This document shows, one piece after another, positions 1 to 64,000 of a stretch of 64,000 nucleotides of DNA (position 1 is its first letter; the number at the start of each line of letters is the position of its first letter). The position numbers were made by a program, and so were the translations under genes. The stretch spans positions 673,550 through 737,549 of the forward strand of contig FN649752.1 in the NCBI GenBank assembly GCA_000310025.1, in the 5' to 3' direction. The DNA is from Ectocarpus siliculosus. Lineage: Eukaryota > Sar > Phaeophyceae > Ectocarpales > Ectocarpaceae. A model generated the notes under the pieces. The model saw only the letters and a program-made list of their open reading frames with translations, did not search any database and was not told where the DNA came from.

Positions 1-202
1 GGAAAATAAGTTTGACATCGTAAGGTTCAGGGGAGGTCACAGAGCTATTGCGTACGGTATTGTGGGGTTTGAGTGGATGGTATGATGAACGACTGTAGTG
101 TGTTTGGCATTGACAATATCATCAACGTTTTGCCCTGGTGATAATTAAAGAGTTTGTTAGATCATATCGAGTACCGAGTAGGGGTCTGTTTGGGGGTTGG
201 GG
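1..202. other. Non-coding, nothing recognised
   Basis: No convincing coding frame, RNA gene or repeat was seen before the direct repeat that begins at about 203. Confidence 0.4.
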
Positions 203-381
203 GTACTCAGCACTCGATACTGATCTAAGGAGATTTAGGGGGTTTCGTGTATCATTGGCGGTATGTGTTGGTAGAGGGGCGATCCCCCTTCTGCTGTGCA
301 TGGGCTAGCATGCCCGGCGCACTCACTCGTTAATATACCAAGCGAGGTCTTGAGTCAACCTTTCTTCTCTGCGATTCTGAC
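203..381 (+). repeat. Direct repeat, copy 1 of 2
   Basis: This stretch starts GTACTCAGCACT and includes the words GGGGGTTTCGTGTAT and CACTCGTTAAT and a CTTGAGTCA near its end. It matches 840-1018 over about 175 bp with scattered substitutions and small indels. The two copies are in the same orientation about 460 bp apart. They could be terminal repeats of a very small, decayed non-autonomous retroelement or two insertions of one element. No coding sequence, primer-binding site or polypurine tract was recognised between them. Confidence 0.6.
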
Positions 382-839
382 AACAAGCTGCCCGCCTCCA
401 AACATGATTTTTTCGGCTCGGGGCCTGTGCTGACTTGCACGTCGTCTCTTGTTTGTTTCGGGAGGTAGATTGTGTGCGCGTTTCGAGTTCTCCGTCACCC
501 AAGTGTTTGGTTCTTTGTCGTTTTGGGTATAAAACTCAAATCCTGGCGACATTCAGGAAAACGGCGGTAGATCGATCCCGTACCCCACCCTTGATAACTC
601 TTGTTTGGGGGCGGTGGGTGTGCGACCCAGCCTGGGTCAACATGTAAAAATCAGGACGCGAGCTGAGCTATGAACGTATCGCTCGGGTTAATTAAGCGCT
701 CCGAGCAACCCTTGCCTAGCGATGCTGCTGTTGTTCTAGCTGGTAGTAGGTGATGAGGGCTCGCCAGGAGAGCGTCAAAAACATTTCGGCCCCAAACACC
801 AGCAAGTCAAATCGCCCTCTGCGCAAGCTGTTATTAGGT
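382..839. other. Spacer between direct repeats
   Basis: Short ORFs only (up to about 70 codons), with no family resemblance. Nothing supports a gene here. Confidence 0.4.
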
Positions 840-1018
840 GTACTCAGCACTAGATACGGATCTACGGAGATCAGGGGGGTTTCGTGTATAATGTTTGTAT
901 GTGTTTACTGGAAGGGCGGGCCCCCTTCTAGTGTGCAGTAGGGCTTGCTTGCTCTCTACTCTTCACTCGTTAATAACAAGGTCTTGAGTCACCCTTTTCT
1001 CCACACTCTCTGACGCGA
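840..1018 (+). repeat. Direct repeat, copy 2 of 2
   Basis: Second, diverged copy of the 203-381 repeat. It has the same order of shared words (TACTCAGCACT, GGGGGGTTTCGTGTAT, CACTCGTTAAT, GGTCTTGAGTCA). The copies differ by small indels, so the duplication is not recent. Confidence 0.6.
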
Positions 1019-4000
1019 AGCACCCGCTGCCCGACACAACAAGCAGAAAACAAACTAAACACGGTGGTAATGCTGTTTGCTCCACCGGTGGAGTAACTTC
1101 ATCATAGTTGCGCCACCAGGCAGATAAAAAAAAACAGGACTCAAAACAAGAACAAACCACACCTAACCTATACTACCAATTCAGCCTTGAAAAACTCAAA
1201 ATCCAAGCACTTGAGCACCACTTACGAGCTTGGTTGAGACCTACACTAAAACCGATGTTGAGGCTCGCAGCAGCATTAATTTATTCTTTCTGCTTGCTGC
1301 GCTAAATTAGCGTTCTTCAGGAAGAGAATCTCTATTGTTGGATAGGGTGTGCGTGCGTTGATGCTCGACTGTGTGCCACCTACCATGCCCCTTCACCGGG
1401 TCTGATCTGGGTCCCGATTGTCTGCATCACAACCGCATCAGATTACTATCCTCGTTAGTTCCAATCCGAATAGGATCGGTTTCCGCTTCAGAAACTGTGC
1501 GGAAACTGCGGGAAAATAAACCAAAAATGTTCTTCACCGGAGATTATTGACTGCGGCCGATTTCTCTCAGCTCGCGTAAGCTACCAGTATGAGACCTCGA
1601 GACTTTTCCCAAGGAATTTCAACCGAGGCTACACCGGTGCCAAACGCAAGCATTTCGCCCACACCAACATCCTTTTGACGTCTTTTTAGTGGCTCTGCGT
1701 TTCTGTCTTCTTCACCGCGCAGTCCATGCCTTTTCGGGGCTGCTTACATCTCTTTCGACCCCGACGACAGCAGTCGCAGGGTCTTGCTGCTTTCTTCGCC
1801 TTCTTGCGACTTGGCATGATGAACAGGGCCATGCACGAACAACAACACGTGAGAAAAGATCAACAAAAGTTAGCCGTAGATTTGTTGAGGACGACCATCT
1901 CGCGCCACATCCCGGGCACAAGGCAACCCATTCACTGCGCCCCGCCCCCCGCGTCTAATACATGAACCGAGGGTTTCACGACACGTTCCACACCAACCAA
2001 ACCTGCAACCGGGTGATCCCGTTTATCGCTTCTGCTTAGAACGAAAGCTGCCTCTCGTTTCGGGTAAAAATGCAACGAACCTTCTTGCGGTACACGCACG
2101 GAGGACGGCACCACTCCGGTCTACCGCTGCTGCTGCTGCTTAGGATGCGTCAACGTTCCCGTGTCAACTCATCTCCGGCTACAAAGGACCTTGCAACGAT
2201 CCACGCGAACGCCCGCCCGATGCTGGCTACTCCTTGAAATCCAACAGAAAAGGAAACTAGAGCGGCACGATCGATACACACGCACGTCCCCTGTCCCCCC
2301 CGGTACGCTCCTTACCGCTGCTTTTGTCTCTTACGGGAGAACACACAATTAAACGACAGAAAAGAAAAGAACATCAATATTTAATACTTGTAGTCTATGG
2401 AGGAAATGCGCGACATCTATCCACCCCACCATCATGAAGTAGAAGAACAACCTAAGCCTCCCCATATTCATCCTCTTCTAGGATTGTGCGTGCGTACACG
2501 TTGTAACGGGGGCCAGCAAAAAATATGGATAGTTAGTGGGCGCAATCTGCCAAACAATGTCTGATCGGGAAACCGGGGGGGGAAACGCCGGCGGCGCAGC
2601 CTCGAGACCCCAGCCTCTAGATAGCAATAGCCTCATCGAGGACAAGCACGCCACGAGAAAATAACAATCTAACAACGTTCGTTGAAAAAAACAATGCGCC
2701 AAAAGTCCGATCTATGTGGTAATTCAAAAATGAAGCTCAACGATCGTTTTGTTGTGTTGCGTCGTGTGCTTCGTCGCACAGTACCAACATGACTCTTTGT
2801 TTCTACGGCAGACGTTTCCCTGCCCAAAAACCGACATGAACGTGAACGTGAACAAATCTAAACTCCAAGCTATCTATCGTTCATTGCACGTTCGAGACAA
2901 AAGGTAAAGTCGGGAAAACACCGATCGGCACACGCTTCGCTTCGACAGAACCGCGGAACATGCGAAACATCGACGCTCACATGACCCGCCAGAACCCCCT
3001 CTCACTGCATGCCGGGGGATGGGGCTGGCAATTCGGAACATCGATGACCACCTCACGCGACAACAACGACAAAAGAGGCCATCGAAGAACCATGCTCCTA
3101 TTTATCTCTTCCAACATGTTCTTCTTATCTGCCCCCCTGCAAAACAGCAGTGTACGCTCGACTCGAGTAGTATCGCCGAGTCGGCCTCATCTAAGCGAAC
3201 ACAGGAAAAACGCACGGGGGTCATCTCGCTGTTGATACTTGGGCACAAAGAGCTTCTCTTCCTCCCGCACAAGGGTAGGTGATTACCCCCCCCCAAGAAC
3301 TACGCTCGTGTGACGCACCGGGCGTCCTCTCGAGGGATTAACGACGTGTTACACCCACGCAACGCTATTCTCAAAAACATTGCGTATTTCCAGAGCAAAT
3401 TCAACGTATCAACATCTCCGAAAATGAAAGGTTAGCCCATCATATTATAGAATGTGGTCGGGGTAATCACATACACACTCGCGAGATGGGAACACGACGT
3501 GGTGTTCAGCCGACAAGGCCCAGAAAACCCGATTGCAAAAAGTCGACATGAAAATATCCCCCTTACAATACTGCATCCACACCCTTTCCTCCTCCTTTAT
3601 CTATCACATCACCTTTCCTGTACATGTAATTTCCACACCACGGAAACAGCGCGCGGAACAGGGGGAAACGCGTGCAGCAACAAGAGAGGGAAAAGCCACC
3701 TTATCTGACTATCTATCATCCGCACCACCTGTACCTACCTCATGCAAGCATCGAGAAAACCAAGGGTCATTGTAGAAGAAACAACGCTCTTCTCTCCACC
3801 TGGTTCTCCCTTTCCCCGCGTCTACTACTCCCAGAGAGACAAGCATGAGGCTCATCAAGAACTCGTGTTAGAATAACCCCTCGAGCTCCAGTAGGCTACA
3901 ATAGGACGTCCCACCAGGCAAGAACAAACACTTTCACCCGTGCGACTACGCGACCCCCAATCGCCGGTTTCCTCACATGGTCAGCCCGAAGGCCAGGCTT

Positions 4001-5140
4001 CCCGTCGATCGACGAGTGATAATGAAGAAAAACAACCCCATCCCACTGCGGCGTTGCTAGTGGCTTCTGCGCCCTAGCTTTCACCGCCGTCGCGCCACGC
4101 CAGCACGGTACACACACGGCCGTCAGCGTTGTGGTAACTGTTTCTTGGTTGGTTGCCGCTGTGGTGATTCCCAGCAGTTGGCTTGTTCCCCGCTCCCGGC
4201 ACGCTATTCACCCTCCACCCAACTCGTCTCGTGAGGAGAACATGTACACCCCAGCGGCGAGCGTGCCCGACCCCGACGTTGGAACCTGAACCGTCCACCG
4301 CCACCACTGCTTGACCAAAAAAAAAAAAAAAAAACGAATTTTCAATCAGCCTCCATTGCCCGTGGTGAACGCCGCCGCCGTCGCCGCCTCAGCGCCTCTC
4401 CCACAGGAACCTTCGTGAGTTACCGACGCTGGCACGGGCACCCTCTCGCAGCCGACGTCGGCTCCAAAGTCACACTTTTGTGTGGTCCTCTCTACTCGAA
4501 AGCTTTTATCGTTATCGTCAACGATGTAGCAGCTCGGCGACTGTTTCAATGCTCGCCAGACGCCTCCTTCGTATCGTCCCCTTCCCCCCCCCGCTCGCCG
4601 CCCGCCTCCTTGGCATCCTGGAAACCCGGGAGGAAGCCGTACGCCGCGCCTCCGGCAAATTCCACCGCCCTCGACACCGTCCACCATGCCATTCCTGTCA
4701 GGCCATGCGGACCGCTCCCTGTGTATCGGGATTTACGTGCGGAGCAACAAATGACAGCGGTTGATGCTTATGTGCGCCCGCCTCTATGTTTTGAGAACGG
4801 GCGGAGGGGGCCACTACGGTACACACGGTTGTTGAAGTATATCGCCGAAACTACTACCGACACTATTCCCGCTGCCGTTTTGTCGACTATGTAGTTGACC
4901 CCAGGAGTGTCGTCTCGCGCAGGTCTCACTGCGGGAACTCGATCACAAGGCCGCCACGAAATGCAGCACGGGGGTGCCAGCATACGGATTTGTGGACAAT
5001 TTTGTCCATCCTATACGGGGGGGGGGGGCACGATCACACCAAAGTAAACAAGTTCTTGCCGTGACTGCCATATTGATCACGTGTTCCTGGCCTGCACGGT
5101 ACAATGATGGCGACGACCACCACAACCACGACGGCGACAG
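1019..5140. other. Gene-poor region
   Basis: Both strands hold only short ORFs with no recognisable domain. The longest, 4415-4894 plus and 4346-4687 minus, overlap in antisense and look like chance GC-rich frames. There is an A-run at about 4317-4334. Untranslated or intronic sequence of an unrecognised gene cannot be excluded. Confidence 0.4.
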
Positions 5141-5144
5141 AAAT

Positions 5145-5145
<1 letters not shown>

Positions 5146-5177
<32 letters not shown>

Positions 5178-5178
5178 G
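5146..5178 (+). repeat. (CAA)n microsatellite
   Basis: An uninterrupted CAA/ACA triplet run of about eleven units. It lies about 240 bp beyond the stop codon of the minus-strand membrane-protein gene, possibly in its 3' untranslated region. Confidence 0.9.
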
Positions 5179-5421
5179 CAACAAGCACCTCTCATTCATA
5201 ATCGTACACTACACGAGCTGTTTACAGTTCGTCCTCTGGAGCAAAAAACATGAAAACATAAATGACAATACAACAACCAACGTCAGTACACAGCAGGCAT
5301 GGGAAACGCTGGTGGTGCGTCTCAAGCCCACACCAACGGCTTGCATATACAACAACCGACTTACACGCCCAGCAGCAGCCAGGCGTGGGCACACAACACA
5401 ATCCCTACCGACATTTTGCTA

Positions 5422-7096
5422 CTAAAGTGTCGCACCTGCTTCTTGCGTCTTTCCCTCCGACTCCACCCCGGTGACTTCGGGTGCTACTAGCTGCGTCGCC
5501 TCCATCGATGCCGCAGCGTCGGTCTCCCCCCTTCCCTCCTCCTCCCTTGCTGCAAGTGATACTGCCGCAGACGCGGGGGTTGTGGTATCACGCTCATCGT
5601 TGTTGCTGCCGCTGCTGCCAACGATGCTGCTCTTGTTGCGATCCACGCTATGCTCTTCCTCTGGGGCTGTGGTGCTTTCACCCCCTTGACCTTCATCGCG
5701 ACATGCTGAGGATGGCGTGTTGGTGCCCGCACGGGGGGATTCCCGCTGCTGCTGCTGCTGCTGCTGTTGCTGCCCGTCTCCGTTGGTAACGTCGTCCCCA
5801 GGTGGAAGCTGAGCCGCAACCTTGCTGCTGGTAGTGGTGGTGTCGTTGATGGTGTACAGAGGAGACAGCGACACGCTGGTCGGTCTTTGCTTCTCGCGCC
5901 GGTCCTCGTTCTCAGAACCGCCGTCGTCGCAATCAAAGTCCTCCTCGCTGCCGGCGTCTCCGATGCTTGTTGGAGCACCTACACTCGGATTCTTGGCTTC
6001 CATCGGCTGTCTCGCAGTGCCGGGCGCATCGTCAGCGACTGGAGGAGCCTCATCTTCCACTAGCACTCCACCTTGTTCCTGCCCTGTGCTCTCCCCGGCT
6101 TTGTCAAGCTCACCGGTGTTGTTTCCTCCGCTGCTCCCCTCCACCGCCTTCGACAGGGCACCAACCGATTCGCTCCTGCTGTGGTCTGACGACCCCGCCC
6201 GGCGACCACTAGACTCAACCCCTCCGCCGCCTCCACCGCCGCCACGACTCACATTGGCTGCTCCGTCAATAGTCCCGTCGATGGTACCGCCGTCGATGGC
6301 ACCGTCCACAGTGCCGTCCTTCTTCGCGGCCAACGCTTCGCAACCACCACCCCCGCTAACAGAGTCCTCAGCCTTCTCTGCCGCCCCTCCACCGCCCCAC
6401 CACTCCAGCACGCCGCCCAACACCGGGACCGAACCCAGCGCACCCCCGGCCACGTCGCCGATCGCCCCCGCCAGCTCGCCCGCGGCGCCCACCACGGTCC
6501 CCGCCCACGTCGCCCCGAACAGGTCCCAGGCATCATCGTCACCGGGGTCCCCGCGGACCGGAATCGCCTCCGTAGCAGCATCAGCGCTTGCCTCAATGGC
6601 GGCGGCAGCGGCGGCGTCTGCAGCGGGCAGTGCGGCCGCCGTTGGTTCTTCGCCGTTCGCCGAGCACCGCGACGGCGGAGAAAGCGGTGGCGGCGGCGGT
6701 GACGCCGACGGCGCAGGATAAGTCGCCGACGGCAGCGCTGCCTGTGCCTCTTTGCTGACTTGCGCCCTTACCGACACTGCCACTGTCGCCTCTTGTGGTG
6801 GTGAAGGAGGTATCGCTGCTTCTCTATCCTCCGCTGCCGCCGTTTCCGCCGGAGCCGACAAAGCCCTGGCGCTTCTACCCTCTTCGATCCCAGCAGAAAC
6901 TCCGCCCAAGCCCTCACCGTCGTCACCGCCGGCGGTGGGGTCTGGGGCTGCGGTAGGGGCAACAGCGGTGGCTGTCGCCCCGGTAAGCGACCCAGAAGAG
7001 CCAGCCAGGGGCCGAGCCAGCCCGAGTCCGAGGCTGTTGTTCGTCCTGCTACCCGTGAACCGGCCGGGGTAGGCGGGACTGTCCGCTGATCTCGGC
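5422..7096 (-). CDS. Membrane-protein gene, exon 9 (C-terminus)
   Basis: Acceptor CGTCCTGATCAG|GCC in phase 2, then open to the stop at 5422. It encodes Ala/Pro/Glu-rich disordered sequence, a central Gly/Ala/Val-rich hydrophobic stretch (about 6390-6520, starting DAWDLFGATWAG and ending LEWWGG), a polyglycine run, an acidic Ser-rich region, a nine-Gln run from (CTG)n at 5744-5773 and an acidic tail. The overlapping plus-strand ORF at 5822-6721 is the antisense shadow of this exon. Confidence 0.65.
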
Positions 7097-8348
7097 CTGA
7101 TCAGGACGATGAACGCGAAGCGACGACGACGAGATATGAAACGGAGGGAATCACGTTCGTCAGCCAGCCTGAACGCGGTTGAGACATTTGTCCTTTCCGA
7201 AGGGTGCTTGTCGGGGGTTGCATCGGCTACACGCCGTGCCGGAGCTCTGCTACTCACCTTGCGTGCGACCCCGGCTGGTTCGTCAAACATCTACCGAAAG
7301 GATCAGAATGGTGCCCACCTAAAAGAGATCCGGCGACAACAAACACAACTTACATGTAAAACCGGGCGACGAGCTAAGCAACAGGCCGCGCCTCGTGTGG
7401 TTGTCCGGGCTCACTCACCTCGAATACGCCAGGTAGTCCTTCAGCAAGCGGGGACGCCCACCCAGGACACGCTCGGCTCCAATCCTCGCCGCCAGGCCTG
7501 CACGAAAAATATCCGCCTGGTCGCGACCAACGGGTAGCGAGCTCTTCGGCACTGTCAAGGCCTGGATTGGGGGAGGGCAGCAGGCCAACGCACAGAGACG
7601 AAGCGCAGCGTTGTGTGCCACAGCACAAGCTTTGGAGCCAAGCAGAGGGTCGGGCGTGTGTGTGTCAACCCCCTCCTCCGTCCACAAAAGGGATGCGTTT
7701 CTAAAGCCCTTCGGTCGACGATCACTCGCACGCCGCCATCGAGCTGGAACGAACGGGCCGCAACGAAGGAGCACGAGCACGATAAGCACACACCGACCCG
7801 ATCCTACGGGAAGCGCTTTCGAAGGACGCGGCACAACCAGTTTCACTCGGCTCTTGTTGCACACAACCTCTCCCTCTTCGTGAGCTGGCAGCCGTCACGC
7901 CTTCTAGATTCTTCATGAATAATTTCGACCGTTTCTAACGACTATTCAGGGTCCTCCTTATGATGGCGAGGGGTTTGTGTTGCCCCCCTACTCCCGCTAG
8001 CTCGGCACGTTCTGGAGGGCTCTCTCAGAAATAACCCTTGACACACATCATTCTCGTCGCTGCCTCCTCCCTCTTCCTCACGGATAGATAGATATTGGTC
8101 CCTCATTTTTCCAAGAGGAACCACAATGGCAAACATTCCCATTCACACATACCAAACACCCCGCGCGACACCTGCCGCGGTGCACTGCGTACACGCCCAA
8201 TAGGTTGCAACCGGTGAGTTTGTCTAGCGCGTCACTCCAAAAAGACCTGGCCACTCACCGCCTCGGGTCTGCTCGCGCGAGGAGCATCAGCAGCACCTGT
8301 CATTGCCACCCCCGCGTCAACCCGGTCAACGACACGAGGACTCGGGCT

Positions 8349-8388
<40 letters not shown>

Positions 8389-11300
8389 GGGTCCTCTCCG
8401 AGCTTCTCCGCAAGGCGTACCGCGTTCTTCCAGACGTTCTCGAGAGGGGGATTGGACTCTCGGAGAAGAAGGGATAGGCGGTCGGCGGCCGCTCCTGCTG
8501 CCTGCGTCCGCCGCGCCAGCGGCGGCGGCGGTGGCGGCGGCCGGTGGTCGCGTTTCTTTCGGGTTAGCTGTTGAAGGGAAGCGAGCACGGCGCCGACGCG
8601 GTTGGGAAGTGGAAGGTTCGAAACCATTTTCGCAACTATCCACCTGGACGGCGCACCCGTCTGAGACACACTTGCTTGGAGTTCGACCGCTTGGGGGGGA
8701 AAACCCAGCCACGACGCTCCAATTCACGGGAACAATTCACATCAGATCCGAGCGCCACAAACCTTAATAGCTACTGGCAAAGACATCGAAAAGCGAATTT
8801 CGTCTACAGACCATTCTGGAGAGAAAACCGTGCCCGATTTGTCGTCCGGCAAGTAACGGGATTAGTTGCTTGCCGACGAACGGTCGCGAATAGACCACCC
8901 GCCTGTGAACATGTACCCCTTATCGGTAAATGCTGTCGTGTATTGGACATTGGGCCCAGAAAAGGACACCCGCACGACAGAAAAAACACCGCCATATGCA
9001 GCTCCAAGCGATGTCGCAACACGTTTACTCTCAATTCTTAAAACTGTTCAGCGCGCTGCGTGCTCAGCTAAAAATCAACACCTTCGCAACGTGCTGCTTG
9101 GCGATGCCCTTCTTGGGTGTGGTCAAGGAGCTTGATTCTTCCAAGCGCGCGAAACCGGATTGGCCTAACACCCTGTCGTGTCTCGTTGTTGTTGCCGTCG
9201 CTTCTCAAAAGCAACTCATCGCCAACACCCTACCCTACCCAGCCTGCGGCCGTCTCCGGAGGCGCAAAGGTGTCCAAAGTCGTACCGCACCTGTAGTCTA
9301 CGCAGGTTTTTCCAAGTAAGCAACCACACTGGATAACGTAAAGAATCGGCTAAGTTGGGGGTTAGGGTTAAGGTTACGGTCTGCGTGCCCCCTCCCTGAT
9401 CCTTTTTCGTAATAAACATACTTTTTTTTTGCGTAGGCAGTCCTACCGCACCCACCTCTTTCCGCAAGACGCGAAGCCTCCACACCTCCACCGCCGCCGG
9501 CCCCGCGAGGGCCACAAGAAACGCCCACTCCATCCACGGTGCCCCCCCGACCAACGACCGCAACAGCAAAAAGACGGACGCGCACAAGGTCGGACATGCT
9601 CTCCAGAGGAGCGGCGCCTCCGACGACACGAGCACCCATCCCGGGCTAGCAGACGCAGGGTTTTCCACAGGATGCCAGAGCTTTGGCACAGGAGGCTGAA
9701 GAATCGAGGGAGGGGCGGGGGGGTGGGGGCACTCATGTTTTACATGCCTTAGGTGCTACCTGACCATCGACCACGCGTCCTCGAGAGGCAGGGGCTCCCG
9801 GGGATTCGCTGGGCAGTGATTGGATGGTCGGTTTTCTGGACGGTGTTCATCTTCACTCCCACATGGAAGGCCGAAGCAGGCTTCAAAGCTAACTTAGTTA
9901 GGGCGGTGGTTGTTAACCTTCGGGGACGACCTGAAAAGCGCGACATCTTGACCTCATTGCGATAAAATACCACCTACCACGAAGACCACGATCACCCCCA
10001 CCACTGCGCGATAAAACACCCCCCACAAGCAGGAAAAATTGCCGAAACTTATCACACCCGCCCCCTCCCCCGGTCTACAATTTTAACGCGGTGTGATACC
10101 AACGACAGCACCGTCGTATGACCGCGCGATAATAGATGAACCAGCGGGAGAAACGACAAGCCGTAGCCAAAGCCACCCCGCTCACCTCACTGCCCCTCCC
10201 TTCCAGCCACCCCGTGAGCGCCTCTACACCCCCCGCCGGAGACGGCGCCTCCGAAAGCTCCGGACTATCCCTCACTCCATCCTTCACAAAAGTGTCCTGG
10301 ATGTCCCCGCTGCTGCGACCCCGGCCCCCTCCATCGCCGCCGCCGCCGCCGCCGCCGCGCCTACTCGTACTGCCGAGAAGCCTCTCCCGTGCGATCGACG
10401 ATACGGCTTGGACGAGCATCTCGCGCACCTCCGGGGCGGAGAAAGTCGGAGGCTGGGACCAGTACTCGACCAACCACCGGCCAGCGGCCAATTCCAGCAG
10501 AGACTCGGGTGAGAGCTTCTCGATGCATGGGGCGTTTGTGGGTGGCATGTTTCCGGCGAGGTTGGCCGGAGGGCGGATGGTTCGGCCAGGGGTAGGGAGG
10601 TTTGGCGGTAAGTGCGGGTAGTGAGAAAGCGTTCATGAAGAGTGAAATTGTCCATGTAGATCAACGCCCATCGTTACAGCTGTAGCCGAGAAGTATCCTG
10701 GTTAACTCGCACGCTAAAAAAAAAATCTACGTGGGCCAATTGAAGCGGTCGATGTCACACAAACATACATACACAAACACACGATCTCAAGAGCGGCGAT
10801 CACCTCGTGGTTGCTGGCCTCTCCAAGCGCTTTCTGCACCGTAGCCACCAGGCCGTAGCGGACGGCCCCTTCGACCCGCCTAGCGGAGAGCCCCCCCAGC
10901 TGCCATGCCGCCAGCGAAAGTAGCACGGAGCCTAGTCCCTGGCGGACCACGGTCCTATCCCACTGCTGCTGGGAAAGCGCTCCCACCGCCGTCAGAAGCA
11001 GGAGGGCGTGCCAGGATGCCACGAGGCACCTGGTGGTGGGGTGCACGTACGTGAAGTGGCGTCATTTAAGAGACTGGTATGCATAGGGAACGACAACAGC
11101 TGTCGTCCGGGAGCGATCTGCTTTAGTCCCGTGAAAAGAGACGCTGGACACATCGGACCCGTTCAGAATACATCGGTGAGTCGCCGTACAGCAGCAGATA
11201 CAACACAGCCATGGAATGCGCCCACCAGGGTTTCAACGACATGTAAGCCGATAAAGAGGAATCAACCCCCCCTTGACTCATTCCCATATGCTACTTCTCA

Positions 11301-13366
11301 TGTTTCGAGCTTCCTCGGGACAGTCTTGTCAACCCCGGCCTAACGGACACCGCGCAACTTGTAGCAACGCGGCACGTCTTCCACGCACCTAAACTTGGCC
11401 TCTCCTCCTTTGAGCTCCGCCACTCCCGCCACCACCACCGACGCTCCCACCAGACAGGCGTACACGGTCGAAGCGATAAAAAGACCCACGGCGAGCCAGG
11501 CGCTGCAACTCCTGCGAAACAACAAGACCAACACCAACAATACAACGACACACGCGGGCGGTGCGTATTACCGTACATCTACTCCATGAAGGCAAGGGAT
11601 ACGCGGTTCGTGTGTACGGCGCACACAACGCAAAAACAGTTTTTCCGGAGCTCTGCCCTTGGACTCCAAAAAGGCCAAAACGCAGAGACTTCGCCCGCCT
11701 ATATACACGAAACTACAAGCAATAGGGGGAGCGCGATTGGGCCGGAACACTCTACGCTCCTCGTGCGAGCTTGCCATCGAAGTTGTCATCCGCAGGGGAG
11801 GAGAAAACGGACTTCGCCACGCATGCATACCACCAACTGCTGCGCCGCAATCCAGCCGCAGCCGCCTGCCCCCGCGCTCCTCTAAAACCAGCCAGAACAC
11901 ATGAACACAACACCGGCGGTAGTAAATCAGCGACACAACCCACCTCGCCGCCAGTCGCAAGAAGCAGAACTGGGCGGTCGCATCCAGCGCCGGAGGCGCG
12001 AGGGCCAGCAGCACCACCAGATCCCGCCACTTCCTCGCCGACACTGCTGCTGTGCTCTCACCCTCGCGATGACCGCCACCGACTACTCCCTTCCCATCAT
12101 CACTCTCAACTTCGGCCGCCGCCGCCGCCCAAAGTCGCCCCGCACCCCCGCGGCGGCGGAACCTCGAATTGGTCAACTCCGCAGGGGGGGGGGGGGGCAG
12201 CAGCGTTGTTCGCATCGGCTCCGAGCGTACCCAGAGAGCTGCCCCCGCCAAGAGGACGATGCCCCAGAGGGCGAGGAAGAGCATGAGGCTGCTGCAGCTC
12301 ACGGCAAAGGAGCCGGCTAGCAGGAGCACGCCGTTGCGCGCGCGGGGGGACTGTTGGTCCATTTTTTTTTTAGAAGCGATGGGTGGCGGGAGGGGCGGGT
12401 AAAGGTTTGGGGGTGGGTGGGGACTTTGTATGTAACGGGAACTGCATTGTTGTTCTACATACCCATCGACCCTTCGAATGACAGGAGGGGGTCGGGGTCG
12501 AGCCACCAGTGTGCTCCATGCCCCCTCGTCGCATTGGTACAGCGCTGCAAAGAAGGCGAGCATAAGTAGTATAGCATGGCCTTTTGCTCCCCTCCGATTC
12601 ACCAAGCTGAGAGACCCGTACCACCCCCAAGAACATATCCGGGTGGGTGCCCTCTTTCTCCACGTTTACCCGCGAAACCCTTGCACCAAAGCAAGAGGCG
12701 AGAGTATCCAAGCCCAAGACCCGACTCAAAAATCTGACGAAACGAACGCACCGCCAACAGGTTCCCCGCCGTGTGTTGCGCGACGTGACGCGAGACCGCA
12801 GCCGCGCAGAGCTTCCGAGTCCTTCTCCACTGCCTCTGCCGCCGCCGACTCCCCCATGAGGACGCCACCCCCCCCCCAATACTTGGCCTACCCGCGGGCC
12901 CCAGAGATGATGATTGCCGCCGAGCGAACATCCCCGGCGAAGAAGACGTGTTGAAACCGGCACCGCCGCTGGTGCTGCGGGAGCGCCGCCTGGGGTCCCC
13001 CCCGTCCCGCTGCCGAGAGTACGGCTGCGGGGAGGGGGACGTGGCCCGTCGCCTCAAGCTAGAGCCCCGCACAGCGGTAGACGTGGTGCCACCGCTGCTT
13101 CTGCTGCGGTGTCCGATCCGTCTCGCGGTGCTGTCGTCGACGGGAAAAGCCCACCGAAGCTCGCGGCGGGTCGACGGCAGCGGTTGTTCTACCACGCTCG
13201 GGGTACTCCTTTCTGCCTCCGCTGGCGTTGATGACCGCCGAGAATCGACAAGTGGACTAGTAATGTTTCCTGGTTGGAGATGCGAGCATCGAGGCAGTGA
13301 AGTAACAAGCATCAGCAGGAGGGAGGGGGAGGCGGGGGCGAGGACTGAGACGGAACGCGGGGCCAT
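5422..13366 (-). CDS. Multi-pass membrane protein, unknown family (9 exons)
   Basis: Proposed minus-strand gene: exons 13366-12687, 12606-11944, 11511-11389, 11029-10804, 10518-10186, 9695-9456, 8567-8259, 7561-7419 and 7096-5422. All junction phases agree and the total is 4,392 nt, i.e. 1,463 residues plus a stop. The start is the first ATG, followed by a hydrophobic stretch that could be a signal peptide or anchor. Exons 2, 3, 4 and 6 encode roughly six to seven hydrophobic segments rich in Leu, Ala and Val. Exons 5 and 7 carry short polyglycine tracts, and the last 560 residues are mostly disordered and acidic with a Gln run. I do not recognise a family. No catalytic motif was seen, so no function is proposed. 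It lies about 2.5 kb downstream of the lipase gene on the same strand but has its own start, so the two are treated as separate genes. The exon chain is well supported from exon 2 onward and weaker at exon 1. Confidence 0.6.
7419..7561 (-). CDS. Membrane-protein gene, exon 8
   Basis: Acceptor CCCTCCCCCAATCCAG|GCC; donor TTCGAG|GTGAGTGAG, phase 2. It encodes about 47 residues with an Arg/Leu-rich amphipathic helix (GRDQADIFRAGLAARIGAER). A 33-nt phase-2 mini-exon at 7290-7258 (TAG|ATG...AAG|GTGAGTAG) could be included between this exon and the last. Both forms keep the frame. Confidence 0.6.
8259..8567 (-). CDS. Membrane-protein gene, exon 7
   Basis: Acceptor CTTCCCTTCAACAG|CTA with a long pyrimidine tract; donor GGCG|GTGAGT. 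103 codons, phase 0 in and out. It contains a proline run, an amphipathic Leu/Arg helix and a twelve-glycine run encoded by a GCC triplet repeat at about 8350-8385. Confidence 0.6.
9361..9380 (+). repeat. Interstitial telomere-like units
   Basis: Three imperfect TTAGGG-type units (GTTAGGGTTAAGGTTA) lie in the intron between exons 6 and 7 of the minus-strand gene. They are far from a chromosome end as judged by the genes on both sides. Confidence 0.6.
9456..9695 (-). CDS. Membrane-protein gene, exon 6
   Basis: Strong acceptor (CTCCCTCGATTCTTCAG|CCT); donor AAGAG|GTGGGT. 80 codons, phase 0 in and out. It carries two hydrophobic segments, around PTLCASVFLLLRSLV and WAFLVALAGPAAVEVW, the last membrane helices seen in this protein. 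Confidence 0.6.
10186..10518 (-). CDS. Membrane-protein gene, exon 5
   Basis: 111 codons, phase 0 in and out; donor GTGAG|GTGAGC. It encodes a helical stretch starting KLSPESLLELAAGRWLVEYW, then a polyglycine run from (GCC)n at about 10336-10360, then an acidic stretch. The acceptor tract is weak, and the start could be three bases later. Confidence 0.55.
10804..11029 (-). CDS. Membrane-protein gene, exon 4
   Basis: Acceptor CCACCAG|GTGCC; donor CACGAG|GTGATC. Joining to exon 3 restores an Arg codon and continues into a hydrophobic segment (ASWHALLLLTAVGAL). The rest is an Ala/Leu-rich helical stretch that could be a soluble helical repeat. Confidence 0.6.
11389..11511 (-). CDS. Membrane-protein gene, exon 3
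   Basis: Acceptor TTTCGCAG|GAG after a T-rich tract; donor TTTAG|GTGCGT. It is a 123-nt exon, phase 2 in and out. It encodes one long hydrophobic helix (WLAVGLFIASTVYACLVG) and its flanking loop. Confidence 0.6.
   Translation of the reverse strand, partial: ELQRLARRGSFYRFDRVRLSGGSVGGGGGSGGAQRRRGQV
11944..12606 (-). CDS. Membrane-protein gene, exon 2
   Basis: Acceptor GGTCTCTCAG|CTTGG; donor GCGAG|GTGGGT, phase 2. It encodes hydrophobic segments beginning AILLMLAFFAAL, then GVLLLAGSFAV with LMLFLALWGIVLLAG, and DLVVLLALAPPAL, with a Ser/Glu/Gly-rich loop between the last two. A further intron inside (a GTATGT donor near 12458) is possible, but I found no acceptor in the matching phase. Confidence 0.5.
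12687..13366 (-). CDS. Membrane-protein gene, exon 1
   Basis: ATG at 13366-13364. The first residues are MAPRSVSVLAPASPSLLLML, a hydrophobic N-terminus of signal-peptide or anchor type, followed by a Ser/Arg/Pro-rich, probably disordered stretch. The donor chosen is TTTG|GTGCAAG at 12687 because it leaves phase 2, as exon 2 requires. The resulting intron is only 80 nt. Other GT sites upstream give the wrong phase, so this end is tentative. Confidence 0.35.
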
Positions 13367-13709
13367 TGGCAAAGGTTGCACATCGGATTTTCTTCACGTG
13401 GCCTGGACCACAATGCCCTCAGTGTGAACTGCTGTGTTCACGCACGTCTGGTACCGACAATGACTCGTGTGCACACATGGTACACGCAGTGTCAACTGCC
13501 TTTGCCTTGTCTGCATCGTCTTGTACTGCATGCGTTGCCACGGAAGCAACAGCGATATAGTAGTGATGGTGGTTTTTCGCCACGTGGCTGCAGCGAAAGT
13601 AGCACGACGTACATAAGGGTCCTCCCCAAGTTGTCGATTAACCCGGGCAACCGAGTACATACGTAGCGCTCGACATCAACCGCACCTTGTCGATTGGTGG
13701 TACATCTCA
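13367..13709. other. Upstream region of the membrane-protein gene
   Basis: Likely 5' untranslated region and promoter of the minus-strand gene that starts at 13366. No TATA box or other element was recognised. Confidence 0.35.
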
Positions 13710-14111
13710 TTGTCCCTCTTCATCTGTATCTCTGCTCAATCTCTAGTCCTGTGTTGTATCTCTGCTCTATCTCTACTTTCCGCATCTCTCTCTCTCTCAC
13801 GGGCAGTGCTGCAAGTGGGGGTGGCATCCACCTATAACAACAACAGCTGTGCAGAGTGCAGTCGCATCGATTGTATGTATCAAAATGCATACCAGGCGTG
13901 TTCGTTGCAGTGCTGGGGTGTCAACTTCATCAAATGTGGCACGCACGTGAAGCCTTCGAGGGGTGAAGGAGTCGCGCAACACGCCACGCCAGGAGGGACG
14001 TACGCGCGCCTCTCTGTCCTCAACGCTCGTTGGTATGCATACTATACAAACAGCAGTAGCAACCTCACGAACCAAGCTGCAGTGCAGCAGTTGAACCTCT
14101 ACGACCGGTAG
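13710..14111 (+). CDS. Orphan ORF, possible secreted Cys-rich protein
   Basis: An open frame of 133 codons. The hydrophobic N-terminus (MSLFICISAQSLVLCCISAL) resembles a signal peptide, and a short region with eight cysteines and NNNSCAEC-like spacing follows, about residues 45-77. No family is recognised and no intron evidence was found. The N-terminus is partly encoded by simple TCTCTG/CTCT repeats, which can create false hydrophobic starts. It may equally be chance or an exon of something else. Confidence 0.25.
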   Translation: MSLFICISAQSLVLCCISALSLLSASLSLSRAVLQVGVASTYNNNSCAECSRIDCMYQNAYQACSLQCWGVNFIKCGTHVKPSRGEGVAQHATPGGTYARLSVLNARWYAYYTNSSSNLTNQAAVQQLNLYDR

Positions 14112-14165
14112 TTGAGCCGCTGCGTCTTTTCCGCCAAACAGGTGTCGTGTGCAGAGTGCAGAGAT

Positions 14166-14202
14166 GTGTCAAGGGTTCTGTTTCTCAAGGGTTCTGTTTC
14201 TC
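14166..14202 (+). repeat. Short tandem repeat
   Basis: The 16-mer CAAGGGTTCTGTTTCT occurs twice in direct succession. Confidence 0.8.
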
Positions 14203-15504
14203 TACCGGGAAGGACCTACCGTCGGGGACTCTACTCAGCTAAGCGATCACCGAGTAAGGCCTCGCGTGATCATTACCCCTCTACACTCGAACCGAATCGG
14301 TCTACACGCCCTACGCACGGTTCTACGGTGCAAGCCATTGGTCAGTCCAAAAGTCTGCTAGTGCGGCAAGAATATAGGAGGGCCGATCTGCTTGGAAACG
14401 AGTTTCATACGCTCCCCGCACTATACCTTGGTCAAGTCTGGCATGGTGAAGGCTGCTGTCATCGTCATGGAAGCGTTCCACCTCCATTATGCGTGCGCGG
14501 CGAGGGCGAGAGGAAGATAGAGTAGGGGGAGTTGGCCCAACGGGAGAACAGCAACACGCGCACTCGTACGTTTGTCTTGCGTCAAAACGTCACACCGGCC
14601 TTTCAATGTCAGGACTTGGACATGCCCCATCAAGTCCAGTCTCCAGCAGATGTAGTTGAAGCGTCACGGCCAAGCGTGGCTTCTTGCTTGGAGGACTGCC
14701 TGCCTCGGAGGGTATGGGTGTGCGCTCTACAGCAGTACCTTGCAAAACTCTTCTCTCTTATTGCGCAGAGGAAGTCTGCGCGCCTTCACTTACGCGGGTC
14801 AATCAATGTCGTCACGCAAGCCCAAGCTCTCACCCATCATGTACAATGTTGGCACAATTCTCGCTTGTTGGTCTGTTGGATGGAGTACAAAATATCGTCC
14901 TCGTCACCAATCGGTCACGTGAACTCAATCCTCGTCTTGCCATCCTTACTATTCACTCAGCACTGCATATTACCGGACAGTCTCCCTCCTCGTGTCCATT
15001 TGTTTTCCAATGGAGAATGATGACGCGGGGGGGCTTCAAGATATTGACTTTTAGGTGTTCAGCGATAGAATGCAATTGGACTTGCCTGGTATTGCGAACG
15101 AATTCCCAGCTCACTCCGCAGTGAAATTAATGGTGCCACACAAGAAAGCAGAGCTAAAACGCACTCAAATTAAATGCTATCCGTGTTCCGATGATGATCA
15201 GAATTAATTACTGATGAACAACAACAGCAGTACAATATAACACATGCTGTGTACGCTAACAGCAGCTTACAAAAAACTATTATTATCTGTAGGCAAAAAA
15301 TGACTTCAAAAACAACCTAACCTCTTGATGCCACACGTCATGTCGACGGCCACCTGCGACTTAACATTGCACCAAAATGTTACCACCCCAAGCCTTAACA
15401 ACTCGCCATCCTCAACCACAAGATGCGTATCATACACACATTTCTTACAATCTTTCCCCTCCCCACTAGGTTCAACAAAAGAGAGCCCACCTTTGTTAGA
15501 TGTA
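14203..15504. other. Intergenic, no supported gene
   Basis: Plus-strand ORFs of 140-160 codons (14532-15020, 14684-15124) overlap each other in different frames and show no domain. The stretch 15130-15320 is AT-rich. It is probably intergenic or the distal 3' untranslated region of the lipase gene. Confidence 0.35.
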
Positions 15505-15680
15505 CAGCATAAAGCATATCCACTATAGCTACAAGTCAGCTGTTAACGTCTTTCAGGCGTGTATCCCAGACTTTTTCCCGGAAAAAAGGCGTCACAAAAA
15601 TCGTCCACGCCGGTTGTACTTTTGTTACATGTAGATGGACACAGCTATCCACTACGCTACAAGTTAGCCGTTTACGTCAC
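15505..15680 (+). repeat. Imperfect direct repeat
   Basis: TATCCACTA...GCTACAAGT(C/T)AGC(T/C)GTT(A/T)ACGTC occurs at about 15515-15550 and again at about 15645-15680. The word TTGTTA(C/G)ATGTA(C/G)A precedes each copy. The copies are about 130 bp apart, downstream of the lipase stop codon. Confidence 0.5.
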
Positions 15681-15845
15681 TGCCCGGCCAAAGCATGAAA
15701 CACGATTTTTTTTTTTTAACAAACAACTGGTATTCACCAGAACCGTATCATCTACAAGTACGTTCTTCCGGGGAACCTCTGACGCTCGATGCCAGTACAC
15801 GTGTACTTTCCGAGGGAACTTTCCGCATCGCGCATTCTTCAAATA

Positions 15846-16645
15846 TCAATGCCCCTTCCTGTCCGCTTGGCGCTTTCGTTTCCGGTATTTCAGCGCCGCT
15901 CCGAGTATTGCGGGTTCGTAGGCACCCATGGCGTGGTCGGCCATCATGCTGCTGTTGAGGCGGATGCCTCCCAGCTCTTCCGAGCTCGTCTTCCGCACCG
16001 TCACCAAGCCGTCCTTTCCGGCCGAAGACTCGCTTCCCGCATCCCAACCTTCCAACAAGAACACGACGCCCGGATTGATCAGATCTCCGACCGTCATCGT
16101 GTCGGAGGAACGGCGCTTGCCACCTTTCGGCCTAACACCTTCCCGTTCGCATCTCTCGACCATGGGGAGCATCTCATCAGGGGAGGGTCCACCCCCCGTC
16201 GCTAGCTGCTTGAGGAGCAAGAGAGTCAGGGCGACCTCGTCGGACGACATGCTGCGTACTCCGTCCGTGACGCGGCTGACGTCCTTGTAGAGGCTTTCCG
16301 CCGAGGATCCCGCCGTGTTTACGGCGGCGAGCAGGCTCTCGGTAGCCTCCCCCACGTCCTGCGTGAACCTCGCCCACTCCTGCCCAAACTTGGAGATCGT
16401 GCTCCGAACGACTTGCGCCCTGATGGCGCTGAGGTAGCTGCCGATGCTGGTGCTGTCTTCCTTCTCTTCCGTCCCTTGGTCCTCCCCTTGTTCGCCGCCG
16501 ATGACCTCCTCAGGGAGCTTGCTTCCTGCTTCCTCTTCGTCGTCATCATCATCGTACTCATCGTCCGCGATGTCGTAGGCGTCGCCAGCGAGGAACGCGA
16601 GGGAAGGGTGCGCGCGCAGTCCCAGGATATCGCTTGCGATCTTGC
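15846..16645 (-). CDS. DAGL-like lipase, last exon (catalytic His)
   Basis: Acceptor GAAAACAG|GCAAG, phase 1; 266 codons including the stop at 15846. It begins after KIASDILGLRAHPSL, then has an acidic run of Asp/Glu at about 16530-16580 and a helical stretch (SYLSAIRAQVVRSTISKFG). The closing lipase segment contains NPGVVFLLE, VTVRKTSSEELGGIRLNSS and ADHAMGAYEPAIL, where the His is the third triad member. The tail is basic (KYRKRKRQADRKGH). Confidence 0.75.
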
Positions 16646-19600
16646 CTGTTTTCCGTCCGGCCGTGGGGTTTCGCGTGGGGAGAGAATCACGGCAGCAGTT
16701 AGCAGAGGGCGCCATGAGAGTGATACGTGATTGTCCTTCGTCAACTCTATGTCACCCTCGAAGGCGTTTGACAGCTGTAAATACGTGTGCACAGACCCGC
16801 ATGAGATTTCGTCCTAAAGACTGCAAGCATCCTTCGTCGTACATTGCTGTCTCTACCCTCCCGCATCAAATATGTGGCCGCCTGTTCTCAATCTGGGCAC
16901 ACACAGCAGCGAGTCAAATGCGCATGACAGGGTGTTCTTGGTGGACGGAAACCAAAACACCAACAACTTTCGAAGTGACAAAAAAACAAAACGGGTCGTT
17001 GCTCGCTCACGTCTGTCATCCTCGTTCCCCGCCGCCCCAAGCCCTTGCTCGCTCTGCTGAACGCGCACCCGAGAGTCCAGCACGAACTCAGCCCGCTTGT
17101 AGACGTCCAGCGGGAGCTTGTCGACGTGTTGGATCGTTCGGCACAAGCTGTAAAGCGACCCTAGGCTCATGGTTGGAACGCAATCAGCCCTATCGTGACG
17201 CCGCCAAAACCACCGCCGTGCGATCGCACGGGAAAGGGGGTGTTGCATCAAGCTGACAGCGGGAGATGTGTTTCGCTTGGAGGAGGGGTCATCAGAGAAA
17301 GCAACTTTGATGGTCTTAACATTCCCATGCGATTCGAACATCGTGTGGGCCATTGTCTATACATAGGGTTGCGTGAAAAATCCGAAACTCTTCTAAAAAA
17401 ACAGCCAGACCGCTGACGACAGCCATTCTCGTGACGAACATTGTCCAACATAAGTTGTGACTCTCGGTAGCGCTGCTCAAGGCTTGCTATAGCTTTCGCA
17501 ACCGGCATCAACAACAAATAAGACATCACTGTCGTTTGACCTCCGCGGGTCCAGCTCCATGTGGCGCCTTGTTTGCGCACAAAAGAGCACGTCGCAAGCA
17601 CGACCGACGGCATGCTTGCCGTAAGACCCTACTCGAACGCACTCCGTCTCCGATCTCCTGCTAGTGCGACAAAACATAGATCCTACCAAATCACTGCTGG
17701 GGCGAAAACCACCAGGTGGTGTACAAAACCAATCGTTTCGGGGGTGGAGGACACAACCTGGGGGATGGACGGGCTGCCCTTCGTGCAAGCCACGCGTAGG
17801 CCGCGAGTTTTTCGCCCCTTCCCTACTTGGCTCCCCCAAGGGAGTGCGTATCGTGAAAGCAACGCAAGACTTTACCACTTTGGCTCACCCGTTGACGAAG
17901 GAGTACACGTCCCGCATCCATGTTGCCCCAGGCACCGAGAACACCGGCGGCGGCGCAAAGGCGTAGCACTCCACGCGCACCGGGCGGCCGACGTCGAGCC
18001 TTGCCGTTTTTGCCGCCGTCTTGTCTTTCGCGAGTCTGAAACCTCCCTTCAACGCCTCCATAGCGTTTCGCTCCAGAAGAATCTTCAACAAGATCGCCGT
18101 GCCCGCTCCGAGACTGTGCCCTGGAGGCAAGGCAAGGGGGCACGGTTTGGTGTAGAGGGGAGAGGGGGGGGGGGGGGGTTGCATGCTGATGGGTGGGAGG
18201 GACATATGCGGGCCACACTGCTGCCGTCGTCTCAGTGCAACGTGGTAGCCGACAACATGAACGACCTCGTGACGAGAGGCTATGCTTGTGGACGAACGTC
18301 CGACTGCGGACACACGCACATTCGACCAGGCAATTCACTGCTGCTGTCCTTGCGGTATGGTTGACGCAACCTGACGCGAACTGTCTACATCGCTCCGACA
18401 TGAGCCGTACACCGGATTTCAGCCGACGGTTTTATCTGTGCCCACTCTTGTGAACGCCCTCACTCCATCCCCGAACCGAAGATACAACCCTGAAGAGCCT
18501 GACAACAGGATATCTGCGCACCAGAGCAGACCCGCGATTATGCCTGGTATCAAGATACGCATAACTCAAAAGGCGTTCTCGCTTCGTTCACTACATCCTC
18601 GGGTTCGCCAAACATCCCCAGCTAGGCCCTACTCTGTATCGCAGCCGTGAGGCGACAGCACGGCCTTGCTATCCACCATTCCGACAACAGCGCACGAGTA
18701 GCACACAGAGAATATTCGCCGTTCTACGCCCTCCATACACACCGACTTGTGCACTGGTTGTGGCGGTGGCTTGCGATCGACGTGATTCGTCAGCCAAAAA
18801 TTGGTATCCTTCTTTTCTGAAAGCGCGAAGAACAAACACCAGGAGCAATAGGCCCGTGACATCTAACAAGATGCACAACAGACATGCAATCCCACAGTCA
18901 CCTGTCAGCACCAACTTGTAGTCGCTGTGTTCCCTGAGCTGCTTTTCCACCTCCCCTCTTACAGCCGTCCACACCCTCACGGCGCTCTGCGAGATTCCTT
19001 GGTGTGCCTTGCCCCCTGCAAAGTCTGAATTGCAACAGGGCGGACAAAAAAAAACAAAAATACGGTCGTTAAGCAGAGGTCCATATGACGTAGAAACGAG
19101 GCACCAAGCCGGCCGACACGCCGGACCGTCTCAGGGAGAATAAGGATACATGCGAAAAAAAAGTAAAATCGTAGAGGAAATAGTAGAGGGCAACACTGCA
19201 AAACGGTGCTGGCATGCTGTGTGATGCTCAAGGGTTCCGAGAGTTCCTCTAACGGAATTATTTGCTCGTGCGGCCAGCGCCTACCAACCGCTGCTCGGGC
19301 CATCGTTGGTTCAACTTCCCTCACTCGCGGGTCGATTAATAGTTAACGTAAGAAAGAACCATCGTGATTTCCCCAGCCGTTCAACGGTACACGTCTTCGC
19401 CCTGGCCGTACCGGTCAAAGCAAGACCCGACGAAAACACGCTTAACCCGCCAACAACGTCCCCGTGCTGCCCAAGATGTTCTGAAACGCGGACGACTGGA
19501 CGACTGGACGACTGGACGACTGGATGACTGGTCCAAATTAGACAACCGAAACCCCATGCCGAGTCCAGATCTTCGGACATACAAGCATAGATTTACACAG

Positions 19601-21266
19601 CCGCACCCCTGGCGCTAGAAACGACCAGGTAACCCTAACCCTGCCCGTCTGTCTGACGACGAGCTCACCGACCGTGTTGCACAGAAGATCCACCATGGTG
19701 TCTGTGAAGCTGTACGTGCCGCGGATGCTGATCACCACGGAGCGGGAGGCGTGGTCCACGGCAACGAAGTGCGTTCGCGTCTCCAACGAGTCGCTGGTGG
19801 CTAGCTCCTTCACGTCGCTCGGGTCTACGCCCGTGCGCTTGCTTATGCACCACTTTCGGAGGTCGTCATTGCTGCGTCATAAAAACGGGGTCGCAAGTGT
19901 TATATCATAGCGTCACATCAAACGCCGGAGTATATGGGATCGCTGCCAAAGGGTCGAATCAACGCAAGGGGGCAAGGTGCCCTGGGCGAGGACAATACAC
20001 AAAGTGGTGCGGGCGGCTAGGTTTCATCCACGCTCCGCCGGGGGTAGTGCACTCAATGGAATGCTTCGAAACAGTGCGCTGCTGCAGTTTGTATCAGGTG
20101 GTCTATTAGGGTGTACGGTCCTCCACGTTCCATCGGCTATGCATCCAGTAGTAGCGGACATCGTTCAACACATGCATCTCCTGTACAACACGGAGACGAC
20201 CGACGGTACCTCGAACGCTAAGAGTACGACGCCCAAGCATCGACTGGACACGGCACCTCTCCGAATGGGAGTGCGGGTCTGATTTTGGTGAGGAAAAGCA
20301 GGCACGGCTAGAAAACCTGTCCACGGGCAGCCGGTTAACGCTGTCGGCGTTAGAAACGCATGCTCTTGCGGACTCGTCCGAGACCCACAGTGCACACCCA
20401 TTCACGGACAGAAGGTCCCCAAGCAAACGTTCCGCCTCCAGCCCACCGTCCCAACTACAGTTCCTTGAACGCAACGCTTCCTACAAAATAATTGCAAGCT
20501 GTTCGCTTCGGACTAAATTCACGTTGTAGGCACCGACTTTGTCAAAATGGTGTTGTCGCGGGCAGGCGCGGGGTTCTTTCCTTCTTCCCACCTTTTGGCA
20601 AACAGGTCGGGGGGCGGCAGAGTATCCCCCTCGGCCAAGATTTCTTTGACGGTGTCGACCACGCCGTCGTAAGAGGCCGCCGCGAAACGCGCGTAGTGGG
20701 CGCTTTTTCGCAGCGTCCTTCGGTCTCGGGGGCTAAGATCCACCCGGGGCCTGTTCCGTGCGGACGTTTTCGCCGTCCGCGATCTCCGGGCCAGGAGCTG
20801 GCGGTCGTGCATGGCTTTGACCATGAGGAAGTTCAGCGGCAGACGCTTCCCCTCTTCCGCGGATATTTGGATGTCCTGGCCGGCAATGCAGCAAAGTGGT
20901 GGTCGTTGCTAATTTACATGTGATCTCGGTGTGACGTATTTTATTCTCCCGGCGGTTTGTACCTGTGATGCCTGACTGAGTGACGTGGTAGTTCTTGATG
21001 CATCAATGCTCGCGGGGCCAACACCAGAGACGGACGGGGATGCTTCACGAGGGGGTTCGAGAGCGGCATCGCGATGGGCACTTGCGAGGCATGCGTCAGC
21101 AACAGCCCTGCCCAGCAATGTGATCGTGGAGATGTCAGATGGATACACCCACCAATTCGCGAACCATGAACAATTGCAACTGGTTTCCGCACCTCACTAC
21201 CCGCGTCCCGCAAATCCTTGATCATGAGTCCCATGCTCTCCGCTCCGTCGGAAGGCACGAGCCACT
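15846..21266 (-). CDS. sn-1-specific diacylglycerol lipase-like protein (class 3 lipase), 5' incomplete
   Basis: Exons 21266-21193, 20875-20592, 19871-19669, 19015-18902, 18120-17889, 17189-17011 and 16645-15846 join in consistent phase (about 628 codons). Family features in order: VPSD segment, HYARFAAASYDG, HFVAVDH followed by SVVISIRGT, AHQGI, nucleophile elbow GHSLGAGTA, CYAFAPPPVF, then the Asp and His of the triad. Ser is at 18115-18113, Asp at 17185-17183 (in GADCVP) and His at 15935-15933 (in ADHAMGAY). DAGLs hydrolyse diacylglycerol at the sn-1 position to release 2-acylglycerol at membranes. This family knowledge gives the likely reaction; the exact substrate is inferred. Animal DAGLs have four N-terminal membrane helices, but I found no such exons upstream of 21266. 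An insert of about 200 residues separates Asp and His, where the animal enzymes carry a regulatory loop. Confidence 0.8.
17011..17189 (-). CDS. DAGL-like lipase, exon with catalytic Asp
   Basis: Acceptor ACGATAG|GGCTGAT; donor AGAC|GTGAGCG, phase 1. The junction with the previous exon rebuilds FVNG-ADCVP, and the Asp codon starts four bases into this exon. SLGSLYSLCRTIQHVDKLPL follows, as expected after the Asp in DAGLs. An alternative earlier donor (CTCGG|GTGCGC) would break the phase with the last exon. Confidence 0.75.
17889..18120 (-). CDS. DAGL-like lipase, exon with nucleophile Ser
   Basis: Acceptor CTTGCCTTGCCTCCAG|GGCACAGT; donor AACGG|GTGAGCC. The glycine codon of the nucleophile elbow is split by the intron (phase 1). 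The spliced product reads KLVLTGHSLGAGTA, the lipase GXSXG motif. CYAFAPPPVF and MRDVYSFVNG follow. Confidence 0.85.
18902..19015 (-). CDS. DAGL-like lipase, AHxG exon
   Basis: Acceptor GACTTTGCAG|GGGGC; donor CTGACAG|GTGACTG. 114 nt, phase 1 in and out. It encodes GKAHQGISQSAVRVW and an amphipathic helix ending SDYKLVLTG, the strand that leads into the nucleophile elbow. Confidence 0.8.
19490..19530 (+). repeat. 9-bp tandem repeat
   Basis: GGACGACTG is repeated about four and a half times within an intron of the lipase gene, with one substituted unit at the end. Confidence 0.9.
19628..19643 (+). repeat. Telomere-like CCCTAA units
   Basis: Two CCCTAA-type units (GGTAACCCTAACCCTG) lie about 30 bp inside the lipase intron, next to the donor site of the exon ending at 19669. 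Confidence 0.5.
19669..19871 (-). CDS. DAGL-like lipase, exon with IRGT strand
   Basis: Acceptor TGACGCAG|CAATG, phase 2; donor GGTCG|GTGAGC, phase 1. It encodes NDDLRKWCISKRTG, THFVAVDHASRSVVISIRGT and SFTDTMVDLLCN. HFVAVDH...VVISIRGT is a hallmark of the class 3 lipase and DAGL family. Confidence 0.8.
20592..20875 (-). CDS. DAGL-like lipase, exon with HYxRFA motif
   Basis: Acceptor GCCGGCCAG|GACATC, phase 0; donor CAAAAG|GTGGGA, phase 2. It encodes DIQISAEEGKRLPLNFLM, an Arg-rich linker, then LRKSAHYARFAAASYDG, which starts the lipase domain in DAGLs. The donor is weak but its phase fits the next exon. Confidence 0.7.
21193..21266 (-). CDS. DAGL-like lipase, most upstream exon found
   Basis: Acceptor CTCGCGCAG|AGTGG; donor TGAG|GTGCGG. 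It encodes EWLVPSDGAESMGLMIKDL, matching the VP(S/T)D...GL segment that precedes the lipase domain in DAGLs. Only 74 nt, so the boundaries are tentative; a GTAGTG donor seven bases upstream is an alternative but gives the wrong phase. Further 5' exons should lie at higher coordinates. Confidence 0.5.
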
Positions 21267-22952
21267 CTGCGCGAGCGATGGTTGTAGAGAGGGCCGTCGG
21301 CGTTCTTTGAAAATTTCGTTTGCGGGCCAGATGAGTGCTATGCTACTACACAGCAGCAGCACTTTAAAAAACTTGGGGTTGAGACCTGGTGCGGGCTGGC
21401 CATCCTATACACTCATGTCTTTTCTTTTACGTATGCATACAGTAGCGGTCCTGCTGTACTCTGTATACCATGCACGATACCACTATTATAAATAGTATAT
21501 GTAGCTGCACACAAGTTGAAGGCGACCACAAAAGTACATTATTCTATTTAAGATGACGTTGTCGACTTGGTACTGGTTTTCTTACTAGAATGTAGAATGT
21601 TCGGGAGTTGGATAGGAACGCTTCAAAGAGTTCTTGAAGAGCAAGGGGGTAACATCAGACATCAGACAGCACCCGATCTTCATCATTTGTTTGTTCCATC
21701 CATTAGTCCTGGAAGGAAGGCGGTGGGTTACAGCATACAGCGGTTTATTATTCCTTAAAACAGCGGTACAATAACGAGGTCCACGTTTGTTTGTCCAACC
21801 AAACAGCACTTGGGTCATGCTTCCCACACTGCCACAGCCCACCAACCACAACGCGCACCTCGTAAGCGAGAGTACACCTCTTGTGTCACCTGCCCCCACG
21901 AACGACGCAACCAACGCTCTACTAGGGCAATCACATGCATCCACCTTCGAGTTGCGCTGCAAGCCTTGTCGAGAGAGTTGTCTCATCGGGCTTGGGCTGC
22001 TGCTGGGCTCGCGCGGGTGCAAGATATGCAGCAGACAGCGCGCCCACCGGCACCAGCACCCTTAGCGAGCGGAGGCGGTTACTCATCCTAGCCGGACGCC
22101 CACTCCTCTTGTTTGTCCCTGTATCAAATCGCAAAGGATAGCTCGTCGTCCTCGGCGAAAACAAACACGCCAGACTTCCCAGTTGGTCGGTCGAGCTACC
22201 AGCACACGCAAGCACACGCAATGGAGGGAGAGCGGGGGGAAAAGGCAGCAGCGCCGAAAAAAAAAAATGGGTTCCGGAAGTTCTCCTTCTGAATTTGAAT
22301 CCGAAGCTCGCGATTCCATTGGACGCCAAACTTTCGAAAAATAAAAAAAAAACAAGCGAGAGATGAAATCGGGCGCGGTGGGCGGTGGGTTCAAGGGTGC
22401 CACTGCGCGCACGACATCACAACCTTTGTGCCCACCTGCTCTCTCGCTGGCATTGAATCGAACAAGCCCTTTTCATCACCAAGGGAGTACCAAGCTAACC
22501 TCTGGGGGAACAGCTGTGCAGGTGAGCTATTTCATACGACACCCGGGAAGACAGCAGACGCGGTAAAAGAGAAAAGTGCGAAAGGTTGGCTTTGTTGATT
22601 TTTATGGGGACCGTGCGCGACTTGCCTGCCCGGGACACATGAAAGCGCAGCACAGAGCAGCCGGAGCGGTAGGAATAAAGCATGATGCACCTTTGCCTTA
22701 AGTTCCCTCCACCCCCCACACGCAGAATGGGCGTCACCGATGCCCGTCCAAGCGATTGCGAGTAGGTGGCGATAAACATTTGTCTGCTGTGGTTGTGCTC
22801 CAATGTTCCACCATCGGCCAATGATGCCCCGTTCATTGTTCTATCATGACTTCGTACAACAGCTGTCGACCGACTCCTATCTTCTCTCCGTCCTCCGACC
22901 AATGCCCTGCCATGTGCCATGACTACCACAAACTCTCCCTCTTCTCCACCCG
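21267..22952. other. Upstream of the lipase exons, unresolved
   Basis: N-terminal lipase exons are expected here on the minus strand. Candidate frames at 21585-22022 and 22083-22412 have hydrophobic patches, but none shows a family motif or splice phase I can defend. A-runs occur at about 22257-22268 and 22343-22353. Confidence 0.3.
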
Positions 22953-23348
22953 ATGCATTACCTTGCTGCCGCCCTGCCAGACAAGCTTTTTATTGGACCC
23001 ATGTCTGATACTGCCAACAAGATGGGGAAAGATGCTGCCCGTGCGGCAGCAAATGATGTACCACACCAGCAGCTGCAACAGCAGCAGCAGCAACAGCTTG
23101 TTGACCAGCCTTCAGGAACTATTGCGAAAGAGCAACTTCTGTCTCAGTGCGAAGGAGGAATGACTCGGGTTCTCGGCAAGGAAGGTACGGGGAGTGCGTC
23201 TCTACGCCCTACCAGTGTTGAGAGAGCGAGATCGGCAAAGACTTTACGTAATTTATGGAGAAGGAAGTTTTCATTTTTTCTCCGTGGGCTCCTGCAGATC
23301 TTGGAGGTCTTACTGGATTCTCTACATGATCCGGATATCTATGCGTAA
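22953..23348 (+). CDS. Orphan ORF with polyglutamine run
   Basis: An open frame of about 131 codons. It begins hydrophobic, has an Ala/Lys helix (MGKDAARAAAND), a Gln run from (CAG)n at about 23073-23097, and a Leu/Phe-rich end (FFLRGLLQILEVLLDSL). No family was recognised. It may be an exon or a chance frame around the triplet repeat. Confidence 0.25.
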   Translation: MHYLAAALPDKLFIGPMSDTANKMGKDAARAAANDVPHQQLQQQQQQQLVDQPSGTIAKEQLLSQCEGGMTRVLGKEGTGSASLRPTSVERARSAKTLRNLWRRKFSFFLRGLLQILEVLLDSLHDPDIYA

Positions 23349-23412
23349 CACTTTGCAACACTATTTGTTGCCCTCGTGCATCGTCTCTTCATCGAGAACG
23401 GGAGAGAAAGAT

Positions 23413-23431
23413 CGGGGGGGGGGGGGCGGGG
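23413..23431 (+). repeat. G-run
   Basis: Near-pure guanine tract (about 18 of 19 bases). Confidence 0.7.
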
Positions 23432-24929
23432 GGCACAGGCGCACTAGAGTATTGAAAGTCTTGTTGGGTAGTCGCACAAACTTGCACACGATGCACGAAC
23501 GGCTCATGGTTTCGTGTTAATCCAACTGCGTCATGTACGCATGCCACCGCCTTCGGCAAAACAAACAGCCAAACCCGCCTGCGTCTCTAGCCTTGTTGCT
23601 TATCTACAGAGTACACGTATACATAGGCGGTGCTTAGCCTACCGGCTGGTGCCCCTCGGCATTTATCGTGCACACCACGAAGACGTGGTAGTCCGGCTAG
23701 AGCAGTGAGATGTGCTAAGTAGTTGTTTAGATACATGCGGGAAAGCGAGAAGGCAAAACGAACGGCACTCGATGGACATCAGCGATCGCCGGCGTGCCTT
23801 TGAACGTTTGTTTGTAGTCTACGACCCGTGCTCGAGATGGTGCTGCGTATAGCAGACGGGCGTGTTGGGGGATGGTGACGAGGGCGGTAAATCGACTCTA
23901 CCCTAAATCTGACATGGTCAAGGGCATATTGATTCGAAACCCACCTTCCAGAGTACGGCGGAACTTATCGTGGTACCATCATTTTGCAGTAAGACGGTCG
24001 TTGGAAAGCCCAGCAGCTCTGTGTTGCTCGGGCCGTGCTACCGTGCTACCGAAGGTGGTGGCTGGGTACAGAAACTCCGCACAACATCTACAATAGATCC
24101 CAAACCAGACGTCCGACGCCGCACTCGCCGCGACGAACCCCCGTCCCCAATAAACTGCGGGTTGTTCAAAGCCTTATTCAAGGCAGCGATATGTTATCAA
24201 TAGCGGCATGAGCTGTGCTGCCGGAGGTCCGCTGGAGATTGGGTCTGTGATCTGTGACGGAGAATGCACCTGCCGAAGATGAATAATGAACTTTTCAGAC
24301 CGCAGCTGCACAGAGGTAGCCTTCGTTTGCACGTTTGCACAGCCCGAACAGCAGATCTGACGGTGGCAGCTAGCAGAGCAGTGCTCGTCCATGATACCCT
24401 CTACTTGTACAACAGCATTCATTTCAGGTCGGGACTCAGAGGACGTAAAGACGGGAAGACCTGTGTTGATCACCGGAAGGACCTGCTTTGTTGACCACCC
24501 GCCGTGTTGAATCTTTGTTGGCTTGAAATCTTCAATATCTTGTCTGGCATACAAATTGTGTTGACTTGAGACGTGGTGTGCGCAGGTGGGCTGCATTGCA
24601 CGTGGTTAAGACAAGCCCAACCCCTGCTCTGTGCGACCCTCAATGCATCGTTTTCCACCCTTTCTGGGGTGTATCTTGTACATACTACGCGGCTTCAGGG
24701 CGTTCTTTCGGTCGTTTTCCGAATCAGTCCAAGCAAGTCACATCAGTCCGAATCAAGATGAAGCAGGTTTTTCTTGGGTTCTGGAAGGACAATAGAAGTA
24801 TAAATCATCGAGGCCTACGGTTCGTTTCCCAGAATCTCAGAAAAATATTAGCCAAGGGCGGGGAGAACATGCCCACAATCTTCGCGCTGGTCTGGTTTTT
24901 AGCATTCGAACTCTGATTGGCGGAGTTGG
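23432..24929. other. Intergenic, no supported gene
   Basis: Only short overlapping ORFs without domain character on either strand. Confidence 0.35.
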
Positions 24930-25259
24930 GGGGAAACATCACACGTACCGCAAGTGTTCGGGTTGTGGCACGGATCGCCGACACCGCACGGGTCGGGGTC
25001 TTGGCACAGGGCACAGGGGGTGCGGGAACAAATCGGTTTCCAATTTTAATCATTGACATCGCACGTAAAATATTCGATGCACCCATCGGGACGCACATAA
25101 GCCATGCCCCACACCTATTTTTTACCGAAGGAACCACCCAAGCAAGAGGGACCTACATAGGCCTGCACAACCTAGCACCTACCCACGTCGACACCAATCT
25201 AGCACCTATCCAAGCAATACCAACCTAAAGATTATCCCATCAATACCAACCTAGCGCCA
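24930..25259 (+). repeat. Degenerate repeat-rich segment
   Basis: Related words GGCACGGATCG, CGCACGGGTCGG and GTCTTGGCAC(A/G)GGG occur here. They recur at about 25695-25710, 26305-26330, 26385-26415 and 26470-26490, apparently as remnants of one dispersed element. Repeats of CCTA(C/G)C...CAACCTA lead into the minisatellite. Confidence 0.4.
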
Positions 25260-25470
25260 ATGCCGACACACCAACCTAGAACTGAGCCACCCAGCGCCAA
25301 CCTAGCCCCAATGCCGGCGCACCAACCTATTAGAACTGAACCACCCAACGCTAACCTAGGCCTGATGCCGGCACACCAACCTAGAACTGAGCCACCAAGC
25401 GCCAACCTAGCCCCAATGCCGGCACACCAATCTATTAGAACTGAGCCAGCGCCAACCTGGCACCTACTGG
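25258..25470 (+). repeat. Minisatellite, period about 51-54 bp
   Basis: Four imperfect tandem units with shared words GCCG(G/A)C(A/G)CACCAA(C/T)CTA, GAACTGA(G/A)CCA and GC(C/T)AACCTA. Two units carry an inserted TTA. The unit stays open in one plus frame (25260-25913), giving an artificial Pro/Asn-rich ORF that I do not regard as a gene. Confidence 0.85.
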
Positions 25471-25478
25471 GTGGGTTT

Positions 25479-25508
25479 GGCGTTAGGGTTAGGGTTAGCG
25501 TTAGGGAT
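25479..25508 (+). repeat. Telomere-like TTAGGG units
   Basis: Four TTAGGG-type units, one altered (GTTAGGGTTAGGGTTAGCG...), directly follow the minisatellite. They are consistent with an interstitial telomeric sequence. Confidence 0.75.
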
Positions 25509-26964
25509 TGTAGCCGATTTCATGTAAGTTGCTGGGTGGAGGGACAGAACACTGCGCCTGCCTGTAGTAGAGCGACAGGTAGAAGAAACGTATACATGTT
25601 CGTGACTCTCGTTCCTCACACAGGATTTTCGTCTGTAAAAAAGGTGTGGGTACATGGCTTCTATGCGTCCCTGTGGGTGCATATAATTTTCTGGATATCG
25701 CACGGGTACACAGGTATCATGCACTTCGCACAGGGGTGTGCAAAGATCCCAAAGAACCTCATACCTTTGGTGAAGTTGGGCGATACACGACGGTATCCAG
25801 CGTTTGTCGCGGGAAATTGCTGTGCCACGGGAGCTTGTATCATCGGCTCCACTGTGGTTCTTTGGCACCGTGATGATTTAATAGACCTATTTCAAGCAAG
25901 AGCATTGTTTTAACATTGTTATTACTATCGAAATCGTCAAACGTTGTGAACCGAGAGCGCGTGCAGCCACACGAGAGAGACCAAACGACCACAACCAACT
26001 ATCAATGTCACGAAAAACAGGCAGGATACCGGGAAACAATGGGTATACCTGGCCAAGGACAGCTTAGGCCAATTGGTGCATCCCCCGTATGCCACGACCT
26101 GCGTCGTTTTCGTTCGTGGCACCAAACCACCCCTCCTCTACCGGCCGTAACCCACTGCAGTCATAGCGTTCTAGCGCCAACCTGCTACCAACTGGCCCAC
26201 GTGAAAACTCTACTGGCAAACACCAGAAAGTTCGTTGTGTTATGATCCTGTTTTGCTGCAATATCGTACACACAGGTGCTGGTGTGTGGTCGCTGTGAAT
26301 TATTCAGGATCGCATATATCGGAGTCTTGGTACGGGGGGGGTGCGTTCAAGACAGCCTGAAATCGCCGCTTTGTTAATATTCAGAATCGCACGGGTCGGA
26401 GTCATGGCACGGGGTGTGAGATATTGGTTCAGGACCAAATGTATTACTTCATTTCCCGCACATTTCTTGGCACGTACCCGCGTCTTGGCACCCCTGTGCG
26501 ATAAACTCTGAGAGCAAAAACAATAATGCCAATGACCGCACAGTGTGCGAAGACCTGCGTGCTTACGGCACTATGTATGGCGATCCACTTTATCGTTCCT
26601 CATACATCAGCCCCAAGTATCTCTCCCTTCCTCGTCTGACCCCTTTCTCCGCAAGTTTCTGACGTAGCCCCCTGTTGGATCGGTCTGGAGCGATAGCTCG
26701 TGCGTGGACATAGCCCAACCTACTGTTCGAGGGTGGATATGGTAGGGGAAAGTTTTGTGCTTGTGCTGTTATGATGTTTTCAAAAAGATTGTTGTACATC
26801 ATGCATTTTGCAGACCTACCAAAGGGTCGCCTAACCTCCGCTGCCCCCCCCCCCCCTAAAGTCGTAGAGGCAGTTGGAAAGGTGTACAGGTGGGGAAGAC
26901 TTCGGTGTTGGGGATGCTGTTTGGGATGCCTGACACCCATGACTTCAACTCTAGATTGACGCAG
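25509..26964. other. Intergenic, repeat remnants
   Basis: No gene supported. It contains further copies of the degenerate GGCACGGGGT-type words. The stretch before 26965 may include undetectable 5' parts of the LINE. Confidence 0.35.
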
Positions 26965-27845
26965 GGAAGGATTAGCCGACAAGTGGAGGTTGTCTGCCAA
27001 CGTTTCAAAGTGTACTTCAATGGCTAGCAACGGGGATAGTGAGCACCCAGTAGAGCGTAGGTGGGAGTGGGGGGTGGAGGAGCTCCCAGTAGTGGATCAG
27101 TACACGTATCTCGGAGGTGAGGTCGCAAAAGACTGTGCATGGAATGCAACACTTGTTCAAAATAGCAGAAAACGGGCAGAGCGCGAGTAGAGAAGTTGCA
27201 CCCAAAACTCGCAAACCGGCACCTGGAATATCGAGGGGGTTCGACATTGACTGACGTGATACAATTGGAAACGGTAGGGCTAGAGGGGATCAAGAAGAAC
27301 AAGTCTGTTGCTTGGCCGAGAGAAAAAAAATAACCTAACCAAAGACACCAAGGGTGAGGAGGGGCTAGAGATGTGTACGGAATGTTAATAGAAGGAATAG
27401 GTTTGAGGAGTACCTGCATGGGCAAAAGGATGCGGGGACAAGGCCGAAGGTCAAACTTAGGACTGGGGACAACAGCCTTCGAGAACGTAAACGAAGATTT
27501 AGGAAGGCAGACGAAGACGACAACAAGTTATGTGTGAATGCGGTTCCGAGTGCGAAGACCGGGTTCATGCTGTTGCACGATGTCCGTTTTACGAAAAAGG
27601 AGAGAGAAAGGTACATGGGTGCGCCGGGAAAAATGGAAGGGGGTCGCAGAGAGATATTTGAGGCATGGAATACCAGGAGAAGACGAGGGTTACACTGGGG
27701 CATAGGAAGTGCGTTGGAAAGGCAGTAACTGATATCGATTAGATAGATAGGGCGGACAAAACATATTTGAGCCACCTCTGGCTAAGTAGGTAGGAACGAT
27801 TGGCCATCGGTGATCTGTCCTGTGGGAACGCGTGGTCAATGATCT
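26965..27845 (+). mobile_element. Decayed LINE (non-LTR retrotransposon) reverse transcriptase C-terminus
   Basis: The first frame reads KWRLSANVSKC, then ELPVVDQYTYLGGEVAKDC, a signature of the thumb region of LINE reverse transcriptases (YxYLG block). It hits a stop at 27188. After a frame change come YLHGQKDAG, a Lys/Arg-rich stretch, and CECGSECEDRVHAVARCPFY, a CCHC-type knuckle typical of the C-terminal end of these proteins, followed by ERERYMGAPGKMEG and an ending with RADKTYLSHLW. Several stops and frameshifts show it is dead. The catalytic part of the polymerase is absent, as expected for a 5'-truncated copy. Confidence 0.75.
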
Positions 27846-28815
27846 AGGCGCTAAGGTGTGCAAAATATGTACGCCCCCCCCTCTCCCCAAAATGCTCGAA
27901 ATGCAACGCGTTTGCAAAAGGGTTTCGTGCGGAGATCCCCTTCATGAAGGGTAACATCTCCCCCTCGTCTGTCGCGGACGATTCCCTCGTTCACGTTCGT
28001 GCTCAATTGATTTTTTTTGGTTTGGGTAAGACATATCTGCACCATGGCACATCGATTTTCCCCCTTTCCACCTCCCAGCCTGGTACTAGACTGCCTAGCC
28101 GGCGTACTTCACAATCAGCAAGAGTTATTTTGACACATGATGCATGCTACATGATGCCCTTCAACTCATTGGTCGGTTTGTATGAGACCTACGAAGATTT
28201 GAGGAAAACCTGAATACAAGTCCCTGTAACTGAAAGAAGGCGGTGTTCGTGCACGGCGTATGGCGGGTCGACTTGATTGGTCACGACATAGCAGTGGCGA
28301 TACAGCCAGGATGAAAACGCCCGTCCTGAAGTAGATGGCACTGGTAAATATACCTGTGTCGGTTCGGCCTACTGTGTCAGTATACTGGGGACAGAGCGCA
28401 GTGTCGCAAGTCGGCCGTGTTTGTTCTTCAGCAAGCCTCTCCGCTCGCTGCCACTGTTGCACAAATGCAACACCGTTCATTTATCACCCCTTTCTGAGGT
28501 TGCATTCGAGCTCAATCATCATTCAGCGGCAGCGGCACGGACAGTACAAAATAAATAATACTGACCCGAAAGAGTTTGCGTGTCGGAGGGCGTACAGCTC
28601 TGTTGCTGGGCCACCTCATGATATTTTGTTGATGCTTTTCAAGAAAAAGTGAAACGTCACGCATCAAATTTATTCCGGATGCTGGGGTAGAGAATGATAA
28701 CCCTCTCTTTCACACCTTTCGAGAACCAGTTCCACCGAGGAGCTTTCCTTGGCACAGTCGAAGGAACGAAACTATCAGCACATAGCAGAGGTGTCGGTGC
28801 TTTTGCTTTTGCACG
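27846..28815. other. Intergenic, no supported gene
   Basis: ORFs up to about 105 codons without domain character. The 3' untranslated part of the LINE may extend a short way into this region, but no poly(A) or target-site duplication was recognised. Confidence 0.35.
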
Positions 28816-29199
28816 TTGTACTGGTCCCCTTCTCTGGCTGGGGCGTTCCATGTGATTTCGAAAGAAGAGCTGACGCATTTGAAAACACATCGAGTTGGTA
28901 CTGAAAAACCACAGACCCGGGAGGTTTTTGCTGTGGCGGCGTGGCCTAGCGACGGACCCGGAAATGACTCCGGTCTTGCAGTTTTATTTCTTTGTTGCGA
29001 TACATATGACACTCGCGGTGGGCCCTTCCTGATCCTTGTGTTACATCTCGTAGTTCCTGCTTATCGAATGGCCACGACTTTTGACAGCAGTTCGATCTCG
29101 GGTTTTCGGGGTAAATGGTGGGTGTTTTGCTCGGTTGTGGGTTTTGCGAATTTTATGGCCCTACTTGCCACACCAGGATGGGAAAACATGTTGCGCTGA
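28816..29199 (+). CDS. Orphan ORF, possibly 5' of the giant gene
   Basis: An open frame of 127 codons with hydrophobic stretches (GLAVLFLCC, GPFLILVLHLVVPAY, WWVFCSVVGFANFMALL). It lies 260 bp upstream of the first firm exon of the giant gene. I saw no donor site with a matching phase, so it is listed only as a candidate and may be leader or intergenic DNA. Confidence 0.2.
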   Translation: MYWSPSLAGAFHVISKEELTHLKTHRVGTEKPQTREVFAVAAWPSDGPGNDSGLAVLFLCCDTYDTRGGPFLILVLHLVVPAYRMATTFDSSSISGFRGKWWVFCSVVGFANFMALLATPGWENMLR

Positions 29200-29416
29200 T
29201 CGTCATTTTTTGTACTGCGATTTGCTATCCTTTGGATGACTCTGCTGTGGGTATGTGATCGCAAAATATCTGGGCCAAAACGTTGGAGTAGGTTAGTTCG
29301 AAAGACGCACAAGTTGTCCCGGCACGTCCATTTGCATGCGCATATTGCACTGCTATTTTTACGATCGCGGTATACCTTCTCGCTTACCCTCCTCCGCCCA
29401 TGCCCCATCCACCCGT

Positions 29417-29434
29417 CCCCCCCCCCCCCCCCCC
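29417..29434 (+). repeat. C-run in acceptor tract
   Basis: A run of about 16 cytosines immediately before TGTCTGTC...CGACACAG|GC. It serves as the polypyrimidine tract for the first coding exon of the giant gene and is likely to vary in length between alleles. Confidence 0.8.
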
Positions 29435-29464
29435 TGTCTGTCATGTCTCTCCTGCGACACAGGC

Positions 29465-30326
29465 ATGCCTAAACTGCCTGAGTCCGAAGACAGCAGCGCC
29501 AAGGTTGACTTTAACTCCTTCAGCTCTTCGGCGGGCGTCGGGGCCACGCTCAACGCCACCGTCGTTACCGCCGGTCACGAACGCCCTGAACCCTCCAAGA
29601 TCGCAGTCTCCAACGACTCCGCCTCGTGGTCAAGCAGCCGCCTCACTTCGCCGCCGCTGCCACCGCCACCGCCAGCGTACGACGACACCCTGTCAATGCC
29701 GCTCTCCCCGAGGCGTTACCATGTGAGCGCCGCAGCTCCCAAGCCTGCTCCAGCCACCGCTGGCGATCTTGCCACTGCTGCTCCCCCGTCATGCGCTGTC
29801 GCGCGCGGCATGTCTGAAGCGACCGACAAAACGAATCCGTTGTCTCCGTCTACTTCACCACGTCATGAGCAGCCGGGTTCGTCTCCAGAGTTTCGCATGA
29901 CGATGTCGTCTGGGGCAGCCGCCACGATGCCAGCTCCCACCCGCGCTGCGGCTGGTGCGGCGGCCGGTGCGGGGGGTGTCGTGCCCCCGCCCCTGCCCCA
30001 TCGGGCGACCGTTCTTCCTGCTTTGGAGAAAACGGATGAGCGCGGTGTTGCAGACGCGACCAAGGACAGTGGCGACCTCGCTGCTTCGACGGACCAGTCG
30101 GACGAAACCCCGAGCAACATCGTCCAAGAGGTGGCCGAAGACATGGGTGAGGGCGTGGCCGACATGATGCAGGCCATTCGAGGCGTGTTCGGCAGGGGGA
30201 AAAGTGACGACGGCGATGATGCCGACGCGACACCACCACCGCCGCAGAAGGTGGTCTACGGTGGTGGTGGCGACAGTGGCACCCCTGAACAGAGAGATTT
30301 TCCTGTTTCCGCAGTCCTCAGTCGAG
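29465..30326 (+). CDS. Giant gene, exon 1
   Basis: The ATG at 29465 lies two bases after a strong acceptor (pyrimidine tract plus CGACACAG), so an upstream leader intron is likely; upstream coding exons in phase 1 are also possible. The donor is GTCGAG|GTGAGG, phase 1. The N-terminus (MPKLPESEDSSAKVDFNSFS) has no signal peptide. A PPLPPPPPAYDD stretch of SH3- or WW-ligand type follows, then Ala/Pro-rich disordered sequence and a helix ending DMMQAIRGVFGRGK. Confidence 0.6.
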
Positions 30327-33300
30327 GTGAGGCATTAGCGCTGCCGCACGGCCTGTTGTGCTTGGCTGGCGGCAGCACTGGTAGAGAGCGAGAGCACCTC
30401 AAACGTTGTTCTTGCAACGCCACCCCACTCCAAGCCTCGCCAGGAGGAAATGATGTTTTGCTATAACCCCATCGACGTTCCCTCGCCCCGTTCCCCCCTG
30501 TTCCTTCTGTAATGGTGGCAAAAGTTCCCATCCGTCGTGATAGTCAGTACAATCACGCCTCAAAGCCCGATCGAAAATATTGCGATAGTAGCCCCGCCCC
30601 CACACATTTTTGATTCACGTCCCCCATTGTCATGAACCGGAGCACACTATTTCACCTCGCTAACAATAACGGTGACACCACCGCGACATTAATACTCGCT
30701 ACTTCTAGTATTGTAGAGAGCACTGGTTCGTGGTCGACCTCGTTAGATCAATCGCAGCAATAAGTAGGTGACACTCGAGTCCCAGCTGCATGTGCGGTTC
30801 CTTCTTGTTGACCGAAAATAATTCTTTTGCCGAAGTGTCCCCGCCTTTGTACACGCCAGTCTTTTTGGAAAATATACGTACAATCACAGAGAGACTAGAT
30901 GTGTACCCGTTTGAAGTATAACCACAATCGAAGGGTGTGTGTTGAAGTCTTTCACGGTGAGCGGGGCAAAAACGGCCGGATATTGTTGTTGTCTTTCTTT
31001 GAATAACCGTTCCAATCTCTCTACCGAGCGCCTTCATCTGGCCGTTCTGATCAAACTGGATACTGGGCTTAATTTTCTTCTTTGTCACAGAAAACAAAAG
31101 TCATCAGGCTCAAGCCTTGGGGACGAACGTGCTGAGACGCTGCAATGGTACATCCAGCGTGTGAGGAGCTCTGTTGATTCGTGCTCTTATTTTCGCGAGA
31201 GGTGTTTGTAAGTTTAAGTTTCGTCTTCGGGACACAAAACTAGCAGCAGCAAGACAAAGTTTCAGGCTCGTTCGACCTTTTCTAGCCAAGACACAGTCAT
31301 GAGAGCGACGTTGGTACAGCCGTGACATTTTTCTTCGTTTTTCCCCCAAGTGGCTGAATAAACTGCAGAGAGAACAGGTAGTAAGTAGAGTCGTTGAGTC
31401 CACGTGTCTTAGACCATGTCCTCGTAGAGCTCGCCCCGGTGGCGATACACTATCTATACGCGTAGAACACGCCGTCCTTAGTCTCGTCTTCGCAGCTAGG
31501 AGTGACGCGTTGAGGACTTTGCACTCGATTCTAACTCCCGGACCACAGCAGTCCTCGATCATTTCTGTTCGATGTCAATTTTCGGTTGTGTGTTCCTATC
31601 ATCCAAATGCCTGCGAATCGCCGTCGCAAATACGGTATTTTCCACCAGCCAATACGTTTATACCACGCTCACATACCAGTTTTCATCAATCAGCCTGTCT
31701 TTGTAGTTGTGCATACCCCATGAAAAGAACGCACCTCGTCACTCTACCTCGGGGTGTCATCCGCCGCAATATTTCGAGAGCGTACGTAGGCCCTACGCGA
31801 AGAATCACTGCAAACTCTCTGCTTCGGCTGCGACGTGCCAGTGTTCGAAAGCGATGATAAAAGCCGCACTCCGGCTCGAAGGAACCAATAAACCGGAAAA
31901 CATCCATACCTTATTCGAAATTGCCAAGATATTCGCAATGCTCAACCGCGCCTGAGCCTGCGTAACCCCCCGTCCCTTATCATAGCCAAAGTGGCCTTCC
32001 GAAAGTAACGCATTACTATGTCGCCCTCCCCCCCCCCTCTTCCGTCCTACCTCTCCCTTTCCGCCATCCCTGTGTCTGGTAGTCGAGTCTCCGGAGCCGT
32101 CCTCGTCCTCTTCCGCGCCCTCTCCCGTGCACCTCGACGGAGGCGCGGCGTTCTCCCGCGTGTTCGGTGCCCTGAAGGCTGCGGGGGTGGCCACCGACGG
32201 TGACAGCAGCACGGAGATGGGCGACGAGAAAGAGCAAGACGACGAAGCCGGTAAGGGGGAGGAGGAAGAGGAAGAAGACGAGGAGGAGGAGGAAGAGCAA
32301 CCGAAGGGAGAGGAAAAGGAGGACCTCGGCAGTTCGGCCGTCTCAAGGCTGCGCCAGATGTTCGAACGCTCGGACGGGAAGAAGAGGGCGATCCTGGAGG
32401 CCGGCCCAATCCCCGGGCAGGCGGTTTCGACTATCGGTGAATCTACCGGCGAAGACGAAGCTGCCGGGGAGGCGACGGGTGCGACGGGATCACCACAAGC
32501 CTCCCCGAAAGCTGGAAGCAACTCGGCGGAAGAGGAGGGGGCAAACGCCGCGGGGCTGGCGGCCGAGAGACCGGCAGCATCTGCGGCGTCCGGCTTTGGG
32601 GTCTCGGTCCACAAGTTCTTCTTCGGGTCTCGGACTAAGAAGGACGCCGCGCCGAAGGCTGCCGAAGAGCCCACTCCTCTAGCGGTTGCCGATGGAGCGG
32701 TGGTGGAGCCCTTGGGCGTGGCCGGGCAAAAGGAATCGTCAGAGACGGGACCGTTTGGCGACACGAAGCAGGCAAAGCTCGGAGGTTTGCCGGCCGAGTC
32801 GAGCACGAGCACTCAAGCTGTTGCACCGGCCGTGGAACAAACCGTGCTCCTGGCGGCGAAGGACGTCTCCTCTGTACCGGCAGCGATTGTCGACGTGGAC
32901 TCGACACCTCAGCTTGGCGGGGCGGCGTCATCTGCCAGCGTGCACCACTCGTCGACGGAACCGGCAATCTCGTCTGGTGCTGCTCAAGACAAAGCTGGCG
33001 ATCGTACAGGCGAAGAGATCGCTGTCGACGTCGTGGCGGTGGAGGAGTTGGCACCGGTAGCTGAAAAGGAGTCCCGACAGAACCCACCAGGAATTGTGGG
33101 GGCCCCGGCGGTGGTGGGAGTAGCCGGGACGGCAGGTCAGAGCGAAAAGCCTGCCGCCGACATGTCGATGCTGAACATGGCTCAGGCCTCCGCTGTGGAA
33201 GGTGCCGTGCATCCTGATGTGCCGGAAGAAAGGATTGTCCCTGAGGCCGCTGAAACGACCGTGACTGCGGTGGAGGCACCGACGGCAAAAGCCTATGATG

Positions 33301-35865
33301 GAGAGGCCACCCATGCCGCTGCTGTTATCGCGGCGCAGACCAAGGAGAAGATTGGCGCGTTTGAAGTGGCTCAGGTCAAGTTAATCGAACCAGAGATACC
33401 TGCGGTGGACCCGCCGGTGCCTTCTGATGTCCATGCAGTTGTGGCAGAAGGTGTGTCAGGTCCGTGTGCGACTGTGGGAGACGAGTTGCCAACGTTAGGA
33501 GGAGTGGGACAGACGACAGGGGCGTTACAAGACACTCGAGACGAAGCACCGCTCCAGGTGAAAGAGAAAGGAGTAGGCTGCTCCTTCAGTGCAACTTAAT
33601 GCCCGCATGCATGCACTCGGGTGCACTTCAGTATCTTGCGGACCGGCAGGACTTGATACGGGGACTTCCTGGGCAATGTTTTCAAGATTGGTGAATCGTG
33701 TTCTCAGCTGGCTGAAGGCCGTCTGGGCCTTCCCACCAGAGCTCGCCGGCCAGTATTCGTTGCCTTACTACACTATTATATCCCCACGCCCAAGAGACTT
33801 GTTGTCGTCGTTGTTGCTTCTTGATTATGCTGTTGGTTGTTGCTGCTGCTGCTGCGGTTTTCTTTGATGTCTAGCCATTATCTTTCGAAATGCCGAACGT
33901 CTCCCGATAAAACTCCCCATTGGTTATCTATTAGAAGGAGAACCCAGCGGCCAGAATCGAAGCATTTCTGGGGCACACTGTTTTTCGTTGTAAGTTGCGC
34001 ACTCCAATAGTTCTTTCGCTCGGCACGCCACCCACCATGCCCAACTCTCCCTTTTATGGGGCCCTCTCCTTGGCGTCCCGTTGATGCTTTCTCTGTTGAT
34101 GGTCGTCACAGATTTCTGCTCTTAAACTCTCTCTCGTTTTCTCCCGTTCTTGCACCGTCCTTGTCACAGGGAGCCAACGGCGAGCAGCAAACGGTTGTGG
34201 CAGCTGTGGAAGACGCAACGACCGCTGGGGACAAAGATGAACCGTATGTTACTGCGGCGGAAGAGGAGGGGCCGCAGGATGGAGACCTCGCGCCGCTCTC
34301 TTCGGCCACGTTCGACTTTTCTTCACCCACCACAGCGACGAACGACGGGCCTTTGGTCGAACCTAGCGGGAATGTACCGGCGATTCGCGAGGTCGCGCCG
34401 CCACCGGCGATAACCGAGGGCATGGTCGCATCTAGCGGGGATGTACCGGCGCTGGAGAAGGCCGCGCCGTCACTGGCGGCACCCAAAAACATGTCGTCTC
34501 CGGATTCCGATTGCGGGGTAATCGCCCCCTCGAGGGCCGGTCCTCTTCCCGAGGTCGCGGCGAAAGCGCCGGACACGGCCAAGATCGGCGGATCGCCAAC
34601 GAAGACCGTTGTCGACCAGCTCGCTCCGGGTGGTGTGGAGGAGGCGCTGTCGGAGGAAGGAGAAATCGAGCATCAAACTCCTGCCCCCAAGCAGGAAGAC
34701 GCGCCCATCCTGGCGAGTGCGCCCTTCAATGGTACTGCCGTGAGCGAGCTGGAAGTTTCAGCTGTACAAGCACCGGGCAAGATGTCTCAGGTGCAAAGAA
34801 CGGAGCAGGCGGCATCGATGGTCGAGGATGTTGTCGCTGCTGTGGGCCAGGTGAGGTCATGTACGGGTTTCTTGTTGCATGTGGGGTGGGGCAGGCTGCT
34901 TGCGTGTCGAGCGGTGGTACATATGTCTTCGCTGAGAGGTCTGCCTGTTCGTGCGGACAGTGTTCCATCACACAAGTTCCACGCCCAAACACCGACGTCG
35001 TTCCAACTCAATGGCCAGCGTGATCGATACCAAACGAACAGAGTCACTCACAAAACACTGAACAAGAACACTAAAACCAAGCACAGGCACACAATAGCTA
35101 GATTGTCTTCTATCAGACGAACTCATAACGCCTTCAAACGCCATGAACTACTGATCGACCAAATTCCACCACGGTCAATCGGCTGGGATTTCAGTACTGC
35201 CGGCGAAAAGGAGGATGGCGGTGATGGCATGAAGGGGATTACATCTTTGGCTACCCAAGGACTGTTGTTTTTCACTCACGCGAAGTATTATCAATACATC
35301 GCATAAACTCTTCCCGTGCGCACGCACAAATGGCTTTCGAAGGAGACTGTTGTTTTGCACTCACGCGAAGTCTTATCAATACATCTCATAAACCCTATCC
35401 GTGCGCACACACAAAGACACCCCGTTATACCTCCCACGTTTTGTCCACAATTGGTGGCATACCGTATAGATAGATCCTCAGGCTATAATAGTTGCTGTGG
35501 TTGACAAAATAATTAGCTATTTACCCGATAGACAGCAAATCATTGGTTGCAGTGGTCAAGGTATTGTGGGCAGTAAATGAGCTCGCAGCTTCAGGAAACG
35601 AGGCGAAAAGCCCCACGGGGACAGGGGACGCTATGCTTTGCCGGAGTTCCAAAGCACCAGATAGGCGTGGACAACATCGGGTCTTGCGTTCACAGTATGA
35701 AATCGAGCGCCCTCGACGGAGTGATCCTTCAAATCCCGTCCACAGCACTGGCTTCGGAAAGCGAAGCTTTTCTGCGTGTGCTTTGTGAACGGCCCAAATA
35801 ACGTGTCTCGCTTGTGAGTCTGTGCCACCCTGAATATCTTCCGTGCAACCTTGGCAACCTCTCTG

Positions 35866-35939
<74 letters not shown>

Positions 35940-38900
35940 TCTATCTCTCTGTGAACCATCAATATTCGATCTCCACGTCAAAACTTCTCATCCTACGACA
36001 ACCCGTATTTTCAGGAGAGCGATATCGCGCCCATCGAGGCTGCGGGGGTCATTCCGGCGGAATCGCAAGCCAAGCCTATGGCAACGGTGGAGAAACCGAG
36101 CGAGGACAAGGAGGTGAACGTAACAGACGCCACCCCCATCCTCAGTACTGTGGCGAGGCTCCGGTTGATGTATGAGAAAAAGAAAGTGAAGCGACCCCCC
36201 GTTTCACTTTCGACGCGTAAGGTGGAGAAGGACGGAGCGACAGAGCCGATCCAAGTTCCCGGCGAGGTTACATCTGCGGCGGCGGACCCTGCTCCGACCG
36301 TTGCCGCTGACGACGTTGCTGCCCCAAGTCCTGGGGAGAACACCACCGCCCCCGATATCACCGAGGGGGACACGACCGATGGGAACGTGCGCGAACCTAC
36401 TGAGGAACCGGATATCGCTCGAGACGAAGAGCCGGTCAAGGCCATGGATCCTTCTGCGATGGAGACAAAGGTTGAGGGTCCCTTCCCCGAGTCAACAACG
36501 GAGAGAGTTATCCCCAGGATAATTGGCAGCGGGCGTGACCGTCCCGCAGTCCTGCCGAAGGACGATACACCGTCGGACAAGGCCGAGGAGGGACCTCCTG
36601 CTGCCGTGGCTGGTGATGTAACATGTGCATCTGGCGATGAATCACCAAGCTTAGCCATCCTGCACCCCGAGGCGCGGCCATCCTACGGCGATGCCACTCA
36701 ACCTGCAACGGAGGCTGCCACGGGATTGATAGCGACCATCCAATCTTCTGGTGGTGGTGACGCAGACACGTCATCGGCGCGCCTCGAGGACAATTCCACC
36801 CCGGTGAGCATGGGGACACCGGGGGCACTGAACGAAGATGGTGCTGCGGGCGAAGCGACGATCGAGGCGAGTGTCAACATTCTCTTGTAGGCGAGAAGGC
36901 AGAACGGCTGTTGGATGTTGTTCGTCTCGTGTCCAGTGTGATGCGGTTTGTTGTCCACACTTGGTGTGCTTTTTTCCGGCCGTTGAAGGCCAACGCGCGT
37001 CCTTTGTCTTGTCCTCACCAGTGGGATGCTGGTACCAGTTGGTGATGTCCCCGCTGTCGCTCTTTAAAACCCTTCGACCGTGTACATATTTCTGCAGGAC
37101 GTCGGTGGCGCACCCTACGAGCAACCCACTTCGGTGGCAGCAAGAGACGCTCCGATCGATGTTGTCCCGGGGCCTGCCGTTGCCGACCCCGCTGATTCTG
37201 TGACAACCAAACAGAGACCAAAGAAGGCAGACGGCGAGACCGCCGGGGACGTTCCGTCGAGCACGGCTGAAGATGTGCATGCCACTGAGAAGGCGCCGGT
37301 AGTGGCGGGGTCGGTGTCCGCGCTAATATCAGCGCTCGAGGAGAGTTCGGCGGTGCCATCGGCGGAAGAGGCGGCCGCCCCAGTCGTGGGCGAGGTACTG
37401 CAGTCTGCCACCGACGACCGTTCTCCTACAGTTCCTGCGGAGGCGACGTCCGTTGTGGACGGTGCATCCGTGGGCGTTGAATCGGCCGCCGTGGACCCTG
37501 CTGTATCCGTGGACAAGACGGCGGCCCCGATTTCGAGCGTATCAGGACCAAGTCCGGCTGTCGTAGACGAGGTACCCGAACCGGCGGCGGCGGCCGAGGT
37601 CCCATCGAGTACCGGCGAGGTCACGGAGGAGCCAGAGGGCACGAAAGCCGACGGCTTGCCGTGCTCGACGTTGGTTGGAGAGGCAAGTGCTGCGTCCATC
37701 GCCGTCGATGAGCCGGTCCTGTCTGGCCCAGGTGATGTGGTGCCGGAGGCTGTGATGGACGTGGCGACGCCTGTGTTGGAAGTGGAGCCGGTGGCAGAGG
37801 TGGGCGAGGTAGCGGCCACGAGCTCTGATGCTGGTGCTGAGGAGACGGACTCGTCTATGCCAGCGCTCGTGGACGATTTGTCTCCAGCGAGAGAGGAGGA
37901 AGCAGAGACGACTGAGGTGGATGGCGGTGCGGGCGAAGCACCGATCGAGGTGAGTTTGTGAGGTGGTTTGGGTAGAGGTCAGGCTTGGTGGGTTTTGGAC
38001 GTGGTGAATCAATAGGGAAAGCGGGTGAGGCGATGTGTAGCCATCGTTGGGCCGGTAATATTGATGTTGCTAAGCCATTCGGCATCAACTGAAGACGACG
38101 AAGTAGTTTGATGATTGCCGTGCTAAACACCGTCTTTCACTAGCGGCTGTATCCTGTAGCTCCTGTTCACTAGTGAGATGGGACCCACTAGCACTTGACG
38201 TCCTCGTTCTCCCTGCTGTCGCTCTGTTGGACCGTGTACGTACGCATTTGCAGGCCGTCGATGGCGCACCCTCCCAGCAACCCACTTCGGTGGCACTAGA
38301 AGACGCCCCGATCGATGTTGTCCCGGGAACCACTGTGGCGGAGCCGTCTGTGTCCGTGGCGGCTGAGGAGAGACCAAAGCAGGCAGACAGCGATACCGCT
38401 GGGGATGTGGATGTCACTGAGAAGGTGCCCGTGGCGGCGGGGTCGGTGTCCGCATTGGTGTCGGCGCTCGAGGAGAATTCGGCGGCGCCATCGGAGGAAG
38501 AGACGGCCGCCCCCGCCGTGGATGACGTACGGCCGTCGGCCACAGACGACCGTTCTCCTACAGTTCCTGTGGAAACGGCGTCCGTCGTAGTCGATGCATC
38601 CGTGGTCGTTGAGGCGGCACCTGTGGACCCTGCTGTATCCGTGGAGGATGCAGCGGCCGTGGTGTCGAGCGTATCAGGACCAACTCAGGCTGTCGTAGAC
38701 GAACCCGAACCGGCGGTGGCGGCCGAGGTCCTATCGAGTACCGGTGGGTTCACGGAGGAGCCAGAGGGCACGAAAGCCGACAGCTTGCCGTGCTCGGCGC
38801 TGGTCGCAGAGGCAAGTGCTGCGTCCGTCGCCGTCAATGAGCCGGTCCTGTCTGGCCCGGATGGTGCGGTGCCGGAGGCTGTGGTGGACGTGGCGACGCC

Positions 38901-41900
38901 GGTGTTGGAAGTGGAGCCGGTGGCAGAGGTGGGCGAGGTAGCGGCCACAAGCTCTGATGCTGGTGCTGAGGAGGCCGACCCGTCTATGCCAGCGCTCGTG
39001 GACGATGTGTCTCCAGCGGGACCGGAGGAATCAGAGGCGGCGGACTTGGATGGTGGTGCGGTCGAGGCGCCGATCAAGGCGAGTGTGTGAAGTGTTTTGG
39101 TAGGGGTCGGGCTAGGCGTATTTGAAAGGTTATACATCAGTGCTCAAACGTGAGCGGTTATTACGATGTGTAGTCGAGATTGAGAGTTTGATGTGAAGAA
39201 GCTGTTCGACATCAACGTCGACGAAGTAGTATGAAGATTGCCGTGCTAAACCCCGCCGTTCACGCCATCGGGTGTATCCTGTGGCTCCTGCTTGCTAGTG
39301 TTGTGATACCAACCAGTACCTGATACCCTCGTCCTTGTCGCACTGTGGGACCGTGCAACTACGCGTCCTGCAGGACCTTGAGAACCAACCCCCCGAGCAA
39401 CCCGCTTCGATGGCAGCCGGAGACGTCCCGATCGATGTAGTCCCGGGGGCTGCTGTGGAGGAGCCGCCTGTGGTCGTGATGGGTGAGGAGACACCGAACC
39501 AGACAGACAGCGAGGCCGCCGGAGACGTTCTGTCGAGCACGACTGGGGATGTGGATGCCACTGAGAAGGCGCCGGTGGCGGCGGGGTCAGTGTCGGCGCT
39601 GGTATCGGCGCTGGAGCAGAGTTCGGCGGCGCCATCGGAGAAAGAGGCGGCCGCTCCAGTCGCGGATGAGGTACGGCCGTCGGCCACCGACGACGCTGCT
39701 ACTACAGCTCCTGCGGAGGCGACGTCTGTTGTAGGCGATGCACCCGTGGGCATCGAATCGGCTCCTGCTGACCCTGCTGTGTCCGAGGAGGACCCTGCGG
39801 ACGCGATGTCGAACGAGCTAGAACCAAGTCCGGTCGTGGTGGACGATGTATCCGAACCTGTGGAGACGGGCACGGTCCCGTCGAGTACCGGCGGGGTCCC
39901 GGAGGAGCCAGAGGGTGCGGAAGCCGACGCCATGCCATGTTCGGCGTTGGTTGTGGAAGCGACTACTGTGCCTGTCGCCGAATCGGTTCTGTCTGGCCCG
40001 GGTGATGTGGTGCCGGAGACTGTGGTGGACGTGGCGGCTCCGGTGTTGGAAGTGGAGCCGGTGGCAGAGGTGGGCGAGGTAGCGGCGACAACGTCTGGTA
40101 CTGATGCTGAGGAGGCAGACCCGTGTATTCCACCGCTGGTGGACGGTTTGTCTCCAGCGGGAGCGGAGGGAGCAGAGGCGGCGGAGTTGGATGGTGGTGC
40201 GGTCGAAGAGCCGATCGAGGCGAGTGTGTGAAGTGTTTCCGGTCGAGGTTATACTTAATTGGCGAGATTTGGACGTTTGGCGTCAATGTTGACACCTGAG
40301 CAGATGGTACGATGTGCACTCAGGATTAGGCCGGTAAGAAGAATGCAGACGTTCGACATCAGGCTATGACGACGAAAGTAGTTCGTTGGTCGCCCTTCTC
40401 AACGTCGTCGTTCACGCTATAGCTGTCGTATCGCGTGGCTCTCGCTCGCTAATGTTATTGTATACATCGGTGCTTGACATGCTCGTTCTCCCGCCTGTTG
40501 CGCTGTGGGACCCTGCGTGTATGTTTTGTTTAGGACATCGGTGGCACACCCTCCGAGCAACCCGCATCGGTGGCAGCGGACGACGCCCCGATCGATGTTG
40601 TGCCGGAGACTGGTGTGGTGGAGCCGTCTGTGTCCGTGACGGCTGAGGAGACGCCGAAGCAGACTGACGGTGAGATCGCTGGGGACGTTCCGTCGAGTAC
40701 CGGTGAAGATGTGGATGCCACTGAGGAGGCGCCGGTGTCGGCGGGGTCAGTGTCGGCGCTGGTGTCGGCGCTCGAGGAGAGTTCGGCGGTGCCATCGGCG
40801 GAAGAGGCGGCCGTCCCAGTCTTGGATGAGATACTGCCGTCATCCACCGACGACGGTTCTCCTACAGCTCCTGCGGAGACGACGTCCGTTGTAGACGATG
40901 CATCCGTGGTCGTTGACGTTGCGGCCGTAGAGCCTGCCGTGTCCGTGGAGGATCCTGCGGCTGTGGCGTCGAGCGGTCCCGAACCATGTCCGACCGTCGT
41001 AGACGAGGTACCCGAACCGGCGGTGACGGACGTGGTCCCGTCGAGTGTGGAAGCCGACGATGGGCCATCTTCGGGAGTGGTTGAAGAGGCAAATGCTGTC
41101 ACGGTGGAGGAGCCGGTGCTATCTGGCACGGGTGATGTGATGCCAGAGGCTGTGGGTGACCTGGCGACGCCGGTGTTGGAAGTCGAGCCGGTGTCGGAGG
41201 TTGACGAGGTAGCAGCCACGACGTCTAGTACTGATGGTGGCGATGCAGACCCATCTGTGCCAGCGGTCGTGGACGATTTGTGTTTAGCGGGAGCGCAGGA
41301 ATCCGAGGCGGCGGAGTTGGATGGTGGTGCAGGCGAAGCGCCGATCGAGGCGAGTGTGTGAAGTGGTTATAGTAGCGGATTGGCCAAGCGATACTTGGAG
41401 GTTCTGCACTAATCAATGTGGAAATGTGGGCGAGCATGGTGATTGGCAATCAATATTTTGGCGGTTGTGTTGACATGGTGAACCCGTTCGACATCGGCCT
41501 TCGGCGGACAGTGTTTCGTTGGTGTCCTTCTCAACACTGCTGTCGTTTGCACTCGCCGTTGTATCGTTGTGGCTCGTGGTGACTAGTGCTAGGGTATCCA
41601 CTAGCGCTTGACATTCTCGTTCTTCCGCTGTCGCTCTGCTGGATCCTGCATGTACGCGCGCGTTCTGCAGGTCGTGGGTGGCGCAACCTCCGACCAACCC
41701 ACTTCGGTGGCAACGGAAGACGCCCCGATCGATGTTGTCCCGGTGACTGCCGTGGCGGAGCCGTCTGTGCCCATGACGGCTGAGGAGACACCGAAGCAGG
41801 CAGACGGCGAGACCACCGGGGACGTTCCGTCGAGCACCGGTGAAGATGTGGATGTCGCTGAGAAGGCGCCGGTGTCGTCGGGGTTGGTGTCCGCGCTGGT

Positions 41901-44900
41901 ATCGGCGCTCGAGGAGAGTTCCGCGGCACCACCAGAGGGAGAGGCGGCCGCCCCAGTGGTGGATGAGGTACTACCGTCATCCACCGACGACGGTTCTCCC
42001 ACAACTCCTGTGGAGGCGACGTCCGTGGTAGACGATGCATCGGTGGTCGTTGAAGCGGCCGCTGTGGACCCTGCGGCTGCGGCGTCGAGCGTGCCAGAAC
42101 CAACTCCGGCCGTCGTGGACGAGGTACCCGAACCGGCGGAGGTGGAGGTGGTCCCGTCGTGTTCCGGCGAGGTCACGGAGGAGCGAGACGGCGCTGCAGC
42201 CGACGACGTGCCATCTCCGGCGTTGGCTGCAGAGGCCACTGCTGCCGAGGTCGCCGAGCCGGTCCTGTCTGGCACGGGTGATGTTGTGCCGGAGGCTGTG
42301 GTCGTGGCGGCCCCGTTGTTGGAAGTCGAGCCGGTGTCAGAGTTGGGCGAGGTAGCGGGGACGACACCGGTTATTGGTGGAGACGACGCAGACCCGTCTA
42401 TGCCAGCGCTCACGGACGGTTTACCTTCAGCGGGAATGGAGAAGGCAGAGGCGGTGGAGTTGGATGGTGGTGCTGTCGAAGCGCCGATCGAGGCGAGTGT
42501 GTGAAATGGTTGTAGTAGCTGTTAAGACTGTTTGGGTGATTTTTGGAGGTTGTACGCCAAGGTGAAAATGTGTGGGAACGTGGCGATTTTGGGTCAAGAT
42601 TGGGCCGTTCCTGTGGAAGCGATGAAGACGTTCGACATTGGCCAACGACGACGACGTAGCTTCTGTGGGTTGCCCTTTCAACCCCCTCGTTTATACTACC
42701 GGTTGGTGTCCGTGGCTCTCTATTTCCATGGTATGCCGCGGCGTGACGTCCTTGATCTCCCGCTGTCGCTCTGTTGGACCCTGTACGTAAACTTTCTGCA
42801 GGTAGTCGGTGGCGCAACCTCCGACCAACCCACTTGGGTGGCAGCGGAAGACGCCCCGATCGATGATGTCCCGGTGACTGCCGTGGCGGAGCCGTCTGTG
42901 CCCGCGCCGGCTGAGGAGACACCGAAGCAGGCAGACGGCGACACCGCGGGGGACGTTTCGTCGAGTACCGGTGAAGATGTGGATGTCGCTGAGAAGGCGC
43001 CGGTGTCGGCGGGGTTGGTGTCCGCGCTGGTATCGGCGCTCGAGGAGAGTTCGGCGGCACCACCAGAGGGAGAGGCGGCCGCCCCAGTGGTGGACGAGGT
43101 ACTACCGTCATCCACCGACGACTGTTCTCCCACAGCTCGTGTGGAGCCGACGTCCGTTGTAGACGATGCATCGGTGGTCGTTGAAGCGGCCGCTGTGGAC
43201 CCTGCGGCTGCGGCGTCGAGCGTGCCAGAACCAACTCCGGCCGTCGTGGACGAGGTAGCCGAACCGGCGGAGGTGGAGGTGGTCCCGTCGTGTTCCGGCG
43301 AGGTCACGGAGGAGCGAGACGGCGCTGCAGCCGACGACGTGCCATCTTCGGCGTTGACTGCAGAGGCCACTGCTGCCGAGGTCGCCGAGCCGGTCCTGTC
43401 TGGCACGGGTGATGTTGTGCCGGAGGTTGTGGTGGACGTGACGGCCCCGTTGTCGGAAATCGAGTCGGTGTCAGAGGTGGGCGAGGTAGCGGCGAAGACG
43501 TCTGGTACTGATGCTGAGGAGGCAGACCCGTCTATGCCAGTACTGGTGGACGATTTGTGCGCCGTTGAGCCGGAGGAAGCAGAGACGGTGGAATTGGATA
43601 GTGGTGCTGTCGAGGCGCCGATCGAGGTGAGTGTGTGGAGTACTTTTGTTGTATTTTGCCCACCAATTGTTGGGTATTGTTGATCGAGGTGGAAACGAAT
43701 GCAGGTGTTGCAACGTGAAGAAGGCATCGGGCCGTTCCTGTGGAAGTTATGCAGACCTTCGATATCGGCGAATGACGACGTAGGTTTTGTGGGTTGCCCC
43801 TTTAACCCCCTTGGTTATACTAGCGGTTGTATCTCGCGACTCTCCAGAACAATGTTCCATCAGACCTTGACGTCCTCTTTTTCCCGTTGTCGCTCTGCTG
43901 GCCCTTTTCGTACAATTTCTGTAGGATCTCGAGGTCTCACCCTCCAATCAACTAAGTTCGGGTTCGGCCGGAGACGCCCCGATCGATGCCGTCCTGGTGA
44001 CTGCCGCGGCTGAGGAGACACCAAAGAAGGCAGACGGCGAGACCGCCGGGGACGTTCCGTCGAGCATGACCGGAGATGTAGATGTCGCTGAGAAGGCGCC
44101 GGTGTCGGCGGGGTTGGTGTCCGCGCTGGTATCGACGCTCGAGGGGATTATCGCGGCGCCATCGGAGGAAGAGGCGGCCGCTCCAGTCGCGGATGAGGTA
44201 CTACCCTCGGCCACCGACGACGCTGCTACTACAGCTCCTGCGGAGGCGACGTCCGTTGTAGGCGATGCATCCGTGGGCATCGAATCAGCTCCTGCTGACC
44301 CTGCTGTGTCCGAGGAGGACCCTGCGGACGCGGTGTCGAGCGCGCTAGAACCAAGCCCGGTCGTGGTAGACGAGGTACCCCAACCTGCGGAGACAGGCAC
44401 GGTCCCGTCGAGTACCGGCGGGGTCCCGGAGGAGCCAGAGGGTGCGGAAGCCGACGCCATGCCATGTTCGGCGTTGGTTGTGGAGGCGATTGCTGTGCCT
44501 GTCGCCGAATCGGTTCTGTCTGGCCCGGGTGATGTGGTGCCGGAGACTGTGGTGGACGTGGCGACGCCGGTGTCGGAAATCAAGCCGTTGTCAGAGGTGG
44601 GCGAGGTAGCGGCGACAACGTCTGGTACTGATGCTGAGGAGGCAGACCCGTGTATTCCACCGCTGGTGGGCGGTTTGTCTCCAGCGGGAGTGGAGGGAGC
44701 AGAGGCGGCAGAGTTGGATGGTGGTGCGGTCGAAGAGCCGATCGAGGCGAGTGTGTGAAGTGTTTCCGGTCGAGGTTATACTTAATTGGCGAGATTTGGA
44801 CGTTTAGTGTCAATGTTGACACCTGAGCAGATGGTACGATGTGCACTCAGGATTAGGCCGGTAAGAAGAATGCAGACGTTCGACATCAGGCTATGACGAC

Positions 44901-47900
44901 GAAAGTAGTTCGTTGGTTACTCCCTCAACGTCGTCGTTGACGCTAGCTGTCGTATCGCGTGGCTCTCGCTCGCTAGTGCTATTGTATACATCGGCGCTTG
45001 ACATGCTCGTTCTCCCGCCTGTTGCGCTGTGGGACCCTGCGTGTATGTTTTGTTCAGGACATCGGTGGCACACCCTCCGAGCAACCCACATCGGTGGCAG
45101 CAGACGACGCCCCGATCGATGTTGTGCCGGAGACTGGTGTGGTGGAGCCGTCTGTGTCCGTGACGGCTGAGGAGACGCCGAAGCAGACTGACGGTGAGAT
45201 CGCTGGGGACTCGAGTACCGGTGAAGATGTGGATGCCACTGAGGAGGCGCCGGTGTCGGCGGGGTCAGTGTCGGCGCTGGTGTCGGCGCGCGAGGAGAGT
45301 TCGGCGGTGCCATCGGAAGAGGCGGCCGTCCCAGTCGTGGATGAGGTACTGCCGTCATCCACCGACGACTGTTCTCCTACAGCTCCTGCAGAGACGACGT
45401 CCGTTGTAGACGATGCATCCGTGGTCGTTGACGTTGCGGCCGTAGAGCCTGCCGTGTCCGTGGAGGAGACAGGCGCTACGGTATCAAGCGTACCAGAATC
45501 ATGTCCGACCGTCGTAGACGAGGTACCCGAACCGGCGGTGACGGACGTGGTCCCGTCGAGTGTGGAAGCCGACGACGGGCCATCTTCGGCGTTGGTTGTG
45601 GAGGCTACTGCTACCGTCGCCGAGGAGCCGGTGCTATCTGGCACGGGTGATGTGATGCCAGAGGCTGTGGGTGACCTGGCGATGCCGGTATTGGAAGTCG
45701 AGCCGGTGTCGGAGGTTGACGAGGTAGCAGCCACGACGTCTAGTACTGATGGTGGCGATGCAGACCCATCTGTGCCAGCGGTCGTGGACGGTTTGTCTGC
45801 AGCGGGAGCGCAGGAATCCGAGGCGGCGGAGTTGGATGGTGGTGCAGGCGAAGCGCCGATCGAGGCGAGTGTGTGAAGTGGTTATAGTAGCGGTTTGACC
45901 AAGCGATACTTGGAGATTCTGCACTAATCAATGTGGAAATGTGGGCGACCACGGCGATTGGCAGTCAATATTTTTGCGGTTGTGTTGACATGGTGAACCC
46001 GTTCGACATCGGCCTTCGGCGGACAGTGTTTCGTTGGTGAAAGATTGGGCCGTTACTATGGAAGCGATGAAGACGTTCGACATAGGCCAACGACGACGAC
46101 GTAGTTTTGTGGGTTGCCCATTCAACCCCCTCGTTTATACTACCGGTTGGTGTCCGTGGCTCTCTATTTCCATGGTATGCCGCGGTGTGACGTCCTTGAT
46201 CTCCCGCTGTCGCTCTGTTGGACCCTGTACGGAAACTTTCTGCAGGTAGTCGGTGGCGCAACCTCCGACCAACCCACTTGGGTGGCAGCGGAAGACGCCC
46301 CGATCGATGATGTCCCGGTGACTGCTGTGGCGGAGCCGTCTGTGCCCGCGCCGGCTGAGGAGACACCGAAGCAGGCAGACGGCGAGACCACCGGGGACGT
46401 TCCGCCGAGCACCGGTGAAGATGTGGATGTCGCTGAGAAGGCGCCGGTGTCGGCGGGGTTGGTGTCCGCGCTGGTATCGGCGCTCGAGGAGAGTGCGGTT
46501 GCACCACCGGAGGGAGAGGCGGCCGCCCCAGTGGTGGACGAGGTACTACCGTCATCCACCGACGACTGTTCTCCCACAGCTCCTGTGGAGGCGACGTCCG
46601 TTGTAGACGATGCATCGGTGGTCGTTGAAGCGGCTGCTGTGGACCCTGCGGCTGCGGCGTCGAGCGTGCCAGAACCAATTCCGGCCGTCGTGGACGAGGT
46701 ACCCGAACCGGCGGAGGTGGAGGTGGTCCCGTCGTGTTCCGGCGAGGTCACGGAGGAGCGAGACGGCGCTGCAGCCGACGACGTGCCATCTTCGGCGTTG
46801 ACCGCGGAGGCCACTGCTGCCGAGGTCGCCGAGCCGGTCCTGTCTGGCACGGGTGATGTTGTGCCGGAGGTTGTGGTGGTCGTGGCGGCCCCGTTGTCGG
46901 AAGTCGAGCCGGTGTCAGAGTTGGGCGAGGTAGCGGCGACGACGTCTGGTTCTGATGCTGAGGAGGCAGACCCTTCTATTCCACTGCTGGTGGACGATTT
47001 GTCTCCATCGGGAGCGGAGGAATCCGAGGCGGCGGAGTTGGATGGTGGTGCGGGCGAAGTGCCGATCGAGGCGAGTGTGTGAAGTGTTTCCGGTCGAGGT
47101 TGGCCTAGCGGAGATTGGGATGTTTAGTGTCAATGTTGACACCTGAGCGGATGGTACGATGTGCACTCAGGATTAGGCCGGTACGAAGAATGCAGACGTT
47201 CGGCATCAGGCTATGACGACGAAAGTAGTTCGTTGGTTACTCTCCTCAGCGTCGTCGTTGACGCTAGCTGTCGTATCGCGTGGCTCTCGCTCGCTAGTGC
47301 TGTTGTATACATCGGCGCTTGACATGCTCGTTCTCCCGCCTGTTGCGCTGTGGGACCCTGCGTGTATGTTTTGTTCAGGACATCGGTGGCACACCCTCCG
47401 AGCAACCCGCATCGGTGGCAGCGGACGACGCCCCGATCGATGTTGTGCCGGAGACTGGTGTGGTGGAGCCGTCTGTGTCCGTGACGGCTGAGGAGACGCC
47501 GAAGCAGACTGACGGTGAGATCGCTGGGGACGTTCCGTCGAGTACCGGTGAAGATGTGGATGCCACTGAGGAGGCGCCGGTGTCGGCGGGGTCAGTGTCG
47601 GCGCTGGTGTCGGCGCTCGAGGAGAGTTCGGTGGCGCCATCGGCGGAAGAGGCGGCCGTCCCAGTCTTGGATGAGATACTGCCGTCATCCACCGACGACG
47701 GTTCTCCTACAGCTCCTGCAGAGACGACGTCCGTTGTAGACGATGCATCCGTGGTCGTTGACGTTGCGGCCGTAGAGCCTACCGTGTCCGTGGAGGACCC
47801 TGCGGCTGTGGCGTCGAGCGGTCCCATAGCATGTGTGACCGTCGCGGACGAGGTACCCGAACCGGCGGTGACGGACGTGGTCCCGTCGAGTGTGGAAGCC

Positions 47901-50900
47901 GACGACGTGCCATCTTCGGGAGTGGTTGAAGAGGCGAACACTACAACCGTGGAGGAGCCGGTGCTATCTGGCACGGGTGATGTGATGCCAGAGGCTGTGG
48001 GTGACCTGGCGATGACGGTGTTGGAAGTCGAGCCGGTGTCAGAGGTGGACGAGGTAGCAGCCATGACGTCTGGTACTGATGGTGGCGATGCAGACCCATC
48101 TATAACAGCGCTCGTGGACGGTTTGTCTCCAACGGGAGCGGCGGAATCCGAGGCGGATGAGTTGGATGGTGGTGCAGGCGATGCGCCGATCGAGGCGAGT
48201 GTGTGAAGTGGTTTTGGTAAGGGGTTAGACCAGGCCGAGTTTGGAGGTTGGGCTTCAAGGTGAAAACGTGAGCGGATGCTTCGATGTGTGGTCGAGATCG
48301 GGGTGATAGTGTCGAAAGGATACAGACCTGCGACAGCAACCTATGACAAAGAGGTAGTTTGTAGTTTGTTGGTTGCCTTTCTCAACGCCACTATTTACAC
48401 TAAGGGTCGTATCCCGTGGCTCTGGCTTGCGTGTTATGGTATCCATTGCTTGACATCCTCGTTCTTCCGCCTGTCACTCTGTGGGCCCCTAATCGTATGT
48501 TTCGTTCAGGACGTCGATGGTGCACTCGCCAATCAACCTACATCGGTGGCGGTCGAAGATGTCCCGATCGATGTTGTCCCGGCGACTGTGGAGGAGCCGT
48601 CTGTGTCCGCGACGACTGAAGAGAGACCGAAGCAGGCAGACGGAGAGACCGCCGGGGACGTTCCGTCGAGTACAGGTGAAGATATGGTTGCCACGGAGAA
48701 GGCACCGGTGTCCGCGGGGTTGGTGTCCGCGCTGGTATCGACGCTCGAGGGGATTATCGCGGCTCCAGCGGAGGAAGAGGCGGCCGCTCCAGTCGTGGAT
48801 GAGATGGATGAGGTACTACCCTCGGCCACCGACGACGCTGCTACTACAGCTCCTGCGGAGGCGACGTCCGTTGTAGGCGATGCATCCGTGGGCATCGAAT
48901 CAGCTCCTGCTAACCCTGCTGTTTCCGTGAAGGACCCTGCGGACGCGGTGTCGAGCGTGCTAGAACCAAGCCCGGTCGTGGTAGACGAGGTACCCCAACC
49001 TGCGGAGACGGGCACGGTCCCGTCGAGTACCGGCGGGGTCCCGGAGGAGCCAGAGGGTGCGGAAGCCGACGCCATGCCGTGTTCGGCGTTGGTTGTGGAG
49101 GCGATTGCTGTGCCTGTCGCCGAATCGGTTCTGTCTGGCCCGGGTGATGTGGTGCCGGAGACTGTGGTGGACGTGGCGGCTCCGGTGTCGGAAATCGAGC
49201 CAGCGGCAGACGTGGGCGAGGTAGCGGCGACGATGTTTGGTACTGATGCTGAGGAGGCAGACCCGTCTATTCCACCGCTGGTGGCTGATTTGTCTCCAGC
49301 GGGAGCGGAGGAATCCGAGGCGGCAGAGTTGGATGGTGGTGCGGTCGAAGAGCCGATCGAGGCGAGTGTGTGAAGTGTTTCCGGTCGAGGTTATACTTAA
49401 TTGGCGAGATTTGGGCGTTTAGTGTCAATGTTGACACCTGAGCGGATGGTACGATGTGCACTCAGGATTAGGCCGGTACGAAGAATGCAGACGTTCGACA
49501 TCAGGCTATGACGACGAAAGTAGTTCGTTGGTTACTCTCCTCAACGTCGTCGTTCACGCTATAGCTGTCGTATCGCGTGGCTCTCGCTCGCTAGTGCTGT
49601 TGTATACATCGGTGCTTGACATGCTCGTTCTCCCGCCTGTTGCGCTGTGGGACCCTGCGTGTATGTTTTGTTCAGGACATCGGTGGCACACCCTCCGAGC
49701 AACCCGCATCGGTGGCAGCGGACGACGCCCCGATCGATGTTGTGCCGGAGACTGGTGTGGTGGAGCCGTCTGTGTCCGTGACGGCTGAGGAGACGCCGAA
49801 GCAGACTGACGGTGAGATCGCTGGGGACGTTCCGTCGAGTACCGGTGAAGATGTGGATGCCACTGAGGAGGCGCCGGTGTCGGCGGGGTCAGTGTCGGCG
49901 CTGGTGTCGGCGCTCGAGGAGAGTTCGGTGGCGCCATCGGCGAAAGAGGCGGCCGCTCCAGTCTTGGATGAGGTACTGCCGTCATCCACCGACGACGGTT
50001 CTCCTACAGCTCCTGCAGAGACGACGTCCGTTGTAGACGATGCATCCGTGGTCGTTGACGTTGCGGCCGTAGAGCCTACCGTGTCCGTGGAGGACCCTGC
50101 GGCTGTGGCGTCGAGCGGTCCCATAGCATGTGTGACCGTCGCGGACGAGGTACCCGAACCGGCGGTGACGGACGTGGTCCCGTCGAGTGTGGAAGCCGAC
50201 GACGTGCCATCTTCGGGAGTGGTTGAAGAGGAAAATGATGTCACGGTGGAGGAGCCGGTGCTATCTGGCACGGGTGATGTTGTGCCGGAAGCTGTGGTGG
50301 ACGTGGCGACGCCGGTGTTGGAAGTCGAGCCGGTGTCAGAGGTCGGCGAGGTAGCAGCCATGACGTCTGGTACTGATGGTGGCGATGCAGACCCATCTAT
50401 GCCAGCGCTCGTGGACGGTTTGTCTCCAACGGGAGCGGCGGAAGCAGAGGCGGCGGAGTTGGATGGTGGTGCAGTCGAAGCGCCGATCGAGGCGAGTGTG
50501 TGAAGTGGTTTTGGTAAGGGGTTAGACCAGGCCGAGTTTGGAGGTTGGGCTTCAAGGTGAAAACGTGAGCGGATGCTTCGATGTGTGGTCGAGATCGGGG
50601 TGATAGTGTCGAAAGGATACAGACCTGCGACAGCAACCTATGACAAAGAGGTAGTTTGTAGTTTGTTGGTTGCCTTTCTCAACGCCACTATTTACACTAA
50701 GGGTCGTATCCCGTGGCTCTGGCTTGCGTGTTATGGTATCCATTGCTTGACATCCTCGTTCTTCCGCCTGTCACTCTGTGGGCCCCTAATCGTATGTTTC
50801 GTTCAGGACGTCGATGGTGCACTCGCCAATCAACCTACATCGGTGGCGGTCGAAGATGTCCCGATCGATGTTGTCCCGGCGACTGTGGAGGAGCCGTCTG

Positions 50901-53900
50901 TGTCCGCGACGACTGAAGAGAGACCGAAGCAGGCAGACGGAGAGACCGCCGGGGACGTTCCGTCGAGTACAGGTGAAGATATGGTTGCCACGGAGAAGGC
51001 ACCGGTGTCCGCGGGGTTGGTGTCCGCGCTGGTATCGACGCTCGAGGGGATTATCGCGGCTCCAGCGGAGGAAGAGGCGGCCGCTCCAGTCGTGGATGAG
51101 ATGGATGAGGTACTACCCTCGGCCACCGACGACGCTGCTACTACAGCTCCTGCGGAGGCGACGTCCGTTGTAGGCGATGCATCCGTGGGCATCGAATCAG
51201 CTCCTGCTAACCCTGCTGTTTCCGTGAAGGACCCTGCGGACGCGGTGTCGAGCGTGCTAGAACCAAGCCCGGTCGTGGTAGACGAGGTACCCCAACCTGC
51301 GGAGACGGGCACGGTCCCGTCGAGTACCGGCGGGGTCCCGGAGGAGCCAGAGGGTGCGGAAGCCGACGCCATGCCGTGTTCGGCGTTGGTTGTGGAGGCG
51401 ATTGCTGTGCCTGTCGCCGAATCGGTTCTGTCTGGCCCGGGTGATGTGGTGCCGGAGACTGTGGTGGACGTGGCGGCTCCGGTGTCGGAAATCGAGCCAG
51501 CGGCAGACGTGGGCGAGGTAGCGGCGACGATGTTTGGTACTGATGCTGAGGAGGCAGACCCGTCTATTCCACCGCTGGTGGCTGATTTGTCTCCAGCGGG
51601 AGCGGAGGAATCCGAGGCGGCAGAGTTGGATGGTGGTGCGGTCGAAGAGCCGATCGAGGCGAGTGTGTGAAGTGTTTCCGGTCGAGGTTATACTTAATTG
51701 GCGAGATTTGGGCGTTTAGTGTCAATGTTGACACCTGAGCGGATGGTACGATGTGCACTCAGGATTAGGCCGGTACGAAGAATGCAGACGTTCGACATCA
51801 GGCTATGACGACGAAAGTAGTTCGTTGGTTACTCTCCTCAACGTCGTCGTTCACGCTATAGCTGTCGTATCGCGTGGCTCTCGCTCGCTAGTGCTGTTGT
51901 ATACATCGGTGCTTGACATGCTCGTTCTCCCGCCTGTTGCGCTGTGGGACCCTGCGTGTATGTTTTGTTCAGGACATCGGTGGCACACCCTCCGAGCAAC
52001 CCGCATCGGTGGCAGCGGACGACGCCCCGATCGATGTTGTGCCGGAGACTGGTGTGGTGGAGCCGTCTGTGTCCGTGACGGCTGAGGAGACGCCGAAGCA
52101 GACTGACGGTGAGATCGCTGGGGACGTTCCGTCGAGTACCGGTGAAGATGTGGATGCCACTGAGGAGGCGCCGGTGTCGGCGGGGTCAGTGTCGGCGCTG
52201 GTGTCGGCGCTCGAGGAGAGTTCGGTGGCGCCATCGGCGAAAGAGGCGGCCGCTCCAGTCTTGGATGAGGTACTGCCGTCATCCACCGACGACGGTTCTC
52301 CTACAGCTCCTGCAGAGACGACGTCCGTTGTAGACGATGCATCCGTGGTCGTTGACGTTGCGGCCGTAGAGCCTGCCGTGTCCGTGGAGGACCCTGCGGC
52401 TGTGGCGTCGAGCGGTCCCATAGCATGTGTGACCGTCGCGGACGAGGTACCCGAACCGGCGGTGACGGACGTGGTCCCGTCGAGTGTGGAAGCCGACGAC
52501 GTGCCATCTTCGGCGTTGGTTGTGGAGGTCACTGCTACCGTCGCCGAGGAGCCGGTGCTATCTGGCACGGGTGATGTGATGCCAGAGGCTGTGGGTGACC
52601 TGGCGATGACGGTGTTGGAAGTCGAGCCGGTGTCAAAGGTGGACGAGGTAACAGCCACGACGTCTGGTACTGATGGTGGCGATGCAGACCCATCTGTGCC
52701 AGCGCTTGTTGACGATTTGTCTTCAGCGGGAGCGCAGGAATCCGAGGCGGCGGAGTTGGATGGTGGTACGGGCGAAGCGCCGATCGAGGCGAGTGTGTGA
52801 AGTGGTTATAGTAGCGGATTGACCAAGCGATACTTGGAGGTTCTGCACTAATCAATGTGGAAATGTGGGCGAGCGTGGCCATTGGCAATCAATATTTTTG
52901 CGGTTGTGTTGACATGGTGAACCCGTTCGACATCGGCCTTCGGCGGACAGTGTTTCGTTGGTGTCCTTCTCAACACTGCTGTCGTTTGCACTCCCCGTTG
53001 CATCGTCGTGGCTATTGCTTGCTAGTGCTAGGGTATCCACGAGCGCTTGACATTCTCGTTCTTCCGCTGTCGCTCTGCTGGATCCTGCATGTACGTGCGC
53101 GTTCTGCAGGTCGTGGTATCGGCGCTCGAGGAGAGTTTAGCGGCACCACCGGAGGGAGCGGCGGCCGCCCCAGTGGTGGATGCGGTACTACCGTCATCCA
53201 CCGGCGACTGTTCTCCCACAGCTCCTGTGGAGTCGACGTCCGTTGTAGACGATGCATCGGTGGTCGTTGAAGCGGCCGCTGTGGACCCTGCGGCTGCGGC
53301 GTCGAGCGTGCCAGAACCATCTCCGGCCGCCGTGGACGAGGTACCCGAACCGGCGGAGGTGGAGGTGGTCCCGTCGTGTTCCGGCGAGGTCACGGAGGAG
53401 CGAGACGGCGCTGCAGCCGACGACGTGCCATCTTCGGCGTTGGCTGCGGAGGCCTCTGCTGCCGAGGTCGCCGAGCCGGTCCTGTCTGGCACGGGTGATG
53501 TTGTGCCGGAGGGTGTGGTCGACGTGGCAGCTCCGTTGTTGGAAGTCGAGCCGGTGTCAGAGGTGGGCGAGGTAGCGGTGACGACACCTGGTACTGATGC
53601 TGAGGAGGCAGACCCTTCTATGCCAGCACTGGTGGACGATTTGTCCCCGGTTGAGCCGGAGGAAGCAGATACGGTGGAATTGGATGGTGGTGCTGTCGAG
53701 GCGCCGATCGAGGTGAGTGTGTGGAGTATTACTGTTGTTCTTAACCCACCAATTGTTGAGTATTGTTGATCGAGGTGCAAACGAATGCAGGTGTTGCAAG
53801 GTGAAGAAGGCATCGGGCCGTTCCTGTGGAAGTTATGCAGACCTTCGATATTGGCGAATGACGACGTAGGTTTTGTGGGTTGCCCCTTTAACCCCCTTGG

Positions 53901-56900
53901 TTATACTAGCGGTTGTATCTCGCGACTCTCCAGAACAATGTTCCATCAGGCCTTGACGTCCTCTTTTTCCCGTTGTCGCTCTGCTGGCCCTTTTCGTACA
54001 ATTTCTGTAGGGACTCGAGGTCTCACCCTCCAATCAACTAAGTTCGGGTTCGGCCGGAGACGCCCCGATCGATGCCGTCCTGGTGACTGCCGCGGCTGAG
54101 GAGACACCAAAGAAGGCAGACGGCGAGACCGCCGGGGACGTTCCGTCGAGCATGACCGGAGATGTAGATGTCGCTGAGAAGGCGCCGGTGTCGGCGGGGT
54201 TGGTGTCCGCCCTGGTATCGACGCTCGAGGGGATTATCGCGGCGCCATCGGAGGAAGAGGCGGCCGCTCCAGTCATGGACGAGGTACTACCCTCGGCCAC
54301 CGACGACGCTGCTACTACAGCTCCTGCGGAGGCGACGTCCGTTGTAGGCGATGCATCCGTGGGCATCGAATCAGCTCCTGCTGACCCTGTTGTTTCCGTG
54401 AAGGACCCTGCGGACACGGTGTCGAGCGCGCTAGAACCAAGCCCGGTCGTGGTAGACGAGGTACCCCAACCTGCGGAGACGGGCACGGTCCCGTCGAGTA
54501 CCGGCGGGGTCCCGGAGGAGCCAGAGGGTGCGGAAGCCGACGCCATGCCATGTTCGGCGTTGGTTGTGGAGGCGATTGCTGTGCCTGTCGCCGAGCCGGT
54601 TCTGTCTGGCCCGGGTGACGTGGTGCCGGAGACTGTGGTGGACGTGGCGGCTCCGGTGTCGGAAATCGAGCCGTTGTCAGAGGTGGGCGAGGTAGCGGCG
54701 ACGACGTCTGGTACTGATGCTGAGGAGGCAGACCCGTCTATTCCACCGCTGGTGGACGGTTTGTCTCCAGCGGGAGCGGAGGAATCAGAGGCGGCGGAGT
54801 TGGATGGTGGTGCGGTCGAAGAGCCGATCGAGGCGAGTGTGTGAAGTGTTTCCGGTCGAGGTTATACTTAATTGGCGAGATTTGGACGTTTAGTGTCAAT
54901 GTTGACACCTGAGCGGATGGTACGATGTGCACTCAGGATTAGGCCGGTACGAAGAATGCAGACGTTCGACATCAGGCTATGACGACGAAAGTAGTTCGTT
55001 GGTTACTCTCCTCAACGTCGTCGTTCACGCTATAGCTGTCGTATCGCGTGGCTCTCGCTCGCTAGTGCTGTTGTATACATCGGTGCTTGACATGCTCGTT
55101 CTCCCGCCTGTTGCGCTGTGGGACCCTGCGTGTATGTTTTGTTCAGGACATCGGTGGCACAACCTCCGAGCAACCCGCATCGGTGGCAGCGGACGACGCC
55201 CCGATCGATGTTGACCCGGAGACTGGTGTGGTGGAGCCGTCTGTGTCCGTGACGGCTGAGGAGACGCCGAAGCAGACTGACGGTGAGATCGCTGGGGACG
55301 TTCCGTCGAGTACCGGTGAAGATGTGGATGCCACTGAGGAGGCGCCGGTGTCGGCGGGGTCAGTGTCGGCGCTGGTGTCGGCGCTCGAGGAGAGTTCGGT
55401 GGCGCCATCGGCGAAAGAGGCGGCCGCTCCAGTCTTGGATGAGGTACTGCCGTCATCCCCCGACCACGGTTCTCCTACAGCTCCTGCAGAGACGACGTCC
55501 GTTGTAGACGATGCATCCGTGGTCGTTGACGTTGCGGCCGTAGAGCCTGCCGTGTCCGTGGAGGACCCTGCGGCTGTGGCGTCGAGCGGTCCCGAACCAT
55601 GTCCGACCGTCGTAGACGAGGTACCCGAACCGGCGGTGACGGACGTGGTCCCGTCGAGTGTGGAAGCCGACGACGTGCCATCTTCGGCGTTGGTTGTGGA
55701 GGCTACTGCTACCGTCGTCGAGGAGTCGGTGCTATCTGGCACGGGTGATGTAGTGACGGAGACTGTAATCGACGTGCCGCCTCCGGTGTTGGAATTCACG
55801 CCGATCGTAGAGGCGGGCACGGTAGCGGCGACCACCTCTGATGCTTTCGTTGAGGAGGAAGACCCGTCTATTACAGCGCTAGTGGACGGTTCGTCTGCAG
55901 CGGGAGCGCATGAATCCGAGGCAGCGGAGTTGGATGGTGGTACGGGCGAAGCGCCGATCGAGGCGAGTGTGTGAAGTGGATATAGTAGCGGATTGACCAA
56001 GCGATGTTTGGAGGATCTGCGCCTAATCAATCCGACACTGTGGGCGAGCGTGGCCATTGGCATTCAATATTTTGGCGGTTCTGTTGACATTAACTCGTTC
56101 GACATCGGCTTCGACGAAAAGTGTTTCGTTGGTGTCCTTCTCAACACTGCTGTCGTTTGCACTCTCCGTTGTATCGTTGTGGCTATTGCTTGCGAGTGCT
56201 AGGATATCCACTAGCGCTTGACATTCTCGTTCTTCCGCTGTCGCTCTGTTGGAACCTGCATGTACGTGCGCGTTCTGCAGGTCGTGGGTGGCGCAACCTC
56301 CGACCAACTCACTTCGGTGGCAGCGGAAGACGCCCCGATCGATGATGTCCCGGTGACTGCCGTGGCGGAGCCGTCTGCGCCCATGACGGCTGAGGAGACA
56401 CTGAAGCAGGCAGACGGCGAGATCGCCGGGGACGTTCCGTCGAGCACGACTGGAGATGTGGATGTCGCTGAGAAGGCGCCGGTGTCGGCCGGGTTGGTGT
56501 CCGCGCTGGTATCGGCGCTCGAGGAGAGTTCACCGGCGCCACCGGAGGAAGCGGCGGCCGCCCCAGTCGTGGATGAGGTGCTACCGTCATCCACGGACGA
56601 CTGTTCTCCCACAGCTCCTGTGGAGGCGACGTCCGTTGTAGACGATGCATCGGTGGTCGTTGAAGCGGCCGCTGTGGACCCTGCGGCTGCGGCGTCGAGC
56701 GTGCCAGAACCAACTCCGGCCGTCGTGGACGAGGTACCCGAACCGGCGGAGGTGGAGGTGGTCTCGTCGAGTTCGGGCGAGGTCACGGAGGAGCGAGACG
56801 GCGTGACAGCCGACGGCGTGCCATCTCCGGCGCTGGCCACGGACGCCACTGCGGCCGCCGTCACCGAGCCGGTCCTGTCTGGCACGGGTGATGTTGTGCC

Positions 56901-59900
56901 CGAGGTTGTGGTGGTCGTGGCAGCTCCGTTGTTGGAAATCGAGTCGGTGTCAGAGGTGGGCGAGGTAGCGGCGAAGACGAAATCGGTTGCTGGTGGTGAC
57001 GACGCAGATCCTTCTATGCCATCGCTGGTGGACGATTTGTCTCCGGTCGGGCCGGAGGAAGCAGAGGCGGCGGAGTTGGATGGTGGTGCTGTCGAGGCGC
57101 CGATCGAGGTGAGTGTGTGAAGTGGTTGCAGTAGCGTTTAGGCTGTTTAGGTGATCTTTGAAGGTACTGCGCCAATGTGGAAATGTGCTCGAGAGTTGCG
57201 ATTTGCAGTAACGATTGAGCCGTTTTCGTTGATATAATGAAGCCGCTCGATACCAGCCTTCGACGAAACGTGCTTGGTTGGTGTCCTTCTCAACACTACT
57301 GTCGTTTCCACTCTCCGTTGTATCCTTGTGGCTCGTGCTCGCTAGTGCTATGGTTTCCATCATCGCTTGACATAGTTTCCCTCTCGCTGTCGCTTTGCCG
57401 ATTCCTGCACGTGCGTGCTCATTGTCCAGGTCGTCGGGAGCGCACCCTCCGACCAACTCACTCCGGTGGCAGCGGAAGACGCCCCGATCGATGATATCCC
57501 GGTGACTTCTGTGGGGGAGCCGTCTGTGCCCGTGACGGCTGAGGAGACACCGAAGCAAGCAGACGCCGAGACCGCCGGGGGCGTTCCGTCGAGCACGGCT
57601 GGAGTTGTAGATGTCGCTGAGAAGGCGCCGGTGTCGTCGGGGTTGGTGTCCGCGCTGGTATCGGCGCTCGAGGAGAGTTCAACGGCGCCACCGGAGGGAG
57701 CCGCGGCCGCCCCAGTCGTGGACGAGGTACTACCGTCATCCACCGACGACTGTTCTCCCACAGCTCCTGTGGAGGCGACGTCCGTTGTAGACAATGCATC
57801 GGTGGTCGTTGAAGCGGCCGCTGTGGACCCTGCGGCTGCGGCGTCGAGCGTGCCAGAACCAACTCCGGCCGTCGTGGACGAGGTACCCGAACCGGCGGAG
57901 GTGGAGGTGGTCTCGTCGAGATCCGGCGAGGTCACGGAGGAGCGAGACGGCGCGACAGCCGACGGAGTCCTATCTCCGGCGTTGGCCACGGAGGCCACTG
58001 CGGCCGCCGTCGCCGAGCCCGTCCTGTCAGGCACTGGTGATGTTGTGCCGGAGGGTGTGGTCGACGTGGCAGGTCCGTTGTCGGAAGTCGAGCCGGTGTC
58101 AGAGGTGGGCGAGGTAGCGGTGACGACACCTGGTACCGGTGGTGACGACGCAGACCCTTCTATGCCAGCGCTGGTGGACGATTTGTCCCCGGCTGAGCCG
58201 GAGGAAGCAGAGGCTGTGGAGTTGGATGGTGGTGCTGTCGAGGCGCCGATCGAGGTGAGTGTGTGTAGTATTAATTGTTGTTTTTAGCCCCGGCAGTTGT
58301 TGGATTTTGTTGATCGAGGTGGAAACGAATTCTGGTGTTGCGAGGCGGAGTCAGGGTCGGGCCGTTACTGTGGCAGCGATGAAGACGTTCGGCATTGGCC
58401 AATGACGACGACGTAGCTTTGTGGGTTGCCCTTTCAACCCTCTCGTTCATACTACTGGTTGGTGTCCGTGGCTCTCTATTGCTATGGTATGTCGCGGCGT
58501 GACGTCCTCTTTTTCCGGCTGTCGCTCTGTTGAACCCTGTACGTACAATTTCTGCAGGATCTCGAGGCCTCACCCTCCGATCAACCAAGTTCGGGTTCGG
58601 CCGGAGACGCCCCCATCGATGATGTCCCGATGACTGCCGTGGCGGAGCCGTCTGTGTCCGCGACGACTGAGGAGACACGGAAGCAGGCAGACGGCGAGAC
58701 CGCCGGGGAAGTTCTGTCGAGCACGGCTGGAGATGTGGATGTCGCTGAGAAGGCGCCGGTGTCGTCGGGGTTGGTGTCCGCGCTGGTATCGGCGCTCGAG
58801 GAGAGTTCCGCGGTGCCACCGGAGGAAGAGGCGGCCGCCCCATCCGTGGACGAGGTACTACCGTCATCCACCGACGACTGTTCTCCCACAGCTCCTGTAG
58901 AGGCGACGTCCGTTGTAGACGATGCATCGGTGGTCGTTGAAGCGGCCGCTGTGGACCCTGCGGCTGCGGCGTCGAGCGTGCCAGAACCATCTCCGGCCGT
59001 CGTGGACGAGGTAGCCGAACCGGCGGAGGTGGAGGTGGCCGCCATCGATGCCGTACCGGTGTCCGCGATGGCTGAGGAGACACCGAAGCAGGCAGACGGT
59101 GAGACCGCCGGGGACGTTCCTTCGAGCACGGCTGGAGTTATGGACGTCGCTGAGAAGGTACCGATGGCGGCGGCGTCTCAGTCCGCGCTGTTATCGGCGC
59201 TCGAGGAGAGGTTACCGGCGCCACCGGAGGAAGAGGCGGCCGCCCCAGTGGTGGATGAGCTGCTACCGTCATCCACCGACGACTGTTCTCCCACAGCTCC
59301 TGTAGAGGCGACATCCGTTGTCGACGATGCATCGGTGGTCGTTGAAGCGGCCGCTGTGGACCCTGCGGCTGTGGCGTCGAGCGTGCCAGAACCAACTCCG
59401 GCCGTTGTGGACGAGGTACCCAAACCGGCAGAGGTGGAGGTGGTCCCGTCGTGTTCCGGCGAGGTCACGGAGGAGCGAGACGGCGTGACAGCCGACGGCG
59501 TGCCATCTCCGGCGTCGGCCACGGAGGCCACTGCGGCCGCCGTCACCGAGCCCGTCCTGTCAGGCACGGGTGTTGTTGTGACGGAGGCTGTGGTCGATGT
59601 GACGGCTCCGGTGTCGAAAGTCGAGCCGGTGTCAGAGGTGGGCGAGGTAGCGGCGAAGACGTCTGGTACTGGTGGTGACGACGCGGACCCTTCTATGCCA
59701 TCGCTGGTGGACGAGGTTTCCCCGGTCGGGCCGGAGGAAGCAGAGGCGGCGGAGTTGGATGGTGGTGCTGTCGAGGCGCCGATCGAGGCGAGTATGTGAA
59801 GCGGTTGTAGTAGCGGTTAGGCTGTTTAGGTGATCTTTGGAGGTACTGCGCCAATGTGGAAAAGTGGGCGAGTGTGGCGACTTACGGTCAAGTTTGGGCC

Positions 59901-62900
59901 GTTTTCGTTGATATGATGAAGCCGCTCGATATCAGCCTTCGACGAAACGTATTTGGGTGGTGTCCTTCTCAACACTGCTGTCGTTTGCACTCCCCGTTGT
60001 ATCCTTGTGGCTCGTGCTCGCTAGTGCTATGGTTTCCATAAGCGCTTGACATGGTTTCCCTCTCGCTGTCGCTCTGCCGATTCCTGCACGTGCGTGCTCA
60101 ATTGTCCAGGTCGTCGGGGGCACACTCTCCGACCAACTCACTCCGGTGGCAGCGGACGACGCCCCGATCGATGATATCCCGGTGACTGCCGTGGCGGAGC
60201 CGTCTGTGCCCGTGACGGCTGAGGAGACACCGAAGCAGGCAGACGGCGAGATCGCCGGGGACGTTCCGTCGAGCATGGCTGGAGATGTGGATGTCGCTGA
60301 GAAGGCGCCGGTGTCGTCGGGGTTGGTGTCCGCGCTGGTATCGGCGCTCGAGGAGAGTTCACCGGCGCCACCGGAGGAAGAGGCGGCCGTCCCAGTCGTG
60401 GATGAGGTACTACCGTCATCCACGGACGACTGTTCTCCCACAGCTCCTGTGGAGGCGACGTCCGTTGTAGACGATGCATCGGTGGTCGTTGAAGCGGCTG
60501 CTGTGGACCCTGCGGCTGTGACGTCGAGCGTGCCAGAACCAACTCCGGCCGTCGTGGACGAGGTACTTGAACCGGCGAAGGTGGAGGTGGTCCCGTCGAG
60601 TTCGGGCGAGGTCATGGAGGAGCGAGACGGCGTGGCAGCCGACGGCGTGCCATCTCCGGCGTCGGCCACGGAGGCCACTGCGGCCGCCGTCGCCGAGCCG
60701 GTCCTGTCAGGCACTGGTGATGTTGTGCCGGAGGGTGTGGACGATGTGACGGCTCCGTTGTTGGAAGTCGAGCCGGTGTCAGAGGTGGGCGAGGTAGCGG
60801 CGACGACACCTGTTGTTAGTGGTGACGACGCAGATCCTTCTATGCCATCGCTGGTGGACGATTTGTCTCCGGTCGGGCCGGAGGAAGCAGAGGCGGTGGA
60901 GTTGGATGGTGGTGCTGTCGAGGCGCCGATCGAGGTGAGTGTGTGAAGTGGTTGCAGTAGCGATTACACTGTTGATGTGACCTTTGGAGGTACTGCGCCA
61001 ATGTGGAAATGTGGTCGAGAGTTGCGATTTGCAGTAACGATTGAGCCGTTTTCGTTGATAGAATGAAGCCGCTCGATATCAGCCTTCGACGAAAAGTGTT
61101 TGGTTGGTGTCCTTCTCAACACTACTGTCGTTTCCACTCCCCGCTGTATCCTTGTTGCTCGTGGTCGCTAGTGCTAGGGTATCCTCAAGCGCTTGACATG
61201 GTTTCCCCCTCGCTGTCGCTCTGCCGATTCCTGCACGTGCGTGCTCATTGTCCAGGTCGTCGGGGGCGCACCCTCCGACCAACCCACTCCGGTGGCAGCG
61301 GACGACGCCCCGATCGATGATATCCCGGTGACTGCCGTGGCGGAGCCGTCTGTGCCCGTGACGGCTGAGGAGACACCGAAGCAGGCAGACGGCGAGACCG
61401 CCGGGGACGTTCCATCGGGCACGGCTGGAGATGTGGACGTCGCTGAGAAGGCGCCGGTGTCGTCGGGGTTGGTGTCCGCGCTGGTATCGGCGCTCGAGGA
61501 GAGTTCAACGGCGCCACCGGAGGAAGAGGCGGCCGCCCCAGTCGTGGACGAGATACTACCGTCATCCACCGGCGACTGTTCTCCCACAGCTCCTGTGGAG
61601 GCGACGTCCGTTGTAGACGATGCATCGGTGGTCGTTGAAGCGGCCGCTGTGGACCCTGCGGCTGCGGCGTCGAGCGTGCCAGAACCAACTCCGGCCGCCG
61701 TGGACGAGGTACCCGAACCGGCCGAGGTGTACGTGGTCTCGTCGAGTTCGGGCGAGGTCACGGAGGAGCGAGACGGCGTGGCAGCCGACGGCGTGCCATC
61801 TCCGGCGTTGGCCACGGAGGCCACTGCGGCCGCCGTCACCGAGCCCGTCCTATCAGGCACTGGTGTTGTTGTGCCGGAGGTTGTGGTCGATGTGGCGGCT
61901 CCGTTGTTGGAAGTCGAGCCGGTGTCAGAGGTGGGCGAGGTAGCGGCGAAGACGTCTGGTACTGGTGGTGACGACGCAGACTCTTGTATGTCATCGCTGG
62001 TGGATGATTTGTCTCCGGTGGGGCCGGAGGAAGCAGAGGCGGCGGAGTTGGATGGTGGTGCTGTCGAGGCGCCGATCGAGGTGAGTGTATGAAGTGGTTG
62101 CAGTAGCGTTTAGGCTGTTTAGGTGATCTTTGGAGGTACTGCGCCAATGTGGAAATGTGCTCGAGAGTTGCGATTTGCAGTAACGATTGAGCCGTTTTCG
62201 TTGATAGAATGAAGCCGCTCGATATCAGCCTTCGACGAAACGTGTTTGGGTGGTGTCCTTCTCAACACTACTGTCGTTTCCACTCTCCGTTGTATCCTTG
62301 TGGCTCGTGCTCACTAGTGCTAGGGTATCCTCAAGCGCTTGACATGGTTTCCCCCTCGCTGTCGCTCTGCCGATTCCTGCACGTGCGTGCTCATTGTCCA
62401 GGTCGTCGGGGGCGCACCCTCCGACCAACCCACTCCGGTGGCAGCGGAAGACGCCCCGATCGATGATATCCCGGTGACTGCCGTGGCGGAGCCGTCTGTG
62501 CCCGTGACGGCTGAGGAGACACCGAAGCAGGCTGACGCCGAGACCGCCGGGGACGTTCCGTCGAGCACGGCTGGAGATGTGGATGTCGCTGAGAAGGCGC
62601 CGGTGTCGTCGGGGTTGGTGTCCGCGCTGGTATCGGCGCTCGAGGAGAGTTCAACGGCGCCACCGGAGGAAGAGGCGGCCGCCCCAGTCGTGGACGAGGT
62701 ACTACCGTCATCCACCGGCGACTGTTCTCCCACAGCTCGTGTGGAGGCGACGTCCGTTGTAGACGATGCATCGGTGGTCGTTGAAGCGGCCGCTGTGGAC
62801 CCTGTGGCTGCGGCGTCGAGCGTGCCAGAACCAACTCCGGCCGTCGTGGACGAGGTACCCGAACCAGCAGAGGTGGACGTGGTCTCGTCGAGATCCGGCG

Positions 62901-64000
62901 AGGTCACGGAGGAGCGAGACGGCGTGGCAGCCGACGACGTGCCATCTCCGGCGTTGGCCACGGAGACCACTGCGGCCGCCGTCACCGAGCCGGTCCTGTC
63001 AGGCACTGGTGATGTTGTGCCGGAGGTTGTGGTCGACGTGGCAGGTCCGTTGTTGGAAGTCGAGGCGGTGTCAGAGGTGGGCGAGGTAGCGGCGAAGACG
63101 TCTGGTACTGGTGGTGACGACGCAGACCCTTCTATGTCATCGCTGGTGGATGATTTGTCTCCGGTGGGGCCGGAGGAAGCAGAGGCGGTGGAGTTGGATG
63201 GTGGTGCTGTCGAGGCGCCGATCGAGGTGAGTGTGTGGAGTATTATTGTTGTTTTTAGCCCCGGCAGTTGTTGGGTATTGTTGATCGAGGTGGAAACGAA
63301 TTCTGGTGTTGCGAGGCGTTGTCAGCGTCGGGCCGTTACTGTGGCAGCGATGAAGACGTTCGACATTGGCCAATGACGACGACGTAGCTTTGTGGGTCGA
63401 CCAGTCAACCCCCTCGTTTATCTTACCGGTTGGTGTCCGTGGCTCTCTATTGCTATGGTACGCCGCGGCGTGACGTCCTCTTTTTCCCGCTGTCGCTCTG
63501 TTGAACCCTGTACGTACAATTTCTGCAGGATCTCGAGGCGTCACCCTCCGATCAACCAAGTTCGGGTTCGGCGGGAGCCGCCCCCATCGATGATGTCCCG
63601 GTGACTGCCGTGGCGGAGCCGTCTGTGTCCGCGACGACTGAGGAGACACGGAAGCAGGCAGACGGCGAGACCGCCGGGAAAGTTCTGTCGAGCACGGCTG
63701 GAGATGTGGATGTCGCTGAGAAGGCGCCGGTGTCGGCGGGGTTGGTGTCCGCGCTGGTATCGGCGCTCGAGGAGAGTTCGGCGGTGCCACCGGAGGAAGA
63801 GGCGGCCGCCCCATCCGTGGACAAGGTACTACCGTCAACCACCGACGACTGTTGTCCCACAGCTCCTGTGGAGGCGACGTCCGTTGTAGACGGTGCATCG
63901 GTGGTCGTTGAAGCGGCCGCTGTGGACCCTGCGGCTGCGGCGTCGAGCGTGCCAGAACCAACTTCGGCCGTCGTGGACGAGGTAGCCGAACCGGCGGAGG
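29465..64000 (+). CDS. Giant modular protein with tandem exon repeats, 3' end beyond window
   Basis: One plus-strand gene: exons 29465-30326, 32083-33557, 34170-34850 and 36015-36866, then 24 repeat-unit exons from 37098 to the window end. All 27 junctions in view are phase-compatible (the first is phase 1, all others phase 0). About 23.5 kb is coding, about 7,840 codons, still open at 64000. Each repeat unit is an acidic, Val/Ala/Glu/Pro/Ser/Thr-rich segment of about 270-284 residues with few Lys, Arg or aromatic residues. It starts (D/V)(V/I)GG, then AP(I/S)D(V/D)VP, ETPKQ(A/T)D, SALVSALE, TSVVDDASV, VDEVPEP, EPVLSG, and ends near GEAPIE. No catalytic domain or confirmed membrane anchor is visible, and I do not recognise the protein. 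Structural, cell-surface or scaffold roles are guesses. Conserved open frames and in-frame indels argue that it is expressed and under selection. Confidence 0.75.
30327..32082 (+). other. Intron 1 of the giant gene
   Basis: 1,756 nt, GTGAGG to CTGGTAG, phase 1. It ends after a C/T-rich tract (32028-32062). The split codon rejoins as GTC. Short ORFs inside have no support. Confidence 0.5.
32083..33557 (+). CDS. Giant gene, exon 2
   Basis: Acceptor GTGTCTGGTAG|TCGAG; donor GCTCCAG|GTGAAA, phase 0 out. 1,475 nt. It encodes a Ser/Pro start, then LDGGAAFSRVFGALKAAG, a long Glu/Asp run (32225-32325), SAVSRLRQMFERSDGKKR, SVHKFFFGSRTKKDAAPK, and about 330 residues of Val/Ala/Glu-rich sequence like the later repeats. 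Its last codons (DEAPLQ) match the unit ending GEAPIE, so it is probably a distant relative of the units. Confidence 0.7.
34170..34850 (+). CDS. Giant gene, exon 3
   Basis: Acceptor CGTCCTTGTCACAG|GGAGCC; donor GGCCAG|GTGAGG. 227 codons, phase 0 in and out. Acidic Ala/Val/Pro/Glu-rich sequence with two copies of a VPAI/LE(K/V)A-type motif (about 34375-34470). It shows no full repeat unit but a similar composition. Confidence 0.7.
34851..36014 (+). other. Intron 3 with tandem duplication and (CT)n tract
   Basis: 1,164 nt. It contains an 85-bp tandem duplication (GACTGTTGTTTT(T/G)CACTCACGCG at about 35260 and again at about 35345, continuing into TATCAATACATC and GTGCGCAC). It also contains a dinucleotide (CT)n tract of about 34 units at 35868-35935, about 80 bp before the acceptor TATTTTCAG. 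Confidence 0.75.
36015..36866 (+). CDS. Giant gene, exon 4 (first GC donor)
   Basis: Acceptor CGTATTTTCAG|GAGAGC; the donor GATCGAG|GCGAGTGTC is a GC donor. 284 codons, phase 0. Residues STVARLRLMYEKKKVKR form a basic patch in otherwise acidic sequence. The ending (GEATIE) matches the repeat-unit ending, so this looks like the most diverged member or founder of the array. Confidence 0.7.
37098..37949 (+). CDS. Repeat unit 1
   Basis: Acceptor TATTTCTGCAG|GACGTC; donor ATCGAG|GTGAGTTTG (GT). 284 codons. First complete unit of the array. Compared with later units it has PRPKKAD in place of TPKQAD, and the STGEVTEEPEGTKAD form of the middle segment. Confidence 0.75.
38254..39078 (+). CDS. Repeat unit 2
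   Basis: Acceptor ACGCATTTGCAG|GCC; donor ATCAAG|GCGAGT (GC). 275 codons. It lacks nine codons near its start relative to unit 1 (the VPSSTAED segment), an in-frame loss. Its middle segment resembles unit 1 most closely. Confidence 0.75.
39374..40219 (+). CDS. Repeat unit 3
   Basis: Acceptor CGTCCTGCAG|GACCTT; GC donor. 282 codons. First unit with the GGVPEEPEGAEADAMPC middle segment, shared with units 7, 11, 13 and 16. The intron that follows is the prototype for those after units 7, 9, 11, 13 and 16. Confidence 0.75.
40534..41349 (+). CDS. Repeat unit 4 (class A)
   Basis: Acceptor TTTTGTTTAG|GACATC; GC donor. 272 codons. Prototype of class A (units 4, 8, 10, 12, 14, 17), marked by the start DIGGTPSEQP and the segment TDVVPSSVEADD. 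Confidence 0.75.
41671..42492 (+). CDS. Repeat unit 5 (class B)
   Basis: Acceptor GCGTTCTGCAG|GTCGTG; GC donor. 274 codons. Class B, marked by VVGGATSDQP and PSCSGEVTEERDG. It is the only class-B unit besides unit 9 that keeps a GC donor. Confidence 0.75.
42802..43626 (+). CDS. Repeat unit 6 (class B)
   Basis: Acceptor AACTTTCTGCAG|GTAGTC; donor ATCGAG|GTGAGTGTGTGG (GT). 275 codons. The base after the usual TG of the intronic stop differs (TGG), so an unspliced message would read 19 codons into the intron instead of four. Confidence 0.75.
43925..44746 (+). CDS. Repeat unit 7 (class C)
   Basis: Acceptor ACAATTTCTGTAG|GATCTC; GC donor. 274 codons. Class C start DLEVSPSNQLSSGS. It lacks the EPSVP segment found after TAVA in other units. 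The duplicate of this unit is unit 16. Confidence 0.75.
45058..45864 (+). CDS. Repeat unit 8 (class A)
   Basis: Acceptor TTTTGTTCAG|GACATC; GC donor. 269 codons. Two in-frame losses relative to unit 4: six bases at about 45210 (VP of DVPSS) and three bases at about 45317. Confidence 0.75.
46246..47070 (+). CDS. Repeat unit 9 (class B)
   Basis: Acceptor AACTTTCTGCAG|GTAGTC as in unit 6, but with a GC donor and a downstream intron of the unit-3 kind. The exon's first two thirds follow unit 6, while its end (ESEAAELDGG) follows other classes. It is a recombinant unit. Confidence 0.75.
47379..48194 (+). CDS. Repeat unit 10 (class A)
   Basis: Acceptor TTTTGTTCAG|GACATC; GC donor. 272 codons. Carries the class-A variant SSGPIACVTVADEVPEP shared with units 12 and 14. 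Confidence 0.75.
48510..49361 (+). CDS. Repeat unit 11 (class D)
   Basis: Acceptor GTTTCGTTCAG|GACGTC; GC donor. 284 codons. Has a nine-base in-frame insertion giving VVDEMDEVLPS. Its translation is identical to that of unit 13. Confidence 0.75.
49676..50491 (+). CDS. Repeat unit 12 (class A)
   Basis: Acceptor TTTTGTTCAG|GACATC; GC donor. 272 codons. Near-identical to unit 14 up to about 50212, then switches to a different end (VPEAVVDVATPVLEV). Confidence 0.75.
50807..51658 (+). CDS. Repeat unit 13 (class D)
   Basis: Copy of unit 11 displaced by exactly 2,297 bp, with the same acceptor, GC donor and nine-base insertion. 284 codons. Confidence 0.75.
51973..52788 (+). CDS. Repeat unit 14 (class A)
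   Basis: Copy of unit 12 displaced by 2,297 bp up to about 52509, after which it follows the unit-8 kind of ending (LVVEVTATVAEEPVLSG). GC donor. 272 codons. Confidence 0.75.
53110..53712 (+). CDS. Repeat unit 15 (class B, internally deleted)
   Basis: Acceptor GCGTTCTGCAG|GTCGTG; GT donor. Only 201 codons. Relative to unit 5, 222 nt (74 codons) are missing just after the first seven bases of the exon. The join lies at GTCGTGG|TATCGG with TGG microhomology. The reading frame and both splice sites survive. Confidence 0.75.
54011..54832 (+). CDS. Repeat unit 16 (class C)
   Basis: Acceptor ACAATTTCTGTAG|GGACTC; GC donor. 274 codons. Close copy of unit 7, about 10,086 bp away, with the same preceding intron. 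Confidence 0.75.
55147..55962 (+). CDS. Repeat unit 17 (class A, divergent end)
   Basis: Acceptor TTTTGTTCAG|GACATC; GC donor. 272 codons. The first two thirds are ordinary class A. The last third (VIDVPPPVLEFTPIVEAGTV, then FVEEEDPSITAL) is the most divergent ending in the array. Confidence 0.75.
56281..57108 (+). CDS. Repeat unit 18 (class B)
   Basis: Acceptor GCGTTCTGCAG|GTCGTG; donor ATCGAG|GTGAGTGTGTGA (GT). 276 codons. From here to the window end GT donors predominate. Confidence 0.75.
57430..58254 (+). CDS. Repeat unit 19 (class E)
   Basis: Acceptor CATTGTCCAG|GTCGTC; GT donor. 275 codons. First class-E unit (19, 21, 22, 23), marked by VVG(S/G)APSDQ(L/P)TPVA. Confidence 0.75.
58558..59787 (+). 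CDS. Repeat unit 20 (class C, one and a half units)
   Basis: Acceptor ATTTCTGCAG|GATCTC; donor ATCGAG|GCGAGTATG (GC). 410 codons, 135 more than usual. Near 59041 the sequence returns to the start of a unit (AIDAVPVSAMAEETPKQ) and runs through SALLSALE, DDCSPTAP and TSVVDD a second time. Confidence 0.75.
60110..60934 (+). CDS. Repeat unit 21 (class E)
   Basis: Acceptor CAATTGTCCAG|GTCGTC; GT donor. 275 codons. Its end carries the variant VVSGDDADPSMPSL. Confidence 0.75.
61256..62080 (+). CDS. Repeat unit 22 (class E)
   Basis: Acceptor CATTGTCCAG|GTCGTC; donor ATCGAG|GTGAGTGTATGA (GT). 275 codons. Units 21-23 with their introns form a third young stretch of the array, but at a lower identity than units 11-14. 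Confidence 0.75.
62402..63226 (+). CDS. Repeat unit 23 (class E)
   Basis: Acceptor CATTGTCCAG|GTCGTC; donor ATCGAG|GTGAGTGTGTGG (GT). 275 codons. As at unit 6, the intronic stop is lost to TGG, so an unspliced message reads on to 63376. Confidence 0.75.
63529..64000 (+). CDS. Repeat unit 24 (class C), cut by window end
   Basis: Acceptor ATTTCTGCAG|GATCTC. Open to the last base. Resembles the first half of unit 20. The array therefore continues beyond the window. Confidence 0.75.

Follow-up and report, generated by a model that had tools for sequence, protein, structure and literature searches.

In the PEVK region of titin, a giant protein, many symmetric exons encode disordered, repeat-rich sequence, and exon number sets length. 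For isoform diversity the precedent is Dscam. Brown-algal ROCO genes carry one repeat per exon with all exons in one phase, and are reported to show intragenic duplication and variable splicing (PMC11378527). At the protein level, MARCKS, GAP43 and BASP1 are lipid-modified and carry a cationic effector domain (PMC6478813).

Here we describe a locus in Ectocarpus siliculosus that very probably represents a single protein-coding gene, presumably transcribed as one unit, with a repeat middle of 34 copies of a ~275-residue exon (~825 bp). Like titin PEVK, the locus has many symmetric exons of disordered, repeat-rich sequence, here by prediction; unlike titin PEVK, the encoded protein contains only 1.8% lysine, nine exon pieces searched with Pfam gave no Ig or Fn3 match, no homology was found, and the units are much longer than PEVK exons. 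Like the brown-algal ROCO (LRR-ROC-COR) and NB-TPR genes, it has tandem repeat exons, probably within the same lineage. The ROCO exons are 72-bp phase-2 exons whose LRRs stand beside a GTPase (PMC11378527), whereas the exons described here are phase 0 and ~825 bp long, and encode an acidic, predicted disordered chain; no LRR or TPR with ROC-COR or NB-ARC was matched by Pfam in the nine pieces. We regard the tandem in-phase LRR exons of the ROCO genes as the nearest genetic precedent. With MARCKS, GAP43 and BASP1 the predicted protein has in common a chain that is acidic, rich in alanine and predicted to be disordered, along with short patches of basic and aromatic residues and a terminal lipid signal; it differs in having a CaaX-type C-terminus rather than N-terminal acylation, several patches and an exon array. 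It is about 35 times longer than MARCKS.

Gene model and coding evidence

The window is the whole 64,000-nt stretch of DNA that was analyzed, and it covers positions 673550-737549 of its contig. Because the repeat array runs past its end, we added 60 kb of downstream DNA, and positions called extended carry the window numbering on into this sequence. Exon borders were placed manually, guided by splice signals and open frames. The resulting model spans 29465 to 81030 (extended) on the + strand and comprises 41 exons with 35,412 nt of coding sequence: Ea, Eb, Ec and Ed, then units U01-U34, then C1, C2 and C3 (Table 1). One frame passes through all 41 exons and encodes 11,803 residues, its sole stop being the terminal one. 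Introns are in phase 0 at 39 of 40 positions, the Ea-Eb junction being the only phase 1 join, and 38 of the 41 exons are symmetric, each skippable in frame as computed from the model. The start codon of Ea sits two bases past an acceptor-like CACAG, and an upstream exon, coding or non-coding, may therefore exist. The intron before Ed contains a direct repeat of 85 bp (35260-35415) and, further on, 46 tandem copies of CT (35859-35950).

Table 1. Features of the gene model, in window or extended numbering
Feature	Position	Strand	Remarks
Exon Ea, first coding exon	29465..30326	+	ATG at 29465; stops in all other five frames
Exon Eb	32083..33557	+	phase 1 join to Ea; two of five most basic windows, both with aromatics
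Exon Ec	34170..34850	+	phase 0 at both ends
Exon Ed	36015..36866	+	phase 0; GC donor; one basic-aromatic window
U01, first of 34 repeat unit exons	37098..37949	+	GT donor
U02-U14 with introns	38254..52788	+	13 exons, each 269-284 codons long; introns of 295-381 nt; all donors GC except that of U06
U11 to U13	48510..51972	+	U11 and U13 100% identical over exon plus intron
U15	53110..53712	+	222 nt (74 codons) missing at or near 5′ end; frame kept
U16-U19 with introns	54011..58254	+	repeat unit exons
U20, long unit	58558..59787	+	405-nt in-frame internal duplication; GC donor, no GT six bases downstream
U21-U23 with introns	60110..63226	+	repeat unit exons
U24	63529..64000 in window; exon to 64770 extended	+	exon cut by window end
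U25-U34	end at 76925 extended	+	repeat units beyond window
C1	77749-78276 extended	+	C-terminal exon
C2	79273-79911 extended	+	C-terminal exon
C3, last exon	80119-81030 extended	+	ends CVIS; TAG stop at 81028-81030

An earlier note on the window alone had described 24 successive unit exons with conserved splice sites, joined in matching phase to exons upstream. These exons are present as U01 (37098) to U24 (63529), the last of which the window truncates, the four upstream exons join in matching phase, and acceptors and donors are intact in 34/34 units of the whole array. The predicted length of more than 7,800 residues also held, since the part of the model inside the window amounts to 23,533 nt, or 7,844 codons; outside it lie the 3′ part of U24, U25-U34 and C1-C3. 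The reported length differences of 222 nt and 405 nt are real, the former in U15 and the latter as an in-frame internal duplication of ~405 nt common to U20, U24, U26 and U28. U30 is shorter by 78 nt. The 33 inter-unit introns measure 293-381 nt. Unit acceptors are CAG (31) or TAG (3), donors are of the GYGAGY type (GCGAGT in 17 units, GTGAGT in 16 and GTGAGC in one), and unit exons mostly end in ...PIE/GYGAGY, where the slash marks the junction.

The units are open, as the earlier note had claimed for the 24 that it saw: the model frame contains no stop in the 34 units, each of which is divisible by three in length, and none in the seven flanking exons. Every unit contains stops in four of the five alternative frames. 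An open frame by itself proves less than one might think, because one antisense frame, which has its wobble position in common with the model frame, also lacks stops in 24 of the 34 units. This sharing also explains why long antisense open frames mirror the units on the minus strand between 37100 and 64000, where a gene finder could miscall them.

Changes between units provide a control. A unit departs from the consensus at an average of 88 positions, which makes 3005 changes over all units. When these changes were placed without regard to frame in 500 trials, the mean number of stops was 45 (minimum 28) and the mean number of units with stops was 24.7 (minimum 17), compared with zero for both in the observed units. 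Likewise, the claim that indels between units are multiples of three was borne out across the array, with 1366 of 1386 gap runs (98.6%) obeying the rule in exons versus 807 of 3868 (20.9%) in introns; the 20 exceptions are runs in the nucleotide alignment, as the exon lengths themselves are all multiples of three. Median identity between units is 81% in exons and 64% in introns.

The dN/dS ratio is not near 1 across all units, the outcome that the earlier note had set against its own model. In the model frame the median is 0.64 over 561 unit pairs, indicating purifying selection that is weak or recent, since the pairs are not independent and some closely related pairs lie near 1. Values of 1.06-1.16 were obtained in the four frames with a different wobble position, and the antisense mirror frame gives 0.68, nearly the model-frame value.

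We considered whether the locus could instead be a non-coding array or a decayed gene, its open frames a product of G+C-rich composition, or could code on the antisense strand. The open mirror frame and its dN/dS are what such a reading would lean on, but that frame is interrupted 15 times in the units and by one or more stops in every one of the seven flanking exons, the splice signals lie on the + strand, and G+C content is 65.6% in exons versus 51.3% in introns. Gap lengths and the stop control favor coding, and searches of the window yielded neither a tRNA nor an Rfam match at the gathering score. We therefore hold a non-coding or antisense origin to be most improbable.

It is likewise very unlikely that the units are a cluster of short, independent genes. 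Past the donor, codon four is TGA in 23 of the 34 units and TAA in one more, which could mark the end of each gene. However, this stop is lost in the other 10 units while the donor is intact in all 34, only 10 of 34 units offer an ATG in frame upstream of the acceptor and after the last in-frame stop, and unique exons at both ends are joined in phase. The loss of the stop, the constancy of the donor and the scarcity of ATGs thus point to splicing between units rather than to one gene per unit.

Growth of the array and its GC donors

We searched the genome (189.5 Mb, 492 contigs) with one unit, C2 and C3 as queries. The unit returned this locus only (39 rows, same contig, 710650-750474), C2 returned itself only at E up to 1, and C3 returned itself plus two chance-level rows (E 1.6 and 3.7). 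Among viral contigs, the unit query gave 62 pattern matches, none of which was confirmed. Large EsV-1-7 families mark brown algae, and the EsV-1-7 motif had at least 150 matches in this genome (150 of 880 candidates scored), many adjoining in one frame, and none in 14 prokaryote control genomes.

Around the gene, ten neighboring ORFs gave no Pfam match above cut-off and three sub-threshold rows. About 4 tandem copies of a 51-bp repeat lie at 25246-25448, within an open frame whose product contains NLAPMPAHQPRTEPPSA-like repeats, and a 622-codon open frame occupies 5425-7290 on the minus strand; neither frame has a Pfam match at E up to 0.1.

Self-comparison revealed repeated multi-unit blocks, for example one of 7.3 kb shifted by 2678 and one of 4.6 kb shifted by 7653, with 93-94% identity. 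Divergence among the 34 units is graded, with dS from 0 to 0.46. U10 and U12 are 97.2% identical and, together with the identical pair U11 and U13, appear to record the most recent duplication or conversion.

The exon tree and the intron tree disagree, and we compared the relatedness of the 33 introns with that of the exon parts on either side. Relatedness of intron n follows most closely that of the first 270 nt of exon n+1 (r = 0.77). The three other 270-nt pieces compared, namely the end of exon n+1, the end of exon n and the start of exon n, give 0.39, 0.37 and 0.21. These four values were reached in 0, 0, 0 and 1 of 500 permutations, respectively. The low value of 0.37 across the donor does not stem from missing signal, as the last exon third correlates 0.58 with its own first third and 0.69 with its own middle. 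Because intron n tracks exon n+1, the copied cassette is best described as an intron plus the next exon, joined at or near exon 3′ ends, in support of the growth by duplication claimed in the earlier note. The intron link weakens along the thirds of exon n+1 (0.77, 0.52, 0.39), suggesting additional exchange inside exons.

We had entertained the idea that crossovers fall mostly inside exons and dropped it; the main junction lies at or near exon 3′ ends and in-exon exchange is secondary. Homologous recombination inside exons would preserve the frame whatever the intron phase. Exon 3′ parts are not strikingly less diverse than the rest and so do not mark a recombination hot spot. We hypothesize that the array grew by repeated unequal homologous recombination that copied an intron with its following exon, plus exchange within exons. 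RNA genes in the introns were rejected as the reason for the array on the same Rfam and tRNA results given above; introns are also less conserved than exons.

A unit profile scored below the best of 50 shuffles in all seven flanking exons and hence does not identify them as old units. The 3′ end of Ed, TIE/GCGAGT, is unit-like, and when the flanking exons were compared with one another, C2 versus Ed was the best among the matches listed (6.6 bits).

GC donors occur in 18 of the 40 introns, namely those of 17 of the 34 units and of Ed, compared with a reported share of GC-AG introns below 1% in model organisms (PMC7072748). An in-phase GT six bases downstream is a possible alternative donor in 16 GC units and Ed. 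U20 has no such GT (junction GAG/GCGAGTATG), and the conserved intron start is the first six bases, which together make GC donors the simpler reading. Donor type switched 6 times on the exon tree and also on the intron tree (shuffled means 11.6 and 11.4; minimum 5).

These splice features raise the question of whether the locus is an isoform-diversity engine in which subsets of units are chosen by alternative splicing, as in Dscam or the LRR exons of brown-algal ROCO genes. Exon symmetry and the frequency of GC donors are compatible with such a role, and tandem LRR exons of ROCO genes are reported to be variably spliced (PMC11378527). However, the units are near-equivalent and without a recognized binding domain, and retention of any of the 33 unit introns would terminate the protein; we consider this explanation unlikely. 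We give a similarly small chance to a length-evolvable molecular ruler, a prenylated giant polyanion whose reach would be set by unequal exchange of units, with copy number polymorphic within the species, and in each cell by skipping of any of the 38 symmetric exons, the GC donors acting as weak sites that favor skipping.

The predicted protein and its ends

The translated model is rich in Ala (17%), Val (15%), Glu (12%), Pro (11%), Ser (10%) and Asp (8.5%), in keeping with the acidic Val/Ala/Glu/Pro/Ser/Thr repeats described in the earlier note. Acidic residues (D+E) make up 20.5% and basic residues (K+R) 2.7%, for a net charge of -2103 over the whole protein and about -57 per unit. An AlphaFold prediction for one unit aligned with 19 sister units (20/34 units) gave a mean pLDDT of 48.3 and a pTM of 0.10, consistent with a disordered unit, for which an alignment of sisters only is weak proof. 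A PDB search with a 20-unit profile matched no solved structure and gave one chance-level row (E 0.59). The earlier note knew of no named family with this repeat; correspondingly, Pfam returned nothing above cut-off in nine exon pieces (the seven flanking exons, U01 and U22, that is, 2/34 units), the only sub-threshold rows being LAP1_N (E 0.56) and DUF1525 (E 0.12).

The flanking exons are of a different character. They contain 44 aromatics in 1983 residues, compared with 19 in about 9,820 unit residues. When 21-residue windows were ranked by charge only, the five most basic all fell in flanking exons (C2, Ed, Eb, C1 and Eb) and each held an aromatic. These five carry 10 aromatics in 105 residues versus 44 in 1983 for the flanks (P = 6e-5, with the cut at five picked after the ranking was seen). 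Of the next nine windows, at least four lack aromatics, and one of those without any is in U01. A basic-F-G motif common to the flanks was noted post hoc, and the weight rests on the charge-ranked window test. The strongest basic window, KKKKGGFSLQKLFGWDKGKPR in C2, resembles, in our judgment, the MARCKS effector patch.

C3 ends in ...NVCSPNKQDCVIS, with a second cysteine seven residues before the CVIS cysteine. We take the CVIS terminus to be a CaaX-type box, and it has the C-a-a-X form of CaaX proteins; prenylation itself is a prediction. By a rough estimate, about 1 in 1000 proteins of C3-like composition would end in this way by chance. The genome contains matches to the prenyltransferase family (PF00432; seven match rows at three places). 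The model start, MPKLPES, has no MG and no early cysteine for N-terminal myristoylation or palmitoylation, although the true start is uncertain.

The end-exon windows with aromatics thus represent basic effector-like patches in an acidic, predicted disordered chain, and no curated MARCKS-type family was matched in the nine pieces. By analogy, the giant protein would work like MARCKS-type proteins without being a member of them, with putative binding to PIP2, calmodulin and actin.

A possible if doubtful alternative is that the protein is a soluble, giant disordered polyanion, serving as a calcium-buffering, phosphorylation or phase-separating scaffold, and that its CVIS ending arose by chance. 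Acidity and repeats would suffice for such a role, and the Pfam result in the nine exon pieces is compatible with it. However, the concentration of the five most basic windows in the ends, each with aromatics, argues against a scaffold of this kind, and the CaaX-type end with its second cysteine is a better fit for an anchor.

We therefore tentatively favor a lipid-anchored polyanionic brush or spacer, although we rate this statement as a whole, including the gene, its disorder, binding, prenylation and mode of growth, at a little below even. The gene model, the constraint on its frame, the acidity, the patches, the CVIS ending and the co-inheritance of each intron with the next exon are read directly from the sequence. 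On this basis we infer that one gene of about 41 exons would encode a polyanion of about 11,800 residues that is intrinsically disordered and faces the cytosol, the 34-copy middle forming an extended, self-repelling chain. The basic-aromatic patches in the N- and C-terminal exons would have acidic membrane lipids, calmodulin or actin as ligands, and the CVIS box at the C-terminus would be prenylated. As the ends would bind the membrane and the CVIS box would be prenylated, the chain could stand off the membrane as a polyanionic brush or spacer.

Among the papers listed in literature searches, which took in few subscription journals, none was seen to describe this gene. It would be a very large protein for a stramenopile, with no recognized domain in the parts tested, and we know of no longer stramenopile protein. 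The locus is a case of a gene growing giant by copying its own exons, and it records its own route to that size in 34 sister exons of graded divergence and in introns that mark the positions of exchange. With near half of its introns carrying GC donors, it also offers a natural series in which the two donor types, GC and GT, can be compared in settings that are alike in other respects. Should the lipid anchor prove real, the protein would form a membrane brush of a size new to our knowledge.
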